A DNA stretch of 64,000 bases. Origin: Hymenobacter busanensis. GTDB taxonomy: Bacteria; Bacteroidota; Bacteroidia; Cytophagales; Hymenobacteraceae. Shown one piece after another: positions 1-64,000 of this stretch (positions are counted from its first letter, which is position 1; the number at the start of each line of letters is the position of its first letter). A program made the translations under genes and the position numbers. The notes below the pieces were generated by a model. That model worked only from the letters and a program-made list of their open reading frames with translations. It did not search any database and was not told the DNA's origin. The stretch is from contig NZ_VTWU01000007.1 of assembly GCF_008727865.1 (NCBI RefSeq), forward strand, positions 62,001-126,000, written 5' to 3'.

Positions 1-658
1 CAAGGACGCCCGCTACGACGCCTCGTTTAAGAGCGTGTGGTACACGAATGCTCCCGTGGCCGGCAAGCTGGCCAAAGGCGACACCGCCATTCTGGCCACC
101 AAGCGCGCCATTCCGGCCGCCGTGGCTGCTACCAAGAAGTACGTTATCTGGGATGTGAACAGGGTGTACAACGCCGCCGGGCGGGCCGCCAGCGACCGGT
201 TGCACTACGTCACGCTCAAGAAGTTCGACGACCCCACCCGCGCCACGTTCAACGAGGCCCAAAGCTCGCGCGACGCCTACGTCATCCGCCTCTCGGATAT
301 GTACTTGACTGCGGCTGAGGCGTACTTAAAGCTCGGCAACACCGGCTCGGCCGTGCCGCTCATCAACGCTGTGCGGCGCCGCGCGGCCAAGCCCGGTCAG
401 CAAACGGCCATGGAAATCAGCGCCGCCCAGGTTACCCTGGACTTTATTCTCGACGAGCGGGCCCGCGAATTTGCCGGCGAGCAGCTCCGGTGGTTTGACC
501 TCAAACGCACCGGCAAGCTGGTGGACCGTGTGCGCGCCAACAACCCCGAAGCCGGCGCCAGCATCCAGAACTACCACGTGGTGCGCCCCATTCCGCAGCG
601 CCAGCTCGACGCCATTACCAACAAGGAGGAGTTCAAGCAGAACTCCGACTACCGCTAA
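1..658 (+). CDS. RagB/SusD-family outer-membrane nutrient-binding lipoprotein, C-terminal part
   Basis: The gene enters from the left edge in frame 2 and 218 residues are visible. The first visible codons read KDARYDASFKSVW, a typical SusD interior. The segment with LSDMYLTAAEAYLKLGN is the TPR-like helix pair of the SusD fold, and the C-terminal stretch DERAREFAGEQLRWFDLKRTGKL is a strong family signature. SusD proteins sit on the outer leaflet of the outer membrane and cap a SusC TonB-dependent channel. The susC partner should lie just left of the window. The substrate cannot be inferred. A strong hairpin terminator follows. Confidence 0.9.
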   Translation, partial: KDARYDASFKSVWYTNAPVAGKLAKGDTAILATKRAIPAAVAATKKYVIWDVNRVYNAAGRAASDRLHYVTLKKFDDPTRATFNEAQSSRDAYVIRLSDMYLTAAEAYLKLGNTGSAVPLINAVRRRAAKPGQQTAMEISAAQVTLDFILDERAREFAGEQLRWFDLKRTGKLVDRVRANNPEAGASIQNYHVVRPIPQRQLDAITNKEEFKQNSDYR

Positions 659-676
659 CCAGCAAGGCCATACCCG

Positions 677-723
677 CACGCAAAGCGCCCCGACTGTAGG
701 TTACGGTCGGGGCGCTTTGCGTG
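677..723. terminator. Hairpin terminator between convergent genes
   Basis: A perfect 18-bp stem (677-694 pairs with 706-723) has an 11-nt loop. It lies between the susD gene and the convergent CZB-like gene, so it can serve both strands. There is no long T tract outside the stem, only the TTT within it. Confidence 0.6.
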
Positions 724-740
724 CAGGGCGCGGGCAAGGG

Positions 741-1094
741 CTAGCTGGCGTTGCGCTCCAGCCGCTGCAGCAGCTCCTCGATCTGCGCCGCGTGGATATC
801 AATGCGCTCCAGGCCGGCGCGGGCTTCTTCGAGCTGGCCACGGCGGTACTGGTCGGCCAGTTCGCGGCCGGTGTCGAGCATGCGTTGCAGGGCGCGCTCC
901 AGCTCGCGCACCTCGGGGCGGCCGCTGTAGTGGGGCTTCACCACCGTTTGCAGCCACTGGCCCAAAGGGTTGTGCTGAAGCGAGAACAGCTCGGCGTCGG
1001 CTTCGCGCACGCCATAGAGCACCGACCTCAGCCGCGATTTGAACAGCACCTGCTTGATGCGGGCCTGCTGGAAATCCAGGCTGGTTATCACCAT
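741..1094 (-). CDS. CZB-like helical protein lacking the zinc ligands
   Basis: A 117-residue, all-helical protein. It resembles the chemoreceptor zinc-binding (CZB) domain: a first helix ending KSRLRSVLYG, a PLGQWL core and a late helix with a G-x-x-EEA pattern. The CZB family binds zinc through three His and one Cys. By alignment from memory those positions are Lys (first-helix His), Asn (Cys before LGxW) and two Leu, so zinc binding looks lost. It lies 42 bp downstream of the PAS protein on the same strand and is probably co-transcribed, so it may be a separate output or partner subunit. The homology call is moderate; it could be another four-helix sensor domain. Confidence 0.5.
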   Translation of the reverse strand: MVITSLDFQQARIKQVLFKSRLRSVLYGVREADAELFSLQHNPLGQWLQTVVKPHYSGRPEVRELERALQRMLDTGRELADQYRRGQLEEARAGLERIDIHAAQIEELLQRLERNAS

Positions 1095-1136
1095 GATACG
1101 GTGCGGAAAATAGCCGAAAGAAGAAACAGAAGGGGC

Positions 1137-2441
1137 TTAGCCACGAACATCCGGCGTATCGTTTCCCAAGGCCCGGCGGGCCCGTACCAAGTCGGTTACT
1201 TCGAAGGCAAAGACCAGAATACCGGCCACGGCGTTGCCCTCGCGGAACTGCTGATAGGTGAAGTTGAAGTAGGTGGTTTGGAGCGCTCCGCTGGCGTCGC
1301 GTTCTAGCTGCAGCTCTACTTCCTTGCCGAAGAACGTTTCGCCGGTGGTGTACACCTTGTCGAGGATGTCGACGAAGCCCTGGCCCACCACTTCGGGCAG
1401 CGCCTCGGCCACGGTGCGGCCCAGTAGCTGGCGGTGCGGAAAGAGGGTCTGGTAGAGCGGGTTCACCAGGTCGAAACGGTGCTCGGGGCCGCGCAGGATG
1501 CATATCATGGCCGGCGCCTCCATCAGCAGCGTGTGCAAGGCTTCGCGCTGGGTGGCCGCAATTTGGTAGGCCTCGTAGGCCTGCTCGGCGGCGGCGGCTT
1601 GGGCTTCGTTGGCTTCCAGCAGCTCTTGCACCATCAGCTTGGTGTCGTGAATGTCGGTGGCGCCGCCCACCCACATGGTAATGGCGCCCTCGGCGTTGCG
1701 CCGCGCCACGCCGCGCACCAGCACCCAGCGGTACTGGCCGTCGTGGCGGCGCAGGCGGTATTCCACCTGGTAGGTGTCGCCGGTGCCCACGCATTGCTGC
1801 CAGGTGCTGAGCACGCGCGCCCGGTCGTCGGGGTGAATGTCGTCGGCCCATTGCTGGCCTTGGGAAGCCTCGACGGTGCGGCCCGTAAACTGCAGCCAGC
1901 GCGGGTTGAAATAGTCGCGCTGGCCGTTGGGCTGGGCCGTCCAGATCAGTACTGGTAACGAGTCCAGGATAAAGCGCGTGCGTTCCTGGCTGTCGGCCAG
2001 TTCCCTTTCCATCAAGGCCCGCTGCTGGGCTGCGTGGTACTGTTCGGTTACGTTTTGGGTGCGCTGCAAAATGTACTGCAGCTGGCCCGCATCGTCGAGA
2101 ATGGGGAAGTGCGTGGCCTGCCAATACATTTCCTCAAAGCCGCCGCCCTGCTCGTCCGGTACCTTCAGGTCGTAGCGAATGAGGGGCATGGTGTGCGGCT
2201 CAAGGTGCCGACGCACGTGCTCGTGTGAGTTACGGATGACGTCGCCCTCGTTTTGGTTTGCGGAAGGAAAGGCTTCGAAAAAAGGCTTGCCCACAACTTC
2301 CTCGCGGCTTTTGAGCGACACGGCCACGTGGCTATCGGTGTTGTCGACGATGGTGGCCTCGGGGTTCGGCGCAATCAGCAGAAAGTTATCGGGCAGGGCC
2401 CGGAATAGCTTTTGATAGTCCGGAGACATAAAATCGGCCAT
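1137..2441 (-). CDS. PAS-domain sensor protein without kinase domain
   Basis: A 434-residue soluble protein with three PAS segments: about residues 10-130, 150-275 (with the classic PAC motif around YRLRRHDGQYRWVLVRG) and 300-425. No HisKA, HATPase, GGDEF or methyl-accepting region follows. Bacteroidota genomes often carry such PAS repeats fused to histidine kinases; here the protein simply ends. The small CZB-like gene downstream is the likely partner. On the minus strand a possible promoter precedes it: TTTTTG near 2539-2544 and TAGCTTTA at 2513-2520, close to the Bacteroidota consensus. The ligand or cofactor is unknown. Confidence 0.8.
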   Translation of the reverse strand: MADFMSPDYQKLFRALPDNFLLIAPNPEATIVDNTDSHVAVSLKSREEVVGKPFFEAFPSANQNEGDVIRNSHEHVRRHLEPHTMPLIRYDLKVPDEQGGGFEEMYWQATHFPILDDAGQLQYILQRTQNVTEQYHAAQQRALMERELADSQERTRFILDSLPVLIWTAQPNGQRDYFNPRWLQFTGRTVEASQGQQWADDIHPDDRARVLSTWQQCVGTGDTYQVEYRLRRHDGQYRWVLVRGVARRNAEGAITMWVGGATDIHDTKLMVQELLEANEAQAAAAEQAYEAYQIAATQREALHTLLMEAPAMICILRGPEHRFDLVNPLYQTLFPHRQLLGRTVAEALPEVVGQGFVDILDKVYTTGETFFGKEVELQLERDASGALQTTYFNFTYQQFREGNAVAGILVFAFEVTDLVRARRALGNDTPDVRG

Positions 2442-2683
2442 AGCGTTGGCAAGGAAGCGAAGCAGGAAAGCAAATGAGGCGCGGCCCTGCGCGGGCGGTG
2501 CTGGGGGAGGGGTAAAGCTACGACCGAAACCGCAGGCCCAAAAACCTCGGGCCGAGGTAAAGGTTTAGCGCGGCAGTTAAAACTACCCGCCGTTGGGGCC
2601 TTCGTAACCGGAATGTCCTGCTACTTGCCCGCCAGCAAGTAGTTGGTGCCGGTACGGGCTGGGTAGCCGGAGTGCGACACGAA

Positions 2684-2711
2684 AAAAGCGCGGAGAGGGC
2701 TCCGCGCTTTT
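2684..2711 (-). terminator. Rho-independent terminator of the YflT-like gene
   Basis: A 12-bp stem (2684-2695 with 2700-2711) around an AGGG loop, with A/T runs on both sides. On the minus strand the stem ends in a run of T just downstream of the general-stress-like gene. Confidence 0.75.
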
Positions 2712-2735
2712 CAAAAAACGGCTTGCAAAGCCGGT

Positions 2736-3095
2736 CTAAAGCCGGTCGCCAATGCCCAGCTCGTGGATGCGCACGGCGCCGTACTGGTTCAGCAGTTCGC
2801 GGGCGTGCTCGGCTTCGCGGTGGGTTTGCAGGTGCACGGCCACCACGCCGCCGCGGTGCGAAGCTTCGGCCTCCAGCTGCTCCTCACTGTCGCTGGTAAA
2901 CAGGCGCCGCATGAAATGGTGGAGGGAGTCATTTTCGGGAAACTCGCCGGTGGGGTTTTCGGTCGTCACGATGTCGTGGTCGGAAATGTCCACGTGGTCG
3001 GGCGCGAAGCCGTTGGCGGTGAGCTGCTCGACGGCTTCTTGCGCCGTGCGTGGGTTGCTGAACAAACCAATGACGGAATGAGGGGAACGTACCAT
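2736..3095 (-). CDS. General stress protein 17M/YflT-like protein
   Basis: A 119-residue soluble protein starting MVRSPHSVIGLFSNPRTAQEA. The N-terminal half, with its paired helix EAVEQLTANGFAPDHVDIS, matches the YflT/GSP17M family of small stress proteins that recall a ferredoxin-like fold. The rest holds a His/Glu-rich region and a C-terminal strand-helix unit (VVAVHLQTHREAEHARELL) that looks like a second half of the fold. An upstream in-frame ATG at 3161 would add 22 Pro-rich residues without family similarity, so the start at 3095 is preferred. The gene is monocistronic, with its own terminator. The molecular function is unknown. Confidence 0.7.
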   Translation of the reverse strand: MVRSPHSVIGLFSNPRTAQEAVEQLTANGFAPDHVDISDHDIVTTENPTGEFPENDSLHHFMRRLFTSDSEEQLEAEASHRGGVVAVHLQTHREAEHARELLNQYGAVRIHELGIGDRL

Positions 3096-3418
3096 GGGGT
3101 CAGAAGGTGAAGGATGAGAAGGCACTGCCCCGCAGCGTGGCGCGGGGCGCATAAGAGGCACTTGCTACTGACCCGCCCTGCGGCGGGTCCACCGGGGCCG
3201 CGGCGCGGGCGCTGCGGAATGCAAAACCCGCCTACGGGGCGGGGTGGTCGTCGGACAAGGAAGGTACGGGATTTACGAAAACGGTGGTCGGGTTCTTTTA
3301 CGGGCCCGGTTCTATTTTGGCACGCCAGAATTTTCTTACTTGCCGCCGCCGCGCAACCCCCGCCAACGGCCGGGCGTTAGCAAACCGTGCTGTTACTCAC
3401 CTAAAATTTTAACCCGCC
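3096..3418. other. Intergenic region with short GC-rich hairpins
   Basis: The region between divergent genes holds no convincing coding frame. It contains a compact 8-bp hairpin (3170-3177 with 3182-3189) and a second GC-rich inverted motif near 3225-3245. The promoters for the YflT-like gene and the small Lys-rich gene should lie here. TATTTTGG near 3313 resembles but does not match the Bacteroidota -7 consensus. Confidence 0.4.
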
Positions 3419-3532
3419 ATGGCCAAAGCCCAGGACGCCCGAAAGGAAAAAAAGAAAGAGCCTACCAAAACGCCGCAGGAGAAAAAAGCGGCCAAGGAGG
3501 AGAAAAAGAAACTGCGCGACCGGAGCGAATAG
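3419..3532 (+). CDS. Small Lys/Glu-rich protein (37 aa)
   Basis: A short frame starting MAKAQDARKEKKK and ending KKKLRDRSE, with 13 Lys in 37 residues. It is highly charged, probably one amphipathic helix, and has no hydrophobic core. Support for a real gene: an ATG with normal codons, an AT-rich leader, and a good hairpin terminator 15 bp after the stop. Short Lys-rich reading frames of this kind are familiar in Bacteroidota, where some may bind nucleic acid. That function is speculation. Confidence 0.5.
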   Translation: MAKAQDARKEKKKEPTKTPQEKKAAKEEKKKLRDRSE

Positions 3533-3547
3533 CTTTTGGTAAACACG

Positions 3548-3581
3548 AAGCCCCGACCTGGAAGCAGGCCGGGGCTTTTTT
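3548..3581 (+). terminator. Rho-independent terminator
   Basis: A 13-pair stem with one mismatch (3548-3560 with 3565-3577), a GAAG loop and a T run to 3581. It lies just after the small Lys-rich gene and faces the end of the SnoaL-like gene, so it is probably bidirectional. Confidence 0.75.
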
Positions 3582-3598
3582 GTGGGGCTGGCGACGGG

Positions 3599-4006
3599 TC
3601 AAGCCATGGCCGCCGCCGGGGCCAACTGTTCCTGCAGCTTGCCAAAGTCGAAGTGGTTCCAGCCCTCGTAAATCTGGCCGTCTTGCAGGTGCACCATGCA
3701 CAGGCCCGAAAAAGACACGGGCGTGCCGCTGGTGCGGTGCTGCGCCCGCACGGCGCACAGCGCCACCTCGTAGTCGTCTTCCGACACGACTTTCTCCACC
3801 TCGATGTGAATGTCTTGGAAGTCGGCGCGGAACTGGTCGTAGAAGGCCCGGAAAGCGGCCGGACCGCGGGCGTCGTCGTCGGGTACCAGCCCGCGAATGG
3901 TGGCTTCGGTGTGCACCAGTGCGGGTATGACATCGGGGCGGTCCTGGTTCCAAACTTCATCGAACCAGCGAAACAGGAGCGTGGAGTGTAGTGGGCGCAT
4001 GGGCAT
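3599..4006 (-). CDS. SnoaL-like/NTF2-fold ester cyclase family protein
   Basis: A 135-residue protein of the SnoaL-like polyketide cyclase/NTF2-like superfamily. The order is typical: N-terminal helix LLFRWFDEVWNQDRPDVIPALVHTEA, a GPAAFRAFYDQFRADFQDIHIEVEKVV segment, then strands ending in DGQIYEGWNHFDFGKLQEQL. Proteins of this kind use a cone-shaped pocket to bind or isomerise small molecules, and most have no assigned substrate. No signal peptide, so cytoplasmic. The gene stands alone, divergent from the TPR kinase. Confidence 0.8.
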   Translation of the reverse strand: MPMRPLHSTLLFRWFDEVWNQDRPDVIPALVHTEATIRGLVPDDDARGPAAFRAFYDQFRADFQDIHIEVEKVVSEDDYEVALCAVRAQHRTSGTPVSFSGLCMVHLQDGQIYEGWNHFDFGKLQEQLAPAAAMA

Positions 4007-4334
4007 ACCAGCGTAGAAGGTTGAACATAAAGCACCGCCAGCCGCAGCCGGCGTACTTTAATATAGCGGTTTTTGATTATTTTGGACCGAGTGGCCGGAC
4101 GAAGCGCATGCCCCGGTTTGGTTTCGTGCGACTTGATTTGCTGCATTGAGCTGACTAACAGAAGCAACGCATGCGCGGGTCAAGAAAGAAGCTGGCGGAC
4201 GTGGCGCAGAAAGCGTGGCCGGGCTGATGCGGGAAATCAAAGAAAATAGGCAGATATTCGCAGGTTCGAAACCGCACGCCGCGCTTCCGGTTGACTGTCT
4301 TCACTTCCCTTTGTTTCCGTTGTTTTTCCGCCGC
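4007..4334. other. Intergenic region between divergent genes
   Basis: 328 bp with no supported gene; it should carry the promoters of the SnoaL-like gene (left) and the TPR kinase (right). The kinase frame stays open upstream to about 4215, but that extension lacks a signal sequence. No repeat or clear terminator is visible. Confidence 0.4.
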
Positions 4335-6290
4335 ATGCCCGCCTGGTTTCGTCTGCTGATTTTGCTGGTGGTGTTGCTGTCGGGCATGGGCCGCCGCGCC
4401 GTTGCGCAGAGCCAGCCCCTCGACAAGCTGATGCGGCAAGCGCAACTGCCCATGCCCGACAGCAGCCGCGTGCTGCTGCTCTGCCAGATCAGCGACCAGT
4501 ACTGGGCCCTGCGCACCGACTCGGCCGGGGCTTACGCCCGCCGGGCGCTGGCGTTGGCGCGGCGCATCCACTACCGCCACGGCGAAGGCGAAGCCCTCAA
4601 CCGCCTGGGCGCCGCCCTGCGCGAAAGCAACCTGGCCCAGGCGCTGGAGCTGTTTCAGCAGTCGTTGCACGTGGCCGAAAGCATCCACGACCGTGCCCTG
4701 CAGGCCCAAAACCTGCGCAGCATCGGCATCATTTACGTGTACCTGCGCGACCGGCACCAGGGCATGTCCTATTACTTCCGGGCCTTGCGCATTGGGCAGG
4801 CGCTGCAAGATGAGCGCCGCATGGTTATCGAGCTGAGCAACATCGGGCTGGGCTACGATTTGTTTAATCAGGTCGATTCGGCGCGCTACTACCAGGAGCA
4901 GGCGTATGCCTTGGCCCAGCGCCTGCACACGCCCACCAACTACATTCTCTACGGACTGGGCCAGGTAGCCCGCAAGCAGGGCCGCACCGCGCAAGCCCTC
5001 GATTTCTACCGGCGCAGCATTGCCGAGTCGCGGCAAATCGGGCACGAGCGCGGCGCCAATTTTGCCTACGTGGGGCTGGCCACGCTCTACCAGCAGCTCG
5101 GCCGCCCCGATTCCAGCATCTACTACGCCCGCCTGGGCTGCCGCGCCGCGCAGTCGAATGGCTTTTTGCGCGGGGTGCTGAATGCCAGCACCCTGCTCAC
5201 CCAAAACTTCCAGGCCAAAGGCCCCGCCGATAGCACCCTCAAGTACCAGAGCTTGGTGCTGGCCATGAAGGATACGCTGTTTGGGCAGGAGAAAGTCATG
5301 CACTTGCAAAGCATCGACTACAACGCCCGCGAGCGGGCCCGGCAAGCCGCCGCCGACCAGGCCGCTCTGAAAACCCGCTACCGCACCTACGCCCTGCTGG
5401 CCGGGGTGGTGGCGCTGTTGCTGCTGGTGGGGCTGCTGGCGCGGCACGAGCGGCAGCAGCGCCAAACCAACGCCGCGCTGCAGGAGTCATTGGCCGAGCT
5501 GAAAGCGACGCAATTTCAACTGGTGCAGCGCGAGAAAATGGCGTTTCTGGGCGAACTGACGGCTGGCGTGGCCCACGAGCTGCAAAACCCGCTGGGCTTT
5601 GTGAAGCAGTTTGCGGCCGTCAGCACCGACCTCATCGACGAGATAAACGGGGCGCAGCGCCTGGCCCGCGACGGAAAGCTGGAGCGCGAAATTCTCGACG
5701 GACTGAAGCAAAACCTGCTCAACATCAGCCAGCACGGGCAGCGGGCCACGGCCATCATCAAGGGCATGCTGGAACACTCGCGCACCGGCACGGCCCAGCG
5801 CGAAGCCGCCGACCTGAACGCGCTGGCCCAGGAAAACCTGCGCCTCGCCTACGAGGGCCTGCGCAACCACGACCCGCAGTTCAACGCCACGCTCACCACG
5901 CATTTCGACGAGCACCTGGCGCCTACGCCCGTGGTAGCGCAGGACCTGGGCCGCGTGCTGCTGAACCTGTGCACCAATGCCCTTTACGCCGTGCGCCAGC
6001 GCCAGCAGCAGGGCAACGAGCCCGGCTACACCCCTGAAATTACCGTCACTACCCGCCGCGCGTTCGACACCGTCACCATTCGGGTGCGCGACAACGGGAC
6101 GGGCATTCCCGAGAGCGTGAAGGCCAAAATCTTCCAGCCCTTCTTCACCACCAAGCCCGTGGGCGAAGGCACCGGCCTCGGCCTCTCGCTTTCCCACGAC
6201 ATCGTGAGTACCGGGCACGGCGGCACGCTGGTGGTAGAGTCGCAGGAAGGCGAGGGGACGGAATTCGTAATTACGCTGCCGCTGAACTAA
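4335..6290 (+). CDS. TPR-containing membrane sensor histidine kinase
   Basis: 651 residues. A signal peptide (residues 1-25, ending AVAQ) leads to a periplasmic array of tetratricopeptide repeats (about 40-330), one transmembrane helix (YALLAGVVALLLLVGLLA) and a cytoplasmic kinase. His414 lies in the dimerisation motif LTAGVAHELQNPLGF. The ATPase domain shows an N box (LLNLCTNALYAV), VRDNGTGIP, FQPFFTTKP and GEGTGLGLSLSH. This architecture is common in Bacteroidota and senses unknown periplasmic cues. The start at 4335 is chosen because it gives a clean signal peptide. No response regulator is adjacent, so the gene is an orphan kinase here. Confidence 0.9.
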   Translation: MPAWFRLLILLVVLLSGMGRRAVAQSQPLDKLMRQAQLPMPDSSRVLLLCQISDQYWALRTDSAGAYARRALALARRIHYRHGEGEALNRLGAALRESNLAQALELFQQSLHVAESIHDRALQAQNLRSIGIIYVYLRDRHQGMSYYFRALRIGQALQDERRMVIELSNIGLGYDLFNQVDSARYYQEQAYALAQRLHTPTNYILYGLGQVARKQGRTAQALDFYRRSIAESRQIGHERGANFAYVGLATLYQQLGRPDSSIYYARLGCRAAQSNGFLRGVLNASTLLTQNFQAKGPADSTLKYQSLVLAMKDTLFGQEKVMHLQSIDYNARERARQAAADQAALKTRYRTYALLAGVVALLLLVGLLARHERQQRQTNAALQESLAELKATQFQLVQREKMAFLGELTAGVAHELQNPLGFVKQFAAVSTDLIDEINGAQRLARDGKLEREILDGLKQNLLNISQHGQRATAIIKGMLEHSRTGTAQREAADLNALAQENLRLAYEGLRNHDPQFNATLTTHFDEHLAPTPVVAQDLGRVLLNLCTNALYAVRQRQQQGNEPGYTPEITVTTRRAFDTVTIRVRDNGTGIPESVKAKIFQPFFTTKPVGEGTGLGLSLSHDIVSTGHGGTLVVESQEGEGTEFVITLPLN

Positions 6291-6308
6291 GCCGGCGGAG
6301 TCGACTCG

Positions 6309-6758
6309 TCAGGGGCGGCGCATGGAGAGGTGCGGAATGCCGTCTTCGAGGTACACGGCGCTGCTGGGCTCGAAACCAAAGCTTTGGTAGAAGTCGAGCA
6401 GGTATTGCTGCGCCCCGATTTTGATGGGCCCGGTGCCAAACAGCCGCTCGCACTGCGCCAACGCCTCCCGCATGAGTGCCTGCCCAAGCCCCGAGCGCCG
6501 AAACTGCGGCGACACCACCACGCGGCCGATGCTGGCCTCGGCATAGCACGCGCCGGGCGCAAACAGCCGGGCGTAGGCGGCCAAGCGACCATCGGGAGCG
6601 AGGCCCAGCAGGTGGTGGGCCGCGGCGTCCTGCCCGTCGATGTCCTGAAAAGCGCAGGCCTGCTCCACCACAAATACCTCACTGCGCAGTTGCAGCAGGG
6701 CGTACAGTTCGTCGAGGGCAAGGGCGGCGTAGGGCTTGCTGGTCCAGGTTAGCGTCAT
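6309..6758 (-). CDS. GNAT family N-acetyltransferase, ElaA type
   Basis: A 149-residue GNAT-fold protein. The N-terminal LYALLQLRSEVFVVEQ followed by FQDIDGQD is characteristic of ElaA-family acetyltransferases. The acetyl-CoA binding loop region is IGRVVVSPQFRRSGLGQALM, and the family ending YLLDFYQSFGFEPSS is present. The substrate is unknown. The start at 6758 matches the family; eight more residues are possible upstream. A consensus -7 box (TACTTTTG) lies 22 bp before the ATG. Confidence 0.88.
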   Translation of the reverse strand: MTLTWTSKPYAALALDELYALLQLRSEVFVVEQACAFQDIDGQDAAAHHLLGLAPDGRLAAYARLFAPGACYAEASIGRVVVSPQFRRSGLGQALMREALAQCERLFGTGPIKIGAQQYLLDFYQSFGFEPSSAVYLEDGIPHLSMRRP

Positions 6759-6779
6759 GGCAGATGGTGGTAGCGGCGA

Positions 6780-6787
6780 CAAAAGTA
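6780..6787 (-). promoter_or_regulatory. Bacteroidota-type -7 box of the ElaA gene
   Basis: TACTTTTG on the minus strand matches TANNTTTG exactly and sits 21 nt ahead of the start codon. No clear -33 TTTG is visible. Confidence 0.4.
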
Positions 6788-6812
6788 CGGCGGCGGTTGG
6801 CGGAGCCGTGCG

Positions 6813-7646
6813 TTACCACGCCCGCACCAGCGCGGCCATCTTGTCGCGGGTGGCCGCGTCGGGCAGCGGGCCGTGCGCGGCTTGCAGGTTGTCGGCGAGG
6901 TGAGCAGGGTTGCGGGTGGCCGGAATGACGCACGTAACGGCCGGATGCCCCAGAATAAATTTTAGGAAAAACTGCGGCCAGCTGCCAATACCCCAGTCGG
7001 CGGCCCAGGGCGGCAGCGGCTTGCCGGCGGCACGGGCCAGCAAATTGTGCTCGGTGAGCGGGCGGTTGATGAGCGTGGCCACGCCCAGGTCGGCGGCCGC
7101 GGGCAGCAGGCGCTGCTCGGCGTGGCGGTCGAGAATGGAGTAGTTGAACTGCACGAACTCCACCGGCTCGGCCCGCAGCACGCGCTCCAGCTCGGCGTGC
7201 ATGCCATCGACGTAGTGCGTGATGCCGAGGTAGCGCACGCGGCCGGCGGCCTGCCATTCGCGCAGCGTGGGCAGGTGGGTTTGGTAATCAAGCAGGTTGT
7301 GGATCTGCAGCAGGTCGAGCACCGGGCGGCGCAGGCGGCGCATCGATTCCTCCATTTGCGCGATGCCCGCCTGGCGGCCCTGCGTCCAGACTTTGGTGGC
7401 CACGAAAAACGGCGCCGCTGCGGGCAGCTCCGGGCGCAGGGCCTCGGTCAGTTCGCCCACCGCCTGTTCGGCCCGCCCGTACATCGGCGACGAATCGATG
7501 ACGCGGGCCCCGGATGCGTGGAGGGTATGCAGCGTTTCGAGCAACCCGGTTTGGGCAGCTGCGTTCGGCACATCAAACGTTTGCCAGGTGCCCAGGCCGA
7601 TAACCGGCAGTGGCTCCTGGGTAGCGGGAATAGGGCGGGTGAGCAT
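6813..7646 (-). CDS. Aldo/keto reductase
   Basis: A 277-residue TIM-barrel oxidoreductase. The catalytic tetrad is visible as Asp51 and Tyr56 (IDSSPMYG), Lys85 (FVATKVW) and His116 (LLQIHN). Late motifs NRPLTEHN and CVIPATRNPAHLADN fit the NADPH-binding end of the barrel. Aldo/keto reductases reduce carbonyls with NADPH; the substrate is not predictable. Cytoplasmic. It lies 54 bp from the ElaA gene on the same strand and may be co-transcribed, although the ElaA gene has its own -7 box. Confidence 0.9.
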   Translation of the reverse strand: MLTRPIPATQEPLPVIGLGTWQTFDVPNAAAQTGLLETLHTLHASGARVIDSSPMYGRAEQAVGELTEALRPELPAAAPFFVATKVWTQGRQAGIAQMEESMRRLRRPVLDLLQIHNLLDYQTHLPTLREWQAAGRVRYLGITHYVDGMHAELERVLRAEPVEFVQFNYSILDRHAEQRLLPAAADLGVATLINRPLTEHNLLARAAGKPLPPWAADWGIGSWPQFFLKFILGHPAVTCVIPATRNPAHLADNLQAAHGPLPDAATRDKMAALVRAW

Positions 7647-7726
7647 GGGCGTAGCGGTTTGGCGGCTATACGCAGAACCACCCGCGTGGCGTTCGGCCGA
7701 ACATCAGCCTGCGGCATTGCTGTGCG

Positions 7727-7963
7727 CTATAAAGCCTCGCGGAAGAAACCCCAGACGCAGTTGGAAAACTCGCCCGCTGCAAAAGTGATGGTGCGGGCCG
7801 GCAGCCGCAGCTCGTACACACCGAACACCATCGGTTGCTGATACAGCGGGTCGAAGATGCGGGCGTGCCGGCGCGTGTCGTGCCAGGGCGCGTCCCACAC
7901 GTTCACGCCGTCAAGCAAAAACCTCTCGCCGTCGGGGCACGAGCCGATGTAGTGCCAGGGCAT
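7727..7963 (-). CDS. Conserved hypothetical small protein (78 aa)
   Basis: Starts MPWHYIGSCPDGERFLLDGVNVW; rich in Trp and aromatic residues, with no signal peptide or membrane helix. The chosen ATG lies 4 bp after the stop of the FabH-type gene, which strongly suggests co-transcription and possibly translational coupling. An alternative start 18 residues upstream would overlap fabH. No family is recognised. Its tight link to the ketoacyl synthase hints at a role with that enzyme, but this is inference only. Confidence 0.65.
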   Translation of the reverse strand: MPWHYIGSCPDGERFLLDGVNVWDAPWHDTRRHARIFDPLYQQPMVFGVYELRLPARTITFAAGEFSNCVWGFFREAL

Positions 7964-7967
7964 AGCG

Positions 7968-8921
7968 CTAGGCTTCGCGCTCCAGCAGCATAGCACCGTA
8001 GCTATAGCCGCCGCCAAACACCGTGACGACCACCCGTTCGCCGGCTTTCAGTAGGGGCAGGGTATCGGCCAGGCCGATGGCCGCGCCCGCGCAGCCGGTG
8101 TTGCCCAGCGTTTCCACGTTCGACACAAGGCGTTCGGGCGGCAGGCCGGTGTTGCGCAGCACCACGTCGCTGATGCGGCGGTTGGCCTGGTGCGGAATCA
8201 GCCACGTAACGTCTTCCACGGTGAGGCGGTGGCGGTCCAGAATCTGCTCCGTTACGCGCGTCATGTACTGGCAGGCATACTGAAACACGTCGCGGCCGTG
8301 GGGCATGATGATGCTGCGGTCGAGCGGCTGAAGCACCACGGCGGTGGTGGCCTTGCCCACGGTGGCCGCGCCGGCCGTAATTACGTCGCGCACAAGCAAA
8401 TCGGTGGGGGAGAGGCGCTCGGCCGAAAACAGCAGCGCGGCCGCGCCGTCGCCCCAGAGGTGGCCGGCCACGGTATCGTCTTCGTTGTTGTAGGCGGTGT
8501 TGTGCTCCGAGGTGACGACCAGCGCCCGGCGGGCTTTGCCCAAGGCGAAGTAGCCCTGCACGATTTCCACCGCGTTCAGCAGCGACGAGCAGGCCGACGA
8601 AATGCTGACCACCGGAATATCGGCTACCCCAATGGCGTGCTGCACGGCGTGGGCCAGGGTCACGATGGTGTCGTGGGGCGTGTATGTAGCCCCTACGATG
8701 AGGTCGATTTCCGCCATGTCGATGCCGGGCGCCTCGCGCAACACCCGCTTGGTGGCCTCGATGGCCATGGTATTGGTGTTTTCGCCGGGGGCCGCGCGGC
8801 GTCGCTCCCGAATGCCGGTGCGCTCAATGATCCAATCGGACGAAAGGCCATTGCGACGGGTAAAGTGGTCGTTGGCAACAACGGTATGGGGCAGGTAGGC
8901 GGCGACGTGGTGAAGGAACAC
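7968..8921 (-). CDS. 3-oxoacyl-ACP synthase III (FabH-type condensing enzyme)
   Basis: 317 residues from a GTG start (MFLHHVAAYLPHTVV), which gives the usual FabH length. The Cys-His-Asn triad is Cys111 (SSACSSLL), His244 (LIPHQANRRI) and Asn274 (VETLGNTGCAG). The enzyme condenses an acyl-CoA starter with malonyl-ACP, normally to start type II fatty acid synthesis. The active-site context SSACSS differs from the usual AACSGF, so it may be a paralogue with another starter or role. Extending to the next upstream start would add 86 non-homologous residues. A TACCTTTG box lies upstream on the same strand. Confidence 0.85.
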   Translation of the reverse strand: MFLHHVAAYLPHTVVANDHFTRRNGLSSDWIIERTGIRERRRAAPGENTNTMAIEATKRVLREAPGIDMAEIDLIVGATYTPHDTIVTLAHAVQHAIGVADIPVVSISSACSSLLNAVEIVQGYFALGKARRALVVTSEHNTAYNNEDDTVAGHLWGDGAAALLFSAERLSPTDLLVRDVITAGAATVGKATTAVVLQPLDRSIIMPHGRDVFQYACQYMTRVTEQILDRHRLTVEDVTWLIPHQANRRISDVVLRNTGLPPERLVSNVETLGNTGCAGAAIGLADTLPLLKAGERVVVTVFGGGYSYGAMLLEREA

Positions 8922-9271
8922 GGAAAAGGATGGGGTAACGGAAGAAAAGCGGCGCGAAAACGGGAAACGCCGGGCCAAAGGTAGGCACCCTTGACGTACG
9001 AGGGCCCGCCCGGCGCGTTGTGCCAGGCGCCTGCGGCAGTGGCTTAAAGCAGGTCCCATCACGCGGTAGAAAGCCGCCGGGTGGGCAGGCCAGTGCTCGA
9101 GTAGATCCTGTGAGCGAAAGTGCCGGCTGGTGCACCAATCCCCACCGCGCGCCTCCCGCACAACCACGGCGCCACGCACTTCATCCCGCTTTTCCGACGC
9201 TTCGGTAAGCTTTAGTTTCCGCAGGGGCAGCAGCCGGCCACTTTTGAGCCGTCACCTAGCTGCTACCTCCC
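8922..9271. other. Intergenic region between divergent fabH-type and TonB receptor genes
   Basis: 350 GC-rich bases with no supported gene. It holds the -7 box of the FabH-type gene on the minus strand (8976-8983). No clear TANNTTTG box was found for the TonB receptor gene, and no strong hairpin or repeat was noticed. Confidence 0.4.
8976..8983 (-). promoter_or_regulatory. Bacteroidota-type -7 box of the FabH-type gene
   Basis: TACCTTTG on the minus strand matches the consensus exactly, about 54 nt ahead of the GTG start. This position also supports the short, 317-residue gene model. Confidence 0.4.
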
Positions 9272-11476
9272 ATGAAACGCCTGCTACTCCTGCTCTGCCT
9301 GCTGACCGCCGCGCTGCGGCTATCGGCCCAGACGGCGGCCCCCGCCACCACCCTCAGCGGCACCGTGCGCGACGCGGCCGGCCAGCCGCTGCCCGGCGCC
9401 AACGTGTTCCTGAAGACCACCTTCGACGGCGCCACGGCCGATTCGCTGGGCCGCTTCCGCTTCAGCACCCGCAAAACGGGTACGCTGCCGCTGGTCGTTA
9501 CGCTGCTGGGCTATGAGCCGCAGGAGCAGCCGGTGGTGCTCGACGGCTCGGCCCGGCGCCTGACCCTGGTGCTCAAGCCGGTGCGCAACCAACTCGGCGA
9601 CGTGACCATCACGGCGGGGGCCTTCGAGGCCAGTGAAAGCCGCACCACGGTGCTCAAGCCGCTCGACATTGTGACGACGGCCGGCGCGCTGGCCGACGTG
9701 AGCGGGGCCCTGAACACGCTGCCCGGCACCACCCGCAACGGCGAAGAAGGCAAGCTGTTTGTGCGCGGCGGCGCGGCCGGCGAAACCAGGCAGTACCTCG
9801 ACGGCCTGCCGCTGCAAAGTCCCTACAACGCCAGCGTGTCGGGAGTGCCCTCGCGGGGGCGCTTCTCGCCGATGCTCTTCAAAGGCACCGTGTTCAGCAC
9901 CGGCGGCTACTCGGCCGAGTTCGGACAGGCGTTGTCGGCCGTGGTGGGGCTGAACTCAACGGACCTGCCCGCGGAAACGCAAACCGGCATTTCGCTGCTT
10001 TCCGTGGGCCTCAGCCTCTCGCACCAGCAGCGCTGGGAGCGTAGCTCGGTAGCCGTCACGGGCGACTACATCAACCTGCAGCCCTACTACGGGCTGGTGC
10101 CGCAGCGCTTTGGCTGGCGGGTGGCTCCGCAAAGTCTGGGTGGCTCGGTGGCCGTGCGCCAGCGCACCGGCGAGCTGGGCATGCTGAAGCTGTACGGCGC
10201 CTTCACGCGCCAGGAAATGGCCCTCACCCAGGCCGACCCCGGCTACCCCGGCGGCCAGCGGCCGGTGGCCCTGCTGAGCAACAACGAATACGTGAATGCC
10301 TCGTTTCGTAGCCCGCTGAAACGCGGCTGGAGCCTGCAAACCGGCTTGGCCGGCACCCGCGACGAGCAGGACGTGCGCCCCGACGTGCAGCGCGTGCACG
10401 AGCTGGAGCAAAGTCTGTTGGGCCGCGTGGTGGTTACCAACGACTCGGCCAGCGCCTACTGGAACCTGAAGCTGGGCACCGAGCTGCTGGGCCAACGCTA
10501 CCAGATGCGCTACCAGGCCACGCCCGAAACGGCCGCGTTGCAATCCGGCTTCACGGAGCAGCGTGCCGCCGCCTTCGCCGAATCGGACATTTCGCTGAGC
10601 AACGAGCTGGTGGCCCGCGCCGGCGTGCGGGCCGAATATTCGGCCGTGCTCGGGCGCTGGAACGCCGCTCCGCGCCTGGCCCTGGCCTACCAATTGGGCG
10701 AGGGCACGCAGGTGTCGGGCGCGTTCGGGCTGTTCTACCAAACGCCCGCCAACGACCTGCTGCGCGCCGCGCACTCTAGCCCCAACCTGCGGTTTGAGCG
10801 CGCCACGCACTATTTGCTCACCTACCAGCGCAGCCACGACGACCGCACCCTGCGCGCCGAAGCATACTACAAGGACTACGCCCACCTGACGCGCTACAAC
10901 CCCGCCGCGCCCTTCGACCCCACAGCCTACCACACCACCGGTACCGGCTATGCCCGCGGCCTCGACCTTTTCTGGCGCGACAAAAAGACCTTCAAGAAAA
11001 CCGATTACTGGGTGAGCTACGGCCTGCTCGACACCCGCCGCCAGCAGCGCACCGACCCGGTGCTGGCCGTGCCCACCTTTGCCTCGCGCCACAACCTCTC
11101 GGTGGTGGGCAAATACTGGATCAGCCAACTGCACACCCAGGTGAGCGGCACCTACAGCTACGGCTCGCCGCGGGCCTACTTCGACCCCAACCGGCCGGGC
11201 TACAACCAGCGTCGCACGCCCAGCTACCAAGACGTAAGCCTGAGCGTGAGCTACCTGACTACGATTCGGAAAAACCTGACCATCGTGTACGCCTCCTGCT
11301 CCAACGTGCTGGGCCGCAACAACGTGTACGGCTACCGCTATGCCGCCACGCCCGATGCCGCCGGCCGCTACGAGGGCGTAGCCGTCACGCCTTCGGCCCC
11401 GCGCATGTTGTTCGTGGGCCTGCTCATCTCCATCAACAAGCACCGCCCCGCCGACACCGAAACGGCACCCGACTAA
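9272..11476 (+). CDS. TonB-dependent outer-membrane receptor
   Basis: 734 residues. A signal peptide (1-20, ending RLSAQ) precedes a carboxypeptidase-regulatory-like beta domain (about 28-105, LSGTVRDAAGQPLPGANVFLK) and a plug domain (about 120-215, with KLFVRGGAAGETRQYLDGLPL). The remaining C-terminal part is a beta barrel. Such receptors import large or scarce substrates using TonB energy. There is no SusD partner nearby, so it resembles stand-alone siderophore, vitamin or peptide receptors. The barrel is followed by a short polar tail (HRPADTETAPD) instead of the usual terminal aromatic residue. Confidence 0.9.
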   Translation: MKRLLLLLCLLTAALRLSAQTAAPATTLSGTVRDAAGQPLPGANVFLKTTFDGATADSLGRFRFSTRKTGTLPLVVTLLGYEPQEQPVVLDGSARRLTLVLKPVRNQLGDVTITAGAFEASESRTTVLKPLDIVTTAGALADVSGALNTLPGTTRNGEEGKLFVRGGAAGETRQYLDGLPLQSPYNASVSGVPSRGRFSPMLFKGTVFSTGGYSAEFGQALSAVVGLNSTDLPAETQTGISLLSVGLSLSHQQRWERSSVAVTGDYINLQPYYGLVPQRFGWRVAPQSLGGSVAVRQRTGELGMLKLYGAFTRQEMALTQADPGYPGGQRPVALLSNNEYVNASFRSPLKRGWSLQTGLAGTRDEQDVRPDVQRVHELEQSLLGRVVVTNDSASAYWNLKLGTELLGQRYQMRYQATPETAALQSGFTEQRAAAFAESDISLSNELVARAGVRAEYSAVLGRWNAAPRLALAYQLGEGTQVSGAFGLFYQTPANDLLRAAHSSPNLRFERATHYLLTYQRSHDDRTLRAEAYYKDYAHLTRYNPAAPFDPTAYHTTGTGYARGLDLFWRDKKTFKKTDYWVSYGLLDTRRQQRTDPVLAVPTFASRHNLSVVGKYWISQLHTQVSGTYSYGSPRAYFDPNRPGYNQRRTPSYQDVSLSVSYLTTIRKNLTIVYASCSNVLGRNNVYGYRYAATPDAAGRYEGVAVTPSAPRMLFVGLLISINKHRPADTETAPD

Positions 11477-11481
11477 GCCCG

Positions 11482-11565
11482 GCTGTAGCGCGAATTTTCG
11501 GTTCGCGGGTCGTTGCTGACGTCTCGTCGTTCCTCAATACGCCATCTGAAGGTTCGTGCTACCGC
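11482..11565. repeat. Degenerate copy of the approximately 87-bp palindromic element
   Basis: The left part (GTAGCGCGAATTTT then GGTTCGCG), the centre (CGTTGC then TCGTCGTTCC) and the right arm (AAGGTTCGTGCTAC) follow in order the same landmarks as the intact element at 38084-38170. The left and right arms can still pair. It sits directly after the TonB receptor gene, as the other copy sits at the end of its gene. Confidence 0.6.
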
Positions 11566-11672
11566 CACGTTGCAGCCATTCCGAAATGCGGAACACTGCC
11601 CGGCACGCCCGCGACTCGCACCCGCCACCGCACGGTTCATCGGGGCCAACCGACGCTTCGGTAATAGAAAGT

Positions 11673-11702
11673 TTTGGCCCCGGCCGCCCCGGGGCACCTT
11701 TG
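11673..11702 (+). promoter_or_regulatory. Candidate promoter of the periplasmic protein gene
   Basis: TTTG (11673-11676) and CACCTTTG (11695-11702) are separated by 18 bp. The -7 box differs from TANNTTTG only in its first base. The start codon lies about 48 nt downstream. Confidence 0.35.
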
Positions 11703-11750
11703 AAGCACTCAACCGCTACTTCCCACTTCTTCTTCTGACCCCCGACTACC

Positions 11751-12464
11751 ATGAAAACCCAACTCCTCGTTCTCGCCCTCGTTGCTGCCTCGCTCACGGC
11801 CCCGGCCCAGAAGAAAACGGCCGATAACGCCCCGGTCGCCACTGCCGCCGCGCCGGCCGGCTATACCGACATGATGGCGGCCACCATTACCGAGCTCATG
11901 AGCACCGGCGACCCGGCTCAGCTGCAGGAAATCACCGCCAAGTTTGAGCGCGCCGCCGCCGTGGCGCCCGCCGACTGGCTGCCGCGCTACTACCAAGCCT
12001 ACGGCCGCCTCATCACCTGCTTCACCTCCAAGGAAAGCGGCGACGCCAAGGACCTGCTGCTCGACCAGGCCGAAACCGCGCTGCAGCAGGCCCGCAAGCT
12101 CGGCGGCGACGAAGCCGAGTTGCTCGTGCTGCAAGGCTACATCTACCAGGCCCGCCTCGGCGTCTCGCCCATGGCCCGCTCCATGACCTACTCGGCCAAA
12201 GTGAAAGAGACGCTGGCGGCCGCCAAAAAGCTGGACCCAGCCAACCCGCGCGCTTATCTGGTGGAGGCCAACAACGTGTACTACACGCCCAAGATGTTTG
12301 GCGGTGGCCCCGAAGCCGCCAAGCCCCTTTACGACGAAGCCAAGGCCCGTTTCGCCGCCTTCAAGCCCAGCGGCCCGCTGGCGCCCAACTGGGGCGAGCG
12401 GCAGCTGAACGGCCGTCTGGCGGCCTATAGCGCCAAGCCCGCCGACGCCCAAGCTGCCAAGTAA
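11751..12464 (+). CDS. Secreted TPR-like protein of unknown function
   Basis: 237 residues with a signal peptide (1-19, ending LTAPAQ). The mature part is helical with TPR-like spacing: AKFERAAAVAPADWLPRYYQAYGRLI, LLDQAETALQQARKLGGDEAELLVLQGYIYQARL and AAAKKLDPANPRAYLVEANNVYY. The ending is Ala-rich. It is probably periplasmic and acts through protein contacts. It lies 62 bp before a membrane protein gene on the same strand. Confidence 0.7.
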   Translation: MKTQLLVLALVAASLTAPAQKKTADNAPVATAAAPAGYTDMMAATITELMSTGDPAQLQEITAKFERAAAVAPADWLPRYYQAYGRLITCFTSKESGDAKDLLLDQAETALQQARKLGGDEAELLVLQGYIYQARLGVSPMARSMTYSAKVKETLAAAKKLDPANPRAYLVEANNVYYTPKMFGGGPEAAKPLYDEAKARFAAFKPSGPLAPNWGERQLNGRLAAYSAKPADAQAAK

Positions 12465-12526
12465 CCAAGTTGAGGAAGCGCCTCTGCTTTCGGCGGCTGG
12501 GGCGTTTCCCTACCTTCTGCTTGCCT

Positions 12527-13192
12527 ATGGCCCTGCTTCATCATTTCAACATCGGCCAGCATATTTTCTGCGGCTCGCTGGCCATGCTGCTCGGCCTGGT
12601 ACCCATGCTGGGGCGCAAGGGCGGCGCGGTGCACCGGCGCTTTGGCCGCTGGTTTCTGGTGGCCACGGCCGGCGTGTTGGTGACGGCGGTGCTGGGCTTG
12701 GCGGTGTTCAACTTCCGGGGCTACCTGGTGGGCATTGTGCTGCTGAGCGTGTACCAAGCGTGGTCGGGCTACCGGGCGGTGCGCACCCGCGCCGCCGGCC
12801 CCACGCGCCTCGACGGCTGGGTGGCGGCCGGGTTTCTGGCGGGCAGCGTGGGGTTGGTGCTGGCCCTGCGCTTCATCGATTTGGTCTGGACGCCGGGCAT
12901 CATCTATTCCACGTTGGGTGCCTTGGTGTTGATGACGCTCTATGATTTGGCCCGCTTCCGTTTCGTGCCCGTGTGGCGCCGCACGCTCTGGCGCTACGAC
13001 CACCTTTGGAAGATGATCAGCGCCTACTTTGCTTTGGTGTCGGCCTTCACGGGCACGGTGCTGCCGCAGTACAAGCCCTACAGCCAGTTTGGGCCGTCGG
13101 CGCTGGGCCTCGGGCTGGTGCTGGGTTTTGGGCTGTACTACGCCCTGCGGCCCGGTTGGCCGCTGCCCGTGTTGCCGAGCGCGGCCGGGTAG
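12527..13192 (+). CDS. Multi-pass membrane protein, DUF2306-like
   Basis: 221 residues with about seven hydrophobic helices. The N-terminal FNIGQHIFCGSLAMLLGLVPMLGRKGGAVHRRFGRWF is the typical first-helix and HRRxG loop pattern of small DUF2306-like bacterial membrane proteins. The function is unknown. The start at 12527 is preferred because upstream residues are polar and lack family pattern. It lies 65 bp before a LytS-type kinase gene in the same direction. Confidence 0.7.
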   Translation: MALLHHFNIGQHIFCGSLAMLLGLVPMLGRKGGAVHRRFGRWFLVATAGVLVTAVLGLAVFNFRGYLVGIVLLSVYQAWSGYRAVRTRAAGPTRLDGWVAAGFLAGSVGLVLALRFIDLVWTPGIIYSTLGALVLMTLYDLARFRFVPVWRRTLWRYDHLWKMISAYFALVSAFTGTVLPQYKPYSQFGPSALGLGLVLGFGLYYALRPGWPLPVLPSAAG

Positions 13193-13257
13193 CCACTGCG
13201 CTTCTGCCTTATCTTGCCGTGTCTACTTTGCCTTGGGCCGCGCCGGCCTGCTCTTCC

Positions 13258-14343
13258 ATGTCAGCTCCCGCCGAGTATCGCCACGAGCCCACCATGCCGC
13301 CCTTGCGCCTGTGGCGCCGGTGGGTGCGCACGGTGCTCACCATGCTGGTCATTTCCGTCAGCATTGCCGCCACCACCTGCCCCGAATGCTGGCGCGACGG
13401 CCACCGCATGCTCATCAATTTTGTGATGACCACGGCCTACACCTTCGGGCTCTGGATTACCAACGGCTACGCCGTCGACTGGCTCGACCGGTACGTGAAC
13501 TGGAAGCGGGAGCCGCTCAAGCGGTTGCTGCTGACCATCGTGGTGTCGTTGGGCGGTTCGCTGCTGGTCATTATTGCTATCAACTTCTGTTTTCTGGTGC
13601 TCTACCGCGGCTATTCGCCGGCCGAAATGTGGGCGCCCGGCGCGTGGATGCGCTACGTGTTTCCGCTGCTGTTCACATCCATCATTTCGCTGGTGCTCCA
13701 CAGCCGCTCTTTCCTGCTGGGCTGGCGCGAGGCCGTGGTGCGCAACGAGCGGCTGCAGAAGGAAATGGCCCAGGCCGAAGCCGAAACCCTGCGCCAGCAG
13801 CTCGACCCGCACTTCATGTTCAACGCCCTGAACGCCCTCACGTCGCTGGTCGAAGAAGAACCGCAGCTGGCGGTGCGCTTCATCCGGCAACTCTCGCAGG
13901 TGTACCGCTACGTGCTCGACGCCCGCGGCCGCGACGTAGTGCCGCTCGCCGAAGAGCTGGAGTTTGCCGAGTCGTACCTGTTTCTGCAGCGCATCCGCTA
14001 CGGCGAGGCCCTGCAGGCCGAGCTGCCCGCCCCCGAGAGCGTGCCGCCGCAGGCCGTGGTGCCGCCCCTGAGCCTGCAGCTGCTGCTCGAAAACGCCCTC
14101 AAGCACAACGCCGCCAGCGCCAGCCAGCCCCTGCACCTGCGCATCGAGCTGGACGAAAGCGGCCAGCACCTGCGCGTGCGCAACACCCTGCGTGCCCGCC
14201 GCCTCGCCCCCGACGAATCGACCGGTATTGGCCTCCACAACCTCACGGCCCGCTACCGCCACCTCACTCAAGAACCAGTGCTCATTGCCCGCGACGAGCA
14301 GGAATTTGTGGTAACCTTGCCGGTGCTGGAACTGGTTGTTTAA
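13258..14343 (+). CDS. LytS/YehU-type sensor histidine kinase
   Basis: 361 residues. Four N-terminal transmembrane helices (about 20-155) lead to a coiled-coil linker (EAVVRNERLQKEMAQAEAETL) and a His_kinase domain of the LytS family. His185 is the phospho-acceptor in LRQQLDPHFMFNALN. The ATPase part shows LLLENALKHN and ESTGIGLHNLTARY. This kinase class pairs with LytTR regulators; its partner follows 119 bp downstream. A second ATG, 12 codons in, is also possible. Confidence 0.88.
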   Translation: MSAPAEYRHEPTMPPLRLWRRWVRTVLTMLVISVSIAATTCPECWRDGHRMLINFVMTTAYTFGLWITNGYAVDWLDRYVNWKREPLKRLLLTIVVSLGGSLLVIIAINFCFLVLYRGYSPAEMWAPGAWMRYVFPLLFTSIISLVLHSRSFLLGWREAVVRNERLQKEMAQAEAETLRQQLDPHFMFNALNALTSLVEEEPQLAVRFIRQLSQVYRYVLDARGRDVVPLAEELEFAESYLFLQRIRYGEALQAELPAPESVPPQAVVPPLSLQLLLENALKHNAASASQPLHLRIELDESGQHLRVRNTLRARRLAPDESTGIGLHNLTARYRHLTQEPVLIARDEQEFVVTLPVLELVV

Positions 14344-14344
14344 G

Positions 14345-14415
14345 GTGCTGATGTGGAGAATGTGCTGATGTGCTAATGAGTAAGACCTGCATTAGCACAT
14401 TCTCCACATCAGCAC
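14345..14415. repeat. Imperfect palindrome of GATGTGCT-type units
   Basis: The right arm (14390-14415) is the reverse complement of the left arm (14345-14378), except that the left arm carries an extra 8-nt unit (GATGTGCT). The loop is about 11 nt. Shorter related words (CACATGTTCCACATT) continue to about 14438. It lies between the kinase and its regulator and may fold in the mRNA. Confidence 0.75.
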
Positions 14416-14462
14416 ATTGCCCACATGTTCCACATTGGCACGAAGCGCAGCACATTAACCCT

Positions 14463-15248
14463 ATGAATGCTTTTGTAATCGAAGATGAGCCGCTGGCCGC
14501 CCGCCGCCTGACCGAGCTGCTGCGCCGGCAGCAGCCCTCGGTGCAAGTGCTAGCCACCGCCGACTCGGTGGAAGCGGCCGTGGCGCTGCTGGAATCGGCC
14601 GCCACGCCGCCCGATGTACTGTTTCTGGATATCCACCTAGCCGACGGGCTGAGCTTCGAGCTGTTTGAGCGCACCACGGTGCGCTGCCCGGTCATTTTTA
14701 CCACCGCCTACGACCGGTACGCCCTACGCGCTTTCAAGGTCAACAGCATCGACTACCTGCTCAAACCCATCGACGAAGGCGAGCTGCAAGCGGCCCTGCA
14801 AAAGCTGCGCGACCTGCGCGGCAACGGCGCCACGCCGGCTGGCGCTCCGGCTTTCGATGCCTTGTTGCTCACGCAGGTATTGCAGCAGCTGCAACCGCAA
14901 AACCAGTACAAAAAGCAGTTTGTAGTGAAGGTGGGGGAGCACCTGAAGGTGATTCCCGTCGAGCAGATCAGCTACTTCTTCAGCCTCGAAAAAGCCACCT
15001 TCGTGCAGACGCGCGAAAACCGCCGCTTCGTGCTCGACCAAACCCTAGAACAGCTCGAAAAACTGCTCGACCCGCGCCAGTTTTTCCGCCTCAACCGCGC
15101 CTACCTCGTCCACCACGACGCCATTCAGGACATCATTCACTACACCAACTCGCGCCTGAAAACCGTGCTCCAGCCCGTGGGCCCCGAGGGCGACGTACTC
15201 GTGAGCCGCGAGCGGGTGTCGGCCTTCCGCGCCTGGCTGGAGCGGTAG
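14463..15248 (+). CDS. LytTR-family response regulator
   Basis: 261 residues. The receiver domain (1-120) has the acidic pair at Glu7/Asp8, phospho-acceptor Asp56 in VLFLDIHLADG, Thr in IFTTAYD and Lys in LLKPI. The LytTR DNA-binding domain (about 150-260) begins KKQFVVKVGEHLKVIPVEQISYF and includes FFRLNRAYLVHHDAI. It is the partner of the kinase just upstream. LytTR regulators bind direct repeats upstream of target genes; the targets are not obvious here. Confidence 0.92.
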   Translation: MNAFVIEDEPLAARRLTELLRRQQPSVQVLATADSVEAAVALLESAATPPDVLFLDIHLADGLSFELFERTTVRCPVIFTTAYDRYALRAFKVNSIDYLLKPIDEGELQAALQKLRDLRGNGATPAGAPAFDALLLTQVLQQLQPQNQYKKQFVVKVGEHLKVIPVEQISYFFSLEKATFVQTRENRRFVLDQTLEQLEKLLDPRQFFRLNRAYLVHHDAIQDIIHYTNSRLKTVLQPVGPEGDVLVSRERVSAFRAWLER

Positions 15249-15406
15249 CGGCCGGTTGCTCGCCACCCGGCGTGTGCTGGAATAGAAGCTAGCCGCTAAC
15301 ACGGGGGCTCCTCAGCTGAGAAGAGAAATCAACCCTAGCCCCGTTGCGCAGTCAAGATTAGCAAGTATCTTGATTCGGAAATATCCCCTTCTTCTACCGT
15401 GGCTGC

Positions 15407-16027
15407 ATGAGCCGTTGGTTTACATCGTCAAGCCCCCAGACCCGGCGCTTGGCCGCTGCCGTTTCGGGCCTGGGCCACCCACTGCTGACGGCGGTGGGGT
15501 TTGTTGGCTTTGCGGCATTTCGGCGACTGGAAGACGGCCCGGCGGTCTGGGTGGTGGGCCTGGTGGCCGGAGGTGTGGTCTTGCCGGTGGCCGCGTGGAG
15601 CTACTGGCAGGTACGCCGGGGCCACTACACCAACTTCGACGTGTCGGTGCGGGAGCAGCGCTACTCTATTTATCCCCCGCTGCTGGGCCTGCTGGGCGGG
15701 GCCACGTTGCTGGTCGGCGGGCTGAGCGGGACCGAGTTCCTGCGGCCGGGGCTGGTGGCGGCTACCGGGCTCCTGGCGCTGTGCTACCTGCTCAACTTCC
15801 GGCTGAAAGTGTCGTTGCACGCGGCGCTGTCGTTTTTTCTAGCCGGCTGCCTGACGCTGCTGAGCGGCCCGCTGGCGGCGGGTGTGGCCTTGGCAGTAGC
15901 CTCCTTGGTAGCCGCGTCGCGGCTGGTGCTGGGGCGCCACACCGCGCCCGAGCTGCTGGCCGGCGCCTTCCTGGGACTAGGGGCCGCGGGCCTGCTTGCT
16001 GGCTGGGAATACCTGGCGCCGGCCTGA
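15407..16027 (+). CDS. PAP2-superfamily-like membrane protein
   Basis: 206 residues with six hydrophobic helices. The C-terminal half carries KVSLHAALSFFLAG followed by ASRLVLGRHTAPELLAGAFLG, which correspond to the second and third PAP2 phosphatase motifs (PSGH-like and SRxxxxxHxxxD). The final acidic residue is Glu instead of Asp, and the SGH core is replaced by SLHA, so catalysis may be altered. PAP2 enzymes dephosphorylate lipid phosphates at the membrane. It faces the acetyltransferase gene with 4 bp between stops. Confidence 0.7.
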   Translation: MSRWFTSSSPQTRRLAAAVSGLGHPLLTAVGFVGFAAFRRLEDGPAVWVVGLVAGGVVLPVAAWSYWQVRRGHYTNFDVSVREQRYSIYPPLLGLLGGATLLVGGLSGTEFLRPGLVAATGLLALCYLLNFRLKVSLHAALSFFLAGCLTLLSGPLAAGVALAVASLVAASRLVLGRHTAPELLAGAFLGLGAAGLLAGWEYLAPA

Positions 16028-16031
16028 GTAT

Positions 16032-16664
16032 CTACTCCCTGTCTAGCTCCTGCTGAAACGCCTCCAGAAACAGCCCCACGTGGTAGCCGTCGGCCAGGCC
16101 GTGGTGCACGTGCACCGATACCGGCAGGAGCAGCGCCTCGCCCTGGCGGCAGTAGCGGCCGATGGAAATTTTCGGTACGCTGTCGGGGTGGGCGAAGTGC
16201 CGGGCGTGGCTGAGGCTGGTGAACTGCACCCAGGGCAGGGCCGAGAAGTGAATCACGTCGAGCCGGGCCGAATCAGGGCTCAGGCGCAAGCCGCTGGACT
16301 GCTCCACGGCTGCCATTTCGCGCTGCAGCCCCGGCGCAAAATCGGCCGCCTGCTCGGCGAAGGGCACGAATGAAAACGCGAACGTGTGGTCGGGGCGCAG
16401 TAGGGTGGCCGAGGCGTGAATCTGGTCGTAGCACACCACTTGGCCGTTTTCGATGCGGTAGCGCAGCGCCTCTAGCTGGTTGATGGCCCGCAGGGCGGCG
16501 TGCAGGTAGCGCTGAAAAAACGACTCGCCCGCGGCCTTGGCCTGCGCGTAGGCCCGGGCGCCGTCGACCTCGGCTACCACGCCGTGAAAAGGCTCGTCGA
16601 AGGCTGAAAAAAAGGCGAAATGCTCGCGGCGGTTCCAAGTTGAAAGGTCAATCAGTTGCTTCAT
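16032..16664 (-). CDS. Chloramphenicol acetyltransferase-like protein (CAT fold)
   Basis: 210 residues, the usual length for trimeric type A CAT proteins. The N terminus (WNRREHFAFFSAFDEPF) and the catalytic HHxxxDG motif at residues 187-193 (VHVHHGLADGYHVG) are both intact. The enzyme would move acetyl from acetyl-CoA to a hydroxyl acceptor. Resistance to chloramphenicol is possible but not shown; many chromosomal CAT-like proteins have other substrates. It is GC-rich like its neighbours, with no mobile element beside it, so nothing indicates recent transfer. The ATG at 16664 is supported by homology. Confidence 0.85.
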   Translation of the reverse strand: MKQLIDLSTWNRREHFAFFSAFDEPFHGVVAEVDGARAYAQAKAAGESFFQRYLHAALRAINQLEALRYRIENGQVVCYDQIHASATLLRPDHTFAFSFVPFAEQAADFAPGLQREMAAVEQSSGLRLSPDSARLDVIHFSALPWVQFTSLSHARHFAHPDSVPKISIGRYCRQGEALLLPVSVHVHHGLADGYHVGLFLEAFQQELDRE

Positions 16665-16680
16665 GGGGCGGCAAGTTCGG

Positions 16681-16688
16681 TAACTTTG
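16681..16688 (+). promoter_or_regulatory. Bacteroidota-type -7 box of the HAD gene
   Basis: TAACTTTG matches TANNTTTG exactly, with a TTG 22 bp upstream (16656-16658). The ATG lies 22 nt downstream. The upstream element overlaps the start of the divergent CAT-like gene. Confidence 0.5.
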
Positions 16689-16710
16689 CCCGGCCGATTC
16701 GATTCCCGCC

Positions 16711-17433
16711 ATGCCCGTACCCGCCCTTATTGCCTTCGACGCCGACGATACCCTGTGGCCCAACCAGCCGCATTTTGACGCCGCCGAAGCCCGCCTCTAC
16801 GCCCTGCTCACGCACTATGCCGACGCCGACACGCTGGCGCAGAACTTCAACGCGGTGCAGCGCGAAAACCTGCCCCTGTTCGGCTACGGCGCCAAGTCGT
16901 TCATGCTTTCCATGATCGAAACGGTTATTCGCCTGACCAACGGGGCCGTAACCGGCGCCGAAATCCAGCAGGTGCTCGACCACGGCAAGCGGCTGCTCGA
17001 CTTTCCCATCGAGCCGCTGCCGCACGCGGCCGAAGTGCTGACCACCCTAAAGGAAAGCGGCGTGCCCCTGATGCTGCTCACTAAAGGCGACCTGTTCGAC
17101 CAGGAAAGCAAGCTGGCCCGTTCCGGCCTCGGTCCGTTTTTCGACCACCTGGAAATCGTGAGCGAGAAAAACGAAGCCACCTACCAGCGCATCCTGCGCC
17201 GCTACGGCGTGCGCCCAGAGGACTTTGTGATGGTCGGTAACTCCCTGAAATCCGACATTCTGCCGGTGGCGCGGCTGGGCGCCCGCGCCGTGCACGTGCC
17301 CTACCACACCACCTGGGTCATGGAGGAAGTGCCCGCCGAGCAGCTCGTGGGTGTTGATTTCGTGACGGTAGATGACTTGAGCCACGTGGTGCAGTACTTG
17401 GCCGGGCTGTCCGGAAGTGAGGCACGGCCTTAA
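16711..17433 (+). CDS. HAD-superfamily hydrolase
   Basis: 240 residues. Motif I is FDADDTLW (Asp10 nucleophile, Asp12), motif II is LLTKG and motif III/IV lies in VMVGNSLKSDILPVARLG. A helical cap lies between motifs I and II (about 20-110). This is a class I HAD phosphatase; the substrate is unknown. Its last 4 bases overlap the convergent LytTR regulator gene. Its own -7 box is close upstream. Confidence 0.9.
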   Translation: MPVPALIAFDADDTLWPNQPHFDAAEARLYALLTHYADADTLAQNFNAVQRENLPLFGYGAKSFMLSMIETVIRLTNGAVTGAEIQQVLDHGKRLLDFPIEPLPHAAEVLTTLKESGVPLMLLTKGDLFDQESKLARSGLGPFFDHLEIVSEKNEATYQRILRRYGVRPEDFVMVGNSLKSDILPVARLGARAVHVPYHTTWVMEEVPAEQLVGVDFVTVDDLSHVVQYLAGLSGSEARP

Positions 17434-18203
17434 CCTTCCAGCCACGCCTTCACGGCCGCCGCTTTCTCGCGGCTCACGATGACGTCCTCACTGGGCGTGG
17501 GCGTGAGGTCGAGCTTGAGCTTGCCGTTGAACCACGGGTGCAGGCGCTGCACGGCGGGCAGCTGGGCCAGGAACTGCCGGTTCAGGCGAAAAAACTGCTG
17601 GGCATCGAGCAGGTGCTCCAGCTGTTCCAGGGTGTAATCGACGAGGTAGCGCTGCCCGGCGTGCGTGGCCAGCGTCACGGTTTCGTTGCGGCTTTGAAAC
17701 CACGCCACGTCGGTTGTCAGCACGGGCAGCAGCTGTTCACCGTGGCGCACCAGGAAGCGCGTTTTGGCGGCGCGCCCGGGCCGGGCAGGCAGGCTGTCGA
17801 GCAGCCGCTCCAGGCGCTGCGCTACTTCGTTGGGCGCGGGAGTAGGGCTGCGCCATTGGCGTAGCTTCTGCAGTGCCGCTTGCAGCTCGGGCAGCTTCAC
17901 GGGTTTGAGCAGGTAGTCCACGCTGTTGGCCTTGAAGGCCCGTAGCGCATAGGCATCGTAGGCGGTGGTGAAGATGACCGGACTGCCGATGATGAGCTGG
18001 TCGAACACGTCGAGGCTCAGCCCGTCGGCGAGGTGAATATCGGCCAGAATGAGGTCGGGCGCGGGATTGGTTTGCAGCCATGCCACCGCCGCGGCCACGG
18101 TATCGAGCTGCGCCACCACCTGCGCGTCGGGCGCGGCTTGGGCCAGCAGCCGCTGCAGGCGCTCGGCGGCAGGGTACTCATCTTCGAGCAGCAACACGTT
18201 CAT
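17430..18203 (-). CDS. LytTR-family response regulator
   Basis: 257 residues. The receiver domain has Glu7/Asp8, phospho-acceptor Asp55 (LILADIHLADG), IFTTAYDAYALRAF and LLKPV. The LytTR domain begins KTRFLVRHGEQLLPVLTTDVAWF and contains FFRLNRQFLAQLPAV. It follows its kinase by 12 bp and is the last gene of an apparent four-gene operon. Confidence 0.92.
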   Translation of the reverse strand: MNVLLLEDEYPAAERLQRLLAQAAPDAQVVAQLDTVAAAVAWLQTNPAPDLILADIHLADGLSLDVFDQLIIGSPVIFTTAYDAYALRAFKANSVDYLLKPVKLPELQAALQKLRQWRSPTPAPNEVAQRLERLLDSLPARPGRAAKTRFLVRHGEQLLPVLTTDVAWFQSRNETVTLATHAGQRYLVDYTLEQLEHLLDAQQFFRLNRQFLAQLPAVQRLHPWFNGKLKLDLTPTPSEDVIVSREKAAAVKAWLEG

Positions 18204-18215
18204 CGGGCTCCGGAA

Positions 18216-19286
18216 TCAAGTAGTTAGCGAATAGGGATTGGCCACAGCGGTGCGCGTACCGGGCAGGGTGGCGGCAGGCAGCAGCGGCAGCTGCACGGCA
18301 AATTCGTGGTCGGATGCGTGTACCTGCACCGGCTGAGCGGGCGCGAGCAGCGCGTACCGCTCGCGAATGTTGCGCAGGCCCAAGCCGGTGCTGGGGTTCA
18401 GGCTAAGGCCGCGGGCGCGGCGGGCGTTGCGCACCCGTAGCCAACCGTCGGCGGTAGCGCCTACCTGCACGTGCAGCGGGTGCTGACGTGAGGCTTCGTT
18501 GTGCTTGAGGGCGTTTTCGATGAGCAGCTGCACGCTCAGCGGCGCTATGTGCTGGTCGAGCAGCGCCGCTGGCACCGCCACGTGCACCTGCAGGTTGTCG
18601 CGCAGCCGGGCTTTTTGCAGCGCCACGTAGGCTTCCACGAAGGCCAGCTCTTCGCGCAGCGGCACGGTGGGCCGCTCGCGGCTCAGCAGCACGTAGCGGT
18701 ACACGTCGGCAAGCTGCTCCACAAACTGTTGCGCGGGCTCGTTGCCGGGTTCGATGAGGGCCGACAGCGTGTTGAGCGTGTTGAAGAGGAAATGCGGGTC
18801 GAGCTGCTGCTGCAGGGCTTCGAGCTGGGCGCGTTCGTGGGCGCGGGCCAACTGCTCGGCGCGGCGCACGTTCAGCGTCCATTGCTCGAAGAAATAGCGG
18901 CTTTCGTACACCAGCAGCACAAACACGGCCGGAATCAGGTTGAACTCAATCTGGCTCAGCAGCCGCCAGGGGCGCAGCGAGAAATACTGCGGCATAGCCA
19001 GTTGCAGCAGCGCCGTCAGGGCCGTGGTGCCCACGGCGGTGTAGAGCACCGTGGCCAGCGCCACCCACCACAGGCGCCGCGCCGTTTGCCGGACATCGGG
19101 GAAGCGTTGGCGTAGCGTGCTCCACAAGGCCAGCGTACCCACCCACAACACCGTAGTGAAGAGCAGGGAAATGCCCCAGCTGACCAAAAAATCGGGCCAC
19201 GAATGCAACTGCTCGGCCCCACTGAGCAGCACGATGAGCAAACTCAGCAGCGGAATACCCAGCAGACGGAAACGACGGTCGTTCAT
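18216..19286 (-). CDS. LytS-type sensor histidine kinase
   Basis: 356 residues. Four transmembrane helices (about 8-130), coiled coil (RRAEQLARAHERAQLEALQQ), then the His_kinase domain with His165 in QLDPHFLFNTLNTLSAL. The ATPase part shows LLIENALKHNEAS and PSTGLGLRNIRERYALL. Paralogue of the kinase near 13.3 kb. The regulator gene follows 12 bp downstream, and the membrane protein gene lies 72 bp upstream in the same direction. Confidence 0.9.
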   Translation of the reverse strand: MNDRRFRLLGIPLLSLLIVLLSGAEQLHSWPDFLVSWGISLLFTTVLWVGTLALWSTLRQRFPDVRQTARRLWWVALATVLYTAVGTTALTALLQLAMPQYFSLRPWRLLSQIEFNLIPAVFVLLVYESRYFFEQWTLNVRRAEQLARAHERAQLEALQQQLDPHFLFNTLNTLSALIEPGNEPAQQFVEQLADVYRYVLLSRERPTVPLREELAFVEAYVALQKARLRDNLQVHVAVPAALLDQHIAPLSVQLLIENALKHNEASRQHPLHVQVGATADGWLRVRNARRARGLSLNPSTGLGLRNIRERYALLAPAQPVQVHASDHEFAVQLPLLPAATLPGTRTAVANPYSLTT

Positions 19287-19358
19287 AGCGCAAAAAGCAA
19301 ACGGGCGCGGGGCCGCAAGCCGCCCCGCGCACCAACGAATCTAGCCGAAGAAACCGGG

Positions 19359-20228
19359 TTAGGCCCGCAGCAGCGGCAAGCCGCTCAGCGCATGCCAGTA
19401 CAGCCAGCCGATGGCACCGGCGTAGAGCCCGGCAAACACCACCACGCCCAGGGTCTGAGCCGCTGGCCGCAGCTGCGGTGCATACCGCGTCAGGAGCCAG
19501 CCTACCAGCGGCAGGGCTTGCAGGGCGTGCAGGCCCAGAAAGTGGGCGGCGCGCAGGTCGCCGTGGCGGGTGCTCCAGCCCAGCAACGGCAGGCCGGGGC
19601 CACCGTCGGCGGCCCCAATGGTGTGGCCCAGGTGCGACACCATGCTGCCGCCCACCGCACTGCCCACCAGAAACAGCCCCAGCCCCAGCCGCATGCCCCA
19701 CACCCACGCCGCCGAACCAAACGGCCGGTACCGCAGCAGGAGTCCCAATGCCCACATTAGCATTAGGGTGTTGATCATGATGAACACGCCCATCAGGCTA
19801 AAGATCATGCCGTCGAGGGCCGAGCCGACGTTGAAATGGGAAGTAGTACCACGAGCCGCTTGTACCACCACCGAGAGGATTTCGACGGCCATACTCACCG
19901 CTACGCCCCAACTCAGCCAGCGTACCTGCCGTTGGGCGGCGGCCGGCAAATCGGCCAGCAGCCACGCCAGCGTCCAGAGGTAGAGCACGCCCGAGGCGCT
20001 GAACTTGGCCGGCTTGATCCACACGTTCAGGCCCGTTACGGTGCGCTCGTCGAAGGGCCAGAGCAGCAGGGCCAGCACCAGCAGGGCCACGTGCAGCCAC
20101 CCCACCCACACCAGCGGCGGGTTGCAGGCGTGCAGGATGCGCAGCCATTCGGGCCGTACCGTAGCGCGCGAAACCGAAGAAGCAGCCGAGGTAGAGACCG
20201 GCGAAGCAAGGTGAAGCGTCGTTTTCAT
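19359..20228 (-). CDS. Polytopic membrane protein of unknown function
   Basis: 289 residues with about eight transmembrane helices. After a 30-residue cytoplasmic leader it has conserved-looking polar patches TVTGLNVWIKPAKFSASGVLYLWT and SHLGHTIGAADGGPGLPLLGWSTRHGDLRAAHFLGLHALQ; the second contains several His and could bind metal or haem. No family is recognised. It lies 57 bp after the ABA4-like gene and before the LytS/LytTR pair, and is probably co-transcribed with them. Confidence 0.7.
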   Translation of the reverse strand: MKTTLHLASPVSTSAASSVSRATVRPEWLRILHACNPPLVWVGWLHVALLVLALLLWPFDERTVTGLNVWIKPAKFSASGVLYLWTLAWLLADLPAAAQRQVRWLSWGVAVSMAVEILSVVVQAARGTTSHFNVGSALDGMIFSLMGVFIMINTLMLMWALGLLLRYRPFGSAAWVWGMRLGLGLFLVGSAVGGSMVSHLGHTIGAADGGPGLPLLGWSTRHGDLRAAHFLGLHALQALPLVGWLLTRYAPQLRPAAQTLGVVVFAGLYAGAIGWLYWHALSGLPLLRA

Positions 20229-20285
20229 GGCAGGGTGAAGGAAGAGGCAAACAAAACCAATAAAGCAAGGCAGCACGAAACAGCC

Positions 20286-20741
20286 CTAAGCTGTTACTGG
20301 CACGGCAGGAGCCGGCCGCAACTGCCGCAAACCGGCGTAGAGCAACAGCCCAAACGGCCCGACCAGAAACGTGAGCAGCAGGGCCGGCAGCAGCAGAATG
20401 CGCGGCAGCCCGCGCCGCTCGGCGTCGCGCACTTCCCAGATGCCCACCAGCAGATCGAAGCACAGGTAGTGCACCCAGCCGGCGGTCAGCGCCCACGGGT
20501 CCCGAAACAAAGCGGCCACATCGCCGAGGGAGTTGAAGCCGCCCTCGGTAGCGTGCGGGCCGAGGTAGTGCACCAGCAGCAGGGCGGCGTACCCGGCGGC
20601 CAGCAGCAGGGGCAGTGCGCCGCTGCGCACCACCTTGCGCGTGACCACCCAGCGCGGCACCACAGCCAGCAGCAGCCACGCGGGCAGCACGGCCGTGTTG
20701 GCCAGCGAAAACAGGAACTCGGGGGTGAGGGAAGCGGCCAT
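20286..20741 (-). CDS. ABA4-like (DUF4281) membrane protein
   Basis: 151 residues with four transmembrane helices. The start LTPEFLFSLANTAVLPAWLLLAVVPRW and the later AGWVHYLCFDLLVGIWEVRDAERRG are the hallmark segments of the ABA4-like family. Plant ABA4 is needed for neoxanthin formation; the bacterial members have no established reaction. Hymenobacter-like bacteria are usually carotenoid-pigmented, so a pigment-related role is possible, but this is inference. A consensus -7 box (TAGTTTTG) lies 26 nt upstream, making this the first gene of the putative operon. Confidence 0.8.
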   Translation of the reverse strand: MAASLTPEFLFSLANTAVLPAWLLLAVVPRWVVTRKVVRSGALPLLLAAGYAALLLVHYLGPHATEGGFNSLGDVAALFRDPWALTAGWVHYLCFDLLVGIWEVRDAERRGLPRILLLPALLLTFLVGPFGLLLYAGLRQLRPAPAVPVTA

Positions 20742-20767
20742 ACCGAAGCTGAGCGAAGAGTGATGCT

Positions 20768-20775
20768 CAAAACTA
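20768..20775 (-). promoter_or_regulatory. Bacteroidota-type -7 box of the ABA4-like/LytSR operon
   Basis: TAGTTTTG on the minus strand matches the consensus exactly and is well placed for the first ATG. No convincing -33 element. Confidence 0.4.
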
Positions 20776-20903
20776 CGCGCGGTTGGCTTCAGGCCCAGGG
20801 GCATGTGTGGTGAAGCGACAAATGGCGCCGGGGAACCAGCCAAGTCCTTGGGTGAACCGCAGCGGCCGAGCTACCGACGCAACCCCAAATCGGGCGGCGG
20901 CTG

Positions 20904-20911
20904 TACCTTTG
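20904..20911 (+). promoter_or_regulatory. Bacteroidota-type -7 box upstream of the outer-membrane protein gene
   Basis: TACCTTTG matches the consensus. The chosen ATG lies about 110 nt downstream, so the mRNA would have a long leader. Confidence 0.35.
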
Positions 20912-21020
20912 GGGCGTGGTAGCTGTTGTAGCGCATTCGGGAACAACCCCTGCCGAGGCCGGCCCCCGCTCGTTGGCGCGCAAATGCTCCAGGGTACTCC
21001 CGTACCGACTGCTATTCGTT

Positions 21021-21728
21021 ATGCTGCCTTTCGTTCGTTGTTTGCTGTTGGTGCTGGCGCTGCTGGGCGCGGCCGGGCTGGCTGTAGCCGAACCCACTAC
21101 GGCACCGCCCGACAGCAGCCGGGTGCGGCAGGCGCACCGGCGCGTCGTATTTCAGTTTGACCAGCGGTATTCGTTGCTGCAGGGCCAAACGGTGGGCATC
21201 AATGGGCTGAAGCTGGGCGTGGAGTGGCGCGGACGGCTGCGCACCGGCCTTGGGCTGTATTTCCTGAGCACCGGCGTGCCCACCAACGCGCCCGTGCCAG
21301 AGTTTATTCCGCCCGGTACCGAAGACAAAGTGCGTTTCCGCTACGCCGCCCTCTACGGCGAGTACGTGGTGGTGGGCACGCCGCGCTGGGAGGTAAGCCT
21401 GCCCGTGCAGGCCGGCCTGGGCCGCTACTACATTCGCTACCAATACCCCGACGGCACCTTCTACCGCACGCCCAAGCGCAATATCTGGCTTATCGAGCCG
21501 ACCATCGGCGGGCACATGCGCGTGTTTCGGTGGGTGGGGCTGGGGGCCGGCGTGGGCTACCGCCAGGCCCTGCTCACCGCCGACAAGCTCGAAGACGACA
21601 TCAGCGGGGTGGTGTTCTACGGCCGCGTGAAGCTGTTTCTGGGCGACTTCATCAAAGTGGTGCGCGGCCACGAGCGGCTGTTTTCGCAGCGCGGCCTGCG
21701 CCGCCGCGACCATCAGCCCCGGCCCTAA
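21021..21728 (+). CDS. Outer-membrane beta-barrel-like protein
   Basis: 235 residues. A signal peptide (1-22, ending GLAVA) is followed by alternating strands rich in Tyr and Gly: RVVFQFDQRYSLL, GLKLGVEWRGRLRTGLGLYFLS, FRYAALYGEYVVVG, VSLPVQAGLGRYYIRYQY and WVGLGAGVGYRQALL. This fits a small outer-membrane barrel of about eight to ten strands. The function is unknown. The first ATG of the open frame (20916) would place 35 residues before the signal peptide and is rejected. Convergent with the next gene, with 10 bp between stops. Confidence 0.7.
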   Translation: MLPFVRCLLLVLALLGAAGLAVAEPTTAPPDSSRVRQAHRRVVFQFDQRYSLLQGQTVGINGLKLGVEWRGRLRTGLGLYFLSTGVPTNAPVPEFIPPGTEDKVRFRYAALYGEYVVVGTPRWEVSLPVQAGLGRYYIRYQYPDGTFYRTPKRNIWLIEPTIGGHMRVFRWVGLGAGVGYRQALLTADKLEDDISGVVFYGRVKLFLGDFIKVVRGHERLFSQRGLRRRDHQPRP

Positions 21729-21738
21729 TCGGGCCCGG

Positions 21739-22146
21739 CTACCGGGTTACGTTCACGCCCGTGGAAGAGCGCACGCGGCGCAGCACGTAGTAGCGGTTGC
21801 CGCTGGGGCCCTGTTTGCTGATGTCGAAGGGGCTGCTTTGCACGCCCTGAATGACTTCCCAGCCCAACGAACCCATGTAATTCAGGGCGCTGATGGGCGT
21901 GGCAAACACCTGCAGCTTGCCCACTTCCAGCTTCGACAGCTCGGGGCCGCCCAGCTTCTCCGGGCCGTAGCCGAAGTCGGCGTACACGTCTTTGCCCACC
22001 ACGCGCACTTCGCAGTACTCATAGCGCACGGCTTCGGGCGAGGGCGTGGCCAGGTTGCGGGTGTTACCCGATTGGGCGTGGGCGCTGGGCGTGGCTACGG
22101 CGACCAGCAGCAACAGCAATAAGAAGGTGGTAGAGGGGTATTTCAT
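21739..22146 (-). CDS. Secreted conserved hypothetical protein
   Basis: 135 residues with a signal peptide (1-24, ending SAHAQ). The mature part reads YEYCEVRVVGKDVYADFGYGPEKLGG and ISALNYMGSLGWEVIQGVQSS, then YYVLRRV. This pattern (a strand with a short glycine-rich middle and a GWEVI turn) recalls small proteins annotated only as hypothetical in Bacteroidota. Probably periplasmic. No partner is evident. Confidence 0.65.
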   Translation of the reverse strand: MKYPSTTFLLLLLLVAVATPSAHAQSGNTRNLATPSPEAVRYEYCEVRVVGKDVYADFGYGPEKLGGPELSKLEVGKLQVFATPISALNYMGSLGWEVIQGVQSSPFDISKQGPSGNRYYVLRRVRSSTGVNVTR

Positions 22147-22183
22147 GAACGGTGGAGTTGGCGCGGAAAGGCGAATAAACGCA

Positions 22184-22217
22184 AAAACGCCGGTTGCGCG
22201 CTGGCAACCGGCGTTTT
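22184..22217 (-). terminator. Terminator of the dipeptidyl-peptidase III gene
   Basis: A perfect 14-bp stem (22184-22197 with 22204-22217), 6-nt loop, flanked by A/T runs, 26 bp beyond the stop of the gene on the minus strand. Confidence 0.75.
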
Positions 22218-22242
22218 ACTGCTTGCGGCAGGTCCGAAGCAC

Positions 22243-24420
22243 TTAGTTCACGTTCGGCAGGAACGAGTACTTGCGGCCGTACTCCAGCATCTGCTGGGCG
22301 AAGTCGGAGGGGTATTCCAGCTTCACGTCCACAATCTTGCCTTCCTGCTCCACGGGCACCAGTTTGGGCTGGATGAAGCCCTGGTAGGGCGCGATGTTGA
22401 GCTTCTGGTAGCGGGCCAGCACCTCCTTGTGCAGCACCGGGTCTACCTTCACGCCGTAGGTTTCGATGAGGTTTTTGGCGGCGTTGTAGTCGCCTTCGCT
22501 CGTCAGGCGCTGGGTTTCGCGCAGCAGCTGGCCAAACAGGCCGCGCAGCTTCTGGTAGTCGTTGATGCGGAAGTAGGTTTTGCCGTCCCGCGTCACCTTC
22601 TCAATCACCTTGTCTTTCTGGCCTTTTTCGTAGGCCCATTTGGCCACCATCTGGCGGTTGCGCATGTGGGCTTCTTCCACGGTTTCGCCCAGCGGCAGGC
22701 GCGTGAGCTGCACCATCAGGCCGTTGCGGATGTAGCTGTCGTACTCGGTCTTGCCCACTTCCAGGCTCGGCATTACGCCAATTTCCACCAGCTTGGGGTC
22801 CATCACGTAGTACAGGGCCACCAGGTCGGCGCGGCCTTCCTCAATGGCCGAGGCGTAGCTTTTCAGGGTTTCTTTGGGCGTGCCCACGCCCGGGTTGATC
22901 TGCCCCGAGGCGTGCCCGATAACCTCGTGCATGTCGGTATGGAGCTTGCCCGCGAGCGAGCTGTACTGGCGGGCACGCTGCTTTTCGGCGTCGTCGAAGG
23001 CAAACTCGTCGAGCGAGCCGCCGGCCGAGGCTTGGTCGTAGGCTTCCACGATGTTGCCCAGGTTCACCGATTTCGAGCCGTGCTCCTTGCGAATCCAGTT
23101 GGCGTTGGGCAGGTTGATGCCGATGGGCGTGGCCGGGGCCGCGTCGCCCGACTCCACCACGGTGGTAATCACCTTGGCCGTGATGCCCACCACGTTTTTC
23201 TTCTTGTGTTGGGCCAGAATGGGCGAGTTGTTCTCAAACCACTGCGCCTGGTCGCCAATGGCCTTGATGCGCTTGGAGGCTTCCAGGTCTTTGAACGACA
23301 CCACCGACTCATAGCTGGCGCGGTAGCCCAGCGGGTCGCCGTACACTTCAATGAAGCCGTTCACCACGTCGGTGCGCGACTTGGTGTCGTGCACCCAGGC
23401 AATGTTGTAGTCGTCCCAGGTTTTCAGGTCGCCGGTGCTGTAAAACTGCACCAGCTTCTGCAGGGCCAGCTTTTGCTCGGGGTTTTCGGCCACGTCCACA
23501 GCCTTGCCCAGCCAGTACACAATCTGGGTGATGCTCTGGCCGTAGAGGCCGCCCACTTTCCAGGGCTGCTCCACAATTTTGCCCGACTTGTCCTTCACCA
23601 GGCGCGAGTTCAGGCCATACGACACCGGCTTGGGGTCCTTCTTGTCGATTTTCTTGGCGTAGTAATCCTCGACTTCCTTCTGGGTGAGGTTCTGGTAGAA
23701 GTTGTTGGCCGAAGTCTTCACCAAATCCTGCCCGGCCTCCTGGTTCACGCGCTTGGCGTCCAGGGTGGGGTCGAAGATGACGGGCGTGATGGTGGCCAGA
23801 AACTGGTCGACCGACTCGCCCGGCAGCAGGGGCAGGGTTTTGCTATCGACCGAGCGCACCAGCGTGGCGAAATACTCGCGCGAGCATTCGGGCACAAACT
23901 TGCGGGTGCTGTAGTGGTGGTGCACGCCGTTGGAAAACCAGAAGCGCTTGGCGTACACGTTGAATTTCTGGGCCTGTTCTACCTGCTGAGTGTTGGAGGT
24001 GCCGGTGCGGCGCTCCTGGTTGGCGTTCCACAGGGCCTCAATGGTGCGGCGCACGCGCAGGTTGTGGCGGTAGTTCTGGTCGTAGCTGATGTCGCGGCCG
24101 CTCAGTGCCGCCTCGTAGAGGTAGTACAGCAGCTCTTTCTGCTTGGGCGCGAGGGTTTCAAAGCCGGGCACCTGGTAGCGCAACACGCGCAGGTCGGCAA
24201 ACTGCTCGCTCACCACTTGGAACGCTTCGGGCGTCGCGGTTTCGGCCGGGGCGGCCATCATTTCGGCGGCCACCGGCGGCTTGGCCTGCACGGTTTCTTT
24301 GGTGAGGGCGCCAGTGGCAGTATCGGTAGCGGTGGTAGTGGCGGCCGAGCCGGCGCAGCCACTGAGGCCCGCGGCCAGCAGCAGAGCGGCGGCAGCCGGG
24401 CGTAACGAAGTAGGGGTCAT
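22243..24420 (-). CDS. Dipeptidyl-peptidase III family lipoprotein (M49)
   Basis: 725 residues. A lipoprotein signal (LLLAAGLSGCAG, Cys22) replaces the cytoplasmic start of the animal enzymes, so the protein is exported and lipid-anchored. The zinc motif HEVIGH spans residues 498-503 and the second motif EEGRAD spans 527-532, matching HExxGH and EECRAE/D of peptidase family M49. M49 enzymes remove dipeptides from the N terminus of oligopeptides. The Cys of EECRAD is Gly here. The reading frame stays open upstream to 24780 through a 21-bp repeat array, but the lipoprotein signal fixes the start at 24420. Confidence 0.9.
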   Translation of the reverse strand: MTPTSLRPAAAALLLAAGLSGCAGSAATTTATDTATGALTKETVQAKPPVAAEMMAAPAETATPEAFQVVSEQFADLRVLRYQVPGFETLAPKQKELLYYLYEAALSGRDISYDQNYRHNLRVRRTIEALWNANQERRTGTSNTQQVEQAQKFNVYAKRFWFSNGVHHHYSTRKFVPECSREYFATLVRSVDSKTLPLLPGESVDQFLATITPVIFDPTLDAKRVNQEAGQDLVKTSANNFYQNLTQKEVEDYYAKKIDKKDPKPVSYGLNSRLVKDKSGKIVEQPWKVGGLYGQSITQIVYWLGKAVDVAENPEQKLALQKLVQFYSTGDLKTWDDYNIAWVHDTKSRTDVVNGFIEVYGDPLGYRASYESVVSFKDLEASKRIKAIGDQAQWFENNSPILAQHKKKNVVGITAKVITTVVESGDAAPATPIGINLPNANWIRKEHGSKSVNLGNIVEAYDQASAGGSLDEFAFDDAEKQRARQYSSLAGKLHTDMHEVIGHASGQINPGVGTPKETLKSYASAIEEGRADLVALYYVMDPKLVEIGVMPSLEVGKTEYDSYIRNGLMVQLTRLPLGETVEEAHMRNRQMVAKWAYEKGQKDKVIEKVTRDGKTYFRINDYQKLRGLFGQLLRETQRLTSEGDYNAAKNLIETYGVKVDPVLHKEVLARYQKLNIAPYQGFIQPKLVPVEQEGKIVDVKLEYPSDFAQQMLEYGRKYSFLPNVN

Positions 24421-24576
24421 CAACGGAAAAGTGAACGTAGAGAAGACAGTGGGGAAGACGCGAAGGTACAAAGCTGCGCCGGTGCACACGGCCCGGCCTT
24501 GCCGACAACGCACATAAATCCTGCGGAGCTGTTTTCGGTACCAATCGGGGTGCTGTTCGGCTGCGTGGTGGTCTGG
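24421..24576. other. Leader region of the dipeptidyl-peptidase gene
   Basis: 156 bp between the gene start and the tandem array. On the minus strand TACCTTCG near 24458-24465 is one base off the -7 consensus. The array pattern decays gradually into this stretch. No gene is supported. Confidence 0.35.
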
Positions 24577-24911
24577 CGCGGGAGCGTCGCAACGATACGC
24601 CGCATCGGTGGAATCCAACTCCGCTGCTTTGCAATGCAAGTCGGGAGCGTTGCAAACAGCTCGGGTATGTCGCAAGCCTGCTCGGGAGCGTCGCAAACCG
24701 GCTCGGGACCGTTTCAAAACACCTCGATGGCGTCGCAAACCGGCTCTGACACGTTTTAAAGCAGCTCGGGAACGTTTCAAGCCGGCTCAGAAGCGTTTCA
24801 AAACCCCTCCGGTACGTTTCAAGGCAGCTCGGAAGCGTTGCAAGCCGACTCCGGACCGTTGCAACGCTACCCGAAACCGTCAGAAAGCCGGTCTAGACGC
24901 TTCTAGGCCAG
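24577..24911. repeat. Degenerate 21-bp tandem array A (about 16 units)
   Basis: Units begin near CTCGG and carry a core CGTTTCAA or CGTTGCAA. Starts at 24660, 24681, 24702, 24723, 24744, 24765, 24786, 24807, 24828, 24849 and 24870 are exactly 21 bp apart. One unit (24640-24659) is 20 bp. Units diverge strongly from each other, yet the period holds. The last, worn unit overlaps the stop codon of menE. Two reading frames stay open across it because 21 is a multiple of three. Confidence 0.85.
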
Positions 24912-26045
24912 TTTCCCCTCATTGGCAGCCAGCCCCAGGGCCTGCAAGGTGGCGCGGCGGTTGAGCTTGCCGCTGGCCGTTTGCGCAAACTGCGGCGCGT
25001 AGTGCACCGCCCGCGGCACCTCGTAGCGGCCCAGGCGTTGGCGCAACAGCTCCAGCAGCTGGGTTTCTTCGGCCGGCGGCAGCGCGTCGCCTTCCACAAT
25101 GGCCGTTACCTGCTGGCCCAGTCGCTCGTCGGGCAGGCCGGCCACGAAGGCGCGGCGCCCCGAGAGGCCCACTTCCACCAAGGCCACTTCCAGCACCAGC
25201 TCCACCTTTTCGGCCGGCACTTTCACCCCGCCCGAGTTGATGACGAAATCGGCGCGGCCCAGCCACGCAAACTGGCTGTGGTCGTGTTCGAGGAAGCGCA
25301 CGAGGTCGTTGGTTTGCACCAGCTCCTGCAAGGTCACGTCGCCCCGAATGGCGAGGCAACCGCGCGCGTCCTGCTCTACGTGCAGGCCGGGCAGCACCCG
25401 GTAAAACTCGGAGGCCTCGGGGCCGTTGAGGCGGCGCAGGGCCACGTGGGAGCAGGTCTCCGTCATGCCGTAGGTGTGGTAGAGCGGCACCTGCAGGGCC
25501 TGCACCTGCTGGCTCAAGCCGTGGTCGAGCGGCGCCCCACCGATGAGAATGGCGCGCATGCGTTCCAGGCGCGGGGCATGGCCCTGCGCCAGCACCGCCC
25601 GCAGCTGTAGTGGCACCAAGGAACCGAAGTCGAAGTCGGCCTCGAGCGGCAGCAGCGCAAACGGGTCGGCCACGGGCTCCACAATGGTGAGGTGCATGCC
25701 GTGCTCCAGGGCCCGCACCAGCATCATCAGCCCGCCAATGAATTCGCAGTTCAGGCACACCAGCATGCGGTGCCCGGGCCCCAGGCCGAAGTAATCGACG
25801 GTGCGGCGGGCGCTGGCCAGCAGCTGGCTGCGCTTGAGCGTGATGGGCTGGGCCGGGCCGGTCGAGCCGGAGGTAGTCAGCACAAACTCCTGCACGCCGT
25901 TCAGCCACTGGCGGCAGAAATCGAGCACGCGCGCCTCGTAGCCGTTGATGTCGCCGCCGGCGTGGCCGGGGTATTGCTGAATGTCACGGTAGGCGTAGCG
26001 GCGGCCGTTGAGCAGGAGCGAATCGGGCAGGGGAGTAGCGGGCAT
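24903..26045 (-). CDS. menE: o-Succinylbenzoate-CoA ligase (MenE-type acyl-adenylating enzyme)
   Basis: 380 residues, short like other Bacteroidota MenE proteins. The AMP-binding signature is FVLTTSGSTGPAQPITL, followed by LYHTYGMTETCSHVAL, the hinge region FAWLGRADFVINSGGVKV and the catalytic-lysine end QTASGKLNRRATLQ. MenE activates o-succinylbenzoate with ATP and CoA in menaquinone synthesis. The assignment over other AMP-ligases rests on length and on menB, menD, menF and menI lying 2-6 kb upstream on the same strand. The ATG at 26045 gives MPATPLPDSLLLNG; upstream extension is unsupported. Confidence 0.82.
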   Translation of the reverse strand: MPATPLPDSLLLNGRRYAYRDIQQYPGHAGGDINGYEARVLDFCRQWLNGVQEFVLTTSGSTGPAQPITLKRSQLLASARRTVDYFGLGPGHRMLVCLNCEFIGGLMMLVRALEHGMHLTIVEPVADPFALLPLEADFDFGSLVPLQLRAVLAQGHAPRLERMRAILIGGAPLDHGLSQQVQALQVPLYHTYGMTETCSHVALRRLNGPEASEFYRVLPGLHVEQDARGCLAIRGDVTLQELVQTNDLVRFLEHDHSQFAWLGRADFVINSGGVKVPAEKVELVLEVALVEVGLSGRRAFVAGLPDERLGQQVTAIVEGDALPPAEETQLLELLRQRLGRYEVPRAVHYAPQFAQTASGKLNRRATLQALGLAANEGKLA

Positions 26046-26463
26046 AAGTGAAAAGGCGTAGCGGTGTGCGGCAAACAGGCATCCATACGCAACACCCGCC
26101 TGCAAGTGCTGCGCGAGGCGAAAAGTACCACTCCCTACCGATACCAGATGGGCTAGACCAACGGACCGAAACCCCTGCAAAGGCCGGCCAAAGTTTGGCA
26201 AGCCTGATACCATTTCGGTGCTTTCATGATAAGATGGTATAATGGTAAAAGTCAATAAAATATTGATCCTAATCATAGTCGTGGTTTTAGTGAAACCCCA
26301 GTAGATAGAGGAAACAGGATACTGCTGTGATTGTGTTTTGCTTTGGAATGAATTATGGGGTAATCATCCGGTTTTCATGTTAAATATTAGCTAAGGCGTT
26401 GCGTTGGGCTTTTTTTCGTCCTAGCTTCAAAACGTTTTCCTACTTACTCTTACCAAGTTTCTT
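26046..26463. other. Intergenic region with AT-rich half
   Basis: 418 bp between divergent genes. From about 26200 the composition turns AT-rich (for example TAATGGTAAAAGTCAATAAA). The inverted words ATACCAT (26209-26215) and ATGGTAT (26232-26238) may form a weak hairpin. No reading frame is convincing. Promoters for menE and the secreted protein gene should lie here. Confidence 0.4.
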
Positions 26464-27048
26464 ATGCGTCTGTACTGCCTACTGTTCTCGATTTTGGTAG
26501 CACTGCCTGCTGCCGCCCAACATTCGCCAAGTGCAAAAAAGCCGACACCGGTCAAGGCCGTAGTTGCCGCCCCGCCAGCACCCGTTATCATCCCGCCCTC
26601 TACCCAGAAACTCGACTTGCACTACGGTTTTCGGGGCGTGGCCCTCGAAGCCGATAGCCTAACCGTGGAAGGTCTCGCCTTTGACCGCCGCGACAACGGC
26701 CTTTCCCTCTGCCACCGCGACACCGACAGCCTCATGCTGGGCACGGCGGCCATCAGTCCCACTACCTATTCGTTTTACCGCGGCAAGCTCCTGAGCCTTT
26801 CTTTTTCCGCCAAGGGAGCTGCCAACAGCCACGCCGTATTGGCCCGCCTGCAAGCCCTATACGGCCCCGGCGAGCAGAAAAACAGCGGCCAGCAGCGCTA
26901 CACCTGGCGCGGTACCAAAGCCCTGCTCCGCTACGACGAAAGCTCGACCAACAACAACGCGGTTATCACGCTCATTTCGCTTCCCCTGAGCAGCATCCGC
27001 CAGCAAGACAGCAACGGCGCCACTCTGGGGACGGCTGCCAACCGGTAG
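26464..27048 (+). CDS. Secreted hypothetical protein
   Basis: 194 residues. A signal peptide (1-19, ending AAAQ) and a Pro/Lys/Ala linker (to about 48) lead to a small domain beginning LDLHYGFRGVALEADSLTVEGLAF with later KLLSLSFSAKGAANSHAVLARLQALYGPGEQ. That pattern (short strands, then a helix with ALYGPG, then a strand TYTWRGTKALLRYDE) resembles small periplasmic domains that measure or modify ligands, but no family is certain. It ends at a very strong terminator. Confidence 0.65.
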   Translation: MRLYCLLFSILVALPAAAQHSPSAKKPTPVKAVVAAPPAPVIIPPSTQKLDLHYGFRGVALEADSLTVEGLAFDRRDNGLSLCHRDTDSLMLGTAAISPTTYSFYRGKLLSLSFSAKGAANSHAVLARLQALYGPGEQKNSGQQRYTWRGTKALLRYDESSTNNNAVITLISLPLSSIRQQDSNGATLGTAANR

Positions 27049-27067
27049 CAGCCCCCAACCGCCTGAA

Positions 27068-27128
27068 CCCAACCCCGCCGCAACAAAAAAGCCCCAATCT
27101 GGGGCTTTTTTGTTGCGGCGGGGTTGGG
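27068..27128. terminator. Very long bidirectional terminator
   Basis: A perfect 29-bp stem (27068-27096 with 27100-27128) around a 3-nt ATC loop. The stem includes AAAAAA/TTTTTT tracts next to a GCCCCA/TGGGGC core, so it gives a T run after the core on either strand. It separates the convergent secreted-protein and cupin genes. Confidence 0.85.
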
Positions 27129-27179
27129 CTGACCTACATGTAGCGCAGCGCACCAAATGGTCAGGCCAACGAAGCGCGG

Positions 27180-27734
27180 CTACGCTACCACGGCGGGCGG
27201 AGCATCCTGAAAGCAGGTGTACTTGCCCAGCGCCCGGCCCACCAACACCGTGGCCGGCAGTACGGCTTTCTTCACAAACGGCGGAATGTCGTGCATCTCA
27301 AACTCGCTGGCGTAGCGCGTCAGCAGGTAGGCGCCCGTGAAGGCTTCGGGCTGGTGGCGGCCAGCGGCGCGCTGCGAGGCAAATACTTCCGTGATGAAAA
27401 ACGCAAAGTTGTGGGCCGGCTTGATCCAGGCCGTGCAGTGCAGCACGGTGTCGCCGTCGTTCCAGAAGCGGTGGGCCTGACCGCGCCCGAATACCACCGT
27501 TTCGCCCTCGCCGGCGTACTGCACCGGCTGCCCCTGCACCTGGTAGGCCAGCTTCCCCGACACCACCGTCAGCGACTCGTCCTGCAGCCAGTGCGTGTGC
27601 ATGGGCGGTCCGCTGCCCGGTACCACAAAATTCTCGCCCACCAGCCGGTCGCCGTCGGGCTCGTGCTCCAGCGCGTGGAAAATCAGTTTTTCACCGAGTC
27701 CGTTCTCGATGATGTGAGGGAAGGTCATTTTCAT
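27180..27734 (-). CDS. Cupin-domain protein
   Basis: 184 residues. A cupin barrel is seen at about 30-105: PMHTHWLQDESLTVVSGKLAYQVQ (motif 1, with His pair and Glu) and GEGETVVFGRGQAHRFWNDGD (motif 2, with His). These residues usually bind a divalent metal. The C-terminal region (about 115-184) is helical with YLLTRYASEFEMHDIPPFVKKAVL, and may be membrane-facing. The function is unknown. The ATG at 27734 is chosen; an alternative Met lies two codons later. The gene stands between menE and menB without joining them in an obvious pathway. Confidence 0.8.
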   Translation of the reverse strand: MKMTFPHIIENGLGEKLIFHALEHEPDGDRLVGENFVVPGSGPPMHTHWLQDESLTVVSGKLAYQVQGQPVQYAGEGETVVFGRGQAHRFWNDGDTVLHCTAWIKPAHNFAFFITEVFASQRAAGRHQPEAFTGAYLLTRYASEFEMHDIPPFVKKAVLPATVLVGRALGKYTCFQDAPPAVVA

Positions 27735-27961
27735 AGCGTTGGGAAAGGTTTGGGGTTGGCAGGTGCGCGCTTCGGTTGGCCCCGCGGCCGGTACGGGTGT
27801 CACCCAAGCGCCCAGCAAAGGTGGCACATGCTGCCCCCCGGCACAATCACATGAAGAGGTGATAAGTAGCTGAATGATTGATTTGTAGACTGCTTTAGTA
27901 TCAAGATAAAAACTCTGAAACCCTCCAGGATGAGCCAAATGAGTGGTGCAAAGCCATAATA

Positions 27962-27996
27962 AAGAAGCCCGCACAACAGCGTTGCGCGGGCTTCTT
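27962..27996 (-). terminator. Terminator of the menB transcript
   Basis: An 11-bp stem (27962-27972 with 27986-27996) lies 25 bp beyond the menB stop on the minus strand. The trailing T run is short. Confidence 0.55.
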
Positions 27997-28020
27997 CTGG
28001 TAGGCTGTTTCGGCAACTGC

Positions 28021-28845
28021 TTACGGAAACTTGGGGTACTTCGAGAAGTCGGGCTGGCGCTTCTCCATGAAGGCGTTTTTACCCTCCTTGGCTTCTTCGC
28101 TCAGGTAGTAGAGCAGCGTGGCGTTGCCGGCCAGCTCCTGAATACCAGCCTGCCCGTCGAGTTCAGCATTGAACGACGACTTGAGCATGCGCAGCGCCAG
28201 CGGGCTTTTCTGCAGAATTTTGCGGCACCACGCCAAGGTGGTTTCCTCCAGTTTTTCCAGCGGCACCACTTTGTTCACCAAGCCCATATCGAGGGCCTCC
28301 TGGGCGTCGTATTGGTCGCAGAGGTACCAGATTTCGCGGGCCTTCTTCTGGCCCACGATGCGGGCGAGGTACGAAGCGCCAAAGCCGCCGTCGAACGAGC
28401 CGACCATGGGGCCAGTCTGGCCGAAGCGGGCGTTGTCGGCCGCAATGGTCAGGTCGCAGACCACGTGCAGCACGTGGCCGCCGCCGATGGCCCAGCCGGC
28501 CACCATGGCAATAACGGGCTTGGGAATGGAGCGAATCTGCTTTTGCAGGTCGAGCACGTTCAAGCGGGGCACGGTGTCCTGGCCCACGTAGCCGCCGTGG
28601 CCGCGTACGCTCTGGTCGCCGCCCGAGCAGAAGGCCTTGCCGCCTTCGCCGGTGAGGATGACCACGCCGATGTCGGTGCGGTTGCGGCAGATGTCCATGG
28701 CCTCAATCATTTCCTGCACCGTAAGCGGGGTGAAGGCGTTGTGCACCTGCGGGCGGTTGATGGAGATTTTGGCAATGCCCTCGTGCTCGGAAAACAGGAT
28801 TTCCTTGAATTCCTTGATGGGCGTCCAGGTTACTTGCTGGGACAT
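28021..28845 (-). CDS. menB: 1,4-Dihydroxy-2-naphthoyl-CoA synthase
   Basis: 274 residues of the crotonase fold. Diagnostic MenB stretches include [41 protein letters not shown], the oxyanion segment [24 protein letters not shown] and [22 protein letters not shown]. The enzyme closes the naphthoquinone ring from o-succinylbenzoyl-CoA in menaquinone synthesis. It lies 65 bp after menD, separated by a palindromic hairpin. Cytoplasmic. Confidence 0.96.
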
Positions 28846-28861
28846 AAAGTGGGAAGAAACT

Positions 28862-28898
28862 AGGCCGTCCTGCTGAGCTTGCCGAAGCAGGACGGCCT
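28862..28898. repeat. Palindromic hairpin between menD and menB
   Basis: A perfect 13-bp stem (28862-28874 with 28886-28898) with an 11-nt loop GAGCTTGCCGA. The core CTGCTGAGCTTGCCGAAGCA looks like a member of a dispersed repeat family; a diverged relative lies near 63925-63955. Its position within the operon could moderate menB expression, as an attenuator or an mRNA stabiliser. Confidence 0.7.
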
Positions 28899-28910
28899 GG
28901 CGATGAAAGA

Positions 28911-30743
28911 TTAGGAAAAAGACGTGCGCACGGCGGTGCGGTAGTGTTCAAAGAAAGCGGCGTTGGCGGCCGAGTCGGTGGTAATTTCCAGCAGTGCCGC
29001 GCTGCCTTTAGACGAGGGCGCAAAGAAAGCGGGCAGCGCCTTATCCAGCTCCTCAAACGTACGCACGGCGCGGTAGCGCAGGTTAAAATCCCGGGCCGTG
29101 TTTTCAGCCGTCAGCGGCTGGTGCGTTTCAAAAAACTCCTCCAGCTCGGGCTGCTGGCGCGGCCCGTCGATGAGCCGGAAAATGCCGCCCGCGTGGTTAT
29201 TGATGAGGATGATGCGCAGGTTGGGCACCGGGTAGTTGTGCCAGAGGGCGTTGCGGTCGTAGAAAAACGCCACGTCGCCGGTGAGCAGCACCACGGGCCG
29301 CCCGGGCTGGGCTAGGGCCGCGCCCACGGCGGTAGAGGTACAGCCGTCGATGCCACTGGTGCCGCGGTTGGCAAATACCTCGATGGCCCGGCCGGCCGGC
29401 ACCCCCAGAATGTTGGCGTAGCGCACGGCCATGCTGTTGGCCAAGTGCAGCGCGGCGCCGTCGGGCACGAGCTGCAGGGCGCGGTAAATGGCCGAAAACT
29501 CGTTGAACGGCTGCTCGGGCTGCTGCATGAACTCGGCCACAAACTCGGTGGCCCAGCCGTTGGCGCGCTGCCAGGGCGTGGCAAAAGCGTCCTTGGGTGC
29601 CGCGGCCTCGTCGCGGGCCGAGCCGGTGCCTTGCCAGACGAGGCGGGTTTGCTGATTCTTGGCGGCTTGTTTCTGGCCTTTGGCTGCCGCGGGAGTCTCG
29701 CTCAGCAGCGCTTCGAAAAACGCCGCCGGTTCCATCCGAATCACGCGGGTCAGCGACTTAAACGTATCGGCCACGGCCCCGGCCGGCTGCACGTGCCAGT
29801 GCTGCGTGGGCGCATACTCGCGCAGGTAGTTTTTCAGTGCCTTCGAGATGAGCGACTGACCGAAGGTGATGAGCAACTCGGGCCGCAGGGCCTCTTTCAA
29901 GCCGGCTTCGGGCACGGCCATAAACACGTCCTGGCGGCCCAGCGGGGCGTGCCGGAGGTCGTAGTCGGGTCCTACGGGCAGGTGCACGTTGGCAATCAAG
30001 TCGCCGACAACCGGAATCTGGTAGGCGGCGGCCAGCTTCCGCAATGCCAGCAGCAGGGGCGCATCGGCGGGGTGCTGGCCGGCCACCACCAAAGCGCGGG
30101 CCGTCTGGCGAAGCTGCTGGCGCAATTCGTCCAGCTCGTTGGCCGTCAGCTGCGGGCTGCCGCCGGTTTCCTGCGTGATGTTGACTTTGTCGTAGCGAAT
30201 TTCCTCGCCTACAGCCGGGTAAAACGGTTCGCGCAACGGCACGTTCACCTGCACCGGCCCGGCCGGAAACTGCTGGGCGAGGTTGATGGCTTCCGACACC
30301 ATGCGCGCGGCGTGCCAGCGGGCGTCGGGGTGGGTGAGGTCGGCGGGAAACTCGAAGGCGCCCTTGGCGTGGCCGCCGTAGAGGTCGGTTTGCCGGATGG
30401 TCTGCCCGTCGAGCTGGTCAATCCACTCGGGCGGACGGTCGGCGGTGAAGAGTACCAGCGGCACCTGCTGAAAATAGGCTTCGGCCACAGCCGGGGCGTA
30501 GTTCAGGCCGGCCGTGCCCGAGGTGCACACCAGCGCCACGGCCCGCCGCTGGGCCTGCGCTAGGCCCAGGGCAATGAAGGCCGCGGCGCGCTCGTCGGGC
30601 ACGACGCGGGTGCGCACCTCGGGGTGGCGCGCAAAGGCAATGGTGAGCGGGGCGCAGCGCGAGCCGGGCGACAACACCACGTCGGTGATGCCGTGCCGGG
30701 CGCAGATTTCGGCGATGTTGTGAACGGGCTGCAGGGGAGACAA
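28911..30743 (-). CDS. menD: 2-Succinyl-5-enolpyruvyl-6-hydroxy-3-cyclohexene-1-carboxylate synthase
   Basis: 610 residues. The N-terminal ThDP-binding domain starts with [23 protein letters not shown], the typical MenD opening, followed by [35 protein letters not shown]. The ThDP/Mg motif region [14 protein letters not shown]...[11 protein letters not shown] lies near residues 500-535. MenD joins 2-oxoglutarate (after decarboxylation) to isochorismate. It is probably co-transcribed with menF upstream, 105 bp away, but a TACCTTTG box in that gap offers its own promoter. Confidence 0.95.
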
Positions 30744-30766
30744 AGGCAGGCAGAATTGGGGCGCGG

Positions 30767-30774
30767 CAAAGGTA
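30767..30774 (-). promoter_or_regulatory. Bacteroidota-type -7 box ahead of menD
   Basis: TACCTTTG on the minus strand matches the consensus exactly, 23 nt before the menD start codon. No TTTG at -33 was found. Confidence 0.4.
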
Positions 30775-30848
30775 ACAAGCCCGCCGCCTTGTGGGTTTGG
30801 CCGAGCTGATTGGCCAGCTTGCTTCGCTTGTAATGACCGGCTCGCTCC

Positions 30849-32039
30849 CTAATCCAACACCGAGCCCACGGTACGCAGCTTCAGCTCGGTTTCTTCCCAC
30901 TCGCGCGCCGGGTCCGATTCGGCGGTGAGGCCGGTGCCGGCGTACAGAACGGCTTCGGTGGGGCGCAACTGCATGCAGCGCAGGTTCACGAACAGGCGCG
31001 AGGCGCCGGCCGGCAGGTTTATTGGGCCCAGGAAGCCGCTGTAGTACGTGCGGTCGTAGCCTTCGTGGCGCTGCAGAAAATCCAGTGCGGCTTGGCGCGG
31101 CATGCCGCCCACGGCCGAAGTGGGGTGCAACAGCCGCAGCATATCGGTGCCAAAGGTGGGCGAGGCCACGCGGCGCAGGTCGATGCGGAAATCGGTGCGC
31201 AGATGCAGCAGGTTGCCGGCGGCCACGGTGCGCGGACCGGTCTCGTCGTAGTCGCGCAGGCGGAAGTGCTTGAAGCAGTTGACAATATAGCGCGACACCA
31301 GGGCCTGCTCTTCAATGTCTTTCTGCCGCCAGATGGCCGTGTGTGCCGTTACGTCGGCCGTGAGCGGCTGCGTGCCGGCCAGCGCCATTGTGCGAAACTC
31401 CGCGCCGTCGACCTCCACCAGCACCTCGGGCGTGGCGCCCAGCCAGGTACCGGCCAGCGGTGCACTCACCAGCGAGACAAACGCCCGCGGGTGCTGCCGG
31501 CACAGCTCCTCAAAGGCCTGCAAAGTATCGAACCCCGCAGGCAACGGCCGCCGCGCCGCCCGGCTCGATACTACTTTCTGCACCTGCCCGGCCTGAATGG
31601 CGGCCACGCCCGTGGCCACCAGGGCCTCGTAGGCGGCGCGGTCGGCGGTGATTGGCACGGGCTGCGGGCTCACGTGCCACGCCAGATCGGTCGGGGCATC
31701 GGGTTCGGCCAGCACGCGGTGCGCGGCGGCTACGGCTTCAGGCGAAAGAGTCGGGCTCAGGGTCAGTTGCTGGCCGTCGAATACCACGTCGGCGGGCAGC
31801 AGCATGGCCTCGGCCGTGTCGCCGTCCTGAAACGGGTAGAAGGCGAAACCAGCCGGTGCCGTGGCCTCAATGGCGGGCGGCAGGCCCGAAAGCAGCAGCG
31901 GCTGCAGGCTCAGCAGCAGCGTGGGCGCCTCGGCGTTGGGCAGGCGCCAGAGCGCCACCGAGCCGCCGTGCCGCAGGGCCAGTGCCATCAGCCGGCGCAA
32001 GGCAGCCGGTCGTTCGGGGGCCGAAAACGTGGTACTCAC
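30849..32039 (-). CDS. menF: Isochorismate synthase
   Basis: 396 residues of the chorismate-binding family. Key parts: QVQKVVSSRAARRPLP, FVSLVSAPLAGTWLGATPEVLVEV, MALAGTQPL, the helix DIEEQALVSRYIV, HPTSAVGGMPRQAALDFL, YYSGFLGP and the metal-binding end AGTGLTAESDPAREWEETELKLR. It converts chorismate to isochorismate, the entry to menaquinone synthesis. The GTG start at 32039 overlaps the menI stop as GTGA, so the two are translationally coupled; no ATG lies near the right position. The enzyme could be named entC by some, but the men context decides. Confidence 0.93.
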   Translation of the reverse strand: MSTTFSAPERPAALRRLMALALRHGGSVALWRLPNAEAPTLLLSLQPLLLSGLPPAIEATAPAGFAFYPFQDGDTAEAMLLPADVVFDGQQLTLSPTLSPEAVAAAHRVLAEPDAPTDLAWHVSPQPVPITADRAAYEALVATGVAAIQAGQVQKVVSSRAARRPLPAGFDTLQAFEELCRQHPRAFVSLVSAPLAGTWLGATPEVLVEVDGAEFRTMALAGTQPLTADVTAHTAIWRQKDIEEQALVSRYIVNCFKHFRLRDYDETGPRTVAAGNLLHLRTDFRIDLRRVASPTFGTDMLRLLHPTSAVGGMPRQAALDFLQRHEGYDRTYYSGFLGPINLPAGASRLFVNLRCMQLRPTEAVLYAGTGLTAESDPAREWEETELKLRTVGSVLD

Positions 32040-32485
32040 GCCTGCGCGGGTTTGGCGGCGGGCAGGTCGATAACGGCCATTGTGATGCGGCTCACGCACA
32101 CCAGCGCGTCGGTTTGCTCGTCGCGAATCTTGATTTCCCACACCTGCGTGCTGCGGCCGATGTGCAAAGCTTCGGCGCGGCCCACCACGAAGCCCGAGCG
32201 CACCCCTTTGAGGTGGTTGGCGTTGATTTCGAGGCCCACGCAGGCTTGTTTCGTGCGGTCGACCTGCAAGGTGGCGGCAATGCTGCCCAGGGTTTCGGCC
32301 AGGGCCACCGAGGCGCCGCCGTGCAGCAGGCCCATGGGCTGGTGCGTGCGGTGGTCGACGGGCATGCGGCCCACCAGGTGACGCTCCCCAACTTCCAGGA
32401 TTTCTATCCCCAAATGCGCGCCCATCGTGTTTTTCGACCACGCGTTGAGGTCGGCGGGGGTGGGCAGGGAAGCGGGCAGCGACAT
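32036..32485 (-). CDS. menI: Hotdog-fold thioesterase, probable 1,4-dihydroxy-2-naphthoyl-CoA hydrolase
   Basis: 149 residues of the PaaI/YdiI hotdog family. The active-site region is HQPMGLLHGGASVALAETLGS, and the family openings NTMGAHLGIEILEVGERHLVGRMPVDHRT fit well. In menaquinone synthesis MenI hydrolyses 1,4-dihydroxy-2-naphthoyl-CoA. It is the first gene of the men cluster here and overlaps menF by 4 bases. The function is inferred from the family and the operon. Confidence 0.85.
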   Translation of the reverse strand: MSLPASLPTPADLNAWSKNTMGAHLGIEILEVGERHLVGRMPVDHRTHQPMGLLHGGASVALAETLGSIAATLQVDRTKQACVGLEINANHLKGVRSGFVVGRAEALHIGRSTQVWEIKIRDEQTDALVCVSRITMAVIDLPAAKPAQA

Positions 32486-32568
32486 GGCAGCAAAAGAAAC
32501 GATTAACGGAATCGGCCCGTAAAGCCTACTTTCGGGGCCTGAAGCGCAAAACTACGTCGGAAACCAGC

Positions 32569-33183
32569 GTGGTCAAGAAAATCTACCTCATTCGCCACGG
32601 CCAGACGTACTTCAACGTGCGCGGCATCGTGCAAGGCAGCGGCGTCGATGCGCCGCTCAACGAAACCGGCCACCAGCAGGCCACGCAGTTTCACGCATCC
32701 TACGGCCATATGCCGTTTGCACGCGTGTACACCTCCACGCTCATGCGTACCCACCAGTCGGTGCAACCCTTCCTCGATGCCGGCCTGCCCCAGGAGCAGC
32801 ACCGCGCCCTCGACGAGATTAGCTGGGGCCACCGCGAAGGCACGCGCATCACACCCGAAGAAGACATTGAGTACCACGGCCTGCTGCGGGCCTGGCAGCG
32901 CGGCGAAACCCACTTGGCGCTGCGCGGCGGCGAAAGTCCCGAGCAAGTGGCCGCCCGGCAGCGTCCGTTTATCGACGAAGTGCTGCGCGGGCGCCCCGAT
33001 GAAGACACAATTCTGGTGTGCATGCACGGCCGGGCCATGCGCGTGCTGCTGTGCCAGCTGCTCAATTACCCGCTCAGCGCCATGGACCTGTTTGAGCACC
33101 GCAACCTGTGCCTGTACCGCGTGCACTACACGGGTTCCATGTTCAGCATCCGGTCGTTTCTCGATACCCAGCATTTGGGCTAA
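32569..33183 (+). CDS. Histidine phosphatase (phosphoglycerate mutase-like)
   Basis: 204 residues. The catalytic LIRHGQT motif has His10, and the second His lies in LVCMHGRAMRVLL. Other family residues are YTSTLMRTHQSVQPF and EISWGHREG. Fructose-2,6-bisphosphatase-like or broad phosphatase activity is possible; the cofactor-dependent mutase role is less likely given the gene's length. The start is GTG at 32569; no ATG fits the conserved N terminus. Divergent from menI, 83 bp away. Confidence 0.88.
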   Translation: MVKKIYLIRHGQTYFNVRGIVQGSGVDAPLNETGHQQATQFHASYGHMPFARVYTSTLMRTHQSVQPFLDAGLPQEQHRALDEISWGHREGTRITPEEDIEYHGLLRAWQRGETHLALRGGESPEQVAARQRPFIDEVLRGRPDEDTILVCMHGRAMRVLLCQLLNYPLSAMDLFEHRNLCLYRVHYTGSMFSIRSFLDTQHLG

Positions 33184-33252
33184 CGTGCGTTAGGCCCGCA
33201 GGCAGCGGATTGGGGCCGGGTATTTGCCGTGGCATCGTTTGCGTAAATCGGG

Positions 33253-33284
33253 TTTGTACCCCCAAGAATTCCGGTCTATTTTTG
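33253..33284 (+). promoter_or_regulatory. Bacteroidota-type promoter of the pyruvate dehydrogenase E2 gene
   Basis: TTTG (33253-33256) and TATTTTTG (33277-33284) match the -33 and -7 consensus exactly, with a 20-bp spacer. The start codon lies 28 nt downstream. It is the best promoter match in the window. Confidence 0.65.
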
Positions 33285-33312
33285 ACCCCCTGAACACAAC
33301 TGACGACTTGCA

Positions 33313-35070
33313 ATGGCCGAAATCATAAAAATGCCCAAGATGAGCGACACGATGACCGAAGGCGTCATCGCGCAGTGGCTCAAGCAAGTGGGCGACAAAG
33401 TAAAATCCGGTGACGTGCTGGCTGAGGTGGAAACCGACAAAGCCACGATGGAGCTGGATAACTATGAGGAAGGCACGCTGCTCTACATCGGTCCGAAAAA
33501 CGGTGAATCGGTGCCCGTCGACGGTGTACTGGCCATTGTGGGCAAAGAAGGCGAAGACATTTCGGCTCTGCTGAGCCAGGTGCAGGGCGGCGGTGCTGCC
33601 CCGGCGCCTGCTGCGGCTTCCGCCCCGGCTGAAGCACCGCAAGCGGCCGCCCCCGCGCCGGCTCCGGCTGCTGCTCCAGCTCCTGCCGCACCGGCTCCAG
33701 CGGCTGCGCCGGCCGCCGCGCCTGCCGGCAACGGCAAAAAAGCCACCGTCATTCGGATGCCCAAGATGAGCGACACGATGACGGAAGGCACCATTGCCTC
33801 GTGGCTCAAGAAAGTAGGCGACAAAGTGAAGTCGGGCGACGTGCTGGCCGAAGTGGAAACCGATAAGGCCACCATGGAGCTGGATAACTACGAAGACGGC
33901 ACGCTGCTCTACATCGGTCCGAAAGAAGGCGAAGCCGTAGCCGTTGACGGCGTACTGGCTATCATCGGCGAAGAAGGCGCCGACATCAACGCGCTGCTCG
34001 GCGGCCAGTCGGGCGGTGCCGCGCCGGCTCCCGCTGCCGCCCCGGCCGCCGAAGCTGCCCCGGCAACAAACGCACCGCAGGCCGCCCCGGCCAATGCTGC
34101 TGCCGCCGCGCCGGCCGCTGGTGCCGCCACGGCCTCGGCTGGTGGCCGCATCTTCGCCTCGCCGCTGGCCAAACGCATTGCGCAGGATAAAGGTATCGAC
34201 CTCGGCGCTGTAAAGGGTTCGGGCGAAAATGGCCGCATCGTGTCGCGCGACCTGGAAAACGCCCAGCCTGGCGCCGCGCCGCAGGCGCAACCAGCACCGC
34301 AAGCTGCTGCTCCGGCTTCGCAGCCAGCCGCTCCTGCACCAGCCCCCGCTGCCAGCAGCCAACAACCAGCGGCCAGCAGCCCAGCCGAAGGCACCTACAC
34401 CGATACGCCGGTTTCGCAGATGCGCAAGGTTATTGCCCGTCGCCTCTCCGAAAGCCTGTTCACGGCTCCGCACTTCTACCTGACCATGGAAATTTCCATG
34501 GACAAGGCCATGGAAGCCCGCGTGCGCCTGAACGAACTTTCGCCGATAAAGCTGTCGTTCAACGACCTCGTCATCAAGGCGGCGGCGGCCGCTCTCAAGC
34601 AACACCCGGCCATCAACTCGTCGTGGCTCGGCGACAAGATTCGCCAGAACAAGGTCATCAACATCGGCGTGGCTGTGGCCGTCGACGAAGGGTTGCTGGT
34701 GCCGGTTATCCGCAACACCGACCAGAAGGGCCTTTCGCAGATTGCTGCCGAGGTGAAAGACCTGGCCGGCAAAGCCAAGAGCAAGAAACTACAGCCGAGC
34801 GAGTGGGAAGGCAGCACCTTCACCATCTCCAACCTGGGCATGTTCGGTATCGAGGAATTCACGGCCATCATCAACCCGCCCGATGCCTGCATCCTGGCCG
34901 TGGGCGGCATCAAGCAAACGCCCGTGGTGCGCGACGGTCAAATCGTCATCGGCAACGTGATGAAAGTGACCCTCTCGTGTGACCACCGCGTAGTGGACGG
35001 TGCCACCGGCGCCGCTTTCCTGCAAACGCTGAAAGGCCTGCTGGAAGACCCTATGCGCATGCTCATCTGA
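33313..35070 (+). CDS. Dihydrolipoamide acetyltransferase, pyruvate dehydrogenase complex E2
   Basis: 585 residues. There are two lipoyl domains (about 1-80 and 142-220) with lipoyl-lysines Lys43 and Lys185 in ETDKATMELDN. Ala/Pro linkers join them to a peripheral-subunit-binding domain (278-315, FASPLAKRIAQDKGIDL). The catalytic domain (about 360-585) contains SCDHRVVDGATGAAFL with His558. E2 transfers acetyl from E1 to CoA and forms the complex core. The E1 and E3 genes are not adjacent, so this gene stands alone. The two lipoyl domains are nearly identical in their first 60 residues, a recent internal duplication or gene conversion. Confidence 0.95.
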   Translation: MAEIIKMPKMSDTMTEGVIAQWLKQVGDKVKSGDVLAEVETDKATMELDNYEEGTLLYIGPKNGESVPVDGVLAIVGKEGEDISALLSQVQGGGAAPAPAAASAPAEAPQAAAPAPAPAAAPAPAAPAPAAAPAAAPAGNGKKATVIRMPKMSDTMTEGTIASWLKKVGDKVKSGDVLAEVETDKATMELDNYEDGTLLYIGPKEGEAVAVDGVLAIIGEEGADINALLGGQSGGAAPAPAAAPAAEAAPATNAPQAAPANAAAAAPAAGAATASAGGRIFASPLAKRIAQDKGIDLGAVKGSGENGRIVSRDLENAQPGAAPQAQPAPQAAAPASQPAAPAPAPAASSQQPAASSPAEGTYTDTPVSQMRKVIARRLSESLFTAPHFYLTMEISMDKAMEARVRLNELSPIKLSFNDLVIKAAAAALKQHPAINSSWLGDKIRQNKVINIGVAVAVDEGLLVPVIRNTDQKGLSQIAAEVKDLAGKAKSKKLQPSEWEGSTFTISNLGMFGIEEFTAIINPPDACILAVGGIKQTPVVRDGQIVIGNVMKVTLSCDHRVVDGATGAAFLQTLKGLLEDPMRMLI

Positions 35071-35084
35071 GCCTAGCCACCCGG

Positions 35085-35131
35085 CCAACCAAACGGCCCG
35101 GCCTGCACTGCAGGCCGGGCCGTTTGGTTGG
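35085..35131. terminator. Long terminator between E2 and a lipoprotein gene
   Basis: A 23-bp perfect inverted repeat (35085-35107 and 35109-35131) with the centre as loop. It includes AAACGGCCCGGCCTG and its complement, and lies between convergent genes. Confidence 0.75.
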
Positions 35132-35148
35132 TAGAGGGCCCGCAGCTT

Positions 35149-35757
35149 CTACCAGACGCGGTACCAGGTTTGGCCGTCGGTTAGGGTGTAGGCCACCAAG
35201 CCGTCGTCCTTGGAATACCAAAAGAATTCCAGGCTGTTGCCTGAACTGGGCACGTTGGGCAGGCCGGAAAAAAAGTTGAAGCGGCCGCTGACGACGGTGG
35301 GGTAGGTGCGCCCGTTCAGGTACACATTGTCGTCGAGCAAGGCGCTGGAGCGGTTGGAGCTGATGACGTGTTCCTTGTGGGACTTTTTGTGGGTGATGAT
35401 GGTCACCTCCGACTCGGGCCACTCCGACAGCGGATTGATGGCTACCTCGCCGTCGCCGTTGAACACCACCCGCAGGCCAGCACTGGAGGGGCGCTGGGTG
35501 GTGTAGGTGAGGGTGATGGTTTGGTAATCGTGGCTCTTGAAATCGAACTTGCCGGCCGAGGTAACGGTGACGTCTTCCACTTTTGCCAGCATGGTTTCGG
35601 TGGCGCCGGTAGCAGGGTTGCGGAACGTGAGCAGGTCGCCATCGGCTTGGCGCAGCCAGGCTTTCGTGTGCGAGGGCGTGGGCTGGTCCTTGGCGCAGCC
35701 GCTAAGGGCCACAACCGAAACGAGCAGGAGCAGAAGGAAGGAGAGGCGCGGGTTCAA
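35149..35757 (-). CDS. Lipoprotein of unknown function
   Basis: 202 residues if started at the TTG at 35757, which gives MNPRLSFLLLLLVSVVALSGCAKD, a textbook lipoprotein signal (Cys20). The next in-frame ATG (35823) would add 22 residues before the signal and is less likely. A CATCTTTG box (35785-35792) just upstream fits the short model. The mature part has beta-strand character (KFDFKSHDYQTITLTYTTQ, GLRVVFNGDGEVAI), a basic loop THKKSHKEHV and ends WYSKDDGLVAYTLTDGQTWYRVW. No family was recognised. Confidence 0.65.
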   Translation of the reverse strand: MNPRLSFLLLLLVSVVALSGCAKDQPTPSHTKAWLRQADGDLLTFRNPATGATETMLAKVEDVTVTSAGKFDFKSHDYQTITLTYTTQRPSSAGLRVVFNGDGEVAINPLSEWPESEVTIITHKKSHKEHVISSNRSSALLDDNVYLNGRTYPTVVSGRFNFFSGLPNVPSSGNSLEFFWYSKDDGLVAYTLTDGQTWYRVW

Positions 35758-35893
35758 ACGGAGAGGAGTTGTCGGGTTCGGGGCAAAGATGCGGGCACCC
35801 ACCCGAAAGGTTGCGCTTATCACCCGATCATGTGAGGGCCTGCATCCGCCGCGGAAGTTTGCTCCGCCGCAGCAAGTTTTCCGCCCGAGCCGC

Positions 35894-35901
35894 TAGCTTT
35901 G
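35894..35901 (+). promoter_or_regulatory. Bacteroidota-type -7 box of hslV
   Basis: TAGCTTTG matches the consensus exactly and lies 33 nt before the hslV ATG. No -33 TTTG at the usual distance. Confidence 0.45.
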
Positions 35902-35934
35902 CGGCCCGGCTGCCCTAGCGGCGCCCCGTTTCCT

Positions 35935-36474
35935 ATGACAAGAATTCGTTCCACTACCGTCCTCGGCGTGCGCCACAACGGCCAGATTGCCGTGGGGGCC
36001 GACGGCCAAGCCACCATGGACAAGCACGTGGCCAAAAGCAACGTGCGCAAAATCCGGCAGCTGCACGGCGGCAAGGTCGTCACGGGCTTTGCCGGCTCCA
36101 CGGCCGATGCCTTCAGCCTGCTGGAGCGCTTCGAGGAAAAGCTGGGGCAGTTTGGCGCCAACCTGAAACGCTCGGCCATCGAACTGGCCAAGGACTGGCG
36201 CAAAGACCAGTACTTGCGCAAGCTCGAAGCCATGATGGTGGTGGCCGACGCCGACGAGCTGCTCATCATTGCCGGCACCGGCGACGTGCTGGAGCCCGAC
36301 TCCGACGTGGCCGCCATTGGCTCCGGCGCCATGTATGCCCAGGCCGCCGCGCTGGCCCTCAAGAAGCACGCGCCGCACCTCACGGCCCGCCAAATGGTGG
36401 AAGAAGCCCTGCACATCGCGGCCGACATCTGCATCTACACCAACCACAACCTCATTATCGAAGAACCGAATTAA
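35935..36474 (+). CDS. hslV: ATP-dependent protease subunit HslV
   Basis: 179 residues of the bacterial proteasome-like peptidase. The opening IRSTTVLGVRHNGQIAVGADGQATMDKHVAKSNVRKI is the family signature; Thr7 is expected to become the catalytic N-terminal threonine after removal of the first six residues. The end ALHIAADICIYTNHNLIIEE is also typical. HslV forms a double hexamer driven by the HslU ATPase and degrades folded proteins. hslU is not adjacent. The ATG at 35935 is chosen because earlier codons lack homology. Confidence 0.95.
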   Translation: MTRIRSTTVLGVRHNGQIAVGADGQATMDKHVAKSNVRKIRQLHGGKVVTGFAGSTADAFSLLERFEEKLGQFGANLKRSAIELAKDWRKDQYLRKLEAMMVVADADELLIIAGTGDVLEPDSDVAAIGSGAMYAQAAALALKKHAPHLTARQMVEEALHIAADICIYTNHNLIIEEPN

Positions 36475-36490
36475 GTCGCTCCCGCGTCTC

Positions 36491-36985
36491 ATGACTGAAG
36501 ACCTCATTTACTACAACTCGCGCAAGCGCCATGCGCTGTTGACTCTGGTTGGGTTAGCGTTTGTCGCTATGGGGGTGTTCATGATTGCGACAGATGGCAA
36601 CTGGGGCCTTGGGCTGACGACCATTGTGTTCTTCGGGGCCTGCGCGGCGGTAGGAATCTGGCAGTTTCTCGACACCCGGCCGCGCCTGCGCATCACCGAC
36701 GAAGGCATCCTGGACCGCACACTGGGCGTGGGCCTCATTCGTTGGGCTGACATCACGGATGCCTACGTGCGGTCGATAAACCAAGAGTCTTTTATTTGTC
36801 TGGAGGTGCGCGATGAACAGGCTTACACCGGCCAGTTGTCGCCGCTGAAACGCAAGTTGGCGGGTGCTAATGCGGCACTGGGATTCACGCCGCTCTCCAT
36901 CAACTTGAGTGGTGTCGACCTTAACCCGGAGCAGCTGCTGGAGTACATTCTTAAGCAAAGCGCCGCCGCTCAGCTTCGGTCCTAG
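36491..36985 (+). CDS. STM3941-like membrane protein with PH-like domain
   Basis: 164 residues. Two hydrophobic helices (about 15-32 and 41-60) precede a short C-terminal domain beginning RPRLRITDEGILDRTLGVGLIRWADITDAYVRS, the layout of the STM3941-like family, with a bacterial PH-like fold. It starts 16 bp after hslV and may be co-transcribed. Function unknown. Confidence 0.7.
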   Translation: MTEDLIYYNSRKRHALLTLVGLAFVAMGVFMIATDGNWGLGLTTIVFFGACAAVGIWQFLDTRPRLRITDEGILDRTLGVGLIRWADITDAYVRSINQESFICLEVRDEQAYTGQLSPLKRKLAGANAALGFTPLSINLSGVDLNPEQLLEYILKQSAAAQLRS

Positions 36986-37117
36986 GCCAGTTGTTGTGAG
37001 CAACTCAGCCCCGTTAGCACGCTATTCAGAATCTTCGATATTGGGCAGTCTAGTTGAACGATTCAAGCCTTTTTTTTGATAGAAAACTGACACCACAAGT
37101 ACAGAACACACGCAGAA

Positions 37118-38089
37118 ATGAACGTAACCAACTTCCTCAAGCACCACTACCGCCACTTCAACGCCGCCGCCCTCATCGACGCGGCCGAGGGCTACAACAA
37201 GCACCTGGCCGACGGCGGCAAGATGATGATTACCCTGGCCGGCGCCATGAGCACCGCCGAAATGGGCATTCAGCTGGCCGAATTGATCCGGCAGGACAAA
37301 GTGCAGATCATCAGCTGCACCGGTGCCAACCTGGAAGAGGACATCTTCAACCTCGTGGCCCACGACTTCTACGAGCGCGTGCCCAACTACCGCGACCTGA
37401 CGGCTGCCGACGAGCAAGCCCTGCTGGAGCGCCACATGAACCGCGTAACCGACACCTGCATTCCGGAGGAAGAGGCCATGCGCCGCCTCGAGCACTCGGT
37501 GCTCAAGTTTTGGGAAAAGGCCGACAAGGCCGGCGAGCAGTACTTCCCCCACGAGTTCTTCTACCAGATCCTGAAGTCGGGTGAGCTGGAGCAGTACTAC
37601 CAGATTGACCCCAAGGACTCCTGGATGCTGGCCGCCGCCGAGAAAAACCTGCCCATCATCTGCCCGGGCTGGGAAGACTCCACGCTCGGCAACATCTTCG
37701 CCGGCCACGTCATTTCGGGCGACATCAAGAACGTGCACACGGTGCGCACCGGCATCGAGTACATGATTTACCTAGCCGAGTGGTACACCCAGAACGCCAA
37801 GGAGGAGAGCAAAGTGGGCTTCTTCCAGATTGGCGGCGGCATTGCCGGCGACTTCCCCATCTGCGTGGTGCCCATGCTGCACCAGGACTTGCAGCGCACC
37901 TCGGTGCCGCTGTGGGGCTACTTCTGCCAGATTTCGGACTCGACGACTTCCTACGGCTCGTACTCCGGCGCCGTGCCAAATGAGAAAATCACCTGGGGCA
38001 AGCTGGGCCAGGACACGCCCAAGTACATCATCGAATCGGACGCGACCATCGTGGCGCCGCTCGTGTTTGCCATGGTGCTCGGGCAGTAG
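37118..38089 (+). CDS. Deoxyhypusine synthase-like protein
   Basis: 323 residues of the deoxyhypusine synthase family. Diagnostic parts are MITLAGAMSTAEMGIQLAELI, SCTGANLEEDIFN, GWEDSTLGNIFAGHVISGD and SYGSYSGAVPNEKITWGKLG. Lys295 in WGK matches the lysine that carries the aminobutyl intermediate in the eukaryotic enzyme. Bacteria lack eIF5A, so the real substrate is probably a polyamine (homospermidine-type reaction) or another protein; this is family knowledge plus inference. The stop codon lies inside the 30-bp left arm of a palindromic element. Confidence 0.85.
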   Translation: MNVTNFLKHHYRHFNAAALIDAAEGYNKHLADGGKMMITLAGAMSTAEMGIQLAELIRQDKVQIISCTGANLEEDIFNLVAHDFYERVPNYRDLTAADEQALLERHMNRVTDTCIPEEEAMRRLEHSVLKFWEKADKAGEQYFPHEFFYQILKSGELEQYYQIDPKDSWMLAAAEKNLPIICPGWEDSTLGNIFAGHVISGDIKNVHTVRTGIEYMIYLAEWYTQNAKEESKVGFFQIGGGIAGDFPICVVPMLHQDLQRTSVPLWGYFCQISDSTTSYGSYSGAVPNEKITWGKLGQDTPKYIIESDATIVAPLVFAMVLGQ

Positions 38090-38170
38090 CGCGAACTTTG
38101 TAGTTCGCGTACCCCGCGCCGTTGCAACGATAGTCGTTCCGGTACGCGAACTACAAAGTTCGCGCTACTG
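38084..38170. repeat. Palindromic element with perfect 30-bp arms
   Basis: Left arm 38084-38113 and right arm 38141-38170 are exact reverse complements, with a 27-nt spacer. Each arm also contains a smaller palindrome (GCGAAC/GTTCGC). The left arm includes the stop codon of the upstream gene. A decayed relative lies at 11482-11565. The structure recalls REP/BIME-type intergenic elements. Confidence 0.85.
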
Positions 38171-38187
38171 GCCGGCTCGCACAGCAT

Positions 38188-38231
38188 AAACAAAAAACCC
38201 GCCGCTGGATTCAGCGGCGGGCTTTTTGTTT
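38188..38231. terminator. Rho-independent terminator
   Basis: A 20-pair stem with one mismatch (38188-38207 with 38212-38231), GATT loop, with AAAAAA and TTTTT tracts on either side of a CCGCCGCTG core. It serves the convergent ends of the deoxyhypusine-synthase-like gene and the AT-rich gene. Confidence 0.8.
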
Positions 38232-38253
38232 GTAAAGAGCTATGAAGTAAATA

Positions 38254-38706
38254 TCAATGAATGCCTTCCATGTGGCCGTATTTGTCCACGACCTCTCTAA
38301 GCTGAGTTAGGGTTGCCTGAATGAAGGACTGGTCGGTGTAAAACTCAAATTGTACGGTGTTTTCTCGACCCTTCTGCTCCTCAAACTTGCCCGTGACAAC
38401 TACATGACCAGTGAATTCATTGTATGCTGCCGTAAATGAGAGAGTGTGTTCGTAGGAGGCGTAAGTAGCACTGCCTGACAGCGCCTGCTGGCACTGCTGA
38501 AGTTGCTGATAAAGTTGAAATACCTCACCAGTAGATAGCCAAAACTCGGCTCCAACAGAAAACTTATGGGAGGCTATTTCCAACCGGGCGCGCACTTCGT
38601 AACCACCCCAGGGAGAAGTTGATCTAGGAAATCCGTACACCTCTTCAAAGGTTACACGCAAAAAACTATTGGATTCGCCCTCAATGGTAAAGCCTTCAGA
38701 TGACAT
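38254..38706 (-). CDS. AT-rich hypothetical protein
   Basis: 150 residues from ATG 38706 (10 more from 38736). No signal peptide. It has alternating strands and a helix: RVTFEEVYGFPR, WGGYEVRARLEIASHKFSVGAEFWLSTGEVFQLYQQLQQC, a conserved-looking SYEHTLSFTAAYNEFTGHVVVTGKFEE and QFEFYTDQSFIQATLTQLREVV. This repeated pattern resembles small DUF6228-type proteins, but I am not certain. Codon use is clearly more AT-rich than that of its neighbours, suggesting acquisition. Confidence 0.65.
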   Translation of the reverse strand: MSSEGFTIEGESNSFLRVTFEEVYGFPRSTSPWGGYEVRARLEIASHKFSVGAEFWLSTGEVFQLYQQLQQCQQALSGSATYASYEHTLSFTAAYNEFTGHVVVTGKFEEQKGRENTVQFEFYTDQSFIQATLTQLREVVDKYGHMEGIH

Positions 38707-38754
38707 GCGGTGGAATTGAGAAAGGGTAGGAGTCAACGGTGCGGCGCACGATTG

Positions 38755-39447
38755 TTATTGCTTCTCCGCATCCCCTTTTCCCGGCTTCGCAAACCACTTC
38801 GGGTCATACAGCGCCTGCACGGCTTCGGGCTCGTCGATGTGCTGTTTCAACTGCTCCAGCAGGTTCAGCTTGAGCTGGCGGGCTGCCGCTTTGCGCAGCT
38901 TCTTTTCCTGTTTGCTGTCGTCCTGCACGTCGCCTTTGCTGGCGCTCTGGGTTTGGCGGGCGGCTTTGAACTCGGCCAGTAGCGTAGCGGCGCGGTCGGC
39001 TAGTTCTTGGCCGAGGGCGGCTTTGTATTTCTGGGTGAGGCTGGCGGTGCGCTCGAGCAGGGTGGGAAGGGTGAGCAACGTGGCCTGGCTGTACTCTTTG
39101 CGGCCGCGGGGTAAAAACTCTTCCAGAGCCTTGGCGTCGGGGCTTTTGCGCTTAAAATGGTACTCGGCGTCCACCAGCAACTCGTCTTTGGCAAAGCCTT
39201 TGAACGCGGCCAGCAACCGTTCTACCGCATCGGTGCTGCCCTGTCGCTCGCCCACGTTTTCACTCTGGTTGCGCAGGAATGTGGCGTAGGTATCGTAGTG
39301 GGGCTGCAGGGCCGCAATTTGGGCGGTGAGGCGGCCGTCCTGGTTTCGGCCCTGCAAGCGGCTGAGGTGGCCCTCCATCAGGTCGCGAAAATCTTCGCGG
39401 TTGAGGGTCGTGGAAAGGAACGGGTTCTTGAGAAAGGGTAAAAACAT
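38755..39447 (-). CDS. Hypothetical helical protein
   Basis: 230 residues, starting MFLPFLKNPFLSTTLNREDF. Predominantly helical and charged: ALQPHYDTYATFLRNQ, TDAVERLLAAFKGFAKDELLVDAEYHF, LLTLPTLLERTASLTQKYKAALGQELADRAATLLAEFKAARQ, then a Lys-rich KQEKKLRKAAARQLKLNLLEQLKQHID segment, probably coiled coil. No signal peptide. The function is unknown. The start is set at 39447 because the upstream frame runs into the 21-bp array at 39.5 kb. Confidence 0.65.
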   Translation of the reverse strand: MFLPFLKNPFLSTTLNREDFRDLMEGHLSRLQGRNQDGRLTAQIAALQPHYDTYATFLRNQSENVGERQGSTDAVERLLAAFKGFAKDELLVDAEYHFKRKSPDAKALEEFLPRGRKEYSQATLLTLPTLLERTASLTQKYKAALGQELADRAATLLAEFKAARQTQSASKGDVQDDSKQEKKLRKAAARQLKLNLLEQLKQHIDEPEAVQALYDPKWFAKPGKGDAEKQ

Positions 39448-39521
39448 CGGGAAAAAGGAATGGTGGAATCTTGGCAATTTAGCGGCCTTTTGCAACAGGC
39501 CAAGGGCATTGGCAACCAAAA

Positions 39522-39709
39522 CGAAAGATGCCGTTCGAAACCTTTCGAACGGCATCTTTCGCCTGTAAACCAGGTTCCAAAGCATTTCGAACGGCATCTT
39601 TCGTCCGAAACTCTTCGCCTGGCGGTTTCGAGGAGCGTGTCACAGGCGCAAGATGCTCCCCGACCGGTTTCGAACGGCATCTGTCGCCTGCAACACGCCA
39701 CCCGACTTG
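39522..39709. repeat. 21/42-bp tandem array B with central palindrome
   Basis: The word TTTCGAACGGCATCTTTCG occurs at 39543-39561 and 39585-39603, with one change at 39668-39686 and a worn copy at 39626. Spacing is 42, 41 and 42 bp, that is two 21-bp units (one unit lost a base). The copy at 39543 is mirrored exactly at 39522-39540, making a 40-bp palindrome with a 2-nt centre. Confidence 0.8.
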
Positions 39710-39729
39710 GCCCGGCCGCCCCGCGGGTA

Positions 39730-40605
39730 TCAGCGGGCCGGGTGCAGAGCCGCCTGGGCAGCGCGCTGGGCCTGCATCTGCTCACGGGTCTGCTGCATGA
39801 TGCGCGGGAAAGCCACGCCCACGATAATCAGCCCGATAAACAAGAGCATCAGAAAGTAGCCGCCCACGCTGGCTACCAAGCCGCGCAGGTAGCGGCCGGC
39901 GGGGCTCAGCCCGGTATGCTCGAGAAGTTGGCCATAGGCCCGCGTTTGCAAGGCAAACATTGTCAGCGAAGACGCCCACGTAACCAGCACAATGCCGGCC
40001 GAGCCGCTGAACACCCGCATCAGCGGAATGAAGCACATGGTAACGGCCGTGGTGGCGCCTATCACAAACGCATTGATGAGGATGCACTCGGCGTAGTTGA
40101 ACCCGCCCCGCCGCAGCACGCGCCGCGTGAGGGCCGCCGTGAGGGGCAGCCCCAACACGAAAAACCAGCTCATGTACTTGATGAGGGGGCCGAACATTTC
40201 CAGTTGCATGCGCCGGGTGGCCGCCGGCACGCTGGCGTCACTCATATCGAAGGGCACGATGTGCAGCGCCGACATAAGGAAGGTGGAAATACTCACCAGC
40301 AGCAGCATAAAGGAGAGCGGCGCAAAGTGCGGGCGGCGCTGTCCGGCCAGGTAGCCGCGCAGCGCGGCACCGGGCCGCAGCAGCATCTCGCGCAGCGTGT
40401 AAAGCAGTCCTTTGTCGACGTGCCAGATGCTGTGGGGTATTTCGTGCAGCAGGTGCCGCGTGGTGAAGCGGTGGGTATCGGCGGACTGGCCGCAGCGGGC
40501 GCAAAAGTGGTCGTGCAGAGTCGTGCCGCAGTTCAAGCAGGCGTGCGGGGCGGGGTGCACGGCTGGTGGAGCATCGGCCAGGGCGGGGAAAGCAAGTGTT
40601 TCCAT
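39730..40605 (-). CDS. DUF3667 membrane protein with zinc ribbon
   Basis: 291 residues. A zinc ribbon (Cys23, Cys26, Cys35, Cys38; CLNCG...CARCG) is followed by the DUF3667 signature ITRHLLHEIPHSIWHVDKGLLYTLREMLLRPG and RGYLAGQR (residues about 45-85). Five hydrophobic segments follow, then a C-terminal TREQMQAQR helix. Paralogue of the next gene upstream. Function unknown; the family is frequent in Bacteroidota. Confidence 0.85.
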   Translation of the reverse strand: METLAFPALADAPPAVHPAPHACLNCGTTLHDHFCARCGQSADTHRFTTRHLLHEIPHSIWHVDKGLLYTLREMLLRPGAALRGYLAGQRRPHFAPLSFMLLLVSISTFLMSALHIVPFDMSDASVPAATRRMQLEMFGPLIKYMSWFFVLGLPLTAALTRRVLRRGGFNYAECILINAFVIGATTAVTMCFIPLMRVFSGSAGIVLVTWASSLTMFALQTRAYGQLLEHTGLSPAGRYLRGLVASVGGYFLMLLFIGLIIVGVAFPRIMQQTREQMQAQRAAQAALHPAR

Positions 40606-40644
40606 AGCAAAGGTGTTCGGGGAGTAAGGCAGCGGCAACAGGCG

Positions 40645-41463
40645 TCAGTGCTTAAAGCTAACCGCGGCTTCCGATACCCAGGTAATGAGCAGGCTGTTGA
40701 TGATGAGCCCCACAAACGCAATGACGAAGCTGCGCCACAGGGCCCCGCCCAGATGGTAGCCGCCCACGGCCAAGTTGCCGAAAGCCCAGAGCTGAAACAG
40801 CGGCATGGTAAACGACTCGGCGTAGTACACGGGCTTGAAGTAGGGCGTGCCCGAGGCCCAGACCAGCAGCGGCACGCACAGCATCTGAATGAAGATGATG
40901 GCGCCCATCACCAGGGCATTGGCTACCACGTGCTCGGCGAAGTTGTAGCGCAGGCGGCGCAGCAAAGCCCACGAAAACAGCGCGTAGCCCGGCACCATGG
41001 CCACCGTAAACCAGGCAAAATACTTAAACACAAACCGGTTGGCCTCCACCATCTTCGCCCGGTGCGGGTCGGTAGAAGGCGTAAGCTCGTCTACCAGCTG
41101 AATGTGCGAGGCCAGTATCAGAAACGAGAGGATGCCCGCCAGCAGCAGCACCAACGCAAAGGGGCGGAAAAAATCGACCCGCTCGCCAGCCAGGTAGCGG
41201 CGCACCGTGCGCCCCGGCCGCAGCAGCATTTCCCGGATGGTATAGGGCAGCCCCCGGTCGACGTGCCACACCGAGTGCGGAATGTCGTGCAGCAGGTGGG
41301 CGGTGGTAATGCGGTGGGTGTTGGCCGGCTGCCCGCAGTCGGGGCAGAAGCGGCTGCTCAGGGGGTGGCCGCAGTTTAAGCAGGCGTGCGGGGCAGAATG
41401 CACTGCCGCGTGGGCAGTAGCCGGCACCGAAATAGGTGAAGAAGCTGGGGCAAGCGTTTCCAT
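40645..41463 (-). CDS. DUF3667 membrane protein with zinc ribbon (paralogue)
   Basis: 272 residues with the same plan: zinc ribbon Cys28, Cys31, Cys40, Cys43 (CLNCG...CPDCGQ), the HLLHDIPHSVWHVDRGLPYTIREMLLRPG block, then about five transmembrane helices. It lies 39 bp upstream of its paralogue and is probably co-transcribed, a tandem duplication with considerable divergence. TATCTTTC upstream is close to the -7 consensus. Confidence 0.85.
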   Translation of the reverse strand: METLAPASSPISVPATAHAAVHSAPHACLNCGHPLSSRFCPDCGQPANTHRITTAHLLHDIPHSVWHVDRGLPYTIREMLLRPGRTVRRYLAGERVDFFRPFALVLLLAGILSFLILASHIQLVDELTPSTDPHRAKMVEANRFVFKYFAWFTVAMVPGYALFSWALLRRLRYNFAEHVVANALVMGAIIFIQMLCVPLLVWASGTPYFKPVYYAESFTMPLFQLWAFGNLAVGGYHLGGALWRSFVIAFVGLIINSLLITWVSEAAVSFKH

Positions 41464-41556
41464 GACACAGCCGCGGGCAAACACAGCGCGGTAGCGGAAA
41501 GATACACAAACCCCGGGTGCGTTGTATGCCCGCTGAGGCCGGGAAACCCGGCGTGC

Positions 41557-41724
41557 CTACCGGGTTTTCTCTTTCAGGTACGACTCGAACTGCCCCCGCA
41601 GCGCGGTCAGCAGGGTGCTGTACTGCCGCTGGGCTTCCTGCTGGCTTTCGAGCTGGCGCAGGCGCTGGTCGAGTAGCACCAGAAACTCGTCTCGGCTATA
41701 GCGCGGAACCTTAGGCGAAGGCAT
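41557..41724 (-). CDS. Small coiled-coil protein (55 aa)
   Basis: Starts MPSPKVPRYSRDEFLVLLDQ and continues with RLRQLESQQEAQRQYSTLLTALRGQFESYLKEKTR, a good amphipathic helix. Codons are typical of the region and the frame is compact with its own ATG and TAG. A weak hairpin (AAACCCGG...CCGGGTTT) overlaps the stop codon. It may dimerise; the function is unknown. Probably monocistronic. Confidence 0.6.
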   Translation of the reverse strand: MPSPKVPRYSRDEFLVLLDQRLRQLESQQEAQRQYSTLLTALRGQFESYLKEKTR

Positions 41725-41829
41725 GGAAACGAGGGAAAGAAAGCAATAGCGTGCCCAGGAGTATACCGGGTGTAGCTACAGCCGTGCATAAATACGAAAA
41801 CGGCACCGAAAATGGCGCAAGCATACTGC

Positions 41830-42300
41830 CTAGCGGCGGCGCACGGCAGCCACGGTGCTATCGGCCGTGGTGAGGGTAAAGAGCGAGCCGCTGAGGTCGA
41901 GCACGCCGGTGGTGCGGCGCCCGCGCACATTCACCACCAAGTTGTAGCGCCCGCCTACCAGGCCCAGCACGGAGGTAGAACTGTTGGCCGGGCCGGTGGT
42001 ATCGGGTTTGCAGGTGGCGGCGGGCGTGGTGCCGCACACGCGCAGGGTTAGGTCGTTGTTTTTGTGGGTGAGGGTCGTTTGCAGCGCGTAGTTGATGCAG
42101 GGATACTTCTCGTTGTCTTCGGTAATCAGGTTCAGCGACTGTACGCCCTGCACGTTGGTGCCGCCGCGCAGGCGCAGAATCACCTTGTAGCCGGCCGGAG
42201 CGGGGCCGGTGGCATCGGGGCAGGTTTCAAAATCGTCTTTCTTGCCGGAGCAGCCGGCAAGGGTCAACAACAACGCAGCGGCCAAGACAGAGCGGAGCAT
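41830..42300 (-). CDS. Lipoprotein of unknown function
   Basis: 156 residues starting MLRSVLAAALLLTLAGCSGKK, with lipobox Cys17. The mature part has strands such as GYKVILRLRGGTNVQGVQSLNL and RYNLVVNVRGRRTTGVLDLSGSLFTL, and paired Cys residues (CPDATG, PCINY, VCGTT, TCKP). Outer-membrane or periplasmic side. No family recognised. The ATG at 42300 is chosen because it opens the lipoprotein signal. Confidence 0.65.
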   Translation of the reverse strand: MLRSVLAAALLLTLAGCSGKKDDFETCPDATGPAPAGYKVILRLRGGTNVQGVQSLNLITEDNEKYPCINYALQTTLTHKNNDLTLRVCGTTPAATCKPDTTGPANSSTSVLGLVGGRYNLVVNVRGRRTTGVLDLSGSLFTLTTADSTVAAVRRR

Positions 42301-42394
42301 AGCACAGGGGGTAAATAGCAAACGGGAAAAGCCCCACAATTTAGGCAATAGCGAATGGAGGCCGGCGAAGGCTGAACCCGCAGGGGTAAAAAGA

Positions 42395-42426
42395 AGTGCC
42401 CCGGCTGCGTGGGCAACCGGGGCACT
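42395..42426 (-). terminator. Terminator of the cytochrome-B-like gene
   Basis: A 10-bp stem (42395-42404 with 42417-42426) followed on the minus strand by a T-rich tract (TTCTTTTT), 22 bp beyond the gene. Confidence 0.75.
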
Positions 42427-42447
42427 GGAGGCAGGTTGGCTTGGCGT

Positions 42448-42915
42448 TTAGAACCGGAACAACGGCCGCGCCGGGTTCCAGATGCCCCACGGAATCATGA
42501 GCAGCACCAGCAGCAGGGCAAGGCCGAAGAAAATAGCGGCCTTCTTGTGCTTGAGCACCGGGTCGGCGGCTTTTTTGGAGAGCGAGCGGCCCACCTGCGC
42601 GAAGACGACGGCTAGGATCATGGCCATGATGTGCTCCACGCCCCAAAAACGGGTGGTGGGGTCTTTCATGGCGCCGGCCGTTTCCATGGCTTTCAGGCCA
42701 AAGGGGCTGAGGCCGAAGTACAGAATGAGGCCCAGCAGCAGCTGCAGGTGCATGGAGCCCACGAAGGAGGCGGCCATGCCGTTGTCGGCGCCGGTGTAGG
42801 GCTTGCGGCCCAGCCAGCCCGAAAGGGCGCGGAAGAGGGCAATCAGGCCAAAAAGGAGGACGAGCCAGCGCGTCCAGGAGTGCAGGGCCAGCACGATGGA
42901 GTAAGCAGAGGACAT
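42448..42915 (-). CDS. Small cytochrome B-like membrane protein
   Basis: 155 residues with four transmembrane helices. The opening MSSAYSIVLALHSWTRWLVLL and the second-half HLQLLLGLILYF and GVEHIMAMILAVVFAQVG, with one His in helices 1, 2 and 3, resemble the short cytochrome-B-like proteins annotated in Bacteroidota. Haem binding is not proven. The ATG at 42915 is chosen; earlier codons are not hydrophobic. Confidence 0.65.
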   Translation of the reverse strand: MSSAYSIVLALHSWTRWLVLLFGLIALFRALSGWLGRKPYTGADNGMAASFVGSMHLQLLLGLILYFGLSPFGLKAMETAGAMKDPTTRFWGVEHIMAMILAVVFAQVGRSLSKKAADPVLKHKKAAIFFGLALLLVLLMIPWGIWNPARPLFRF

Positions 42916-43000
42916 AAGCAGCGGGTTGGTGAGGGAGCAAAGGTGGGAACCGCCCGCGAAAAACCTACTCGCGGCGGGCAAAAAGGCGGGCGTCGGGCAG

Positions 43001-43549
43001 TCAGGTGTCCTCGTCGCCTTCGAGGGAGTAGATTTCCTCGGGCACAAACTGTTCGCCTTCCTGCCGCAGAATGGCGAGGTTGCTGATGCGCAGGCGCAGG
43101 TTAAACGTCTGCTCGTTGAGGTACTGCAGCACAGGGCCGAGCAAGTCGGGCGTGGTGTCGTGCAGGGCCAGGGAAATGTGGGGCAGCCACAGGTCGGGCT
43201 GGCTGAACCGGTCGGTGCGCAGGCACAGCGGCGCGGTGGCCGCTACCAGGCGCTGGTGCAGGGCATTCAGCTCTACCGAGCGCAGCACCGGAATGTAGAT
43301 AACCGGGTTCGGCCCCGGAAACAAGCCCAGGCCGGTGGTGTAGGCCGCAAACGGGGGCGTGGAGGCCGCAATATCGGCCAGCACTTCTTTCAGCACCTCG
43401 TGCTTGCTCACGCCGGCCAGCAGGTAGGTAATGTGCGGGTCGGGCGTGGCCTGCACGTCGTCGAGCCCGAATTCGTCTTCGAGACTTTGGATGATGCCGT
43501 TGATGCGGGCCGCGTTTTGCGGATTCAACAGGGAGGTAATTGCCAGCAT
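43001..43549 (-). CDS. 2H phosphoesterase (2'-5' RNA ligase-like)
   Basis: 182 residues with the two H-x-T/S-x motifs of the 2H family: HIT (39-41, in TPDPHITYLL) and HIS (124-126, in WLPHISLAL). The spacing and flanking strands fit a bilobal 2H phosphoesterase. Such enzymes open cyclic phosphates or ligate RNA; the substrate is unknown. The gene lies 6 bp after the DinB-like gene and is likely in its operon. Confidence 0.85.
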   Translation of the reverse strand: MLAITSLLNPQNAARINGIIQSLEDEFGLDDVQATPDPHITYLLAGVSKHEVLKEVLADIAASTPPFAAYTTGLGLFPGPNPVIYIPVLRSVELNALHQRLVAATAPLCLRTDRFSQPDLWLPHISLALHDTTPDLLGPVLQYLNEQTFNLRLRISNLAILRQEGEQFVPEEIYSLEGDEDT

Positions 43550-43555
43550 AGCGCC

Positions 43556-44155
43556 CTAAACCGCCGAACCGGCATTGGGGTTGTCGGGGGTCGGGGCTGC
43601 TTTGGCCCGCATGGCGGCGTTGAACTGCTCGCTCTGGCCGCGCGGCACGCTCAGGGTTTGCCAGGCCTCGCCGCGCAGGTGCTTGGCCAGCTGCACAATC
43701 TGGCCGGTGTGGTAGGCGTAGTGGGCCACCTGCCGCTCCAGGGCATCGAGCACCGAATGCGGCTCCTGCCGGATGGTAACTGTTTGCAGCCACCGCTCGG
43801 GGTGCGCGGCCAGCTCGTCGAGCACGGCCCAGAGAATGGGCCAGGCGGCCTGCCACTGCTGCTGCAAGTGCGCCACGGCTTCCACCGAGTCGGGCTCCTC
43901 AAATTCCTGGTCGCGGTGGCGGTCGGGCTTCTCGCCGTCGGAAGTCCAGAAATCGGTGAAGCGGGAGCGAAGGTTGCCCACCAGGTGCTGCACAATTACG
44001 GCGGCGCTGTTGGCCCCCGGCGCGGGGCAGTGCAGCCATTCTTCGGGGCTGAGCTGCGCCAGGGCCCGCTCGGTGAGGCTGTGGTAGCTGACAAAGCTGC
44101 GGCGGATGGTAGCCAACAGGGCAGGGGCTAGCGCATCGGGTTGAGAAACGGACAT
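43556..44155 (-). CDS. DinB/DUF1572-family protein
   Basis: 199 residues, a four-helix DinB-like fold. Two metal-type His patches are seen in AAVIVQHLVGNLRSRFTDF and VAHYAYHTGQIVQLAKHL, both typical of DUF1572 and DinB-like thiol- or metal-dependent enzymes. The function is unknown. A consensus -7 box (TACATTTG) sits 30 nt upstream, so this is the first gene of a two-gene unit with the 2H phosphoesterase. Confidence 0.85.
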   Translation of the reverse strand: MSVSQPDALAPALLATIRRSFVSYHSLTERALAQLSPEEWLHCPAPGANSAAVIVQHLVGNLRSRFTDFWTSDGEKPDRHRDQEFEEPDSVEAVAHLQQQWQAAWPILWAVLDELAAHPERWLQTVTIRQEPHSVLDALERQVAHYAYHTGQIVQLAKHLRGEAWQTLSVPRGQSEQFNAAMRAKAAPTPDNPNAGSAV

Positions 44156-44185
44156 AGTCGGAGGCAAAGAAAGAGCAGCGGCGGC

Positions 44186-44193
44186 CAAATGTA
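44186..44193 (-). promoter_or_regulatory. Bacteroidota-type -7 box of the DinB-like gene
   Basis: TACATTTG on the minus strand matches the consensus, 30 nt before the start codon. A TTG lies further upstream than usual. Confidence 0.45.
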
Positions 44194-44348
44194 CCACCCC
44201 GCGGGGCATCGGCGGTACCAAGGCGCGGGCAGGCGGACGGTTGGTACCAGTTCAGGCTGGCCTGTTGATGCGCGGCCTGCAAAACTCCGGTAGCCTTTCG
44301 GCCGATTGCGTGGTTTTCCCGTTAAGAGCACATCTGTTTTCTGCCGCC

Positions 44349-46514
44349 GTGCCGCCTCAGCCTACCGCATCGACCCCAGCCGAGCTTCTCGCCCCGCCCC
44401 GCCGCCGTCGTTGGCTGTGGTGGGTGGGCGGGGTGCTGCTGGTGCTGGCGGCGCTGGTAGCCGTAGCCCTCTGGCAGCTCGACCCCTGGCTGCGCCGCAC
44501 GCTGGAAAAGCAGGTGGCCGAAAAGTCGCACGGCCGCTACCAGTTGCACATCGGTAGCCTGCGCACCAACCTGCGCCGGCGCGGCATTACCCTTCGCAAT
44601 ATCCAGCTGCGCCCCGTGGCCGGCCGCGCCGCCGATTCCTTGCCCGCGCCCTGGCTGGTGCTCGACGTAGGCCGCCTGCACGTGGGCGGAATTGGCCTTG
44701 GGGCCGTGTTGCGCCACGAAGTAGTGCCCGTCGATTCGCTGGCTATACAGACCGTGCGGGCGCGGGTGCTCAACACGCCCGATGATTTGGACAAAGGCGG
44801 GCCGCTGCACCAGCAGCTGCCAAAGCGCTTGGCCGGCATCCGGCTGGCGCACCTGCTGGTCGACGACGTGCGGGTGAGTTCGGGCCCGGCGCGGCACCCC
44901 ACCACCCAGCTCCGCCAGGGCAAGCTGCGGGCCACCGACATCCTACTCAGCCGCGAAGGTGCCGCCGACGGCCGCCGCATCGGCTACGCCGCCGCCCTGG
45001 AAATGCGCGCCGCCGGTTTCGAGGCCTTGGTGCCCGGCCATGCCCTCTCGCTGGGAGCCGGCCGGTTCTCCTCCGCCAACCGCGTGCTGACGCTGGATTC
45101 GTTGCGGGTGGCGCCTCGCGCTGAGGGCCGTGTGCTGGGCGCCGCCCAGGTAGCGTTGTGGCTGCCGCAGTTGTCGCTCAACGGCTTGCATACCGAGCTG
45201 CTGGGCCGCCGGCAGCTGCGAGCCGATACCCTGCGGTTTGCGCAGCCCAAGCTCACCTTCACCCTGCCCACCAAAGCCCCACCGCCTTTGCACGAGGTGC
45301 TGGCGCCGTATCTGCGCCACGTGCAGCTCGGGCACTTGCGCGTGGTTGGTGGCTGGCTGCGGTTGCGGAACCTGGATCTGGCCCCCACGGTACAGGCCAT
45401 CGACATCGACGGCGACAACGTGCAGGTGGACACGGCCGGCTACCGCGACGCGGCGCGCGTGCTCTACGCCCAAGCCTGGAACGTGCGCACGGGCCCCGCC
45501 GAGGCATCGGTGGATGCGCCGTATTACCGCCTGCGCTACCAGAGCCTGCAGCTGGCCAGCAAGCCCGGCTCGGTACGGCTGGCCGACGTGCTGCTGAAGC
45601 CCACCATGCCGCTGCACACGTTGGCGCAGCGCAAGGGCCACCAGGTGTCGCACATTACCTTGCGCGTTCCCCAGGTGCAGGCCACGGGTTTCAATTTTGG
45701 CGTTCTTACGCGGGGGAAAGGCCTGCGCCTGCAGTCGATTGCCTTCAACAGCCCCCGGTTCGACATTCGCGGCAACGCCAAGTACCGCGTCAACCCGCGT
45801 TTGTCGGTCATCACGCCCGAGCAGGTGGGGCAGCTGCCGTTCCGCGTCGACATTCGCCGGTTGCGCGTGACCAACTGCAACATGTACTTCCGCTTCATGG
45901 GCAAGCAGGCGACGAGCGTTGGTACGGTTCAGATCAACCGCATGAACGGCACGGCCACCAACCTCAGCAACGACCCGCAGCGCATGACGGCCGCCCACCC
46001 GGCCGTGCTGCACGCCACGGGCTACCTGCAAAACCGGTGCTACGTGCAGGCTACCGGCTGGCTGCCGCTGCGGGGCAACGGGCAGCACCGCATTGTGGGC
46101 ACGTTTGGACCGGCACCGTTCCGCATCCTGAACAGCATCACCGAGCCGACCCGGTTTGTGCGGTTCAAGAGCGGGCAGGTACAGGGCATCCGGTTCGAAG
46201 CCGCCTTCGACAAACAAGGCGCCACGGGCACCATGCGGGCGCGCTACTCCGACCTCAAGCTGGAATTTCTGAGCCGCAAAGGAGGCGGGGAAAACCGAAA
46301 AACGCTGCTCACGCGGGCCAAAACGTCATTGGTCAACGGCATTGTGATTCGCGACGAAAACCCGCGCAAAGGGGAATTGCAACCCGGCAAAATGGACAGC
46401 CGCCGCAATCCGCACTACTCGGTGTTTGCGCTCTGGCAGCAGGGGCTCATCAGCGGCACACTCAACAGCATTGGGCTGCCGGGCAAGATGGCCAAGTCCA
46501 TCAGCGAGGAGTAA
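44349..46514 (+). CDS. AsmA-like membrane-anchored periplasmic protein
   Basis: 721 residues from a GTG at 44349, giving a short cytoplasmic Arg-rich lead (APPRRRRWLWWVGG), one transmembrane helix (about 21-42) and a long periplasmic part. The order of strands (RYQLHIGSLRTNLRRRGITLRNIQLRP, VLDVGRLHVGGIGLGAVL, VRVSSGPARHPTT, LRLRNLDLAPTVQAIDIDGDNVQVD) and the late GHQVSHITLRVPQVQATGFNFG fits AsmA/DUF748-type repeats seen in proteins that bridge the envelope and shuttle lipids. The start is uncertain; an ATG at 44268 would add 27 residues. Confidence 0.7.
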   Translation: MPPQPTASTPAELLAPPRRRRWLWWVGGVLLVLAALVAVALWQLDPWLRRTLEKQVAEKSHGRYQLHIGSLRTNLRRRGITLRNIQLRPVAGRAADSLPAPWLVLDVGRLHVGGIGLGAVLRHEVVPVDSLAIQTVRARVLNTPDDLDKGGPLHQQLPKRLAGIRLAHLLVDDVRVSSGPARHPTTQLRQGKLRATDILLSREGAADGRRIGYAAALEMRAAGFEALVPGHALSLGAGRFSSANRVLTLDSLRVAPRAEGRVLGAAQVALWLPQLSLNGLHTELLGRRQLRADTLRFAQPKLTFTLPTKAPPPLHEVLAPYLRHVQLGHLRVVGGWLRLRNLDLAPTVQAIDIDGDNVQVDTAGYRDAARVLYAQAWNVRTGPAEASVDAPYYRLRYQSLQLASKPGSVRLADVLLKPTMPLHTLAQRKGHQVSHITLRVPQVQATGFNFGVLTRGKGLRLQSIAFNSPRFDIRGNAKYRVNPRLSVITPEQVGQLPFRVDIRRLRVTNCNMYFRFMGKQATSVGTVQINRMNGTATNLSNDPQRMTAAHPAVLHATGYLQNRCYVQATGWLPLRGNGQHRIVGTFGPAPFRILNSITEPTRFVRFKSGQVQGIRFEAAFDKQGATGTMRARYSDLKLEFLSRKGGGENRKTLLTRAKTSLVNGIVIRDENPRKGELQPGKMDSRRNPHYSVFALWQQGLISGTLNSIGLPGKMAKSISEE

Positions 46515-46684
46515 AGGGCCAGCTGGGTAGGGCCCACCGCAGTGGGCGGATGAACTTTCCAGCTTAACTATTCGTAGTTTTAGGAGCAGCTACCGAATCT
46601 GAAGCACCCGAGCCGACACTCCTCTGAAGGTTTCCAGGTTTCCTTTCCCTACCTGTTTCGCCAACCTTCTTGCCGCCGCTCGTC

Positions 46685-47440
46685 ATGCTTATTCTCGTTG
46701 CCTTCGTGGCACATTGGTACCTGTCGCTCTTCACCCAAACGTTTTTCCAGCACCGCTACGCCGCGCACCGCATGTTTACCATGCACCCGCTGTGGGAGCG
46801 GTTTTTCTTTGTCTTCACGTTTCTGATGCAGGGCTCGTCGTTCATGTCGCCGCGGGGCTACGCGCTGCTGCACCGCATGCACCACGCCTACTCCGACACC
46901 GAACAGGACCCCCACTCGCCGCACTACACCGCCAACGCCTTCACCATGATGTGGAAAACGCGCAACGTGTACCAGGATGTGTGGCTGGGCCGCAGCAACG
47001 TGGCTGCCCGCTTCGAGGGCAACTACCCCGAATGGGTGGCGCTGGAAAACCTGGCCCACCTGTGGTACGTGCGCGTGCTGTGGGGCGCGGTGTACGTGGC
47101 CTTTTACGTAGCCTTTGCCACCGAGTGGTGGATGTACCTGCTGCTGCCCATTCACTTCATGATGGGCGCGGTGCACGGCGCCATCGTCAACTGGGGCGGG
47201 CACAAATACGGCTACCAGAACTTCGACAACCACGACAAGTCGCGCAACTCCCTGTTCTTCGACTTTCTGACCGGCGGCGAGCTGTTTCAAAACAACCACC
47301 ACAAGCTTTCCAGCCGCGCCAACTTCGGCGTGAAGTGGTGGGAGTTTGACCCGACGTACCCCGTCATCTGGACGCTTGATAAGCTGCACGTTATTCGGCT
47401 GCGTGCGCCCAAACCGACCAATGTGCTGAGGGCCGCTTAG
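46685..47440 (+). CDS. Acyl-CoA desaturase-like membrane enzyme
   Basis: 251 residues. Three histidine boxes of the membrane desaturase family are intact: HRYAAH (23-28), HRMHH (63-67, in a longer HRMHHAYSDTEQDPH) and the NNHHK box. Four hydrophobic helices. The di-iron site places a double bond in fatty acyl chains, probably delta-9, to keep the membrane fluid. A TTG five codons earlier is possible; ATG 46685 is preferred. Confidence 0.88.
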   Translation: MLILVAFVAHWYLSLFTQTFFQHRYAAHRMFTMHPLWERFFFVFTFLMQGSSFMSPRGYALLHRMHHAYSDTEQDPHSPHYTANAFTMMWKTRNVYQDVWLGRSNVAARFEGNYPEWVALENLAHLWYVRVLWGAVYVAFYVAFATEWWMYLLLPIHFMMGAVHGAIVNWGGHKYGYQNFDNHDKSRNSLFFDFLTGGELFQNNHHKLSSRANFGVKWWEFDPTYPVIWTLDKLHVIRLRAPKPTNVLRAA

Positions 47441-47541
47441 CCGCGCCAGCGGCTGCCGCCAAAATGAAACCACCTGCCAAGGCCGCGCATTGCGTGGCCT
47501 TGACTATTTTAGGCCACCAACGCAGCTCAGAAACCCCACCC

Positions 47542-48411
47542 ATGACGCGACGCGCCAAAATTGCACAGCTGGTTGGGTGGCTTGGGACGTTGGCGGCGGT
47601 GGTGGCGGCTTGCTGGGTGCCGCGCCCGGCCTGGGCGATGCTGTGGCGGGAACTGAGCACCTCCACCACGTTCTACGAGTTTGTGCTGGTGGGCTTTGTG
47701 GCCCAGCTCATCGATGGGCTGCTGGGCATGGGCTACGGCGTGGTCACGGCCATCAGCCTGATGTCGCTGGGGATGAACCCGGCGGCCGTCAGCGCCAGCA
47801 TTCATACCGCCGAAATGTTTGCCAGCGGCGCCTCGGGCTTTCACCATTACCGGCTTGGCAACGTCAACCGCCGCCTGTTCAAAGCCCTCATCATTCCGGG
47901 CGTGCTGGGGGCCGTGGCCGGGGCGTTGGTGCTGGCGCATTTCAGCGGCAACCCGCCCGGCTCGTGGGTGCGGCCGGTGCTGGCGGTGTACCTGCTGCTG
48001 TTGGGCTTGCGCATCCTGACCAAGGCGTTTCAGGCGCCCGCCGTGCGCCGCAAAGTGCGCCACGTGGGCTGGCTGGCCGCGGCGGGCGGCTTCCTCGATT
48101 CGTTTGGCGGGGGCGGGTGGGGGCCGCTGGTTACCAGCACGCTCATTGCGGGCGGCCGCACACCGCAATACGTCATCGGCACCGTCAGCCTCACCGAGTT
48201 CTTCCTCACCTTCGCCAGCGCCCTCACGTTTGCGTCGGTGCTGGGCATCACCCACTGGCCGGTGGTGCTGGGGCTGATTGTAGGCGGCGTGCTGGCGGCG
48301 CCTTTGGCCGCCCAGCTGGCCGGCCGCGTGCCGGTGCGCTGGATGTTTGTGGGCGTGGGCGCAATGGTAATTATCTGGAGCCTCTGGCGGCTGCGCTCCG
48401 TGTTCTTCTAA
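47542..48411 (+). CDS. TauE/SafE-family transporter
   Basis: 289 residues with about eight transmembrane helices. The repeated family motif appears as FVAQLIDGLLGMGYGVVTA (about 43-61) and GFLDSFGGGGWGPLVTSTLI (second half), the paired helical units of the TauE/SafE fold. Such proteins export or import sulfur compounds or organic acids. Substrate unknown. The ATG at 47542 is chosen because the upstream 26 residues are polar. Confidence 0.85.
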   Translation: MTRRAKIAQLVGWLGTLAAVVAACWVPRPAWAMLWRELSTSTTFYEFVLVGFVAQLIDGLLGMGYGVVTAISLMSLGMNPAAVSASIHTAEMFASGASGFHHYRLGNVNRRLFKALIIPGVLGAVAGALVLAHFSGNPPGSWVRPVLAVYLLLLGLRILTKAFQAPAVRRKVRHVGWLAAAGGFLDSFGGGGWGPLVTSTLIAGGRTPQYVIGTVSLTEFFLTFASALTFASVLGITHWPVVLGLIVGGVLAAPLAAQLAGRVPVRWMFVGVGAMVIIWSLWRLRSVFF

Positions 48412-48427
48412 GGCGCCGAAAAGCCGC

Positions 48428-49447
48428 TTAAAACTTCACCCGTTTGATGCTGTACTCGGCCTGCGGCGGGGTTTTGTTGGCTTGCAGCTCGTTCAGGTGC
48501 GAGTACAGCACGTAGGTGTCGGCGTTGGAGCGGCGGGCGAGGGTGGTGGGGTACACGGCGGGCGTATCGAAGGTGCCGGTGGTGTTGGCCGTGGCCCAGT
48601 TGTCGGCGGTGCCGAGGCGGTAGACTTTGTTCTGGCTGTTGCACACCACCAGCAGCGTTTTTTCGTCCTGCAGCAGCAGGCCATCGGCGCCGCGCAGGGT
48701 TTGGCCGGTGGCCACGGCCTTGAAACCGGCGGGGTTGTTCAGCGGCACCTTGTAAATAGCGCCCACGTCAGACTTCGCCACCAGCAGGTAGCCATCGGGG
48801 TGAAACACGATGCCGTTGAGACCAAACTGCCCGGCATCGGCCGACAGCAGGCTGTTTTCGAGGAACACGCTGGGCGTGCCCTGCAGATCGGCCTTATAGA
48901 TGATGGGCGAGAAGCTGTCGGTAACGTACACGTTGCCCCCGTCGTCGATGGTGAGGTCGTTGGCAAAGTGGCCGGCACCCGGGCGCAGGGCGCCGAGGTC
49001 GATGGAAGACAGAAGCTGGCCGTTGTCGCGGTTGAGCACCACCAGGCGGGCCAGCTTGCGCAATGTGGCGGCCGAGGTGCGGGCGGGGTTGTAGCCGGGG
49101 TCCGACACAGCCACCAGCAGGCGGTTGCGGGCCGCGTCGAGGTGCAGGCCGATGCTGGACACCAGGGCCGGGTCGCTGGAAAAAGCGGTGTAGATGCCGT
49201 TGTCGGATACCGTGCCCACGGTGCCGCTGGTTTCGGAGCCGACGAGGTAGCGGAAATGCTGGGCGTCGTACTGCACACCCTCGGGGTACAGGTTGGGCTG
49301 CCTGAACCGGACTTCCACGGGCGGCGAGTCGTCGTCTTTTGCACACCCCGGCAGCAGCAGGCCCAAGCCCGTCAGCAGCGCCAGCAACGAAAGTAGAGGG
49401 CGCCCGGCTGCCGGAGCAGGGGCGAGAAGCCGGAGTACAGAGCGCAT
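48428..49447 (-). CDS. SMP-30/gluconolactonase-like lipoprotein
   Basis: 339 residues. A lipoprotein signal (LLALLTGLGLLLPGCAKDDD) is followed by a beta-propeller: blades include LDAARNRLLVAVSDPG, LVVLNRDNGQLLSSIDLG, FANDLTIDDGGNVYVTDSFSPIIYKAD and GIVFHPDGYLLVAKSDVGAIYKVPL. NDLTIDDGGNVYVTDS is close to the Ca-binding Asn/Asp pair of SMP-30 proteins. It probably hydrolyses lactones or only binds ligands; the activity is unknown. Convergent with the TauE/SafE gene, 16 bp away. Confidence 0.8.
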   Translation of the reverse strand: MRSVLRLLAPAPAAGRPLLSLLALLTGLGLLLPGCAKDDDSPPVEVRFRQPNLYPEGVQYDAQHFRYLVGSETSGTVGTVSDNGIYTAFSSDPALVSSIGLHLDAARNRLLVAVSDPGYNPARTSAATLRKLARLVVLNRDNGQLLSSIDLGALRPGAGHFANDLTIDDGGNVYVTDSFSPIIYKADLQGTPSVFLENSLLSADAGQFGLNGIVFHPDGYLLVAKSDVGAIYKVPLNNPAGFKAVATGQTLRGADGLLLQDEKTLLVVCNSQNKVYRLGTADNWATANTTGTFDTPAVYPTTLARRSNADTYVLYSHLNELQANKTPPQAEYSIKRVKF

Positions 49448-49529
49448 GCTTTCCGATGGTGAAGTTCAGCGGTGTACGTACGCAGCCGGCCGCGCAAAGG
49501 ATAAGGACCAGCCGCGGTACCCGGCCCGG

Positions 49530-50240
49530 CTACACCAACTTCAGCGTGCCTCCCACGAAGCTGTTCACGTAGTCGACAATTTCACCCGTCACGCGGTAGA
49601 GGTCGGCGGTTTCGGCTGCGGAGCGCCCACCGGATCGGCGGGCCAGCTTCTCGGCGTCGGCTAGGCGGTCGAGGGAATAGCGAAGCGAATCGAAGGCCAG
49701 TTGCAGCTGCGCATTGCTCTGGCTGCCGTCCTGGAGCGCGGCCAGCCGCAGCTCCAGCGTGTGCATCACCACTTCGGCCATGCGGCCCAGCAGGGCCTGC
49801 TCGGCCACCGAAAACGTGCGTGGCTCCCGGTCGATGACGCAGACGGTGCCGATGCTGTGGCCGTCGGCGGTTTTGAGCGGCACGCCGGCGTAAAACTGCA
49901 GGTTTAGGGCTTCGGCTACGTCGGGGTTGGTGAGGGTGCAGGGGCTTTGGGTGAGGTTTTCGAATACCACCGGGGTGCCGTGCAGCACGGCTACCGAACA
50001 CAGGCTGTCTTCGCGCGGTACCCGGATGGCGCCGGGCAGGCCGAAATTGGCCTTGAACCACACGGTGTCCTGCGTCACCAACGACACCAGGGCAATGGGC
50101 ATGTCGAAGAGCCGGGCAATGAGCCGGGCCAAGTCGTCGAATAGCTGTTCGGGCGGGGTGTCCGCTATGCGGTAGCGGGCCAGGGCGTGGGTGCGGTCCT
50201 TATCATGCGGCGGGATAAGGAGGCGTTTATCAACAGGCAT
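49530..50240 (-). CDS. GAF-domain protein
   Basis: 236 residues from ATG 50240; a GTG five codons upstream is possible. The GAF domain (about 20-165) carries FDDLARLIARLFDMPIALVSLVTQDTVWFKANFG, SLCSVAVLHGTPVVFENLT, FYAGVPLKTADGHSIGTVCVID and FSVAEQALLGRMAEVV. The C-terminal region is a coiled helix (LRLAALQDGSQSNAQLQLAFDSLRYSLDRLADAEKLA) with no kinase or diguanylate cyclase domain. The ligand is unknown. A signalling partner is not adjacent. Confidence 0.85.
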   Translation of the reverse strand: MPVDKRLLIPPHDKDRTHALARYRIADTPPEQLFDDLARLIARLFDMPIALVSLVTQDTVWFKANFGLPGAIRVPREDSLCSVAVLHGTPVVFENLTQSPCTLTNPDVAEALNLQFYAGVPLKTADGHSIGTVCVIDREPRTFSVAEQALLGRMAEVVMHTLELRLAALQDGSQSNAQLQLAFDSLRYSLDRLADAEKLARRSGGRSAAETADLYRVTGEIVDYVNSFVGGTLKLV

Positions 50241-50477
50241 TTGTTCTCGCGGCACGGTTCAGGTTCCAGCCCGCGTACGGCGTTGCGGAAAGGGAGGTTG
50301 CATTGCGGGAAAGCAAAGGCCGTATGCCGCTGGTTTCAAAGTGGAAAAAAGGGGCGGGCCGAGCGGGAGCGGGGCGTGCTTGTCGGGACGGGCTGCTATT
50401 TTGCCGCGGCGCCGCAGCCGTTTGGTCGGCTGCGCGGTTGAAGACATTTACGCGCACCTGCCCACACGGAAACCACC

Positions 50478-51500
50478 ATGCAAATCGGAATCGACAGTTT
50501 TGCCTCGCACCTGCTCACGAACAGCAGCGGCACCACCCTGAGCGGCCAGCAGGCCATGGCCGAGCTGCTCGCGCGCATCGAGCGGGCCGATGAAGTGGGG
50601 CTCGACGTGTTTGGCATTGGGGAGCATCACCGGCCGGAATACCTCGACTCGGCCACGGCCGTGATTCTGGCCGCCGCGGCCGCCCGCACCAAGCGCATTC
50701 GGCTCACCAGCGCCGTAACGGTGCTGTCGGCCGCCGACCCGGTGCGCGTGTTTCAGGAGTTTGCCACGCTCGATTTGATTTCGCAGGGCCGCGCCGAAAT
50801 GGTGGTGGGCCGGGGCTCGTCCATCGAAGCCTTCCCGCTGTTTGGCTTCGACCTGGACGACTACGACGCCCTGTTTGCCGAGAAGCTGGAGCTGCTGCTG
50901 AAAATCCGCGACGCGGAGCGCGTGACGTGGTCGGGCAAGTTTCGGCCGGCCCTCACGGGGCAGGGCATTTACCCGCGGCCGGTGCAGCAGCCGCTGCCCA
51001 TTTGGCTGGGGGTGGGCGGCACGCCGCAGTCGTTTGCGCGGGCCGGCATGCTGGGCCTGCCGCTCATGGTGGCCATCATCGGCGGCGACACCCACCGCTT
51101 CCGGCCGCTGGTGGATGTGTACCGCGAAGCCGGGCGCCGGGCCGGGCACGCACCCGAGCAGCTGCAAGTAGGACTGCACTCGTTGGGCTACGTGGCCGAC
51201 ACCACCGCGCAAGCCGTTGAGGCCATGTACCCCGGCTACGCCCGCACGTTTTCGGCGCGCAGCAAGGAGCGGGGCGGTCCGCCCGTTACCCGGGCGGCAT
51301 TCGATGCGCAAACCGGGCCGTTGGGCGCGCTGCTCGTCGGCAGCCCCGAGGACGTGGCCGCCAAGATTCTGCGCCACGCCGAGGCGCTGGGCGGCATCAC
51401 GCGGGTCACGTTTCAGATGGACGTGGCCACATTGCCGCACACCGAGCTGCTGCGGGCCATTGAGCTGCTGGGCACGCGCGTGGCGCCGCTGCTGCGCTGA
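50478..51500 (+). CDS. LLM-class flavin-dependent oxidoreductase
   Basis: 340 residues of the luciferase-like monooxygenase fold. Family landmarks are LLARIERADEVGLDVFGIGEHHRPEYLDS, IRLTSAVTVLSAADPVRVFQEFATLDLIS, GRAEMVVGRGSSIEAF and PLPIWLGVGGTPQS. It uses reduced flavin, and bacterial members often serve alkane, sulfur or xenobiotic oxidation; the substrate is unknown. The gene ends 13 bp before a 20-unit 21-bp tandem array. Confidence 0.9.
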   Translation: MQIGIDSFASHLLTNSSGTTLSGQQAMAELLARIERADEVGLDVFGIGEHHRPEYLDSATAVILAAAAARTKRIRLTSAVTVLSAADPVRVFQEFATLDLISQGRAEMVVGRGSSIEAFPLFGFDLDDYDALFAEKLELLLKIRDAERVTWSGKFRPALTGQGIYPRPVQQPLPIWLGVGGTPQSFARAGMLGLPLMVAIIGGDTHRFRPLVDVYREAGRRAGHAPEQLQVGLHSLGYVADTTAQAVEAMYPGYARTFSARSKERGGPPVTRAAFDAQTGPLGALLVGSPEDVAAKILRHAEALGGITRVTFQMDVATLPHTELLRAIELLGTRVAPLLR

Positions 51501-51513
51501 AGCGCGGGCGGGC

Positions 51514-51933
51514 TGTGCCGGGCTTGTAATGGCATGTGCCGAGCTTGTAATGGTCGGTGTCAACCTTGCAATGGCATGTGGCGGGCCTGTAACGGTCAGT
51601 GGCGAGCTTGCAATGGGCGGTGACGGGTGCGCAACGCCCTGTGTCAAGCGCGTTATGCCCCGTGTCGGGCGTGATATGAAGCGAGTCGGGGTGGCAATGG
51701 CCGCTGACGAGGCGTCAATGACCGGTGCCAAGGTGACAACGGCTGGTGACGGGGTGACAATGGCCGGTGACGAGGCGTCAAAGCCCGGTGGCGGGGTGAC
51801 ATTGCGCTGTGTCAAGGCGTCAATGGCCGGTGTCGAGCTGTCAATGGCATGTGTCAAGGCGTCAATGGCCGGTGTCAGGGCGTCAATGGGCTGTGCCGAG
51901 GTGACAACGGCCGGTGACGGGGTGGCATTACCG
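51514..51933. repeat. 21-bp tandem array C (20 units, no indels)
   Basis: Consecutive units each span exactly 21 bp from 51514 onward. Most have GGTG or TGTG at the start and a core such as GGCGTCAATGG, for instance units at 51808-51828 and 51850-51870. Units differ at many positions yet none is longer or shorter. The surrounding 51501-52033 holds no other feature. Several frames stay open because 21 is a multiple of three. Confidence 0.85.
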
Positions 51934-52033
51934 GCGGGCCGGCGCGCTACGGATGCGGGGTAGCGCGCCTGGCATGGTTGGGCAGGTTGCAGGGCGCGCA
52001 TCGGGTGCCGGCGGTAGCGGGATGGGCCCTGGG

Positions 52034-52654
52034 TTACCGCCGCACGTAGGCCCGGTAGTCGAGGCCATCGTAGCGGAAGAACAGGGTGTCGCGGGCGCTG
52101 CGGGGCGAGTTGTACTGGTAGAAGTTGTCGAGCAGTAGGGTATCGGAGGCGCTGTCAGAGCCGTAGTAAGGCGCGTGAATCTTGAAGCCGCCGGTTTCCG
52201 GGCCGATGCGCAGCTGGTAGTACTCGTAGCCGTATTGGTCGAACCACATGCCCTTGCGGCCGATGCTGGGCACGCCGGGGTCGCGGGGGCCCGGGTAGAT
52301 ATACGGGCGGAAATAGCTTTCGAACTCGTTGTCGGTGCGCTGGCGGCCCAGGTAGCGAATGTCGCGGAGGTTGCGGCGGTACACGTCGGTGAAAAACGTC
52401 CGGCTGCTGTCTTCGGCCTGGCCCGGGAAGCGGAAGCGGTGGCCGTAGCGCTGCGGAAAATCGGGCAGCCACTGCACCGCGATGCGCGGGTTGCTCACGC
52501 GGCGAAACTCCGAAGGCTCGAGGTAGGGCACTTCCGGCCAGCTCGGGTGCCGGTCGAACCAGGGCAGGCGGTAGCCCAGGGCGAAGCAGAGAGCAAGCCA
52601 AAGCGCTAGGGCAACGAGTAGCCGCTGCATCCAGCGGGTGGGGGAGAGGGGCAT
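52034..52654 (-). CDS. Single-pass membrane hypothetical protein
   Basis: 206 residues. One N-terminal hydrophobic segment (LLVALALWLALCFALGY) is followed by a charged, aromatic-rich domain with RFPGQAEDSSRTFFTDVYRRNLRD, FESYFRPYIYPGP and MWFDQYGYEYYQLRIGPE. Probably periplasmic, anchored by its signal-anchor. No family was recognised. Eleven bp separate it from the next upstream gene, so the two (with the lipoprotein beyond) may form one transcript. Confidence 0.65.
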   Translation of the reverse strand: MPLSPTRWMQRLLVALALWLALCFALGYRLPWFDRHPSWPEVPYLEPSEFRRVSNPRIAVQWLPDFPQRYGHRFRFPGQAEDSSRTFFTDVYRRNLRDIRYLGRQRTDNEFESYFRPYIYPGPRDPGVPSIGRKGMWFDQYGYEYYQLRIGPETGGFKIHAPYYGSDSASDTLLLDNFYQYNSPRSARDTLFFRYDGLDYRAYVRR

Positions 52655-52665
52655 GCTGGTTTTGC

Positions 52666-53055
52666 TTACAACAACTGCACTTCTAGCATCCGGTTCTCTG
52701 GGTCAATCAGAATCCAATCGTCGGAGTCGGAGGCGGGCACGCAGGGCTCCAAGCTGCGGCCCTGCAGATAGACCTGGTACGCCTGCAGACCGAGCTTCAC
52801 AACGAGCTGCCAAATCGACTGGGCACCCGAGCCGCCGCCTTGGCTTGGCCCTTGGTCAATCCAGGCCCGCAACACGATGTGACCGGAGGTGCGCACGGAT
52901 TCAGGCTGGTAATCTTTGGGCCATTCTGGCTCCAGGATTCCGTCGCACCAGTAGCGGCGGAGGCTTTTGTCGCGGGAGTGGCGGAGGGCGGCGGAAATAG
53001 CGTGTTCGAGGTGCTCGTAGAAGGCTCGGGTAAGAGACGGGTGCAGTTCAGTCAT
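52666..53055 (-). CDS. Hypothetical protein (129 aa)
   Basis: No signal peptide. The sequence reads MTELHPSLTRAFYEHLEHAISAALRHSRDKSLRRYWCDGI, then a two-strand unit (HIVLRAWIDQG, IWQLVVKLGLQAYQVYLQ) and a C-terminal acidic SDSDDWILIDPENRMLEVQLL. The layout recalls small immunity- or effector-like proteins, but no family is certain. Its start overlaps the lipoprotein stop upstream by 4 bases (ATGA), so they are probably translationally coupled. Confidence 0.6.
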   Translation of the reverse strand: MTELHPSLTRAFYEHLEHAISAALRHSRDKSLRRYWCDGILEPEWPKDYQPESVRTSGHIVLRAWIDQGPSQGGGSGAQSIWQLVVKLGLQAYQVYLQGRSLEPCVPASDSDDWILIDPENRMLEVQLL

Positions 53056-53564
53056 TGGCAGTGAATGGTAGAAATCTTAAGTACCTCAACAGGACGAAGG
53101 TGATATGAATAGGATATGGTGTCTCCAGAAAGTGTAATGGTTCGGTCGCGGCCATTTGTATTTATGTCATCGTCGAAAGTATTCGGAGTGTATTCGTACA
53201 CTATTCTGGCTGGCGTATACAATTCAGGAGGCCAGCTGTGCTTGCGGATGGCACTTGTGTAATTTCTATTCTTGATTGTATCAAAGTCCATATAGCGTAA
53301 GTCATGCTTTATCTTGGGAGTTACCTGGAAAAAGAATGCTCGCCTGTTCCTCAAAAACCTTAAGGCGCTTTCATTGCCGGGGCATAATACGCTGTCCGTA
53401 AAGACAAAGTAGCCTTCGGAAATCCTTTCGCCTGTCTCGGGGAAATTCCGATAGATGATGTAGCCTCTATCCACTTTGACTTCTGCATTATTCAGAGAGT
53501 CATTGCTACAAGAGGAAAAAATTGCGCAGAGAGATATAACAAGTGTGAGACGCACAGCAGCCAA
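53052..53564 (-). CDS. AT-rich lipoprotein of unknown function
   Basis: 170 residues. N terminus MAAVRLTLVISLCAIFSSCSND is a lipoprotein signal. The mature part (KVDRGYIIYRNFPETGERISEGYFVFTDS, then strand-rich RIVYEYTPNTF, RTITLSGDTISYSYHL) is rich in Asn, Ile and Tyr. Codon use is clearly AT-rich against the GC-rich neighbours. It overlaps the next gene by 4 bases. No family recognised. Confidence 0.6.
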   Translation of the reverse strand: MAAVRLTLVISLCAIFSSCSNDSLNNAEVKVDRGYIIYRNFPETGERISEGYFVFTDSVLCPGNESALRFLRNRRAFFFQVTPKIKHDLRYMDFDTIKNRNYTSAIRKHSWPPELYTPARIVYEYTPNTFDDDINTNGRDRTITLSGDTISYSYHLRPVEVLKISTIHCQ

Positions 53565-53622
53565 GTGAAGGGGCTAGAAAGCGGAAAGCAGAAGGTAGCT
53601 GAAGTAAGATACCCAAACGCCG

Positions 53623-53630
53623 TACCTTTG
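53623..53630 (+). promoter_or_regulatory. Bacteroidota-type -7 box of the ABC-F gene
   Basis: TACCTTTG matches the consensus; the ATG lies 28 nt downstream. No -33 TTTG was seen. Confidence 0.45.
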
Positions 53631-53658
53631 CCGTTCCTTCCCGCAAGGTAGTAGCTGC

Positions 53659-55599
53659 ATGATTTCCATTTCCGACCTCGATTTCCACTTTGGTGCCCGC
53701 ACGCTGTACGACGGCGCCAACCTCCATATCAAGCCCAAGGATAAGATTGGCCTTATTGGGCTCAACGGCCAGGGCAAATCCACGCTGCTACGCCTGCTAG
53801 TGGGCGAATACAAGCCCGACGGCGGCAGCATCTCGATGAGCAAAGACGTGACGCTGGGCTTCCTCAACCAGGATTTGCTCAGCTACGACTCGCACGAGCC
53901 CATTCTGGTGGTGGCTATGCAGGCCTTTGCCGAAGCGCTGGACCTGCAGAAGAAGATTGACGAGGTGCTGCTGGAGTTTGAACAGAACTACACCGACGAC
54001 CTCGTCGACAAGCTGGCCGCGCTGCAAGAGCGGTTTGAGGCCCTGGGCGGCTACACCATGCAGGCCCGCACCGAGGAAATTCTGGAAGGTCTGGGCTTCA
54101 CCACCGAAGAGCTGCAGAAGCCGCTGAAACTGTTTTCGGGCGGCTGGCGCATGCGCGTGATGCTGGCCAAAATCCTCTTGCAGGAACCCTCGCTGCTGCT
54201 GCTCGACGAACCGACCAACCACCTGGACTTGCCGAGTATCAAGTGGATTGAGAACTACCTCGCCGGCTACGAAGGCGCGGTCATCATCGTGAGCCACGAC
54301 CGGGAATTCCTCGACAACACCACCAACATGACGGTGGAGGTGACGGGCGGCAAGCTGGTGCCCTACGCCGGCAACTACTCCTTCTACCAGGAGGAAAAAG
54401 TGCTGCGCGACGAGATTCACCAGGGTGCCTACGAAAACCAGCAGGCCGCCATCCGGCAGGCCGAGCGGTTTATTGAGCGGTTCAAGGCCAAGGCCTCGAA
54501 GGCCAAGCAGGCCCAGAGCCGCCAGAAGATGCTCGACAAGATGGACCGCATCGACTCGGTAGCGCCCGAGGCGGCCAAGGTGAACTTCTCGTTCCGCTTT
54601 TCGGTGCAGCCCGGCCGCCACATCCTGCGCATGGAGCACGTGACGAAGAAGTACGGCGAGAAGCTCATCTTCCGCGACACGAACGTGCACATCGAGCGGG
54701 GCGACAAGATTGCCCTGATCGGAGCCAACGGCAAGGGCAAGTCGACGCTGATGCGCCTGATTTCGGGCTCCGAAGCGCCCACCGCCGGCACCCACCAGCT
54801 GGGCCACAACGTGATTATGGCCTTCTACGCCCAGCACCAGCTCGAAAGCCTGAACGTGGACAACGAGGTGCTGCAGGAGATGGTGCAGGCCGGCTCGAAG
54901 CGCACCGAAATGGAGCTGCGCACAGTGCTGGGCTCGTTCCTGTTCACCGGCGACGCGGTGTTCAAGAAAATCAAGGTGCTGAGCGGGGGCGAGAAAAGCC
55001 GCGTGGCGCTGGCCAAAACGCTGATTTCGGAGGCCAACTTCCTGCTGCTCGACGAACCGACCAACCACCTGGACATGCAGTCGGTGAACATCCTGATTCA
55101 GGCGCTGGAGCAGTACGAGGGCACTTTCCTGGTCATCAGCCACGACCGGTACTTCGTGGAGAACGTGGCCACCAAGATCTGGTACATCGAGGATTACCAG
55201 CTGAAGGAGTACCCCGGCACCTACCACGAGTACGAGCAGTGGCAGGAGGAGCGCGCCAAAGACGCCAAGAAGCTAGGCGCCGCCGCGCCGGCCCCGGCCA
55301 AAGCCGCCCCGAAGCCGGAAGTGAAAAAGCAGCTCAGCCAGACCGAGCGCGAAACCGCCCAGCGCGAGCTGAAGCAAACCAGCAAGCAGCTGCAGGAAGC
55401 CGAAGCCCGTGTGAGCAAGCTGGAAGTGGAGCTGGCCGGCTACGAAAAGCAGCTCGGCGACCCAAACATCTACAACAACGCCGCCCAGCTGAAAGACGCC
55501 ACGGTGAAGTTTGAGCAGGTGAAAAAGGAGCTGAGCAAAGCCAACGACCAGTGGGCCGAGCTGGCCGAGAAGGTAGAAGAGCTGGAAGGCAAGCTCTAA
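53659..55599 (+). CDS. ABC-F family ATPase
   Basis: 646 residues. Two nucleotide-binding domains: Walker A GLNGQGKST (34-42) with signature FSGGW (159-163), and GANGKGKST (355-363) with LSGGEKSR (441-448). Both Walker B segments read LLLLDEPTNHLD. A linker with many charged residues (about 245-320) joins them, and the C-terminal tail is coiled coil with an Ala/Pro/Lys patch. ABC-F proteins act on the ribosome, in stalled-translation rescue or antibiotic protection. No membrane domain. Which subgroup it belongs to cannot be settled here. Confidence 0.93.
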   Translation: MISISDLDFHFGARTLYDGANLHIKPKDKIGLIGLNGQGKSTLLRLLVGEYKPDGGSISMSKDVTLGFLNQDLLSYDSHEPILVVAMQAFAEALDLQKKIDEVLLEFEQNYTDDLVDKLAALQERFEALGGYTMQARTEEILEGLGFTTEELQKPLKLFSGGWRMRVMLAKILLQEPSLLLLDEPTNHLDLPSIKWIENYLAGYEGAVIIVSHDREFLDNTTNMTVEVTGGKLVPYAGNYSFYQEEKVLRDEIHQGAYENQQAAIRQAERFIERFKAKASKAKQAQSRQKMLDKMDRIDSVAPEAAKVNFSFRFSVQPGRHILRMEHVTKKYGEKLIFRDTNVHIERGDKIALIGANGKGKSTLMRLISGSEAPTAGTHQLGHNVIMAFYAQHQLESLNVDNEVLQEMVQAGSKRTEMELRTVLGSFLFTGDAVFKKIKVLSGGEKSRVALAKTLISEANFLLLDEPTNHLDMQSVNILIQALEQYEGTFLVISHDRYFVENVATKIWYIEDYQLKEYPGTYHEYEQWQEERAKDAKKLGAAAPAPAKAAPKPEVKKQLSQTERETAQRELKQTSKQLQEAEARVSKLEVELAGYEKQLGDPNIYNNAAQLKDATVKFEQVKKELSKANDQWAELAEKVEELEGKL

Positions 55600-55618
55600 C
55601 CGGCCGCCGCCGGCAGCA

Positions 55619-55658
55619 AAAAGCCCCGCCAGATGCTAAAGCTTCTGGCGGGGCTTTT
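55619..55658 (+). terminator. Terminator of the ABC-F gene
   Basis: A perfect 15-bp stem (55619-55633 with 55644-55658), 10-nt loop, with flanking A and T tracts, 19 bp after the gene. Confidence 0.8.
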
Positions 55659-55893
55659 GTTATTCGGAGTTGAGACGCGGTGTAGCCAACGTTAAAGTAT
55701 TGGCGATGTGGCGGTATTCTGTGTTACGTCTGCCCAGAGCCTATACTGGTTAAAGATATAAAAGCTCATTGTTTATTCTGCTGCTCGGTACTATTCTTCT
55801 GCCGAAATCGAAGCTGAATTGCGAACAAAAGCTGCGAATATATTAGTCGCGCCCGCCATATTGCCAATGCACTGTTGTGCGCTGGCTTGTTGC

Positions 55894-56544
55894 TTATTTT
55901 TGTAGCACCAAATTCTTTAAATTAATATTCCCACAATCGATTTCTTTCTCGTCAGTTAACGAGTTTGATGGCCCACTGAATCGTGAAATTCGATAAACAA
56001 GATTTTGCCCCTTAAGGCTTAGTCCTGTTCGAAATGGTCCACCGAACCCTTTGTCAAAGAGAATTACGACATAAAAACCACTTGATTCTTTTGAATGAAT
56101 TGTTCTTCTTGACGATGCTGATTTTCGAATAGCATTATCCAGAAACGACTCTAAGTCCTCGAGGCCATGATTATGTCCGTTTAAGTTGTTAAACGTCATC
56201 GTGTCGGAAGGAAGCAGTATTTTAAAGTGCTTGCCAGGGGAAGATGGGAGTTCATACGAGTCTGCAGGAAAGTTAATATTCAATACCAGAGAATTGTCTG
56301 TTTCATTGGTTATCCTCGTCCAAAATATGGTTTTAAAATATTCCTTCCCAGTTGGGTCAGTGTATCCTTCGCCTTTGGGGCCGCCGTTTTCTATGATGAG
56401 GAGTTTGCCCATAGAATCAGCGTACACATATTTCCTTGCTGAATTTACAGTTTCGGTCTTGACAGTTTGTGGCGTTGATTTATCACCTTGTTTACAGGAA
56501 AGAAGTCCTGTCGTTGCAATAATTAATAACAGAGCTGGATTCAT
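55894..56544 (-). CDS. AT-rich lipoprotein of unknown function
   Basis: 216 residues. The start MNPALLLIIATTGLLSCKQGD is a lipoprotein signal with Cys17. The mature part has strands typical of envelope proteins: ARKYVYADSMGKLLIIENGG, TIFWTRITNETDNSLVLNINFP and FYVVILFDKGFGGPFRTGLSLKGQ. It is markedly AT-rich, as is the 230 bp beyond it (55660-55893), where no gene is supported. No family recognised. Confidence 0.65.
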   Translation of the reverse strand: MNPALLLIIATTGLLSCKQGDKSTPQTVKTETVNSARKYVYADSMGKLLIIENGGPKGEGYTDPTGKEYFKTIFWTRITNETDNSLVLNINFPADSYELPSSPGKHFKILLPSDTMTFNNLNGHNHGLEDLESFLDNAIRKSASSRRTIHSKESSGFYVVILFDKGFGGPFRTGLSLKGQNLVYRISRFSGPSNSLTDEKEIDCGNINLKNLVLQK

Positions 56545-56911
56545 TATGAGTAATGTGCTGATGTCGGTGATGAGCTTGCGTACAACATTTCTATTGCCGA
56601 AAGTGGCAACAGCTTTTGAGTTTCGGTTATATCTACTTAGCCCGCAGGGGAGTTTCGGTTATATGTAGAACGGTGGTGCTATAACCGAAGCAGGAGTGCT
56701 TACAGGCCCAGGGTGTCGAGGGGAGAAGCTGGGCGGTTGCGCTGGGCGACATGGGTGTCGATTTCAGGGGTTTTGATGCCGTTATAGGCGGACAGACATT
56801 GAATGTCGTGAAAAGTGATGTACCCGTCCCATCAACTATCTGAACCCTACTGCTTGGCCAAGAAGCAACACTCGGCCTGGGAAGATACACGCCCGCCCGT
56901 ACCTTCGCAAC
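56545..56911. other. Intergenic region with repeated words and a gene remnant
   Basis: 367 bp between divergent genes. A 15-base word (GAGTTTCGGTTATAT) occurs twice (56618-56632 and 56650-56664), 32 bp apart, and its inverse (TATAACCGAA) lies at 56680-56689. A 43-codon open stretch on the minus strand follows (separate entry). Promoters for the lipoprotein and the T9SS plug gene should also lie here. Confidence 0.45.
56700..56829 (-). pseudogene. Possible 3' remnant of a gene (unknown family)
   Basis: The minus strand has an open stretch with no ATG that ends in TAA and reads TFHDIQCLSAYNG then PEIDTHVAQRNRPASPLDTLGL. It is protein-like in composition and has the look of a conserved C-terminal end. 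Together with the inverted repeat words just beside it, it may be the last piece of a decayed mobile element. The family is not identified; it could equally be chance. Confidence 0.25.
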
Positions 56912-58288
56912 ATGCGCCTATCCAACGTTGCCCTCCTACTCGCCATATTCGCCGCGCCGGCCTGTGTGCCGCTGGGCACGCCCATCACCGACCCCAACGC
57001 CGGCAAGCCCGGCCAGAGCAGCGCCGTGCAGGCGCCGCGGGCCAACCGGGAGCTGCGCTTCGAGGACGCCATCTACGACGAGGACATCCAGAGTGTGCAG
57101 TGCTACGCCAGCAGCGGGCAGCCCACCGAAATCTTCAACCCGCCGGTGGTGCCGCTGGGGCAGGGCAACATCGTGCTGGAGTTTGATATTCTGGGTAACC
57201 AGAGCCGCCGCCTCACCGCCCGCCTCGTGCACTGCAACGCCGACTGGACGCCCTCGGTCCTCACCGATTTGCAGTTTCTCAACGACATCAACGAGTTCAA
57301 CCTCACCCAGTACTACACCTCCACCGGCACCCAGGTACCCTACTACCACTACCGCCTGCCGGTGCCGGGCGTAAAGCTATCGGGCAACTACCTGCTGGTG
57401 GTGCAGGACCAGGGCCGCCAGCCACTCATTTCGCGCCGGCTACTGGTGTACGAAAACCGCCTCGACGTGCAGGCGCAGCTGGGGCTGCCGCCCGGCGGCT
57501 CGGCCCGCTACACCATGCAGCAGGTCGATTTCGTGATTCGCTACGGCGCCTTTCCGCTGGTGAATCCGGCCGTGGAAGCCAAGGTGGTGCTGCGCCAGAA
57601 CTTCCGTTGGGACAACGCCAAGTACGGCCTGCGCCCCACCTTCGTGCGCGACGCCGAGCAGCAGCTCGACTACCAATTTTTCAACTACGAAAACGCCTTC
57701 CCGGCCCTCAACGAGTTCCGCGCCGTCGACCTGCGAAGCCTGCGCACCAACGGGCTGGGTGTGGCTGCGCTGAACGTTCAGGCCTCGCCGCGGGAGCTGC
57801 TGCTGAACCCCGAGCCCGGCCGCGGCGGCCGCGCCTACTCGCAGTACGAAGACGCCGACGGCCAGCGCGTATTCGAAAGCCGCGACTTTGGCGGCAGCGG
57901 CTCCACCAACGCCGACTACGTGTGGGCTACCTTCCAGCTGGCCGCCGAAAGCCCCGCGCCCGGCCCGGTGTATGTGTTCGGCGCATTATCAGACTGGAAG
58001 CTGAAAAACGACTTCAAGCTGACCTACAACGCCGAAAAACAACTGTACACCGGCCGCGTGCTGCTCAAGCAAGGCTACTACAACTACTATTACGTGGTGG
58101 GGCAGCAGGCGCCCACCCCGCCCGATGCCGCCTACTTCGAGGGCAGCTACCAGCTCACCGAAAACCAGTACGACGTGCTGGTGTACTACCGCCCGCCCGG
58201 CACCCGCACCGATTTGCTTGTGGGCTACCGCGCGCTGGTGGCCAACGGCCAAGAAGTGCAGCTGAACCGCGGCCGCCTCTTCCGCTAA
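56912..58288 (+). CDS. Type IX secretion system plug protein
   Basis: 458 residues with an N-terminal signal (MRLSNVALLLAIFAAPACVPL, possibly a lipoprotein Cys18). It matches the DUF5103/T9SS plug family: ELRFEDAIYDEDIQSVQCYAS, IVLEFDILGNQSRRLTARLVHCNADWTPS, DLQFLNDINEFNLTQYYTS and NFRWDNAKYGLRPTFVRD. The plug protein closes the SprA channel of the type IX secretion system in the outer membrane. A -7-like box (TACCTTCG) ends 4 nt before the ATG. T9SS genes are a strong pointer to Bacteroidota. Confidence 0.88.
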   Translation: MRLSNVALLLAIFAAPACVPLGTPITDPNAGKPGQSSAVQAPRANRELRFEDAIYDEDIQSVQCYASSGQPTEIFNPPVVPLGQGNIVLEFDILGNQSRRLTARLVHCNADWTPSVLTDLQFLNDINEFNLTQYYTSTGTQVPYYHYRLPVPGVKLSGNYLLVVQDQGRQPLISRRLLVYENRLDVQAQLGLPPGGSARYTMQQVDFVIRYGAFPLVNPAVEAKVVLRQNFRWDNAKYGLRPTFVRDAEQQLDYQFFNYENAFPALNEFRAVDLRSLRTNGLGVAALNVQASPRELLLNPEPGRGGRAYSQYEDADGQRVFESRDFGGSGSTNADYVWATFQLAAESPAPGPVYVFGALSDWKLKNDFKLTYNAEKQLYTGRVLLKQGYYNYYYVVGQQAPTPPDAAYFEGSYQLTENQYDVLVYYRPPGTRTDLLVGYRALVANGQEVQLNRGRLFR

Positions 58289-58386
58289 AACCAGCCAAGG
58301 CGAATCGTACAAAGCCACGGGCCGCTCCATCGTTTGCTACGACAGGGCGGCCCGGTTTTGCGTGTGGCTGTTGCTGCTGGAACTCC

Positions 58387-59172
58387 TTACGACTTGGGCA
58401 CGGCCAGCAGCGCGGTGGCTTTGAAATTGACCGGCTTGCCCTTTCCAGCCTGAACCGTTTGGGCGTCGCCTTTGCCTTTGCTGCCGCGCGGAATCACGTT
58501 TTTGTCGCCGGCCGTGCCGGTGCCGTAGGTGCCGGATACGGCTGTGTTCAGGCCCGTGGCAAAGGTGAGGCCGATGGTGGGGCGCCGGCCGTTGGCGAAG
58601 GCCGCGCCGCGCTTGTAAAGCAGGCGCAGCGGCACGGCCAGCTCGTAGTTGAGCGCGCCGGCGGCATCTACGGCGGCCGCGGCCTGCACCCCAATGAGGG
58701 TGCGGGTTTCGGTGAGAACGGGCTCCAGATTGCCTTTGTAGTGCAGCAGCTTCATTTCGTGAGTGCCCGCCAGCACCTGCTGAATAATGGCCAGGCGGTC
58801 GGCGGCGGAAGCGTTGGGTTGGGGGCGCACCGGCGCAAAGCCGCCGCCCAGCGGAAACTGCACCCCAAACTGCTGGCGGTGGGTGCCGGCGCTGTCGAGC
58901 CACACGGTGAGGCCCTGGTACACGAGGCGCGCCTGCAGCGGGGCATCGGTGGCGCGCAGGCGCAGGTACACGTTGCGGGCGTCGTTGGCTACTTGGTACT
59001 GCAGGCCACTGGCCGCGTCGAGGCGCAGCGAGTCGGCCCACTCGTAGGGCTGCCCGTCGACCACGTGGGTTTTGGTGGCGGGCTGGCTGCGGCCGATGGG
59101 CTGCTTGTGGCAGGCCACCAGGGCCAGCGCCGGCGCGGTCAGAGCAAAAAGGCGGAGGAAAGAGAAACGCAT
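58387..59172 (-). CDS. Lipoprotein with carbohydrate-binding-like domain
   Basis: 261 residues from ATG 59172, giving the lipoprotein signal LRLFALTAPALALVACHKQP (Cys20). The mature part (HVVDGQPYEWADSLRLDAASGLQYQVANDARNVYLRLRATD, LVYQGLTVWLDSAGTHRQQFGVQFPLGGG) resembles the CBM9-like/DOMON-like beta sandwich in order of strands, with a later helical AADRLAIIQQVLAGTHEM. A binding role is inferred only. Convergent with the plug gene. Confidence 0.65.
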   Translation of the reverse strand: MRFSFLRLFALTAPALALVACHKQPIGRSQPATKTHVVDGQPYEWADSLRLDAASGLQYQVANDARNVYLRLRATDAPLQARLVYQGLTVWLDSAGTHRQQFGVQFPLGGGFAPVRPQPNASAADRLAIIQQVLAGTHEMKLLHYKGNLEPVLTETRTLIGVQAAAAVDAAGALNYELAVPLRLLYKRGAAFANGRRPTIGLTFATGLNTAVSGTYGTGTAGDKNVIPRGSKGKGDAQTVQAGKGKPVNFKATALLAVPKS

Positions 59173-59269
59173 ACGATGAAGGAGAAGCCGCCGGCCAGGC
59201 AAGGCGAAACGCGGCAGGGGCAAATAAGTCGGGAAGAACGGGCAGTCAGCAGCCAGCGCGCCGCGCGCA

Positions 59270-59824
59270 TCAGGCCACGCCGGCCTGCGCGGCCAGCACC
59301 CGCTGGGCGTCGCGCACCACGGTGGCCCAGGTTTGCTGCATCAGCTCGGGCTCCACGCCGGTGCGCTCCACGTACTCGCGCTGGTACTGCTGCAAGCGGG
59401 CGTGCAGGGCGCGGGAGCGGTTTTGCACGGCCGTGAAATCGGAAAGCAGGCGGCGCTTGCCCTCGGGCTGCAGCACCAGCGCCGCGTGAATCTTGAAGTA
59501 GCTGCCGGCCAGATATTCGCGCAGCATCAGCACCTGCTGCAGCTCGTCGCGGTCGGCATCGGCGAGCTGGTAGGCCATTTGCGCTTCGATGGCGAGGAGG
59601 CCGGCGGGCTTGGTGGCCGCGGCGTATTCTTCAAACAAAGCGGTGTACTGCTCGCCGGTTTCGGGCTTCACCTGAAAGAGCTTGTCGAAGATGAGCATGT
59701 GGGCCACCTGCTGCTCGGCGGCCTGTCCGAAGTACAGCGCCAGCCCGTAGTGCGCGTAAATTTCCTTTGTTTGCTCTTCTTCGCTGAGCTGCTCGAAGTG
59801 CGCAATGATGTGCTGGATGTCCAT
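59270..59824 (-). CDS. Hypothetical all-helical protein
   Basis: 184 residues starting MDIQHIIAHFEQLSEEEQTKEIYAHYGLALYFGQAAEQQVAHML. Entirely helical, with no signal peptide. A helical-bundle scaffold is likely; the family is not recognised. The ATG at 59824 is chosen because the preceding 27 residues are Pro/Ala-rich. It is divergent from the first M48 gene. Confidence 0.65.
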   Translation of the reverse strand: MDIQHIIAHFEQLSEEEQTKEIYAHYGLALYFGQAAEQQVAHMLIFDKLFQVKPETGEQYTALFEEYAAATKPAGLLAIEAQMAYQLADADRDELQQVLMLREYLAGSYFKIHAALVLQPEGKRRLLSDFTAVQNRSRALHARLQQYQREYVERTGVEPELMQQTWATVVRDAQRVLAAQAGVA

Positions 59825-59984
59825 AGCTGAGTTTGCGGCTGCAAGTACGGCAGGAACCCGAACATTCCCCGCGCGGGGCAGGGGGAGGGCCGCAAGTTCA
59901 GCCATTGCCCGGCGCGGTACGTAGCTTGTCTACATTCCCCGCAAACCGGCGCGCCCGCGCTGTTCCCCCAAACTCCTTCCTGCC

Positions 59985-61448
59985 ATGCGTAACTACTTTC
60001 GAACCGGTTTTTCGGCCGCCGCGCTGCTGATTGCGGCTTCCTGCGCCACCAACCCCGTCACGGGCAAGCGCGAAGTCATGCTCGTCTCGGAAGGGCAGGA
60101 GCTGGCCATGGGCCAGCAGTCGGACCCCGCCGTAACGGCCCAGTTTGGGCTGTACCCCGACCAGAAGCTGCAGAACTTCATCAACGAGAAAGGCAAGCAG
60201 ATGGGCGCCGTGTCGCACCGGCCCGAGCTGGCCTATAACTTCCGCGTCGTCGACTCGCCCATCATCAACGCCTTCGCCATTCCGGGCGGCTACGTGTACT
60301 TCACCCGCGGCATCATGGCGCACTTCAACAACGAAGCGCAGTTTGCGGGCGTGCTGGGCCACGAAATCGGCCACGTGACGGCCCGGCACTCGGCCCGGCA
60401 GCAAACCAACGCCATCATCGGGCAGGTGGGGCTGATGGGGGCCATGATTGCCTCGCCGCGCATCGCGCAGTTTGGCGAGCAGGCCATGCAGGGCATGCAG
60501 CTGCTGTTCCTCAAGTTCGGGCGCGACGACGAAAGCCAGTCCGACGAGCTGGGCGTGCAGTACTCCTCCAAAATCGGCTACGACGCTTCGCAGATGGCCG
60601 ATTTCTTCCAAACGCTGCAGCGCGAGCAGGAAAAGAGCGGCGCCGAGGCCATTCCCGATTTCCTCTCGACCCACCCCAACCCCGCCGACCGCTACAACCG
60701 TGTGCACCAGCTGGCCGACCAGTGGAAGCAGCAAAACGGCAACCCCACGAACCTGAAAATCAACCGCGACCAATACCTTAAGCTCATCGACGGCATCGTG
60801 TACGGCGAAGACCCCAAGCAGGGCTTCGTGGAAAACAACACGTTTTACCACCCCGAGCTGAAGTTTCAGTTTCCGGTGCCCGCCGGCTGGAAGCACCAGA
60901 ACACGCCCCAGCAGTTTCAGATGGCCGACCCCGCCGGCAAGGCCCTGCTGATGCTGATGCTGGCCCCCGGCGCCTCGCTCGACGAAGCCGCTCAGGCCCT
61001 CACCAAGCAGCTCAGCCTGCAGCCCACCGAGTCGCGCCGCACTACCATCAACAGCTTTCCGGCCCTCACTTTCGCGGCCGACCAGGTGCAGCAAGACCCG
61101 CAAACCGGCCAGCCGGTGGCGGGCGTGCGCGTGCTGAGCTACCTCATTCAGGACGGCAAAACCATCTTCGCGCTGCTGGGCGTATCAGCCCCCTCCGATT
61201 TCCCCGGCTACGCCCCGCAGTTCAGCAGCGTGGCCGAAGCCTTCCAGCGCCTCACCGACCGCGACAAACTCACCCGCCAGCCTGAGCGCGTGCGGGTGAA
61301 AACCCTGAAGCTGCGCAGCACCCTCGACAAGGCCCTGCGCACCTACAACGTGCCCGAAAACCGGCTGGAGGAAATGGCTATTCTCAACGGCATGCAGCTC
61401 AACGAGCAGGTAAACGCCGGCTCGCTCATCAAAGTAGTGGAGAAGTAG
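59985..61448 (+). CDS. M48-family metalloprotease lipoprotein with LysM-like tail
   Basis: 487 residues. A lipoprotein signal (GFSAAALLIAASCATN, Cys20) is followed by the zinc domain (about 30-265): HEIGH at 126-130, and downstream DDESQSDELGVQYSS supplying the third ligand region. A middle region (about 285-420) recalls the gene's paralogue closely. The C terminus (RSTLDKALRTYNVPENRLEEMAILNGMQLNEQ) resembles LysM. Bacterial M48 lipoproteins of this class (BepA/YfgC-like) tend to process or degrade envelope proteins. Followed 126 bp later by a paralogue. Confidence 0.9.
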   Translation: MRNYFRTGFSAAALLIAASCATNPVTGKREVMLVSEGQELAMGQQSDPAVTAQFGLYPDQKLQNFINEKGKQMGAVSHRPELAYNFRVVDSPIINAFAIPGGYVYFTRGIMAHFNNEAQFAGVLGHEIGHVTARHSARQQTNAIIGQVGLMGAMIASPRIAQFGEQAMQGMQLLFLKFGRDDESQSDELGVQYSSKIGYDASQMADFFQTLQREQEKSGAEAIPDFLSTHPNPADRYNRVHQLADQWKQQNGNPTNLKINRDQYLKLIDGIVYGEDPKQGFVENNTFYHPELKFQFPVPAGWKHQNTPQQFQMADPAGKALLMLMLAPGASLDEAAQALTKQLSLQPTESRRTTINSFPALTFAADQVQQDPQTGQPVAGVRVLSYLIQDGKTIFALLGVSAPSDFPGYAPQFSSVAEAFQRLTDRDKLTRQPERVRVKTLKLRSTLDKALRTYNVPENRLEEMAILNGMQLNEQVNAGSLIKVVEK

Positions 61449-61574
61449 CCTCTGCCTCGCGCAGGGCGGGCCGCGCCATGCTGGCACGGTCCCTGCGTAA
61501 CCCTGGGCCTAGCCTCGTCCGTTGCAGGCATACCCCGCGCCGCGTCCGCCGCGGCCTCACTTTGTTTCCTCGCC

Positions 61575-63035
61575 ATGAACCCTACCTTCCGTCGCAGCGC
61601 CCAAGCCAGTGCTTTGCTGCTGTTGCTGCTGCCCCTGGCCAGCTCTACTTCCCCGAAACTCGACCCGCCCAAAGCCGCCGCAGCAGTGCCGGTGCAGGGC
61701 GCCAACCCCGATCCGCAGGTAATTGCCCAGTTTGGCTTGTTTGAAAACGCCAAGCTGCAGAGCTACATCGACCAGAAAGGCATGGCCATGGGCCGCATTT
61801 CCGACCGACCCGCCGATGTCAAGGGCTTTACCATCGTCGATTCGCCCATCATCAACGCCTTTGCCACGCCCGATGGCCACGTGTATTTCACGCGCGGCAT
61901 CATGGCGTACTTCAACAACGAAGCGCAGTTCAGCGGGGTGCTCGGCCACGAAATCGGCCACATTACGGCCCGCCACGGCCAGAAGCAGCAGACGCGCTCC
62001 ACCATTGCCAACGGGGCCCTCATTCTGGGTTCCATCCTCTCGAAGCGCGTGGCCTCCATCGCGCAGCCGGCCTCGCAGGTGGTGGGCCTGGGTTTGCTCA
62101 AGTACGGCCGCGACGACGAAAACGAGTCGGACAAGCTGGGCGTGAAGTATTCCAGCAAAATCGGCTACGACCCGGCTTCCATGGCCGACTTTTTCCTCAC
62201 GCTGCAGCGCACCGAGCAAAGCAGCGGCGCGGCCACCATTCCCACGTTCCTGTCGTCGCACCCCAACTCGGCCGACCGCTACCAGAACGTGAAAAAGCTG
62301 GCCGTGCAGGCCGAGCAGCAAGCCGGCAAGCAGCTGGCCGTCAACCGCGACCAGTACCTGCGCCTGCTCGAGGGCCTGCCCTTCGGCGACGACCCGCGCC
62401 AGGGCTTCGTGGAGGGCGGCGTGTTCTACCACCCCGATCTGAAGTTCCGCTTCCCCATTCCTTCGGGCTGGAAGTCGCAGAACTCGCCCACGCAGTTTCA
62501 GATGGCCGAGCCCAACGGCAAAGCCGTCATCGTGCTCATTCCGGCCGGCGGCAGCGGCGCCACGCTCGATGCCGCCGCCGAGGCCCTGGCCAAGCAGCTG
62601 AACATCCAATCGGCGCAGGCCAGCCGCACCACCATCAACAGCTTCCCGGCCATTGCCATTCAGGGCGACCAGGTGGGGCAGGACCAGCAAACCGGCCAGC
62701 AGGGCATCACGGCCCGCACGCTCAGCTACGTCATTCAGGACGGGCAAACCATCTACGCCCTTGTGGGCCTCACCTCGCCGGCCGCTTTCGAAACCTACGC
62801 GCCGCAGTTTCAGCGCACCGCACAGGGTTTCGCCCGCCTCACCGACGCCAGCAAGCTGAACCGCCAGCCCGAGAAGGTACACATTCGCACGGCCAAAGCC
62901 GGCCAGACGCTGGCCTCGGCCCTGGCCGCCAACGGCGTGCCGTCGTCGCGCTACGAGGAAATGGCTATTCTGAACGGCATGAAAACATCGGATAAGCTGA
63001 CCAGTGGGCAGTTGTTTAAGATTGTGGGGAAGTAA
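61575..63035 (+). CDS. M48-family metalloprotease, paralogue without lipobox
   Basis: 486 residues, closely parallel to the preceding gene over almost the whole length. A signal sequence (ASALLLLLLPLASSTS) is present, but Ser replaces the lipobox Cys, so this protein is probably soluble in the periplasm. HEIGH lies at 125-129 and the third-ligand segment DDENESDKLGVKYSS is intact. The LysM-like C-terminal (TLASALAANGVPSSRYEEMAILNGM) is kept. A TCACTTTG box (61557-61564) lies close upstream. It probably arose by tandem duplication. Confidence 0.88.
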   Translation: MNPTFRRSAQASALLLLLLPLASSTSPKLDPPKAAAAVPVQGANPDPQVIAQFGLFENAKLQSYIDQKGMAMGRISDRPADVKGFTIVDSPIINAFATPDGHVYFTRGIMAYFNNEAQFSGVLGHEIGHITARHGQKQQTRSTIANGALILGSILSKRVASIAQPASQVVGLGLLKYGRDDENESDKLGVKYSSKIGYDPASMADFFLTLQRTEQSSGAATIPTFLSSHPNSADRYQNVKKLAVQAEQQAGKQLAVNRDQYLRLLEGLPFGDDPRQGFVEGGVFYHPDLKFRFPIPSGWKSQNSPTQFQMAEPNGKAVIVLIPAGGSGATLDAAAEALAKQLNIQSAQASRTTINSFPAIAIQGDQVGQDQQTGQQGITARTLSYVIQDGQTIYALVGLTSPAAFETYAPQFQRTAQGFARLTDASKLNRQPEKVHIRTAKAGQTLASALAANGVPSSRYEEMAILNGMKTSDKLTSGQLFKIVGK

Positions 63036-63052
63036 GGCAGTAACAAAAATGA

Positions 63053-63096
63053 AATCGGTCGGCTTTGCTCCGCTACAGGAGCTTAGCCGACCGATT
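63053..63096. terminator. Terminator of the second M48 gene
   Basis: A 12-bp stem (63053-63064 with 63085-63096), an inner weaker stem, then CTTTTTA. It separates the M48 gene from the convergent AT-rich gene. Confidence 0.75.
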
Positions 63097-63117
63097 CTTT
63101 TTATGGGAATGTGACAT

Positions 63118-63843
63118 TTACAGCTTCAGCTTGCATTTGCGAAGCTCCAGTTGCTCAGCAGCAAGTAGTTTTTCGTGTATAGCTTTCCAGTCGTCCTGCT
63201 CTACCAGCTGCCTGTACTCGTCCAACTCATTACCGAGTTTTTCCGCCCGGTTGCCTGATTTCCCTTCTAAGTGTTGACGTAGCGCTGATAACAGTGGTAT
63301 GGCAGCATCAGGTTTGTTGTTCTTGAGGGAACAGTAAAGTAAGACTATATCATAGGCAAATGCTTCACCAGGAAATAATCTGCGTTTGGGTAAAAGGTCT
63401 TCCCAATGGGAGAGAATTTGAGCTGAGGTATTGATACTGTTAAAATAGGGGAGTACGTCACGGATTATTCTACCGGCCAAGTATTCAGCAAGCAACACAT
63501 ACTCGGCAGTAATGCGGTAATGGTTCTTAATGCCGGGCACAATTTCCTCTATAGGTTTCTGCCAAAGCAGTTCGCTGGATGACGTTAAGCGAAAAAAATC
63601 TGAGCAGTAAGGTATTACAGCAACCCCTGTCTCATAAGTTGCGCTGATACCCATCCAACTACCGCGAGTATCGATATGGATTATTTGCATTACGTCATTG
63701 ACTGCACGAATGAGTTTGCGACCTAATAATATGAACCCGTATGGAGCTAGATGCGCTGCCACAGCAGCTGTAAAGGGCTTGAAAGCCTGTCTTAATTCTT
63801 CTTTCGGCAAAGGTCTGTAAACCTTTAGGTCTTCCCATTTCAT
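63118..63843 (-). CDS. AT-rich hypothetical protein, DUF4304-like N-terminal half
   Basis: 241 residues. The first 90 residues (QAFKPFTAAVAAHLAPYGFILLGRKLIRAVNDVMQIIHIDTRGSW, then GISATYETGV) have the layout of DUF4304-type proteins, which often occur with toxin-immunity or phage-defence genes. The second half is helical (VLLAEYLAGRIIRDVLPYF, KKPDAAIPLLSALRQHLEG-like) and ends Lys-rich. No signal peptide. Composition is AT-rich against the neighbours, suggesting acquisition. The function is not established. Confidence 0.65.
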   Translation of the reverse strand: MKWEDLKVYRPLPKEELRQAFKPFTAAVAAHLAPYGFILLGRKLIRAVNDVMQIIHIDTRGSWMGISATYETGVAVIPYCSDFFRLTSSSELLWQKPIEEIVPGIKNHYRITAEYVLLAEYLAGRIIRDVLPYFNSINTSAQILSHWEDLLPKRRLFPGEAFAYDIVLLYCSLKNNKPDAAIPLLSALRQHLEGKSGNRAEKLGNELDEYRQLVEQDDWKAIHEKLLAAEQLELRKCKLKL

Positions 63844-63872
63844 CGTGGTGAGTTCGTAAACAGCACAATCAA

Positions 63873-63905
63873 CAACGCCCCGACCGAATACCGGCGGGGG
63901 CGTTG
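63873..63905 (-). terminator. Hairpin beyond the ychF-like gene
   Basis: A 9-bp GC-rich stem (63873-63881 with 63897-63905), 62 bp beyond the stop of the gene at the right edge (minus strand). The T tract is weak. Confidence 0.4.
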
Positions 63906-63924
63906 AAGTTACTACCGAGCGAGA

Positions 63925-63955
63925 TGCTTCGGCTGTGCCTCTGCATGACGTTCTG
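63925..63955. repeat. Diverged member of the CTTCGGCAAGC-type dispersed repeat
   Basis: On the minus strand the words CGTCATGC, GCCGAAGCATCTC and CGCTCGGTAGT follow in order, as in the hairpin between menD and menB (CGTCCTGC, GCCGAAGCA). It looks like a worn copy of a repeat family spread through this genome. Confidence 0.4.
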
Positions 63956-63966
63956 TTAGCGTGGCG

Positions 63967-64000
63967 CTACACGTTGAAGCGGAAGTGCATGATGTCGCCG
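63967..64000 (-). CDS. ychF: C-terminal end of a YchF-like GTPase/ATPase gene (partial)
   Basis: Only the last ten residues are visible, GDIMHFRFNV followed by TAG on the minus strand. GDxxHFRFNV is the typical last segment of YchF, a universally conserved TGS-domain P-loop protein acting with the ribosome or in stress. The gene continues to the right of the window. Confidence 0.7.
   Translation of the reverse strand, partial: GDIMHFRFNV

Follow-up and report, generated by a model that had tools for sequence, protein, structure and literature searches.

Two of the three repeat arrays in the window (the whole 64-kb stretch of DNA analysed here) are, on balance, probably scattered copies of the DNA component of a module in which a protein is paired with its own cognate array. 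These two, A1 and A3, are orphan arrays of direct 21-bp repeats, and each matches the array of one family A gene in the same genome (r 0.87 and 0.80, respectively). The third array, A2, belongs to a sister class of 41–42-bp palindromes that has its own protein family, B. Overall, the results suggest a protein-and-DNA-array system in Bacteroidota that has not been described, in which two protein families that match nothing convincingly in Pfam or NCBIfam are tied to a DNA feature conserved in length and not in sequence. Such elements slip past ordinary homology searches.

The original prediction held that three intergenic loci with differing units share a 21-bp step. This step is common to A1 and A3, where identity at lags of 21, 42, 63 and 84 bp is 0.60, 0.59, 0.56 and 0.49 (expected 0.26) and 0.65, 0.66, 0.63 and 0.63 (expected 0.28), respectively. 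The register is held through all 20 units of A3 and is broken in A1 by a single 1-bp offset, near 24660. A2 does not share the step: it is palindromic, with z 5.1 at lag 42 and only 2.0 at lag 21, and its perfect inverted repeats of 19–20 bp, with the core GATGCCGTTCGAAA / TTTCGAACGGCATC, occur in copies spaced 42 and 83 bp apart. Gene calls based on codon usage confirm that all three arrays are intergenic (Table 1). The unit consensus is about TCGGGAnCGTTTCAAnnCnGC in A1 and about GTGnCGAGnnGnCAATGGCCG in A3, and the units of these two arrays are indeed unrelated (PWM r 0.31, p 0.37). No Rfam family was found at gathering score anywhere in the window. On a wider scale, the predicted prevalence of period 21 over other periods was evident in 522 intergenic regions from a 1.26-Mb sample, which are dominated by lags of 21, 42, 63 and 84 bp, as opposed to none in dinucleotide shuffles.

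Table 1. Arrays and associated gene in the window, and related arrays elsewhere in the same genome (G000; contig:position)
Feature	Position	Strand	Called-gene gap	Remarks
A1, orphan direct 21-bp array	24577..24895	+	24421-24902	Unit family I; core 24619-24870, 12 units
Family B gene, 230-aa protein	38755..39447	-		Directly downstream of A2
A2, palindromic array	39521..39693	.	39448-39729	Upstream of family B gene
A3, orphan direct 21-bp array	51515..51934	+	51501-52033	Unit family II; 20 units
Family I array	C11:41732-42023			Family A gene-linked
Family I array	C7:463099-463347			
Family II array	C5:690835-691149			Family A gene-linked
Family II array	C5:70253-70567			
Family IV arrays	C6:12762 and C5:47543			r 0.93

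Family A consists of proteins of about 225 aa, mostly basic and without a known family. Several similar proteins are found among the array neighbours in G000. Across the phylum, a direct 21-bp array adjoins 47 of 65 family A loci, an array being scored where the top lag was a multiple of 21 with z of at least 6. When 58 genomes were searched with the C6 protein, 24 loci were obtained in nine genomes, and 22 of these have an upstream array with a 21n step; the remaining two are L221, which is truncated, and L230, which is only weakly related. With a profile, the family was recovered from 29 of 291 genomes of the order. Of the 30 loci kept, six had been obtained before, and arrays adjoin 15 of the 24 new loci. 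The corresponding search of 395 genomes of the phylum found the family in 15, with 21n as the top signal at 10 of 17 new loci. Both searches matched more than the loci kept, and the counts refer to kept loci, mostly the best per genome. The 18 rule-negative loci include a divergent subgroup (L230, L280, L281 and L283). At L324 and L332 the step is 82/102 bp (about 20.5), and at L323 and L340 21n signals near z 7 lie beneath a different top lag. In control windows around menE orthologues, a set that omitted L091 and loci under 9 kb, the family A rule was passed by 1 of 144 and the family B rule by none.

The array lies upstream at 45 of the 47 array-bearing family A loci and has about 4–21 units of 21 bp; some arrays include steps of 20 or 22 bp. 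Between array and start codon there is a gap of 78–158 bp in 18 of 22 loci (mostly about 80–160 bp), which at 7 of the 22 contains a promoter-like word, by reference to the Bacteroidetes promoter motif, compared with 3.2 in shuffles (p 0.016). The step is common to AT-rich and GC-rich arrays from other classes of the phylum. The idea of an element class that keeps its period and not its sequence is therefore upheld, in that the class recurs through the phylum beside one gene family. The search for genes that co-occur with arrays, also called for by the prediction, led to family A for the direct 21-bp arrays and to family B for the 41–42-bp palindromes.

Fifteen family B loci were found, spread over 7 of the 58 genomes. 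Among the 291 genomes of the order it occurs in 15, all of which also have family A. Palindromic arrays, defined by 41–43-bp steps, adjoin 32 of 38 family B loci (14 of 15 in the first set; of the 30 loci from the order, 7 repeated earlier ones and 18 of the other 23 have arrays). They lie upstream in 16 cases and downstream in the other 16. Six of the 38 loci are rule-negative. L247 is rule-negative as it stands, and a longer upstream stretch (L292) gives a 42-bp signal with z 9.3. In H. psychrotolerans, a palindromic 42/125-bp array (L091) was flagged before its adjoining B gene was recognised.

Each unit family traced in G000 (I, II and IV) comprises a single gene-linked array together with one or two orphans. 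Five of the eight G000 orphans match one helper array at r 0.80–0.92, with the next best at 0.48 or below; because C7:463 was found through its similarity to A1, the independent count of orphan-to-helper matches is four of seven. The other three orphans (C9:140, C9:168 and C9:274) have no clear helper match in G000. At C5:47 the orphan reproduces the C6 helper array colinearly over its full length (263 bp; a single diagonal, 55.5 vs 28.5), the homology stopping near the array ends; the other orphan and helper pairs have no single dominant diagonal, or only a weak one. A search of 57 relatives with a model of family I units (R1) yielded no array, hence the class is not findable by letters alone. 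A family II array is also present in G016, without an evident partner among the A genes found there.

Arrays and proteins diverge together. Same-strand PWM similarity between family A arrays is r 0.22 where the proteins are less than 30% identical, 0.24 at 30–40%, 0.37 at 40–55%, 0.46 at 55–70% and 0.57 above 70%, while reverse-strand similarity is flat over family A pairs (0.16–0.29). The divergence of the arrays correlates with that of the proteins (Mantel r 0.70, p 2e-4), and at distant loci the unit sequences are unrelated. Shared ancestry by itself would be expected to produce part of this co-divergence. At one orthologous gene the consensus of the whole array differs between species, being CACAATGG in G000 and TTGTAATGG in G001 and G003.

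The proteins themselves offer few clues from homology. Stray matches were PADLOC PDC-M38B (E 1e-4, 1 of 22 A members), Pfam DUF5063 (E 5e-4) and, in L324, the Pfam L-A virus coat (E 0.0013), both below their cut-offs, and, among 16 B members, Pfam GlfT2 domain 3 in one (E 0.0024) and NCBIfam RPE1 in two (E 0.0061); every match in further family scans had E > 0.005. The PADLOC and PHROG scans covered family A only. The best hits in a PDB sequence search (E 0.01 for A and 0.053 for B) are not credible. Between the A and B profiles there is a weak similarity (hhalign probability 39%, E 3e-4), and the median pI is 9.3 for both (range 5.3–9.8 for A and 6.1–9.8 for B). Judging from composition and pattern, both proteins appear to be helical. 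Invariant or near-invariant positions hold L, A or T in family A and F, L, P, G or A in family B. Since no polar residue is invariant, T139 of family A alone being near-invariant, an enzyme is unlikely.

Twenty-one base pairs correspond to two turns of the double helix, and the conservation of array columns has a helical component. In 39 arrays (the shortest 10 of 49 being dropped) it gives z 7.3 at period 10.5, 3.9 at 21 and none at 3; for 20 arrays whose proteins are less than 40% identical the values are 4.9, 3.6 and −2.2. The 10.5-bp power has p 0.003 against a red-noise null (20 arrays), and exceeds (as P2) the mean of P1 and P3 in only 9 of the 20 arrays. This periodicity favours duplex DNA that is read on one face, in a suggestive and not a decisive manner. 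Among the roles envisaged for the arrays by the original prediction, phased sites for a DNA-binding protein are favoured, though unproven. Bent DNA arising from phased A/T words did not hold up, as A1 and A3 have no signal at lags 10–11 and the mean GC content of 49 arrays is 61%.

We envisage that the family A protein would bind its own array as duplex DNA, contacting the same face every two helical turns, and that the family B protein would bind the palindromes as a dimer. The bound proteins may build a regular filament or cluster. An array at its own gene could then serve autoregulation, and orphan arrays would be used in trans, their likeliest task being the organisation or marking of chromosome segments. 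A protein lattice might require the spacing to be almost fixed, with letter recognition drifting jointly with the protein. In its broadest form the proposal is tentative: there may be a Bacteroidota-wide chromosomal system whose proteins read DNA by spacing, each paralogue on its own array. Possibly, too, its sites stand two (A) or four (B) helical turns apart, own genes are controlled and orphan arrays tethered or marked. It is likewise conceivable, with the same reserve, that the phylum conserves the lattice spacing and leaves the recognised sequence free to drift. Should the proteins bind the arrays, they would provide many natural protein–array pairs for the study of DNA-recognition co-evolution, and possibly a chromosome-organising system in Bacteroidota.

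The main rival is selfish dispersal, in which REPIN-like arrays without a host role are copied by the linked protein or by a recruited host enzyme. The make-up of the three traced unit families, each with a single gene-linked array and one or two copies elsewhere, would fit this explanation, as would the colinear whole-array copy at C5:47 and the variation of orphan sites between species, seen for both A1 and A3. We nevertheless consider it unlikely. No transposase is included in the family matches of A and B, and there is no H or Y in their conserved columns; no match was obtained in 72,556 plasmid records searched with two A proteins and one B, or in 50,697 phage records searched with B only. 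In viral contigs, five stretches matched a pattern for the B protein, none of them a relative. There are few copies per family, and selfish copying leaves the kept 21-bp spacing across the phylum unexplained. In REPIN-RAYT systems, the RAYT is a Y1 (HUH) transposase and the REP units are palindromic. The arrangement described here is like these systems in that the repeat beside the gene recurs in dispersed copies, and in the co-divergence of repeat and protein. It is unlike them in that the family A helper has no Y1/HUH transposase match (Pfam, NCBIfam, PHROG and PADLOC), likewise family B (Pfam and NCBIfam), and in that the repeats of family A form direct 21-bp arrays rather than palindromes, with few dispersed copies found. 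Self-complementarity has a mean r of 0.30 in 39 family A arrays and 0.63 in B arrays (27 of 28 counted, A2 being too short; no shuffled null). REPIN/RAYT systems are the subject of three papers (PMC3116915, PMC2817692 and PMC8266576).

The proposed binding of duplex DNA by the helper has also to be weighed against the next rival, an RNA-level system in which transcribed repeat RNA is bound by the adjacent protein, whether as an RNP or in the manner of a type III toxin–antitoxin. In the latter (ToxIN, TenpIN, CptIN) a tandem-repeat array lies directly upstream of the gene for a protein, the endoribonuclease toxin. Our arrays share this position, being mostly upstream of the A gene with conserved strand, and the proteins are mostly basic. 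Hairpins are possible from B-type arrays, RNA folding being strong for A2 (z about −7 vs column permutation) and for the palindromic G016 array L081. However, ten direct arrays fold no better than column-permuted controls (z −1.7 to 1.0), although some fold slightly better than mononucleotide shuffles (z down to −2.6), and RNA structure was accordingly discarded for family A-type arrays. Where a promoter-like word is present in the gap (7 of 22 loci, vs 3.2 in shuffles), the array would fall outside the mRNA of the gene. The 10.5-bp component in the conserved columns, the equal frequency of B arrays on either side of the gene and the lack of a ToxN, TenpN or CptN match for family A (Pfam, PADLOC and NCBIfam) also argue against an RNA system, which we regard as improbable.

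Neutral minisatellites generated by slippage or unequal exchange are very unlikely. Homogeneity inside arrays and a species-specific consensus at one locus do resemble concerted evolution, and L066 and L044 show identity declining as units lie further apart. Unit similarity is nearly flat, however, in the remaining nine of 11 arrays, and in 10 of 11 (the exception being L066, p 0.08) the columns are over-dispersed beyond a uniform-mutation model, some being invariant and others free; the same observations count against the slippage in 21-base steps that had been put forward as a possible origin. A single period through a phylum, tied to one gene family, also counts against neutral minisatellites. 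Finally, the arrays hardly encode heptad-repeat peptides (21 bp being seven codons): the C11 array is open in frame with its gene, with LGSVSKR-like heptads, but stops occur in varying frames, in L238 in all three forward frames, codon-period power is under chance (z −2.2), A1, A2 and A3 were left intergenic by the gene calls, and coding was rejected for want of consistent codon-position entropy over 19 arrays.

Other known systems were compared with the proposed DNA-bound module. In iterons and ParR–parC centromeres, direct repeats stand in tandem at helical intervals, ahead of the gene for a binding protein of RHH or Rep fold, with a motor or Rep protein adjacent. The family A arrays are similar in being helically spaced tandem direct repeats upstream of a presumed binding-protein gene (45 of 47 loci), but here there are several paralogous modules per genome, orphan arrays elsewhere and no match in the plasmid collection. 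The family A helper has no RHH or Rep family match, and the nearest flanking genes of 13 G000 arrays, judged by eye, do not look like ParM, ParA or Rep; no TubZ was noticed among the immediate neighbours. CRISPR repeats also form a regular array but are separated by unique spacers, whereas the degenerate 21-bp units are contiguous, without spacers, and no Cas gene was noticed in the immediate neighbours. The system resembles REPIN-RAYT in layout and iterons or centromeres in anatomy, and lacks a defining feature of each. No description of these arrays was found among the titles and abstract openings listed from the open-licence literature.

The array sites differ between related genomes. At the A1 site, five of the six nearest named genomes have no 21-bp array, and in the sixth (L084) the sequence stops 124 bp beyond the gene. 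For A3, there is no 21-bp array within 1500 bp after the neighbour gene in six genomes of the genus, in which synteny downstream of that gene is also lost. Neither A nor B was found in three genomes of the genus (G004, G005 and G007) by single-protein searches, or in G004 and G005 by profile searches either, which indicates that the genus can do without the system. No A1- or A3-like array is present in the 100-kb samples taken from G004 and G005, which do contain one lag-21 cluster (L071, z 6.3), a candidate, together with 7-bp repeats.

In the H. busanensis genome, the family A gene that adjoins the helper array of family II (the unit family of A3, one of the two orphan arrays in the window) is interrupted by one stop codon, and the reading frame is open in its relatives at L231-L233. 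Family II orphan arrays are still present in this genome.

Several other family A loci depart from the usual layout, in which a 21-bp array lies upstream of the gene. At L324 and L332 we observed lags of 82/102 bp, corresponding to a step of approximately 20.5 bp, possibly a variant of helical spacing. The 21-bp array is located downstream of the gene at L271 and L273, from two genomes of one family (f20). At L338 the top upstream signal is not a 21-bp array; a 16-bp tandem repeat (z 15.8) lies about 1 kb upstream of the gene. Under the rule that the top lag be a multiple of 21 with z of at least 6, a divergent subgroup from genus g5 (L230, L280, L281 and L283) is without arrays, and its members may serve a different role.

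Genome searches of G016, which carries a highly regular array whose 21-bp unit is a near-palindrome in its own right, gave no family A or family B matches (family B genes usually accompany palindromic 41-42-bp arrays) within the 20-kb stretch around it. Simple 8-bp (L088) and 7-bp (L073) tandem repeats seen in Hymenobacteraceae are unrelated to the 21-bp class.

Elsewhere in the H. busanensis genome, several stretches of 2.6-5.7 kb on contig C9 lack a called gene, reflecting either failure of the codon-based caller on foreign codon usage or a gene-poor region.

Coordinates of the features described
Locus	Position	Feature
L218 (H. busanensis)	C5:690070-690744	family A gene
L081 (G016)	13505-13735	regular array, GGAAGGTACCCGGGTAGGTTC
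L088	5006-5243	8-bp repeat, TGATTGAA
L073	1842-2079	7-bp repeat
	C9:284543-323115	region with uncalled stretches
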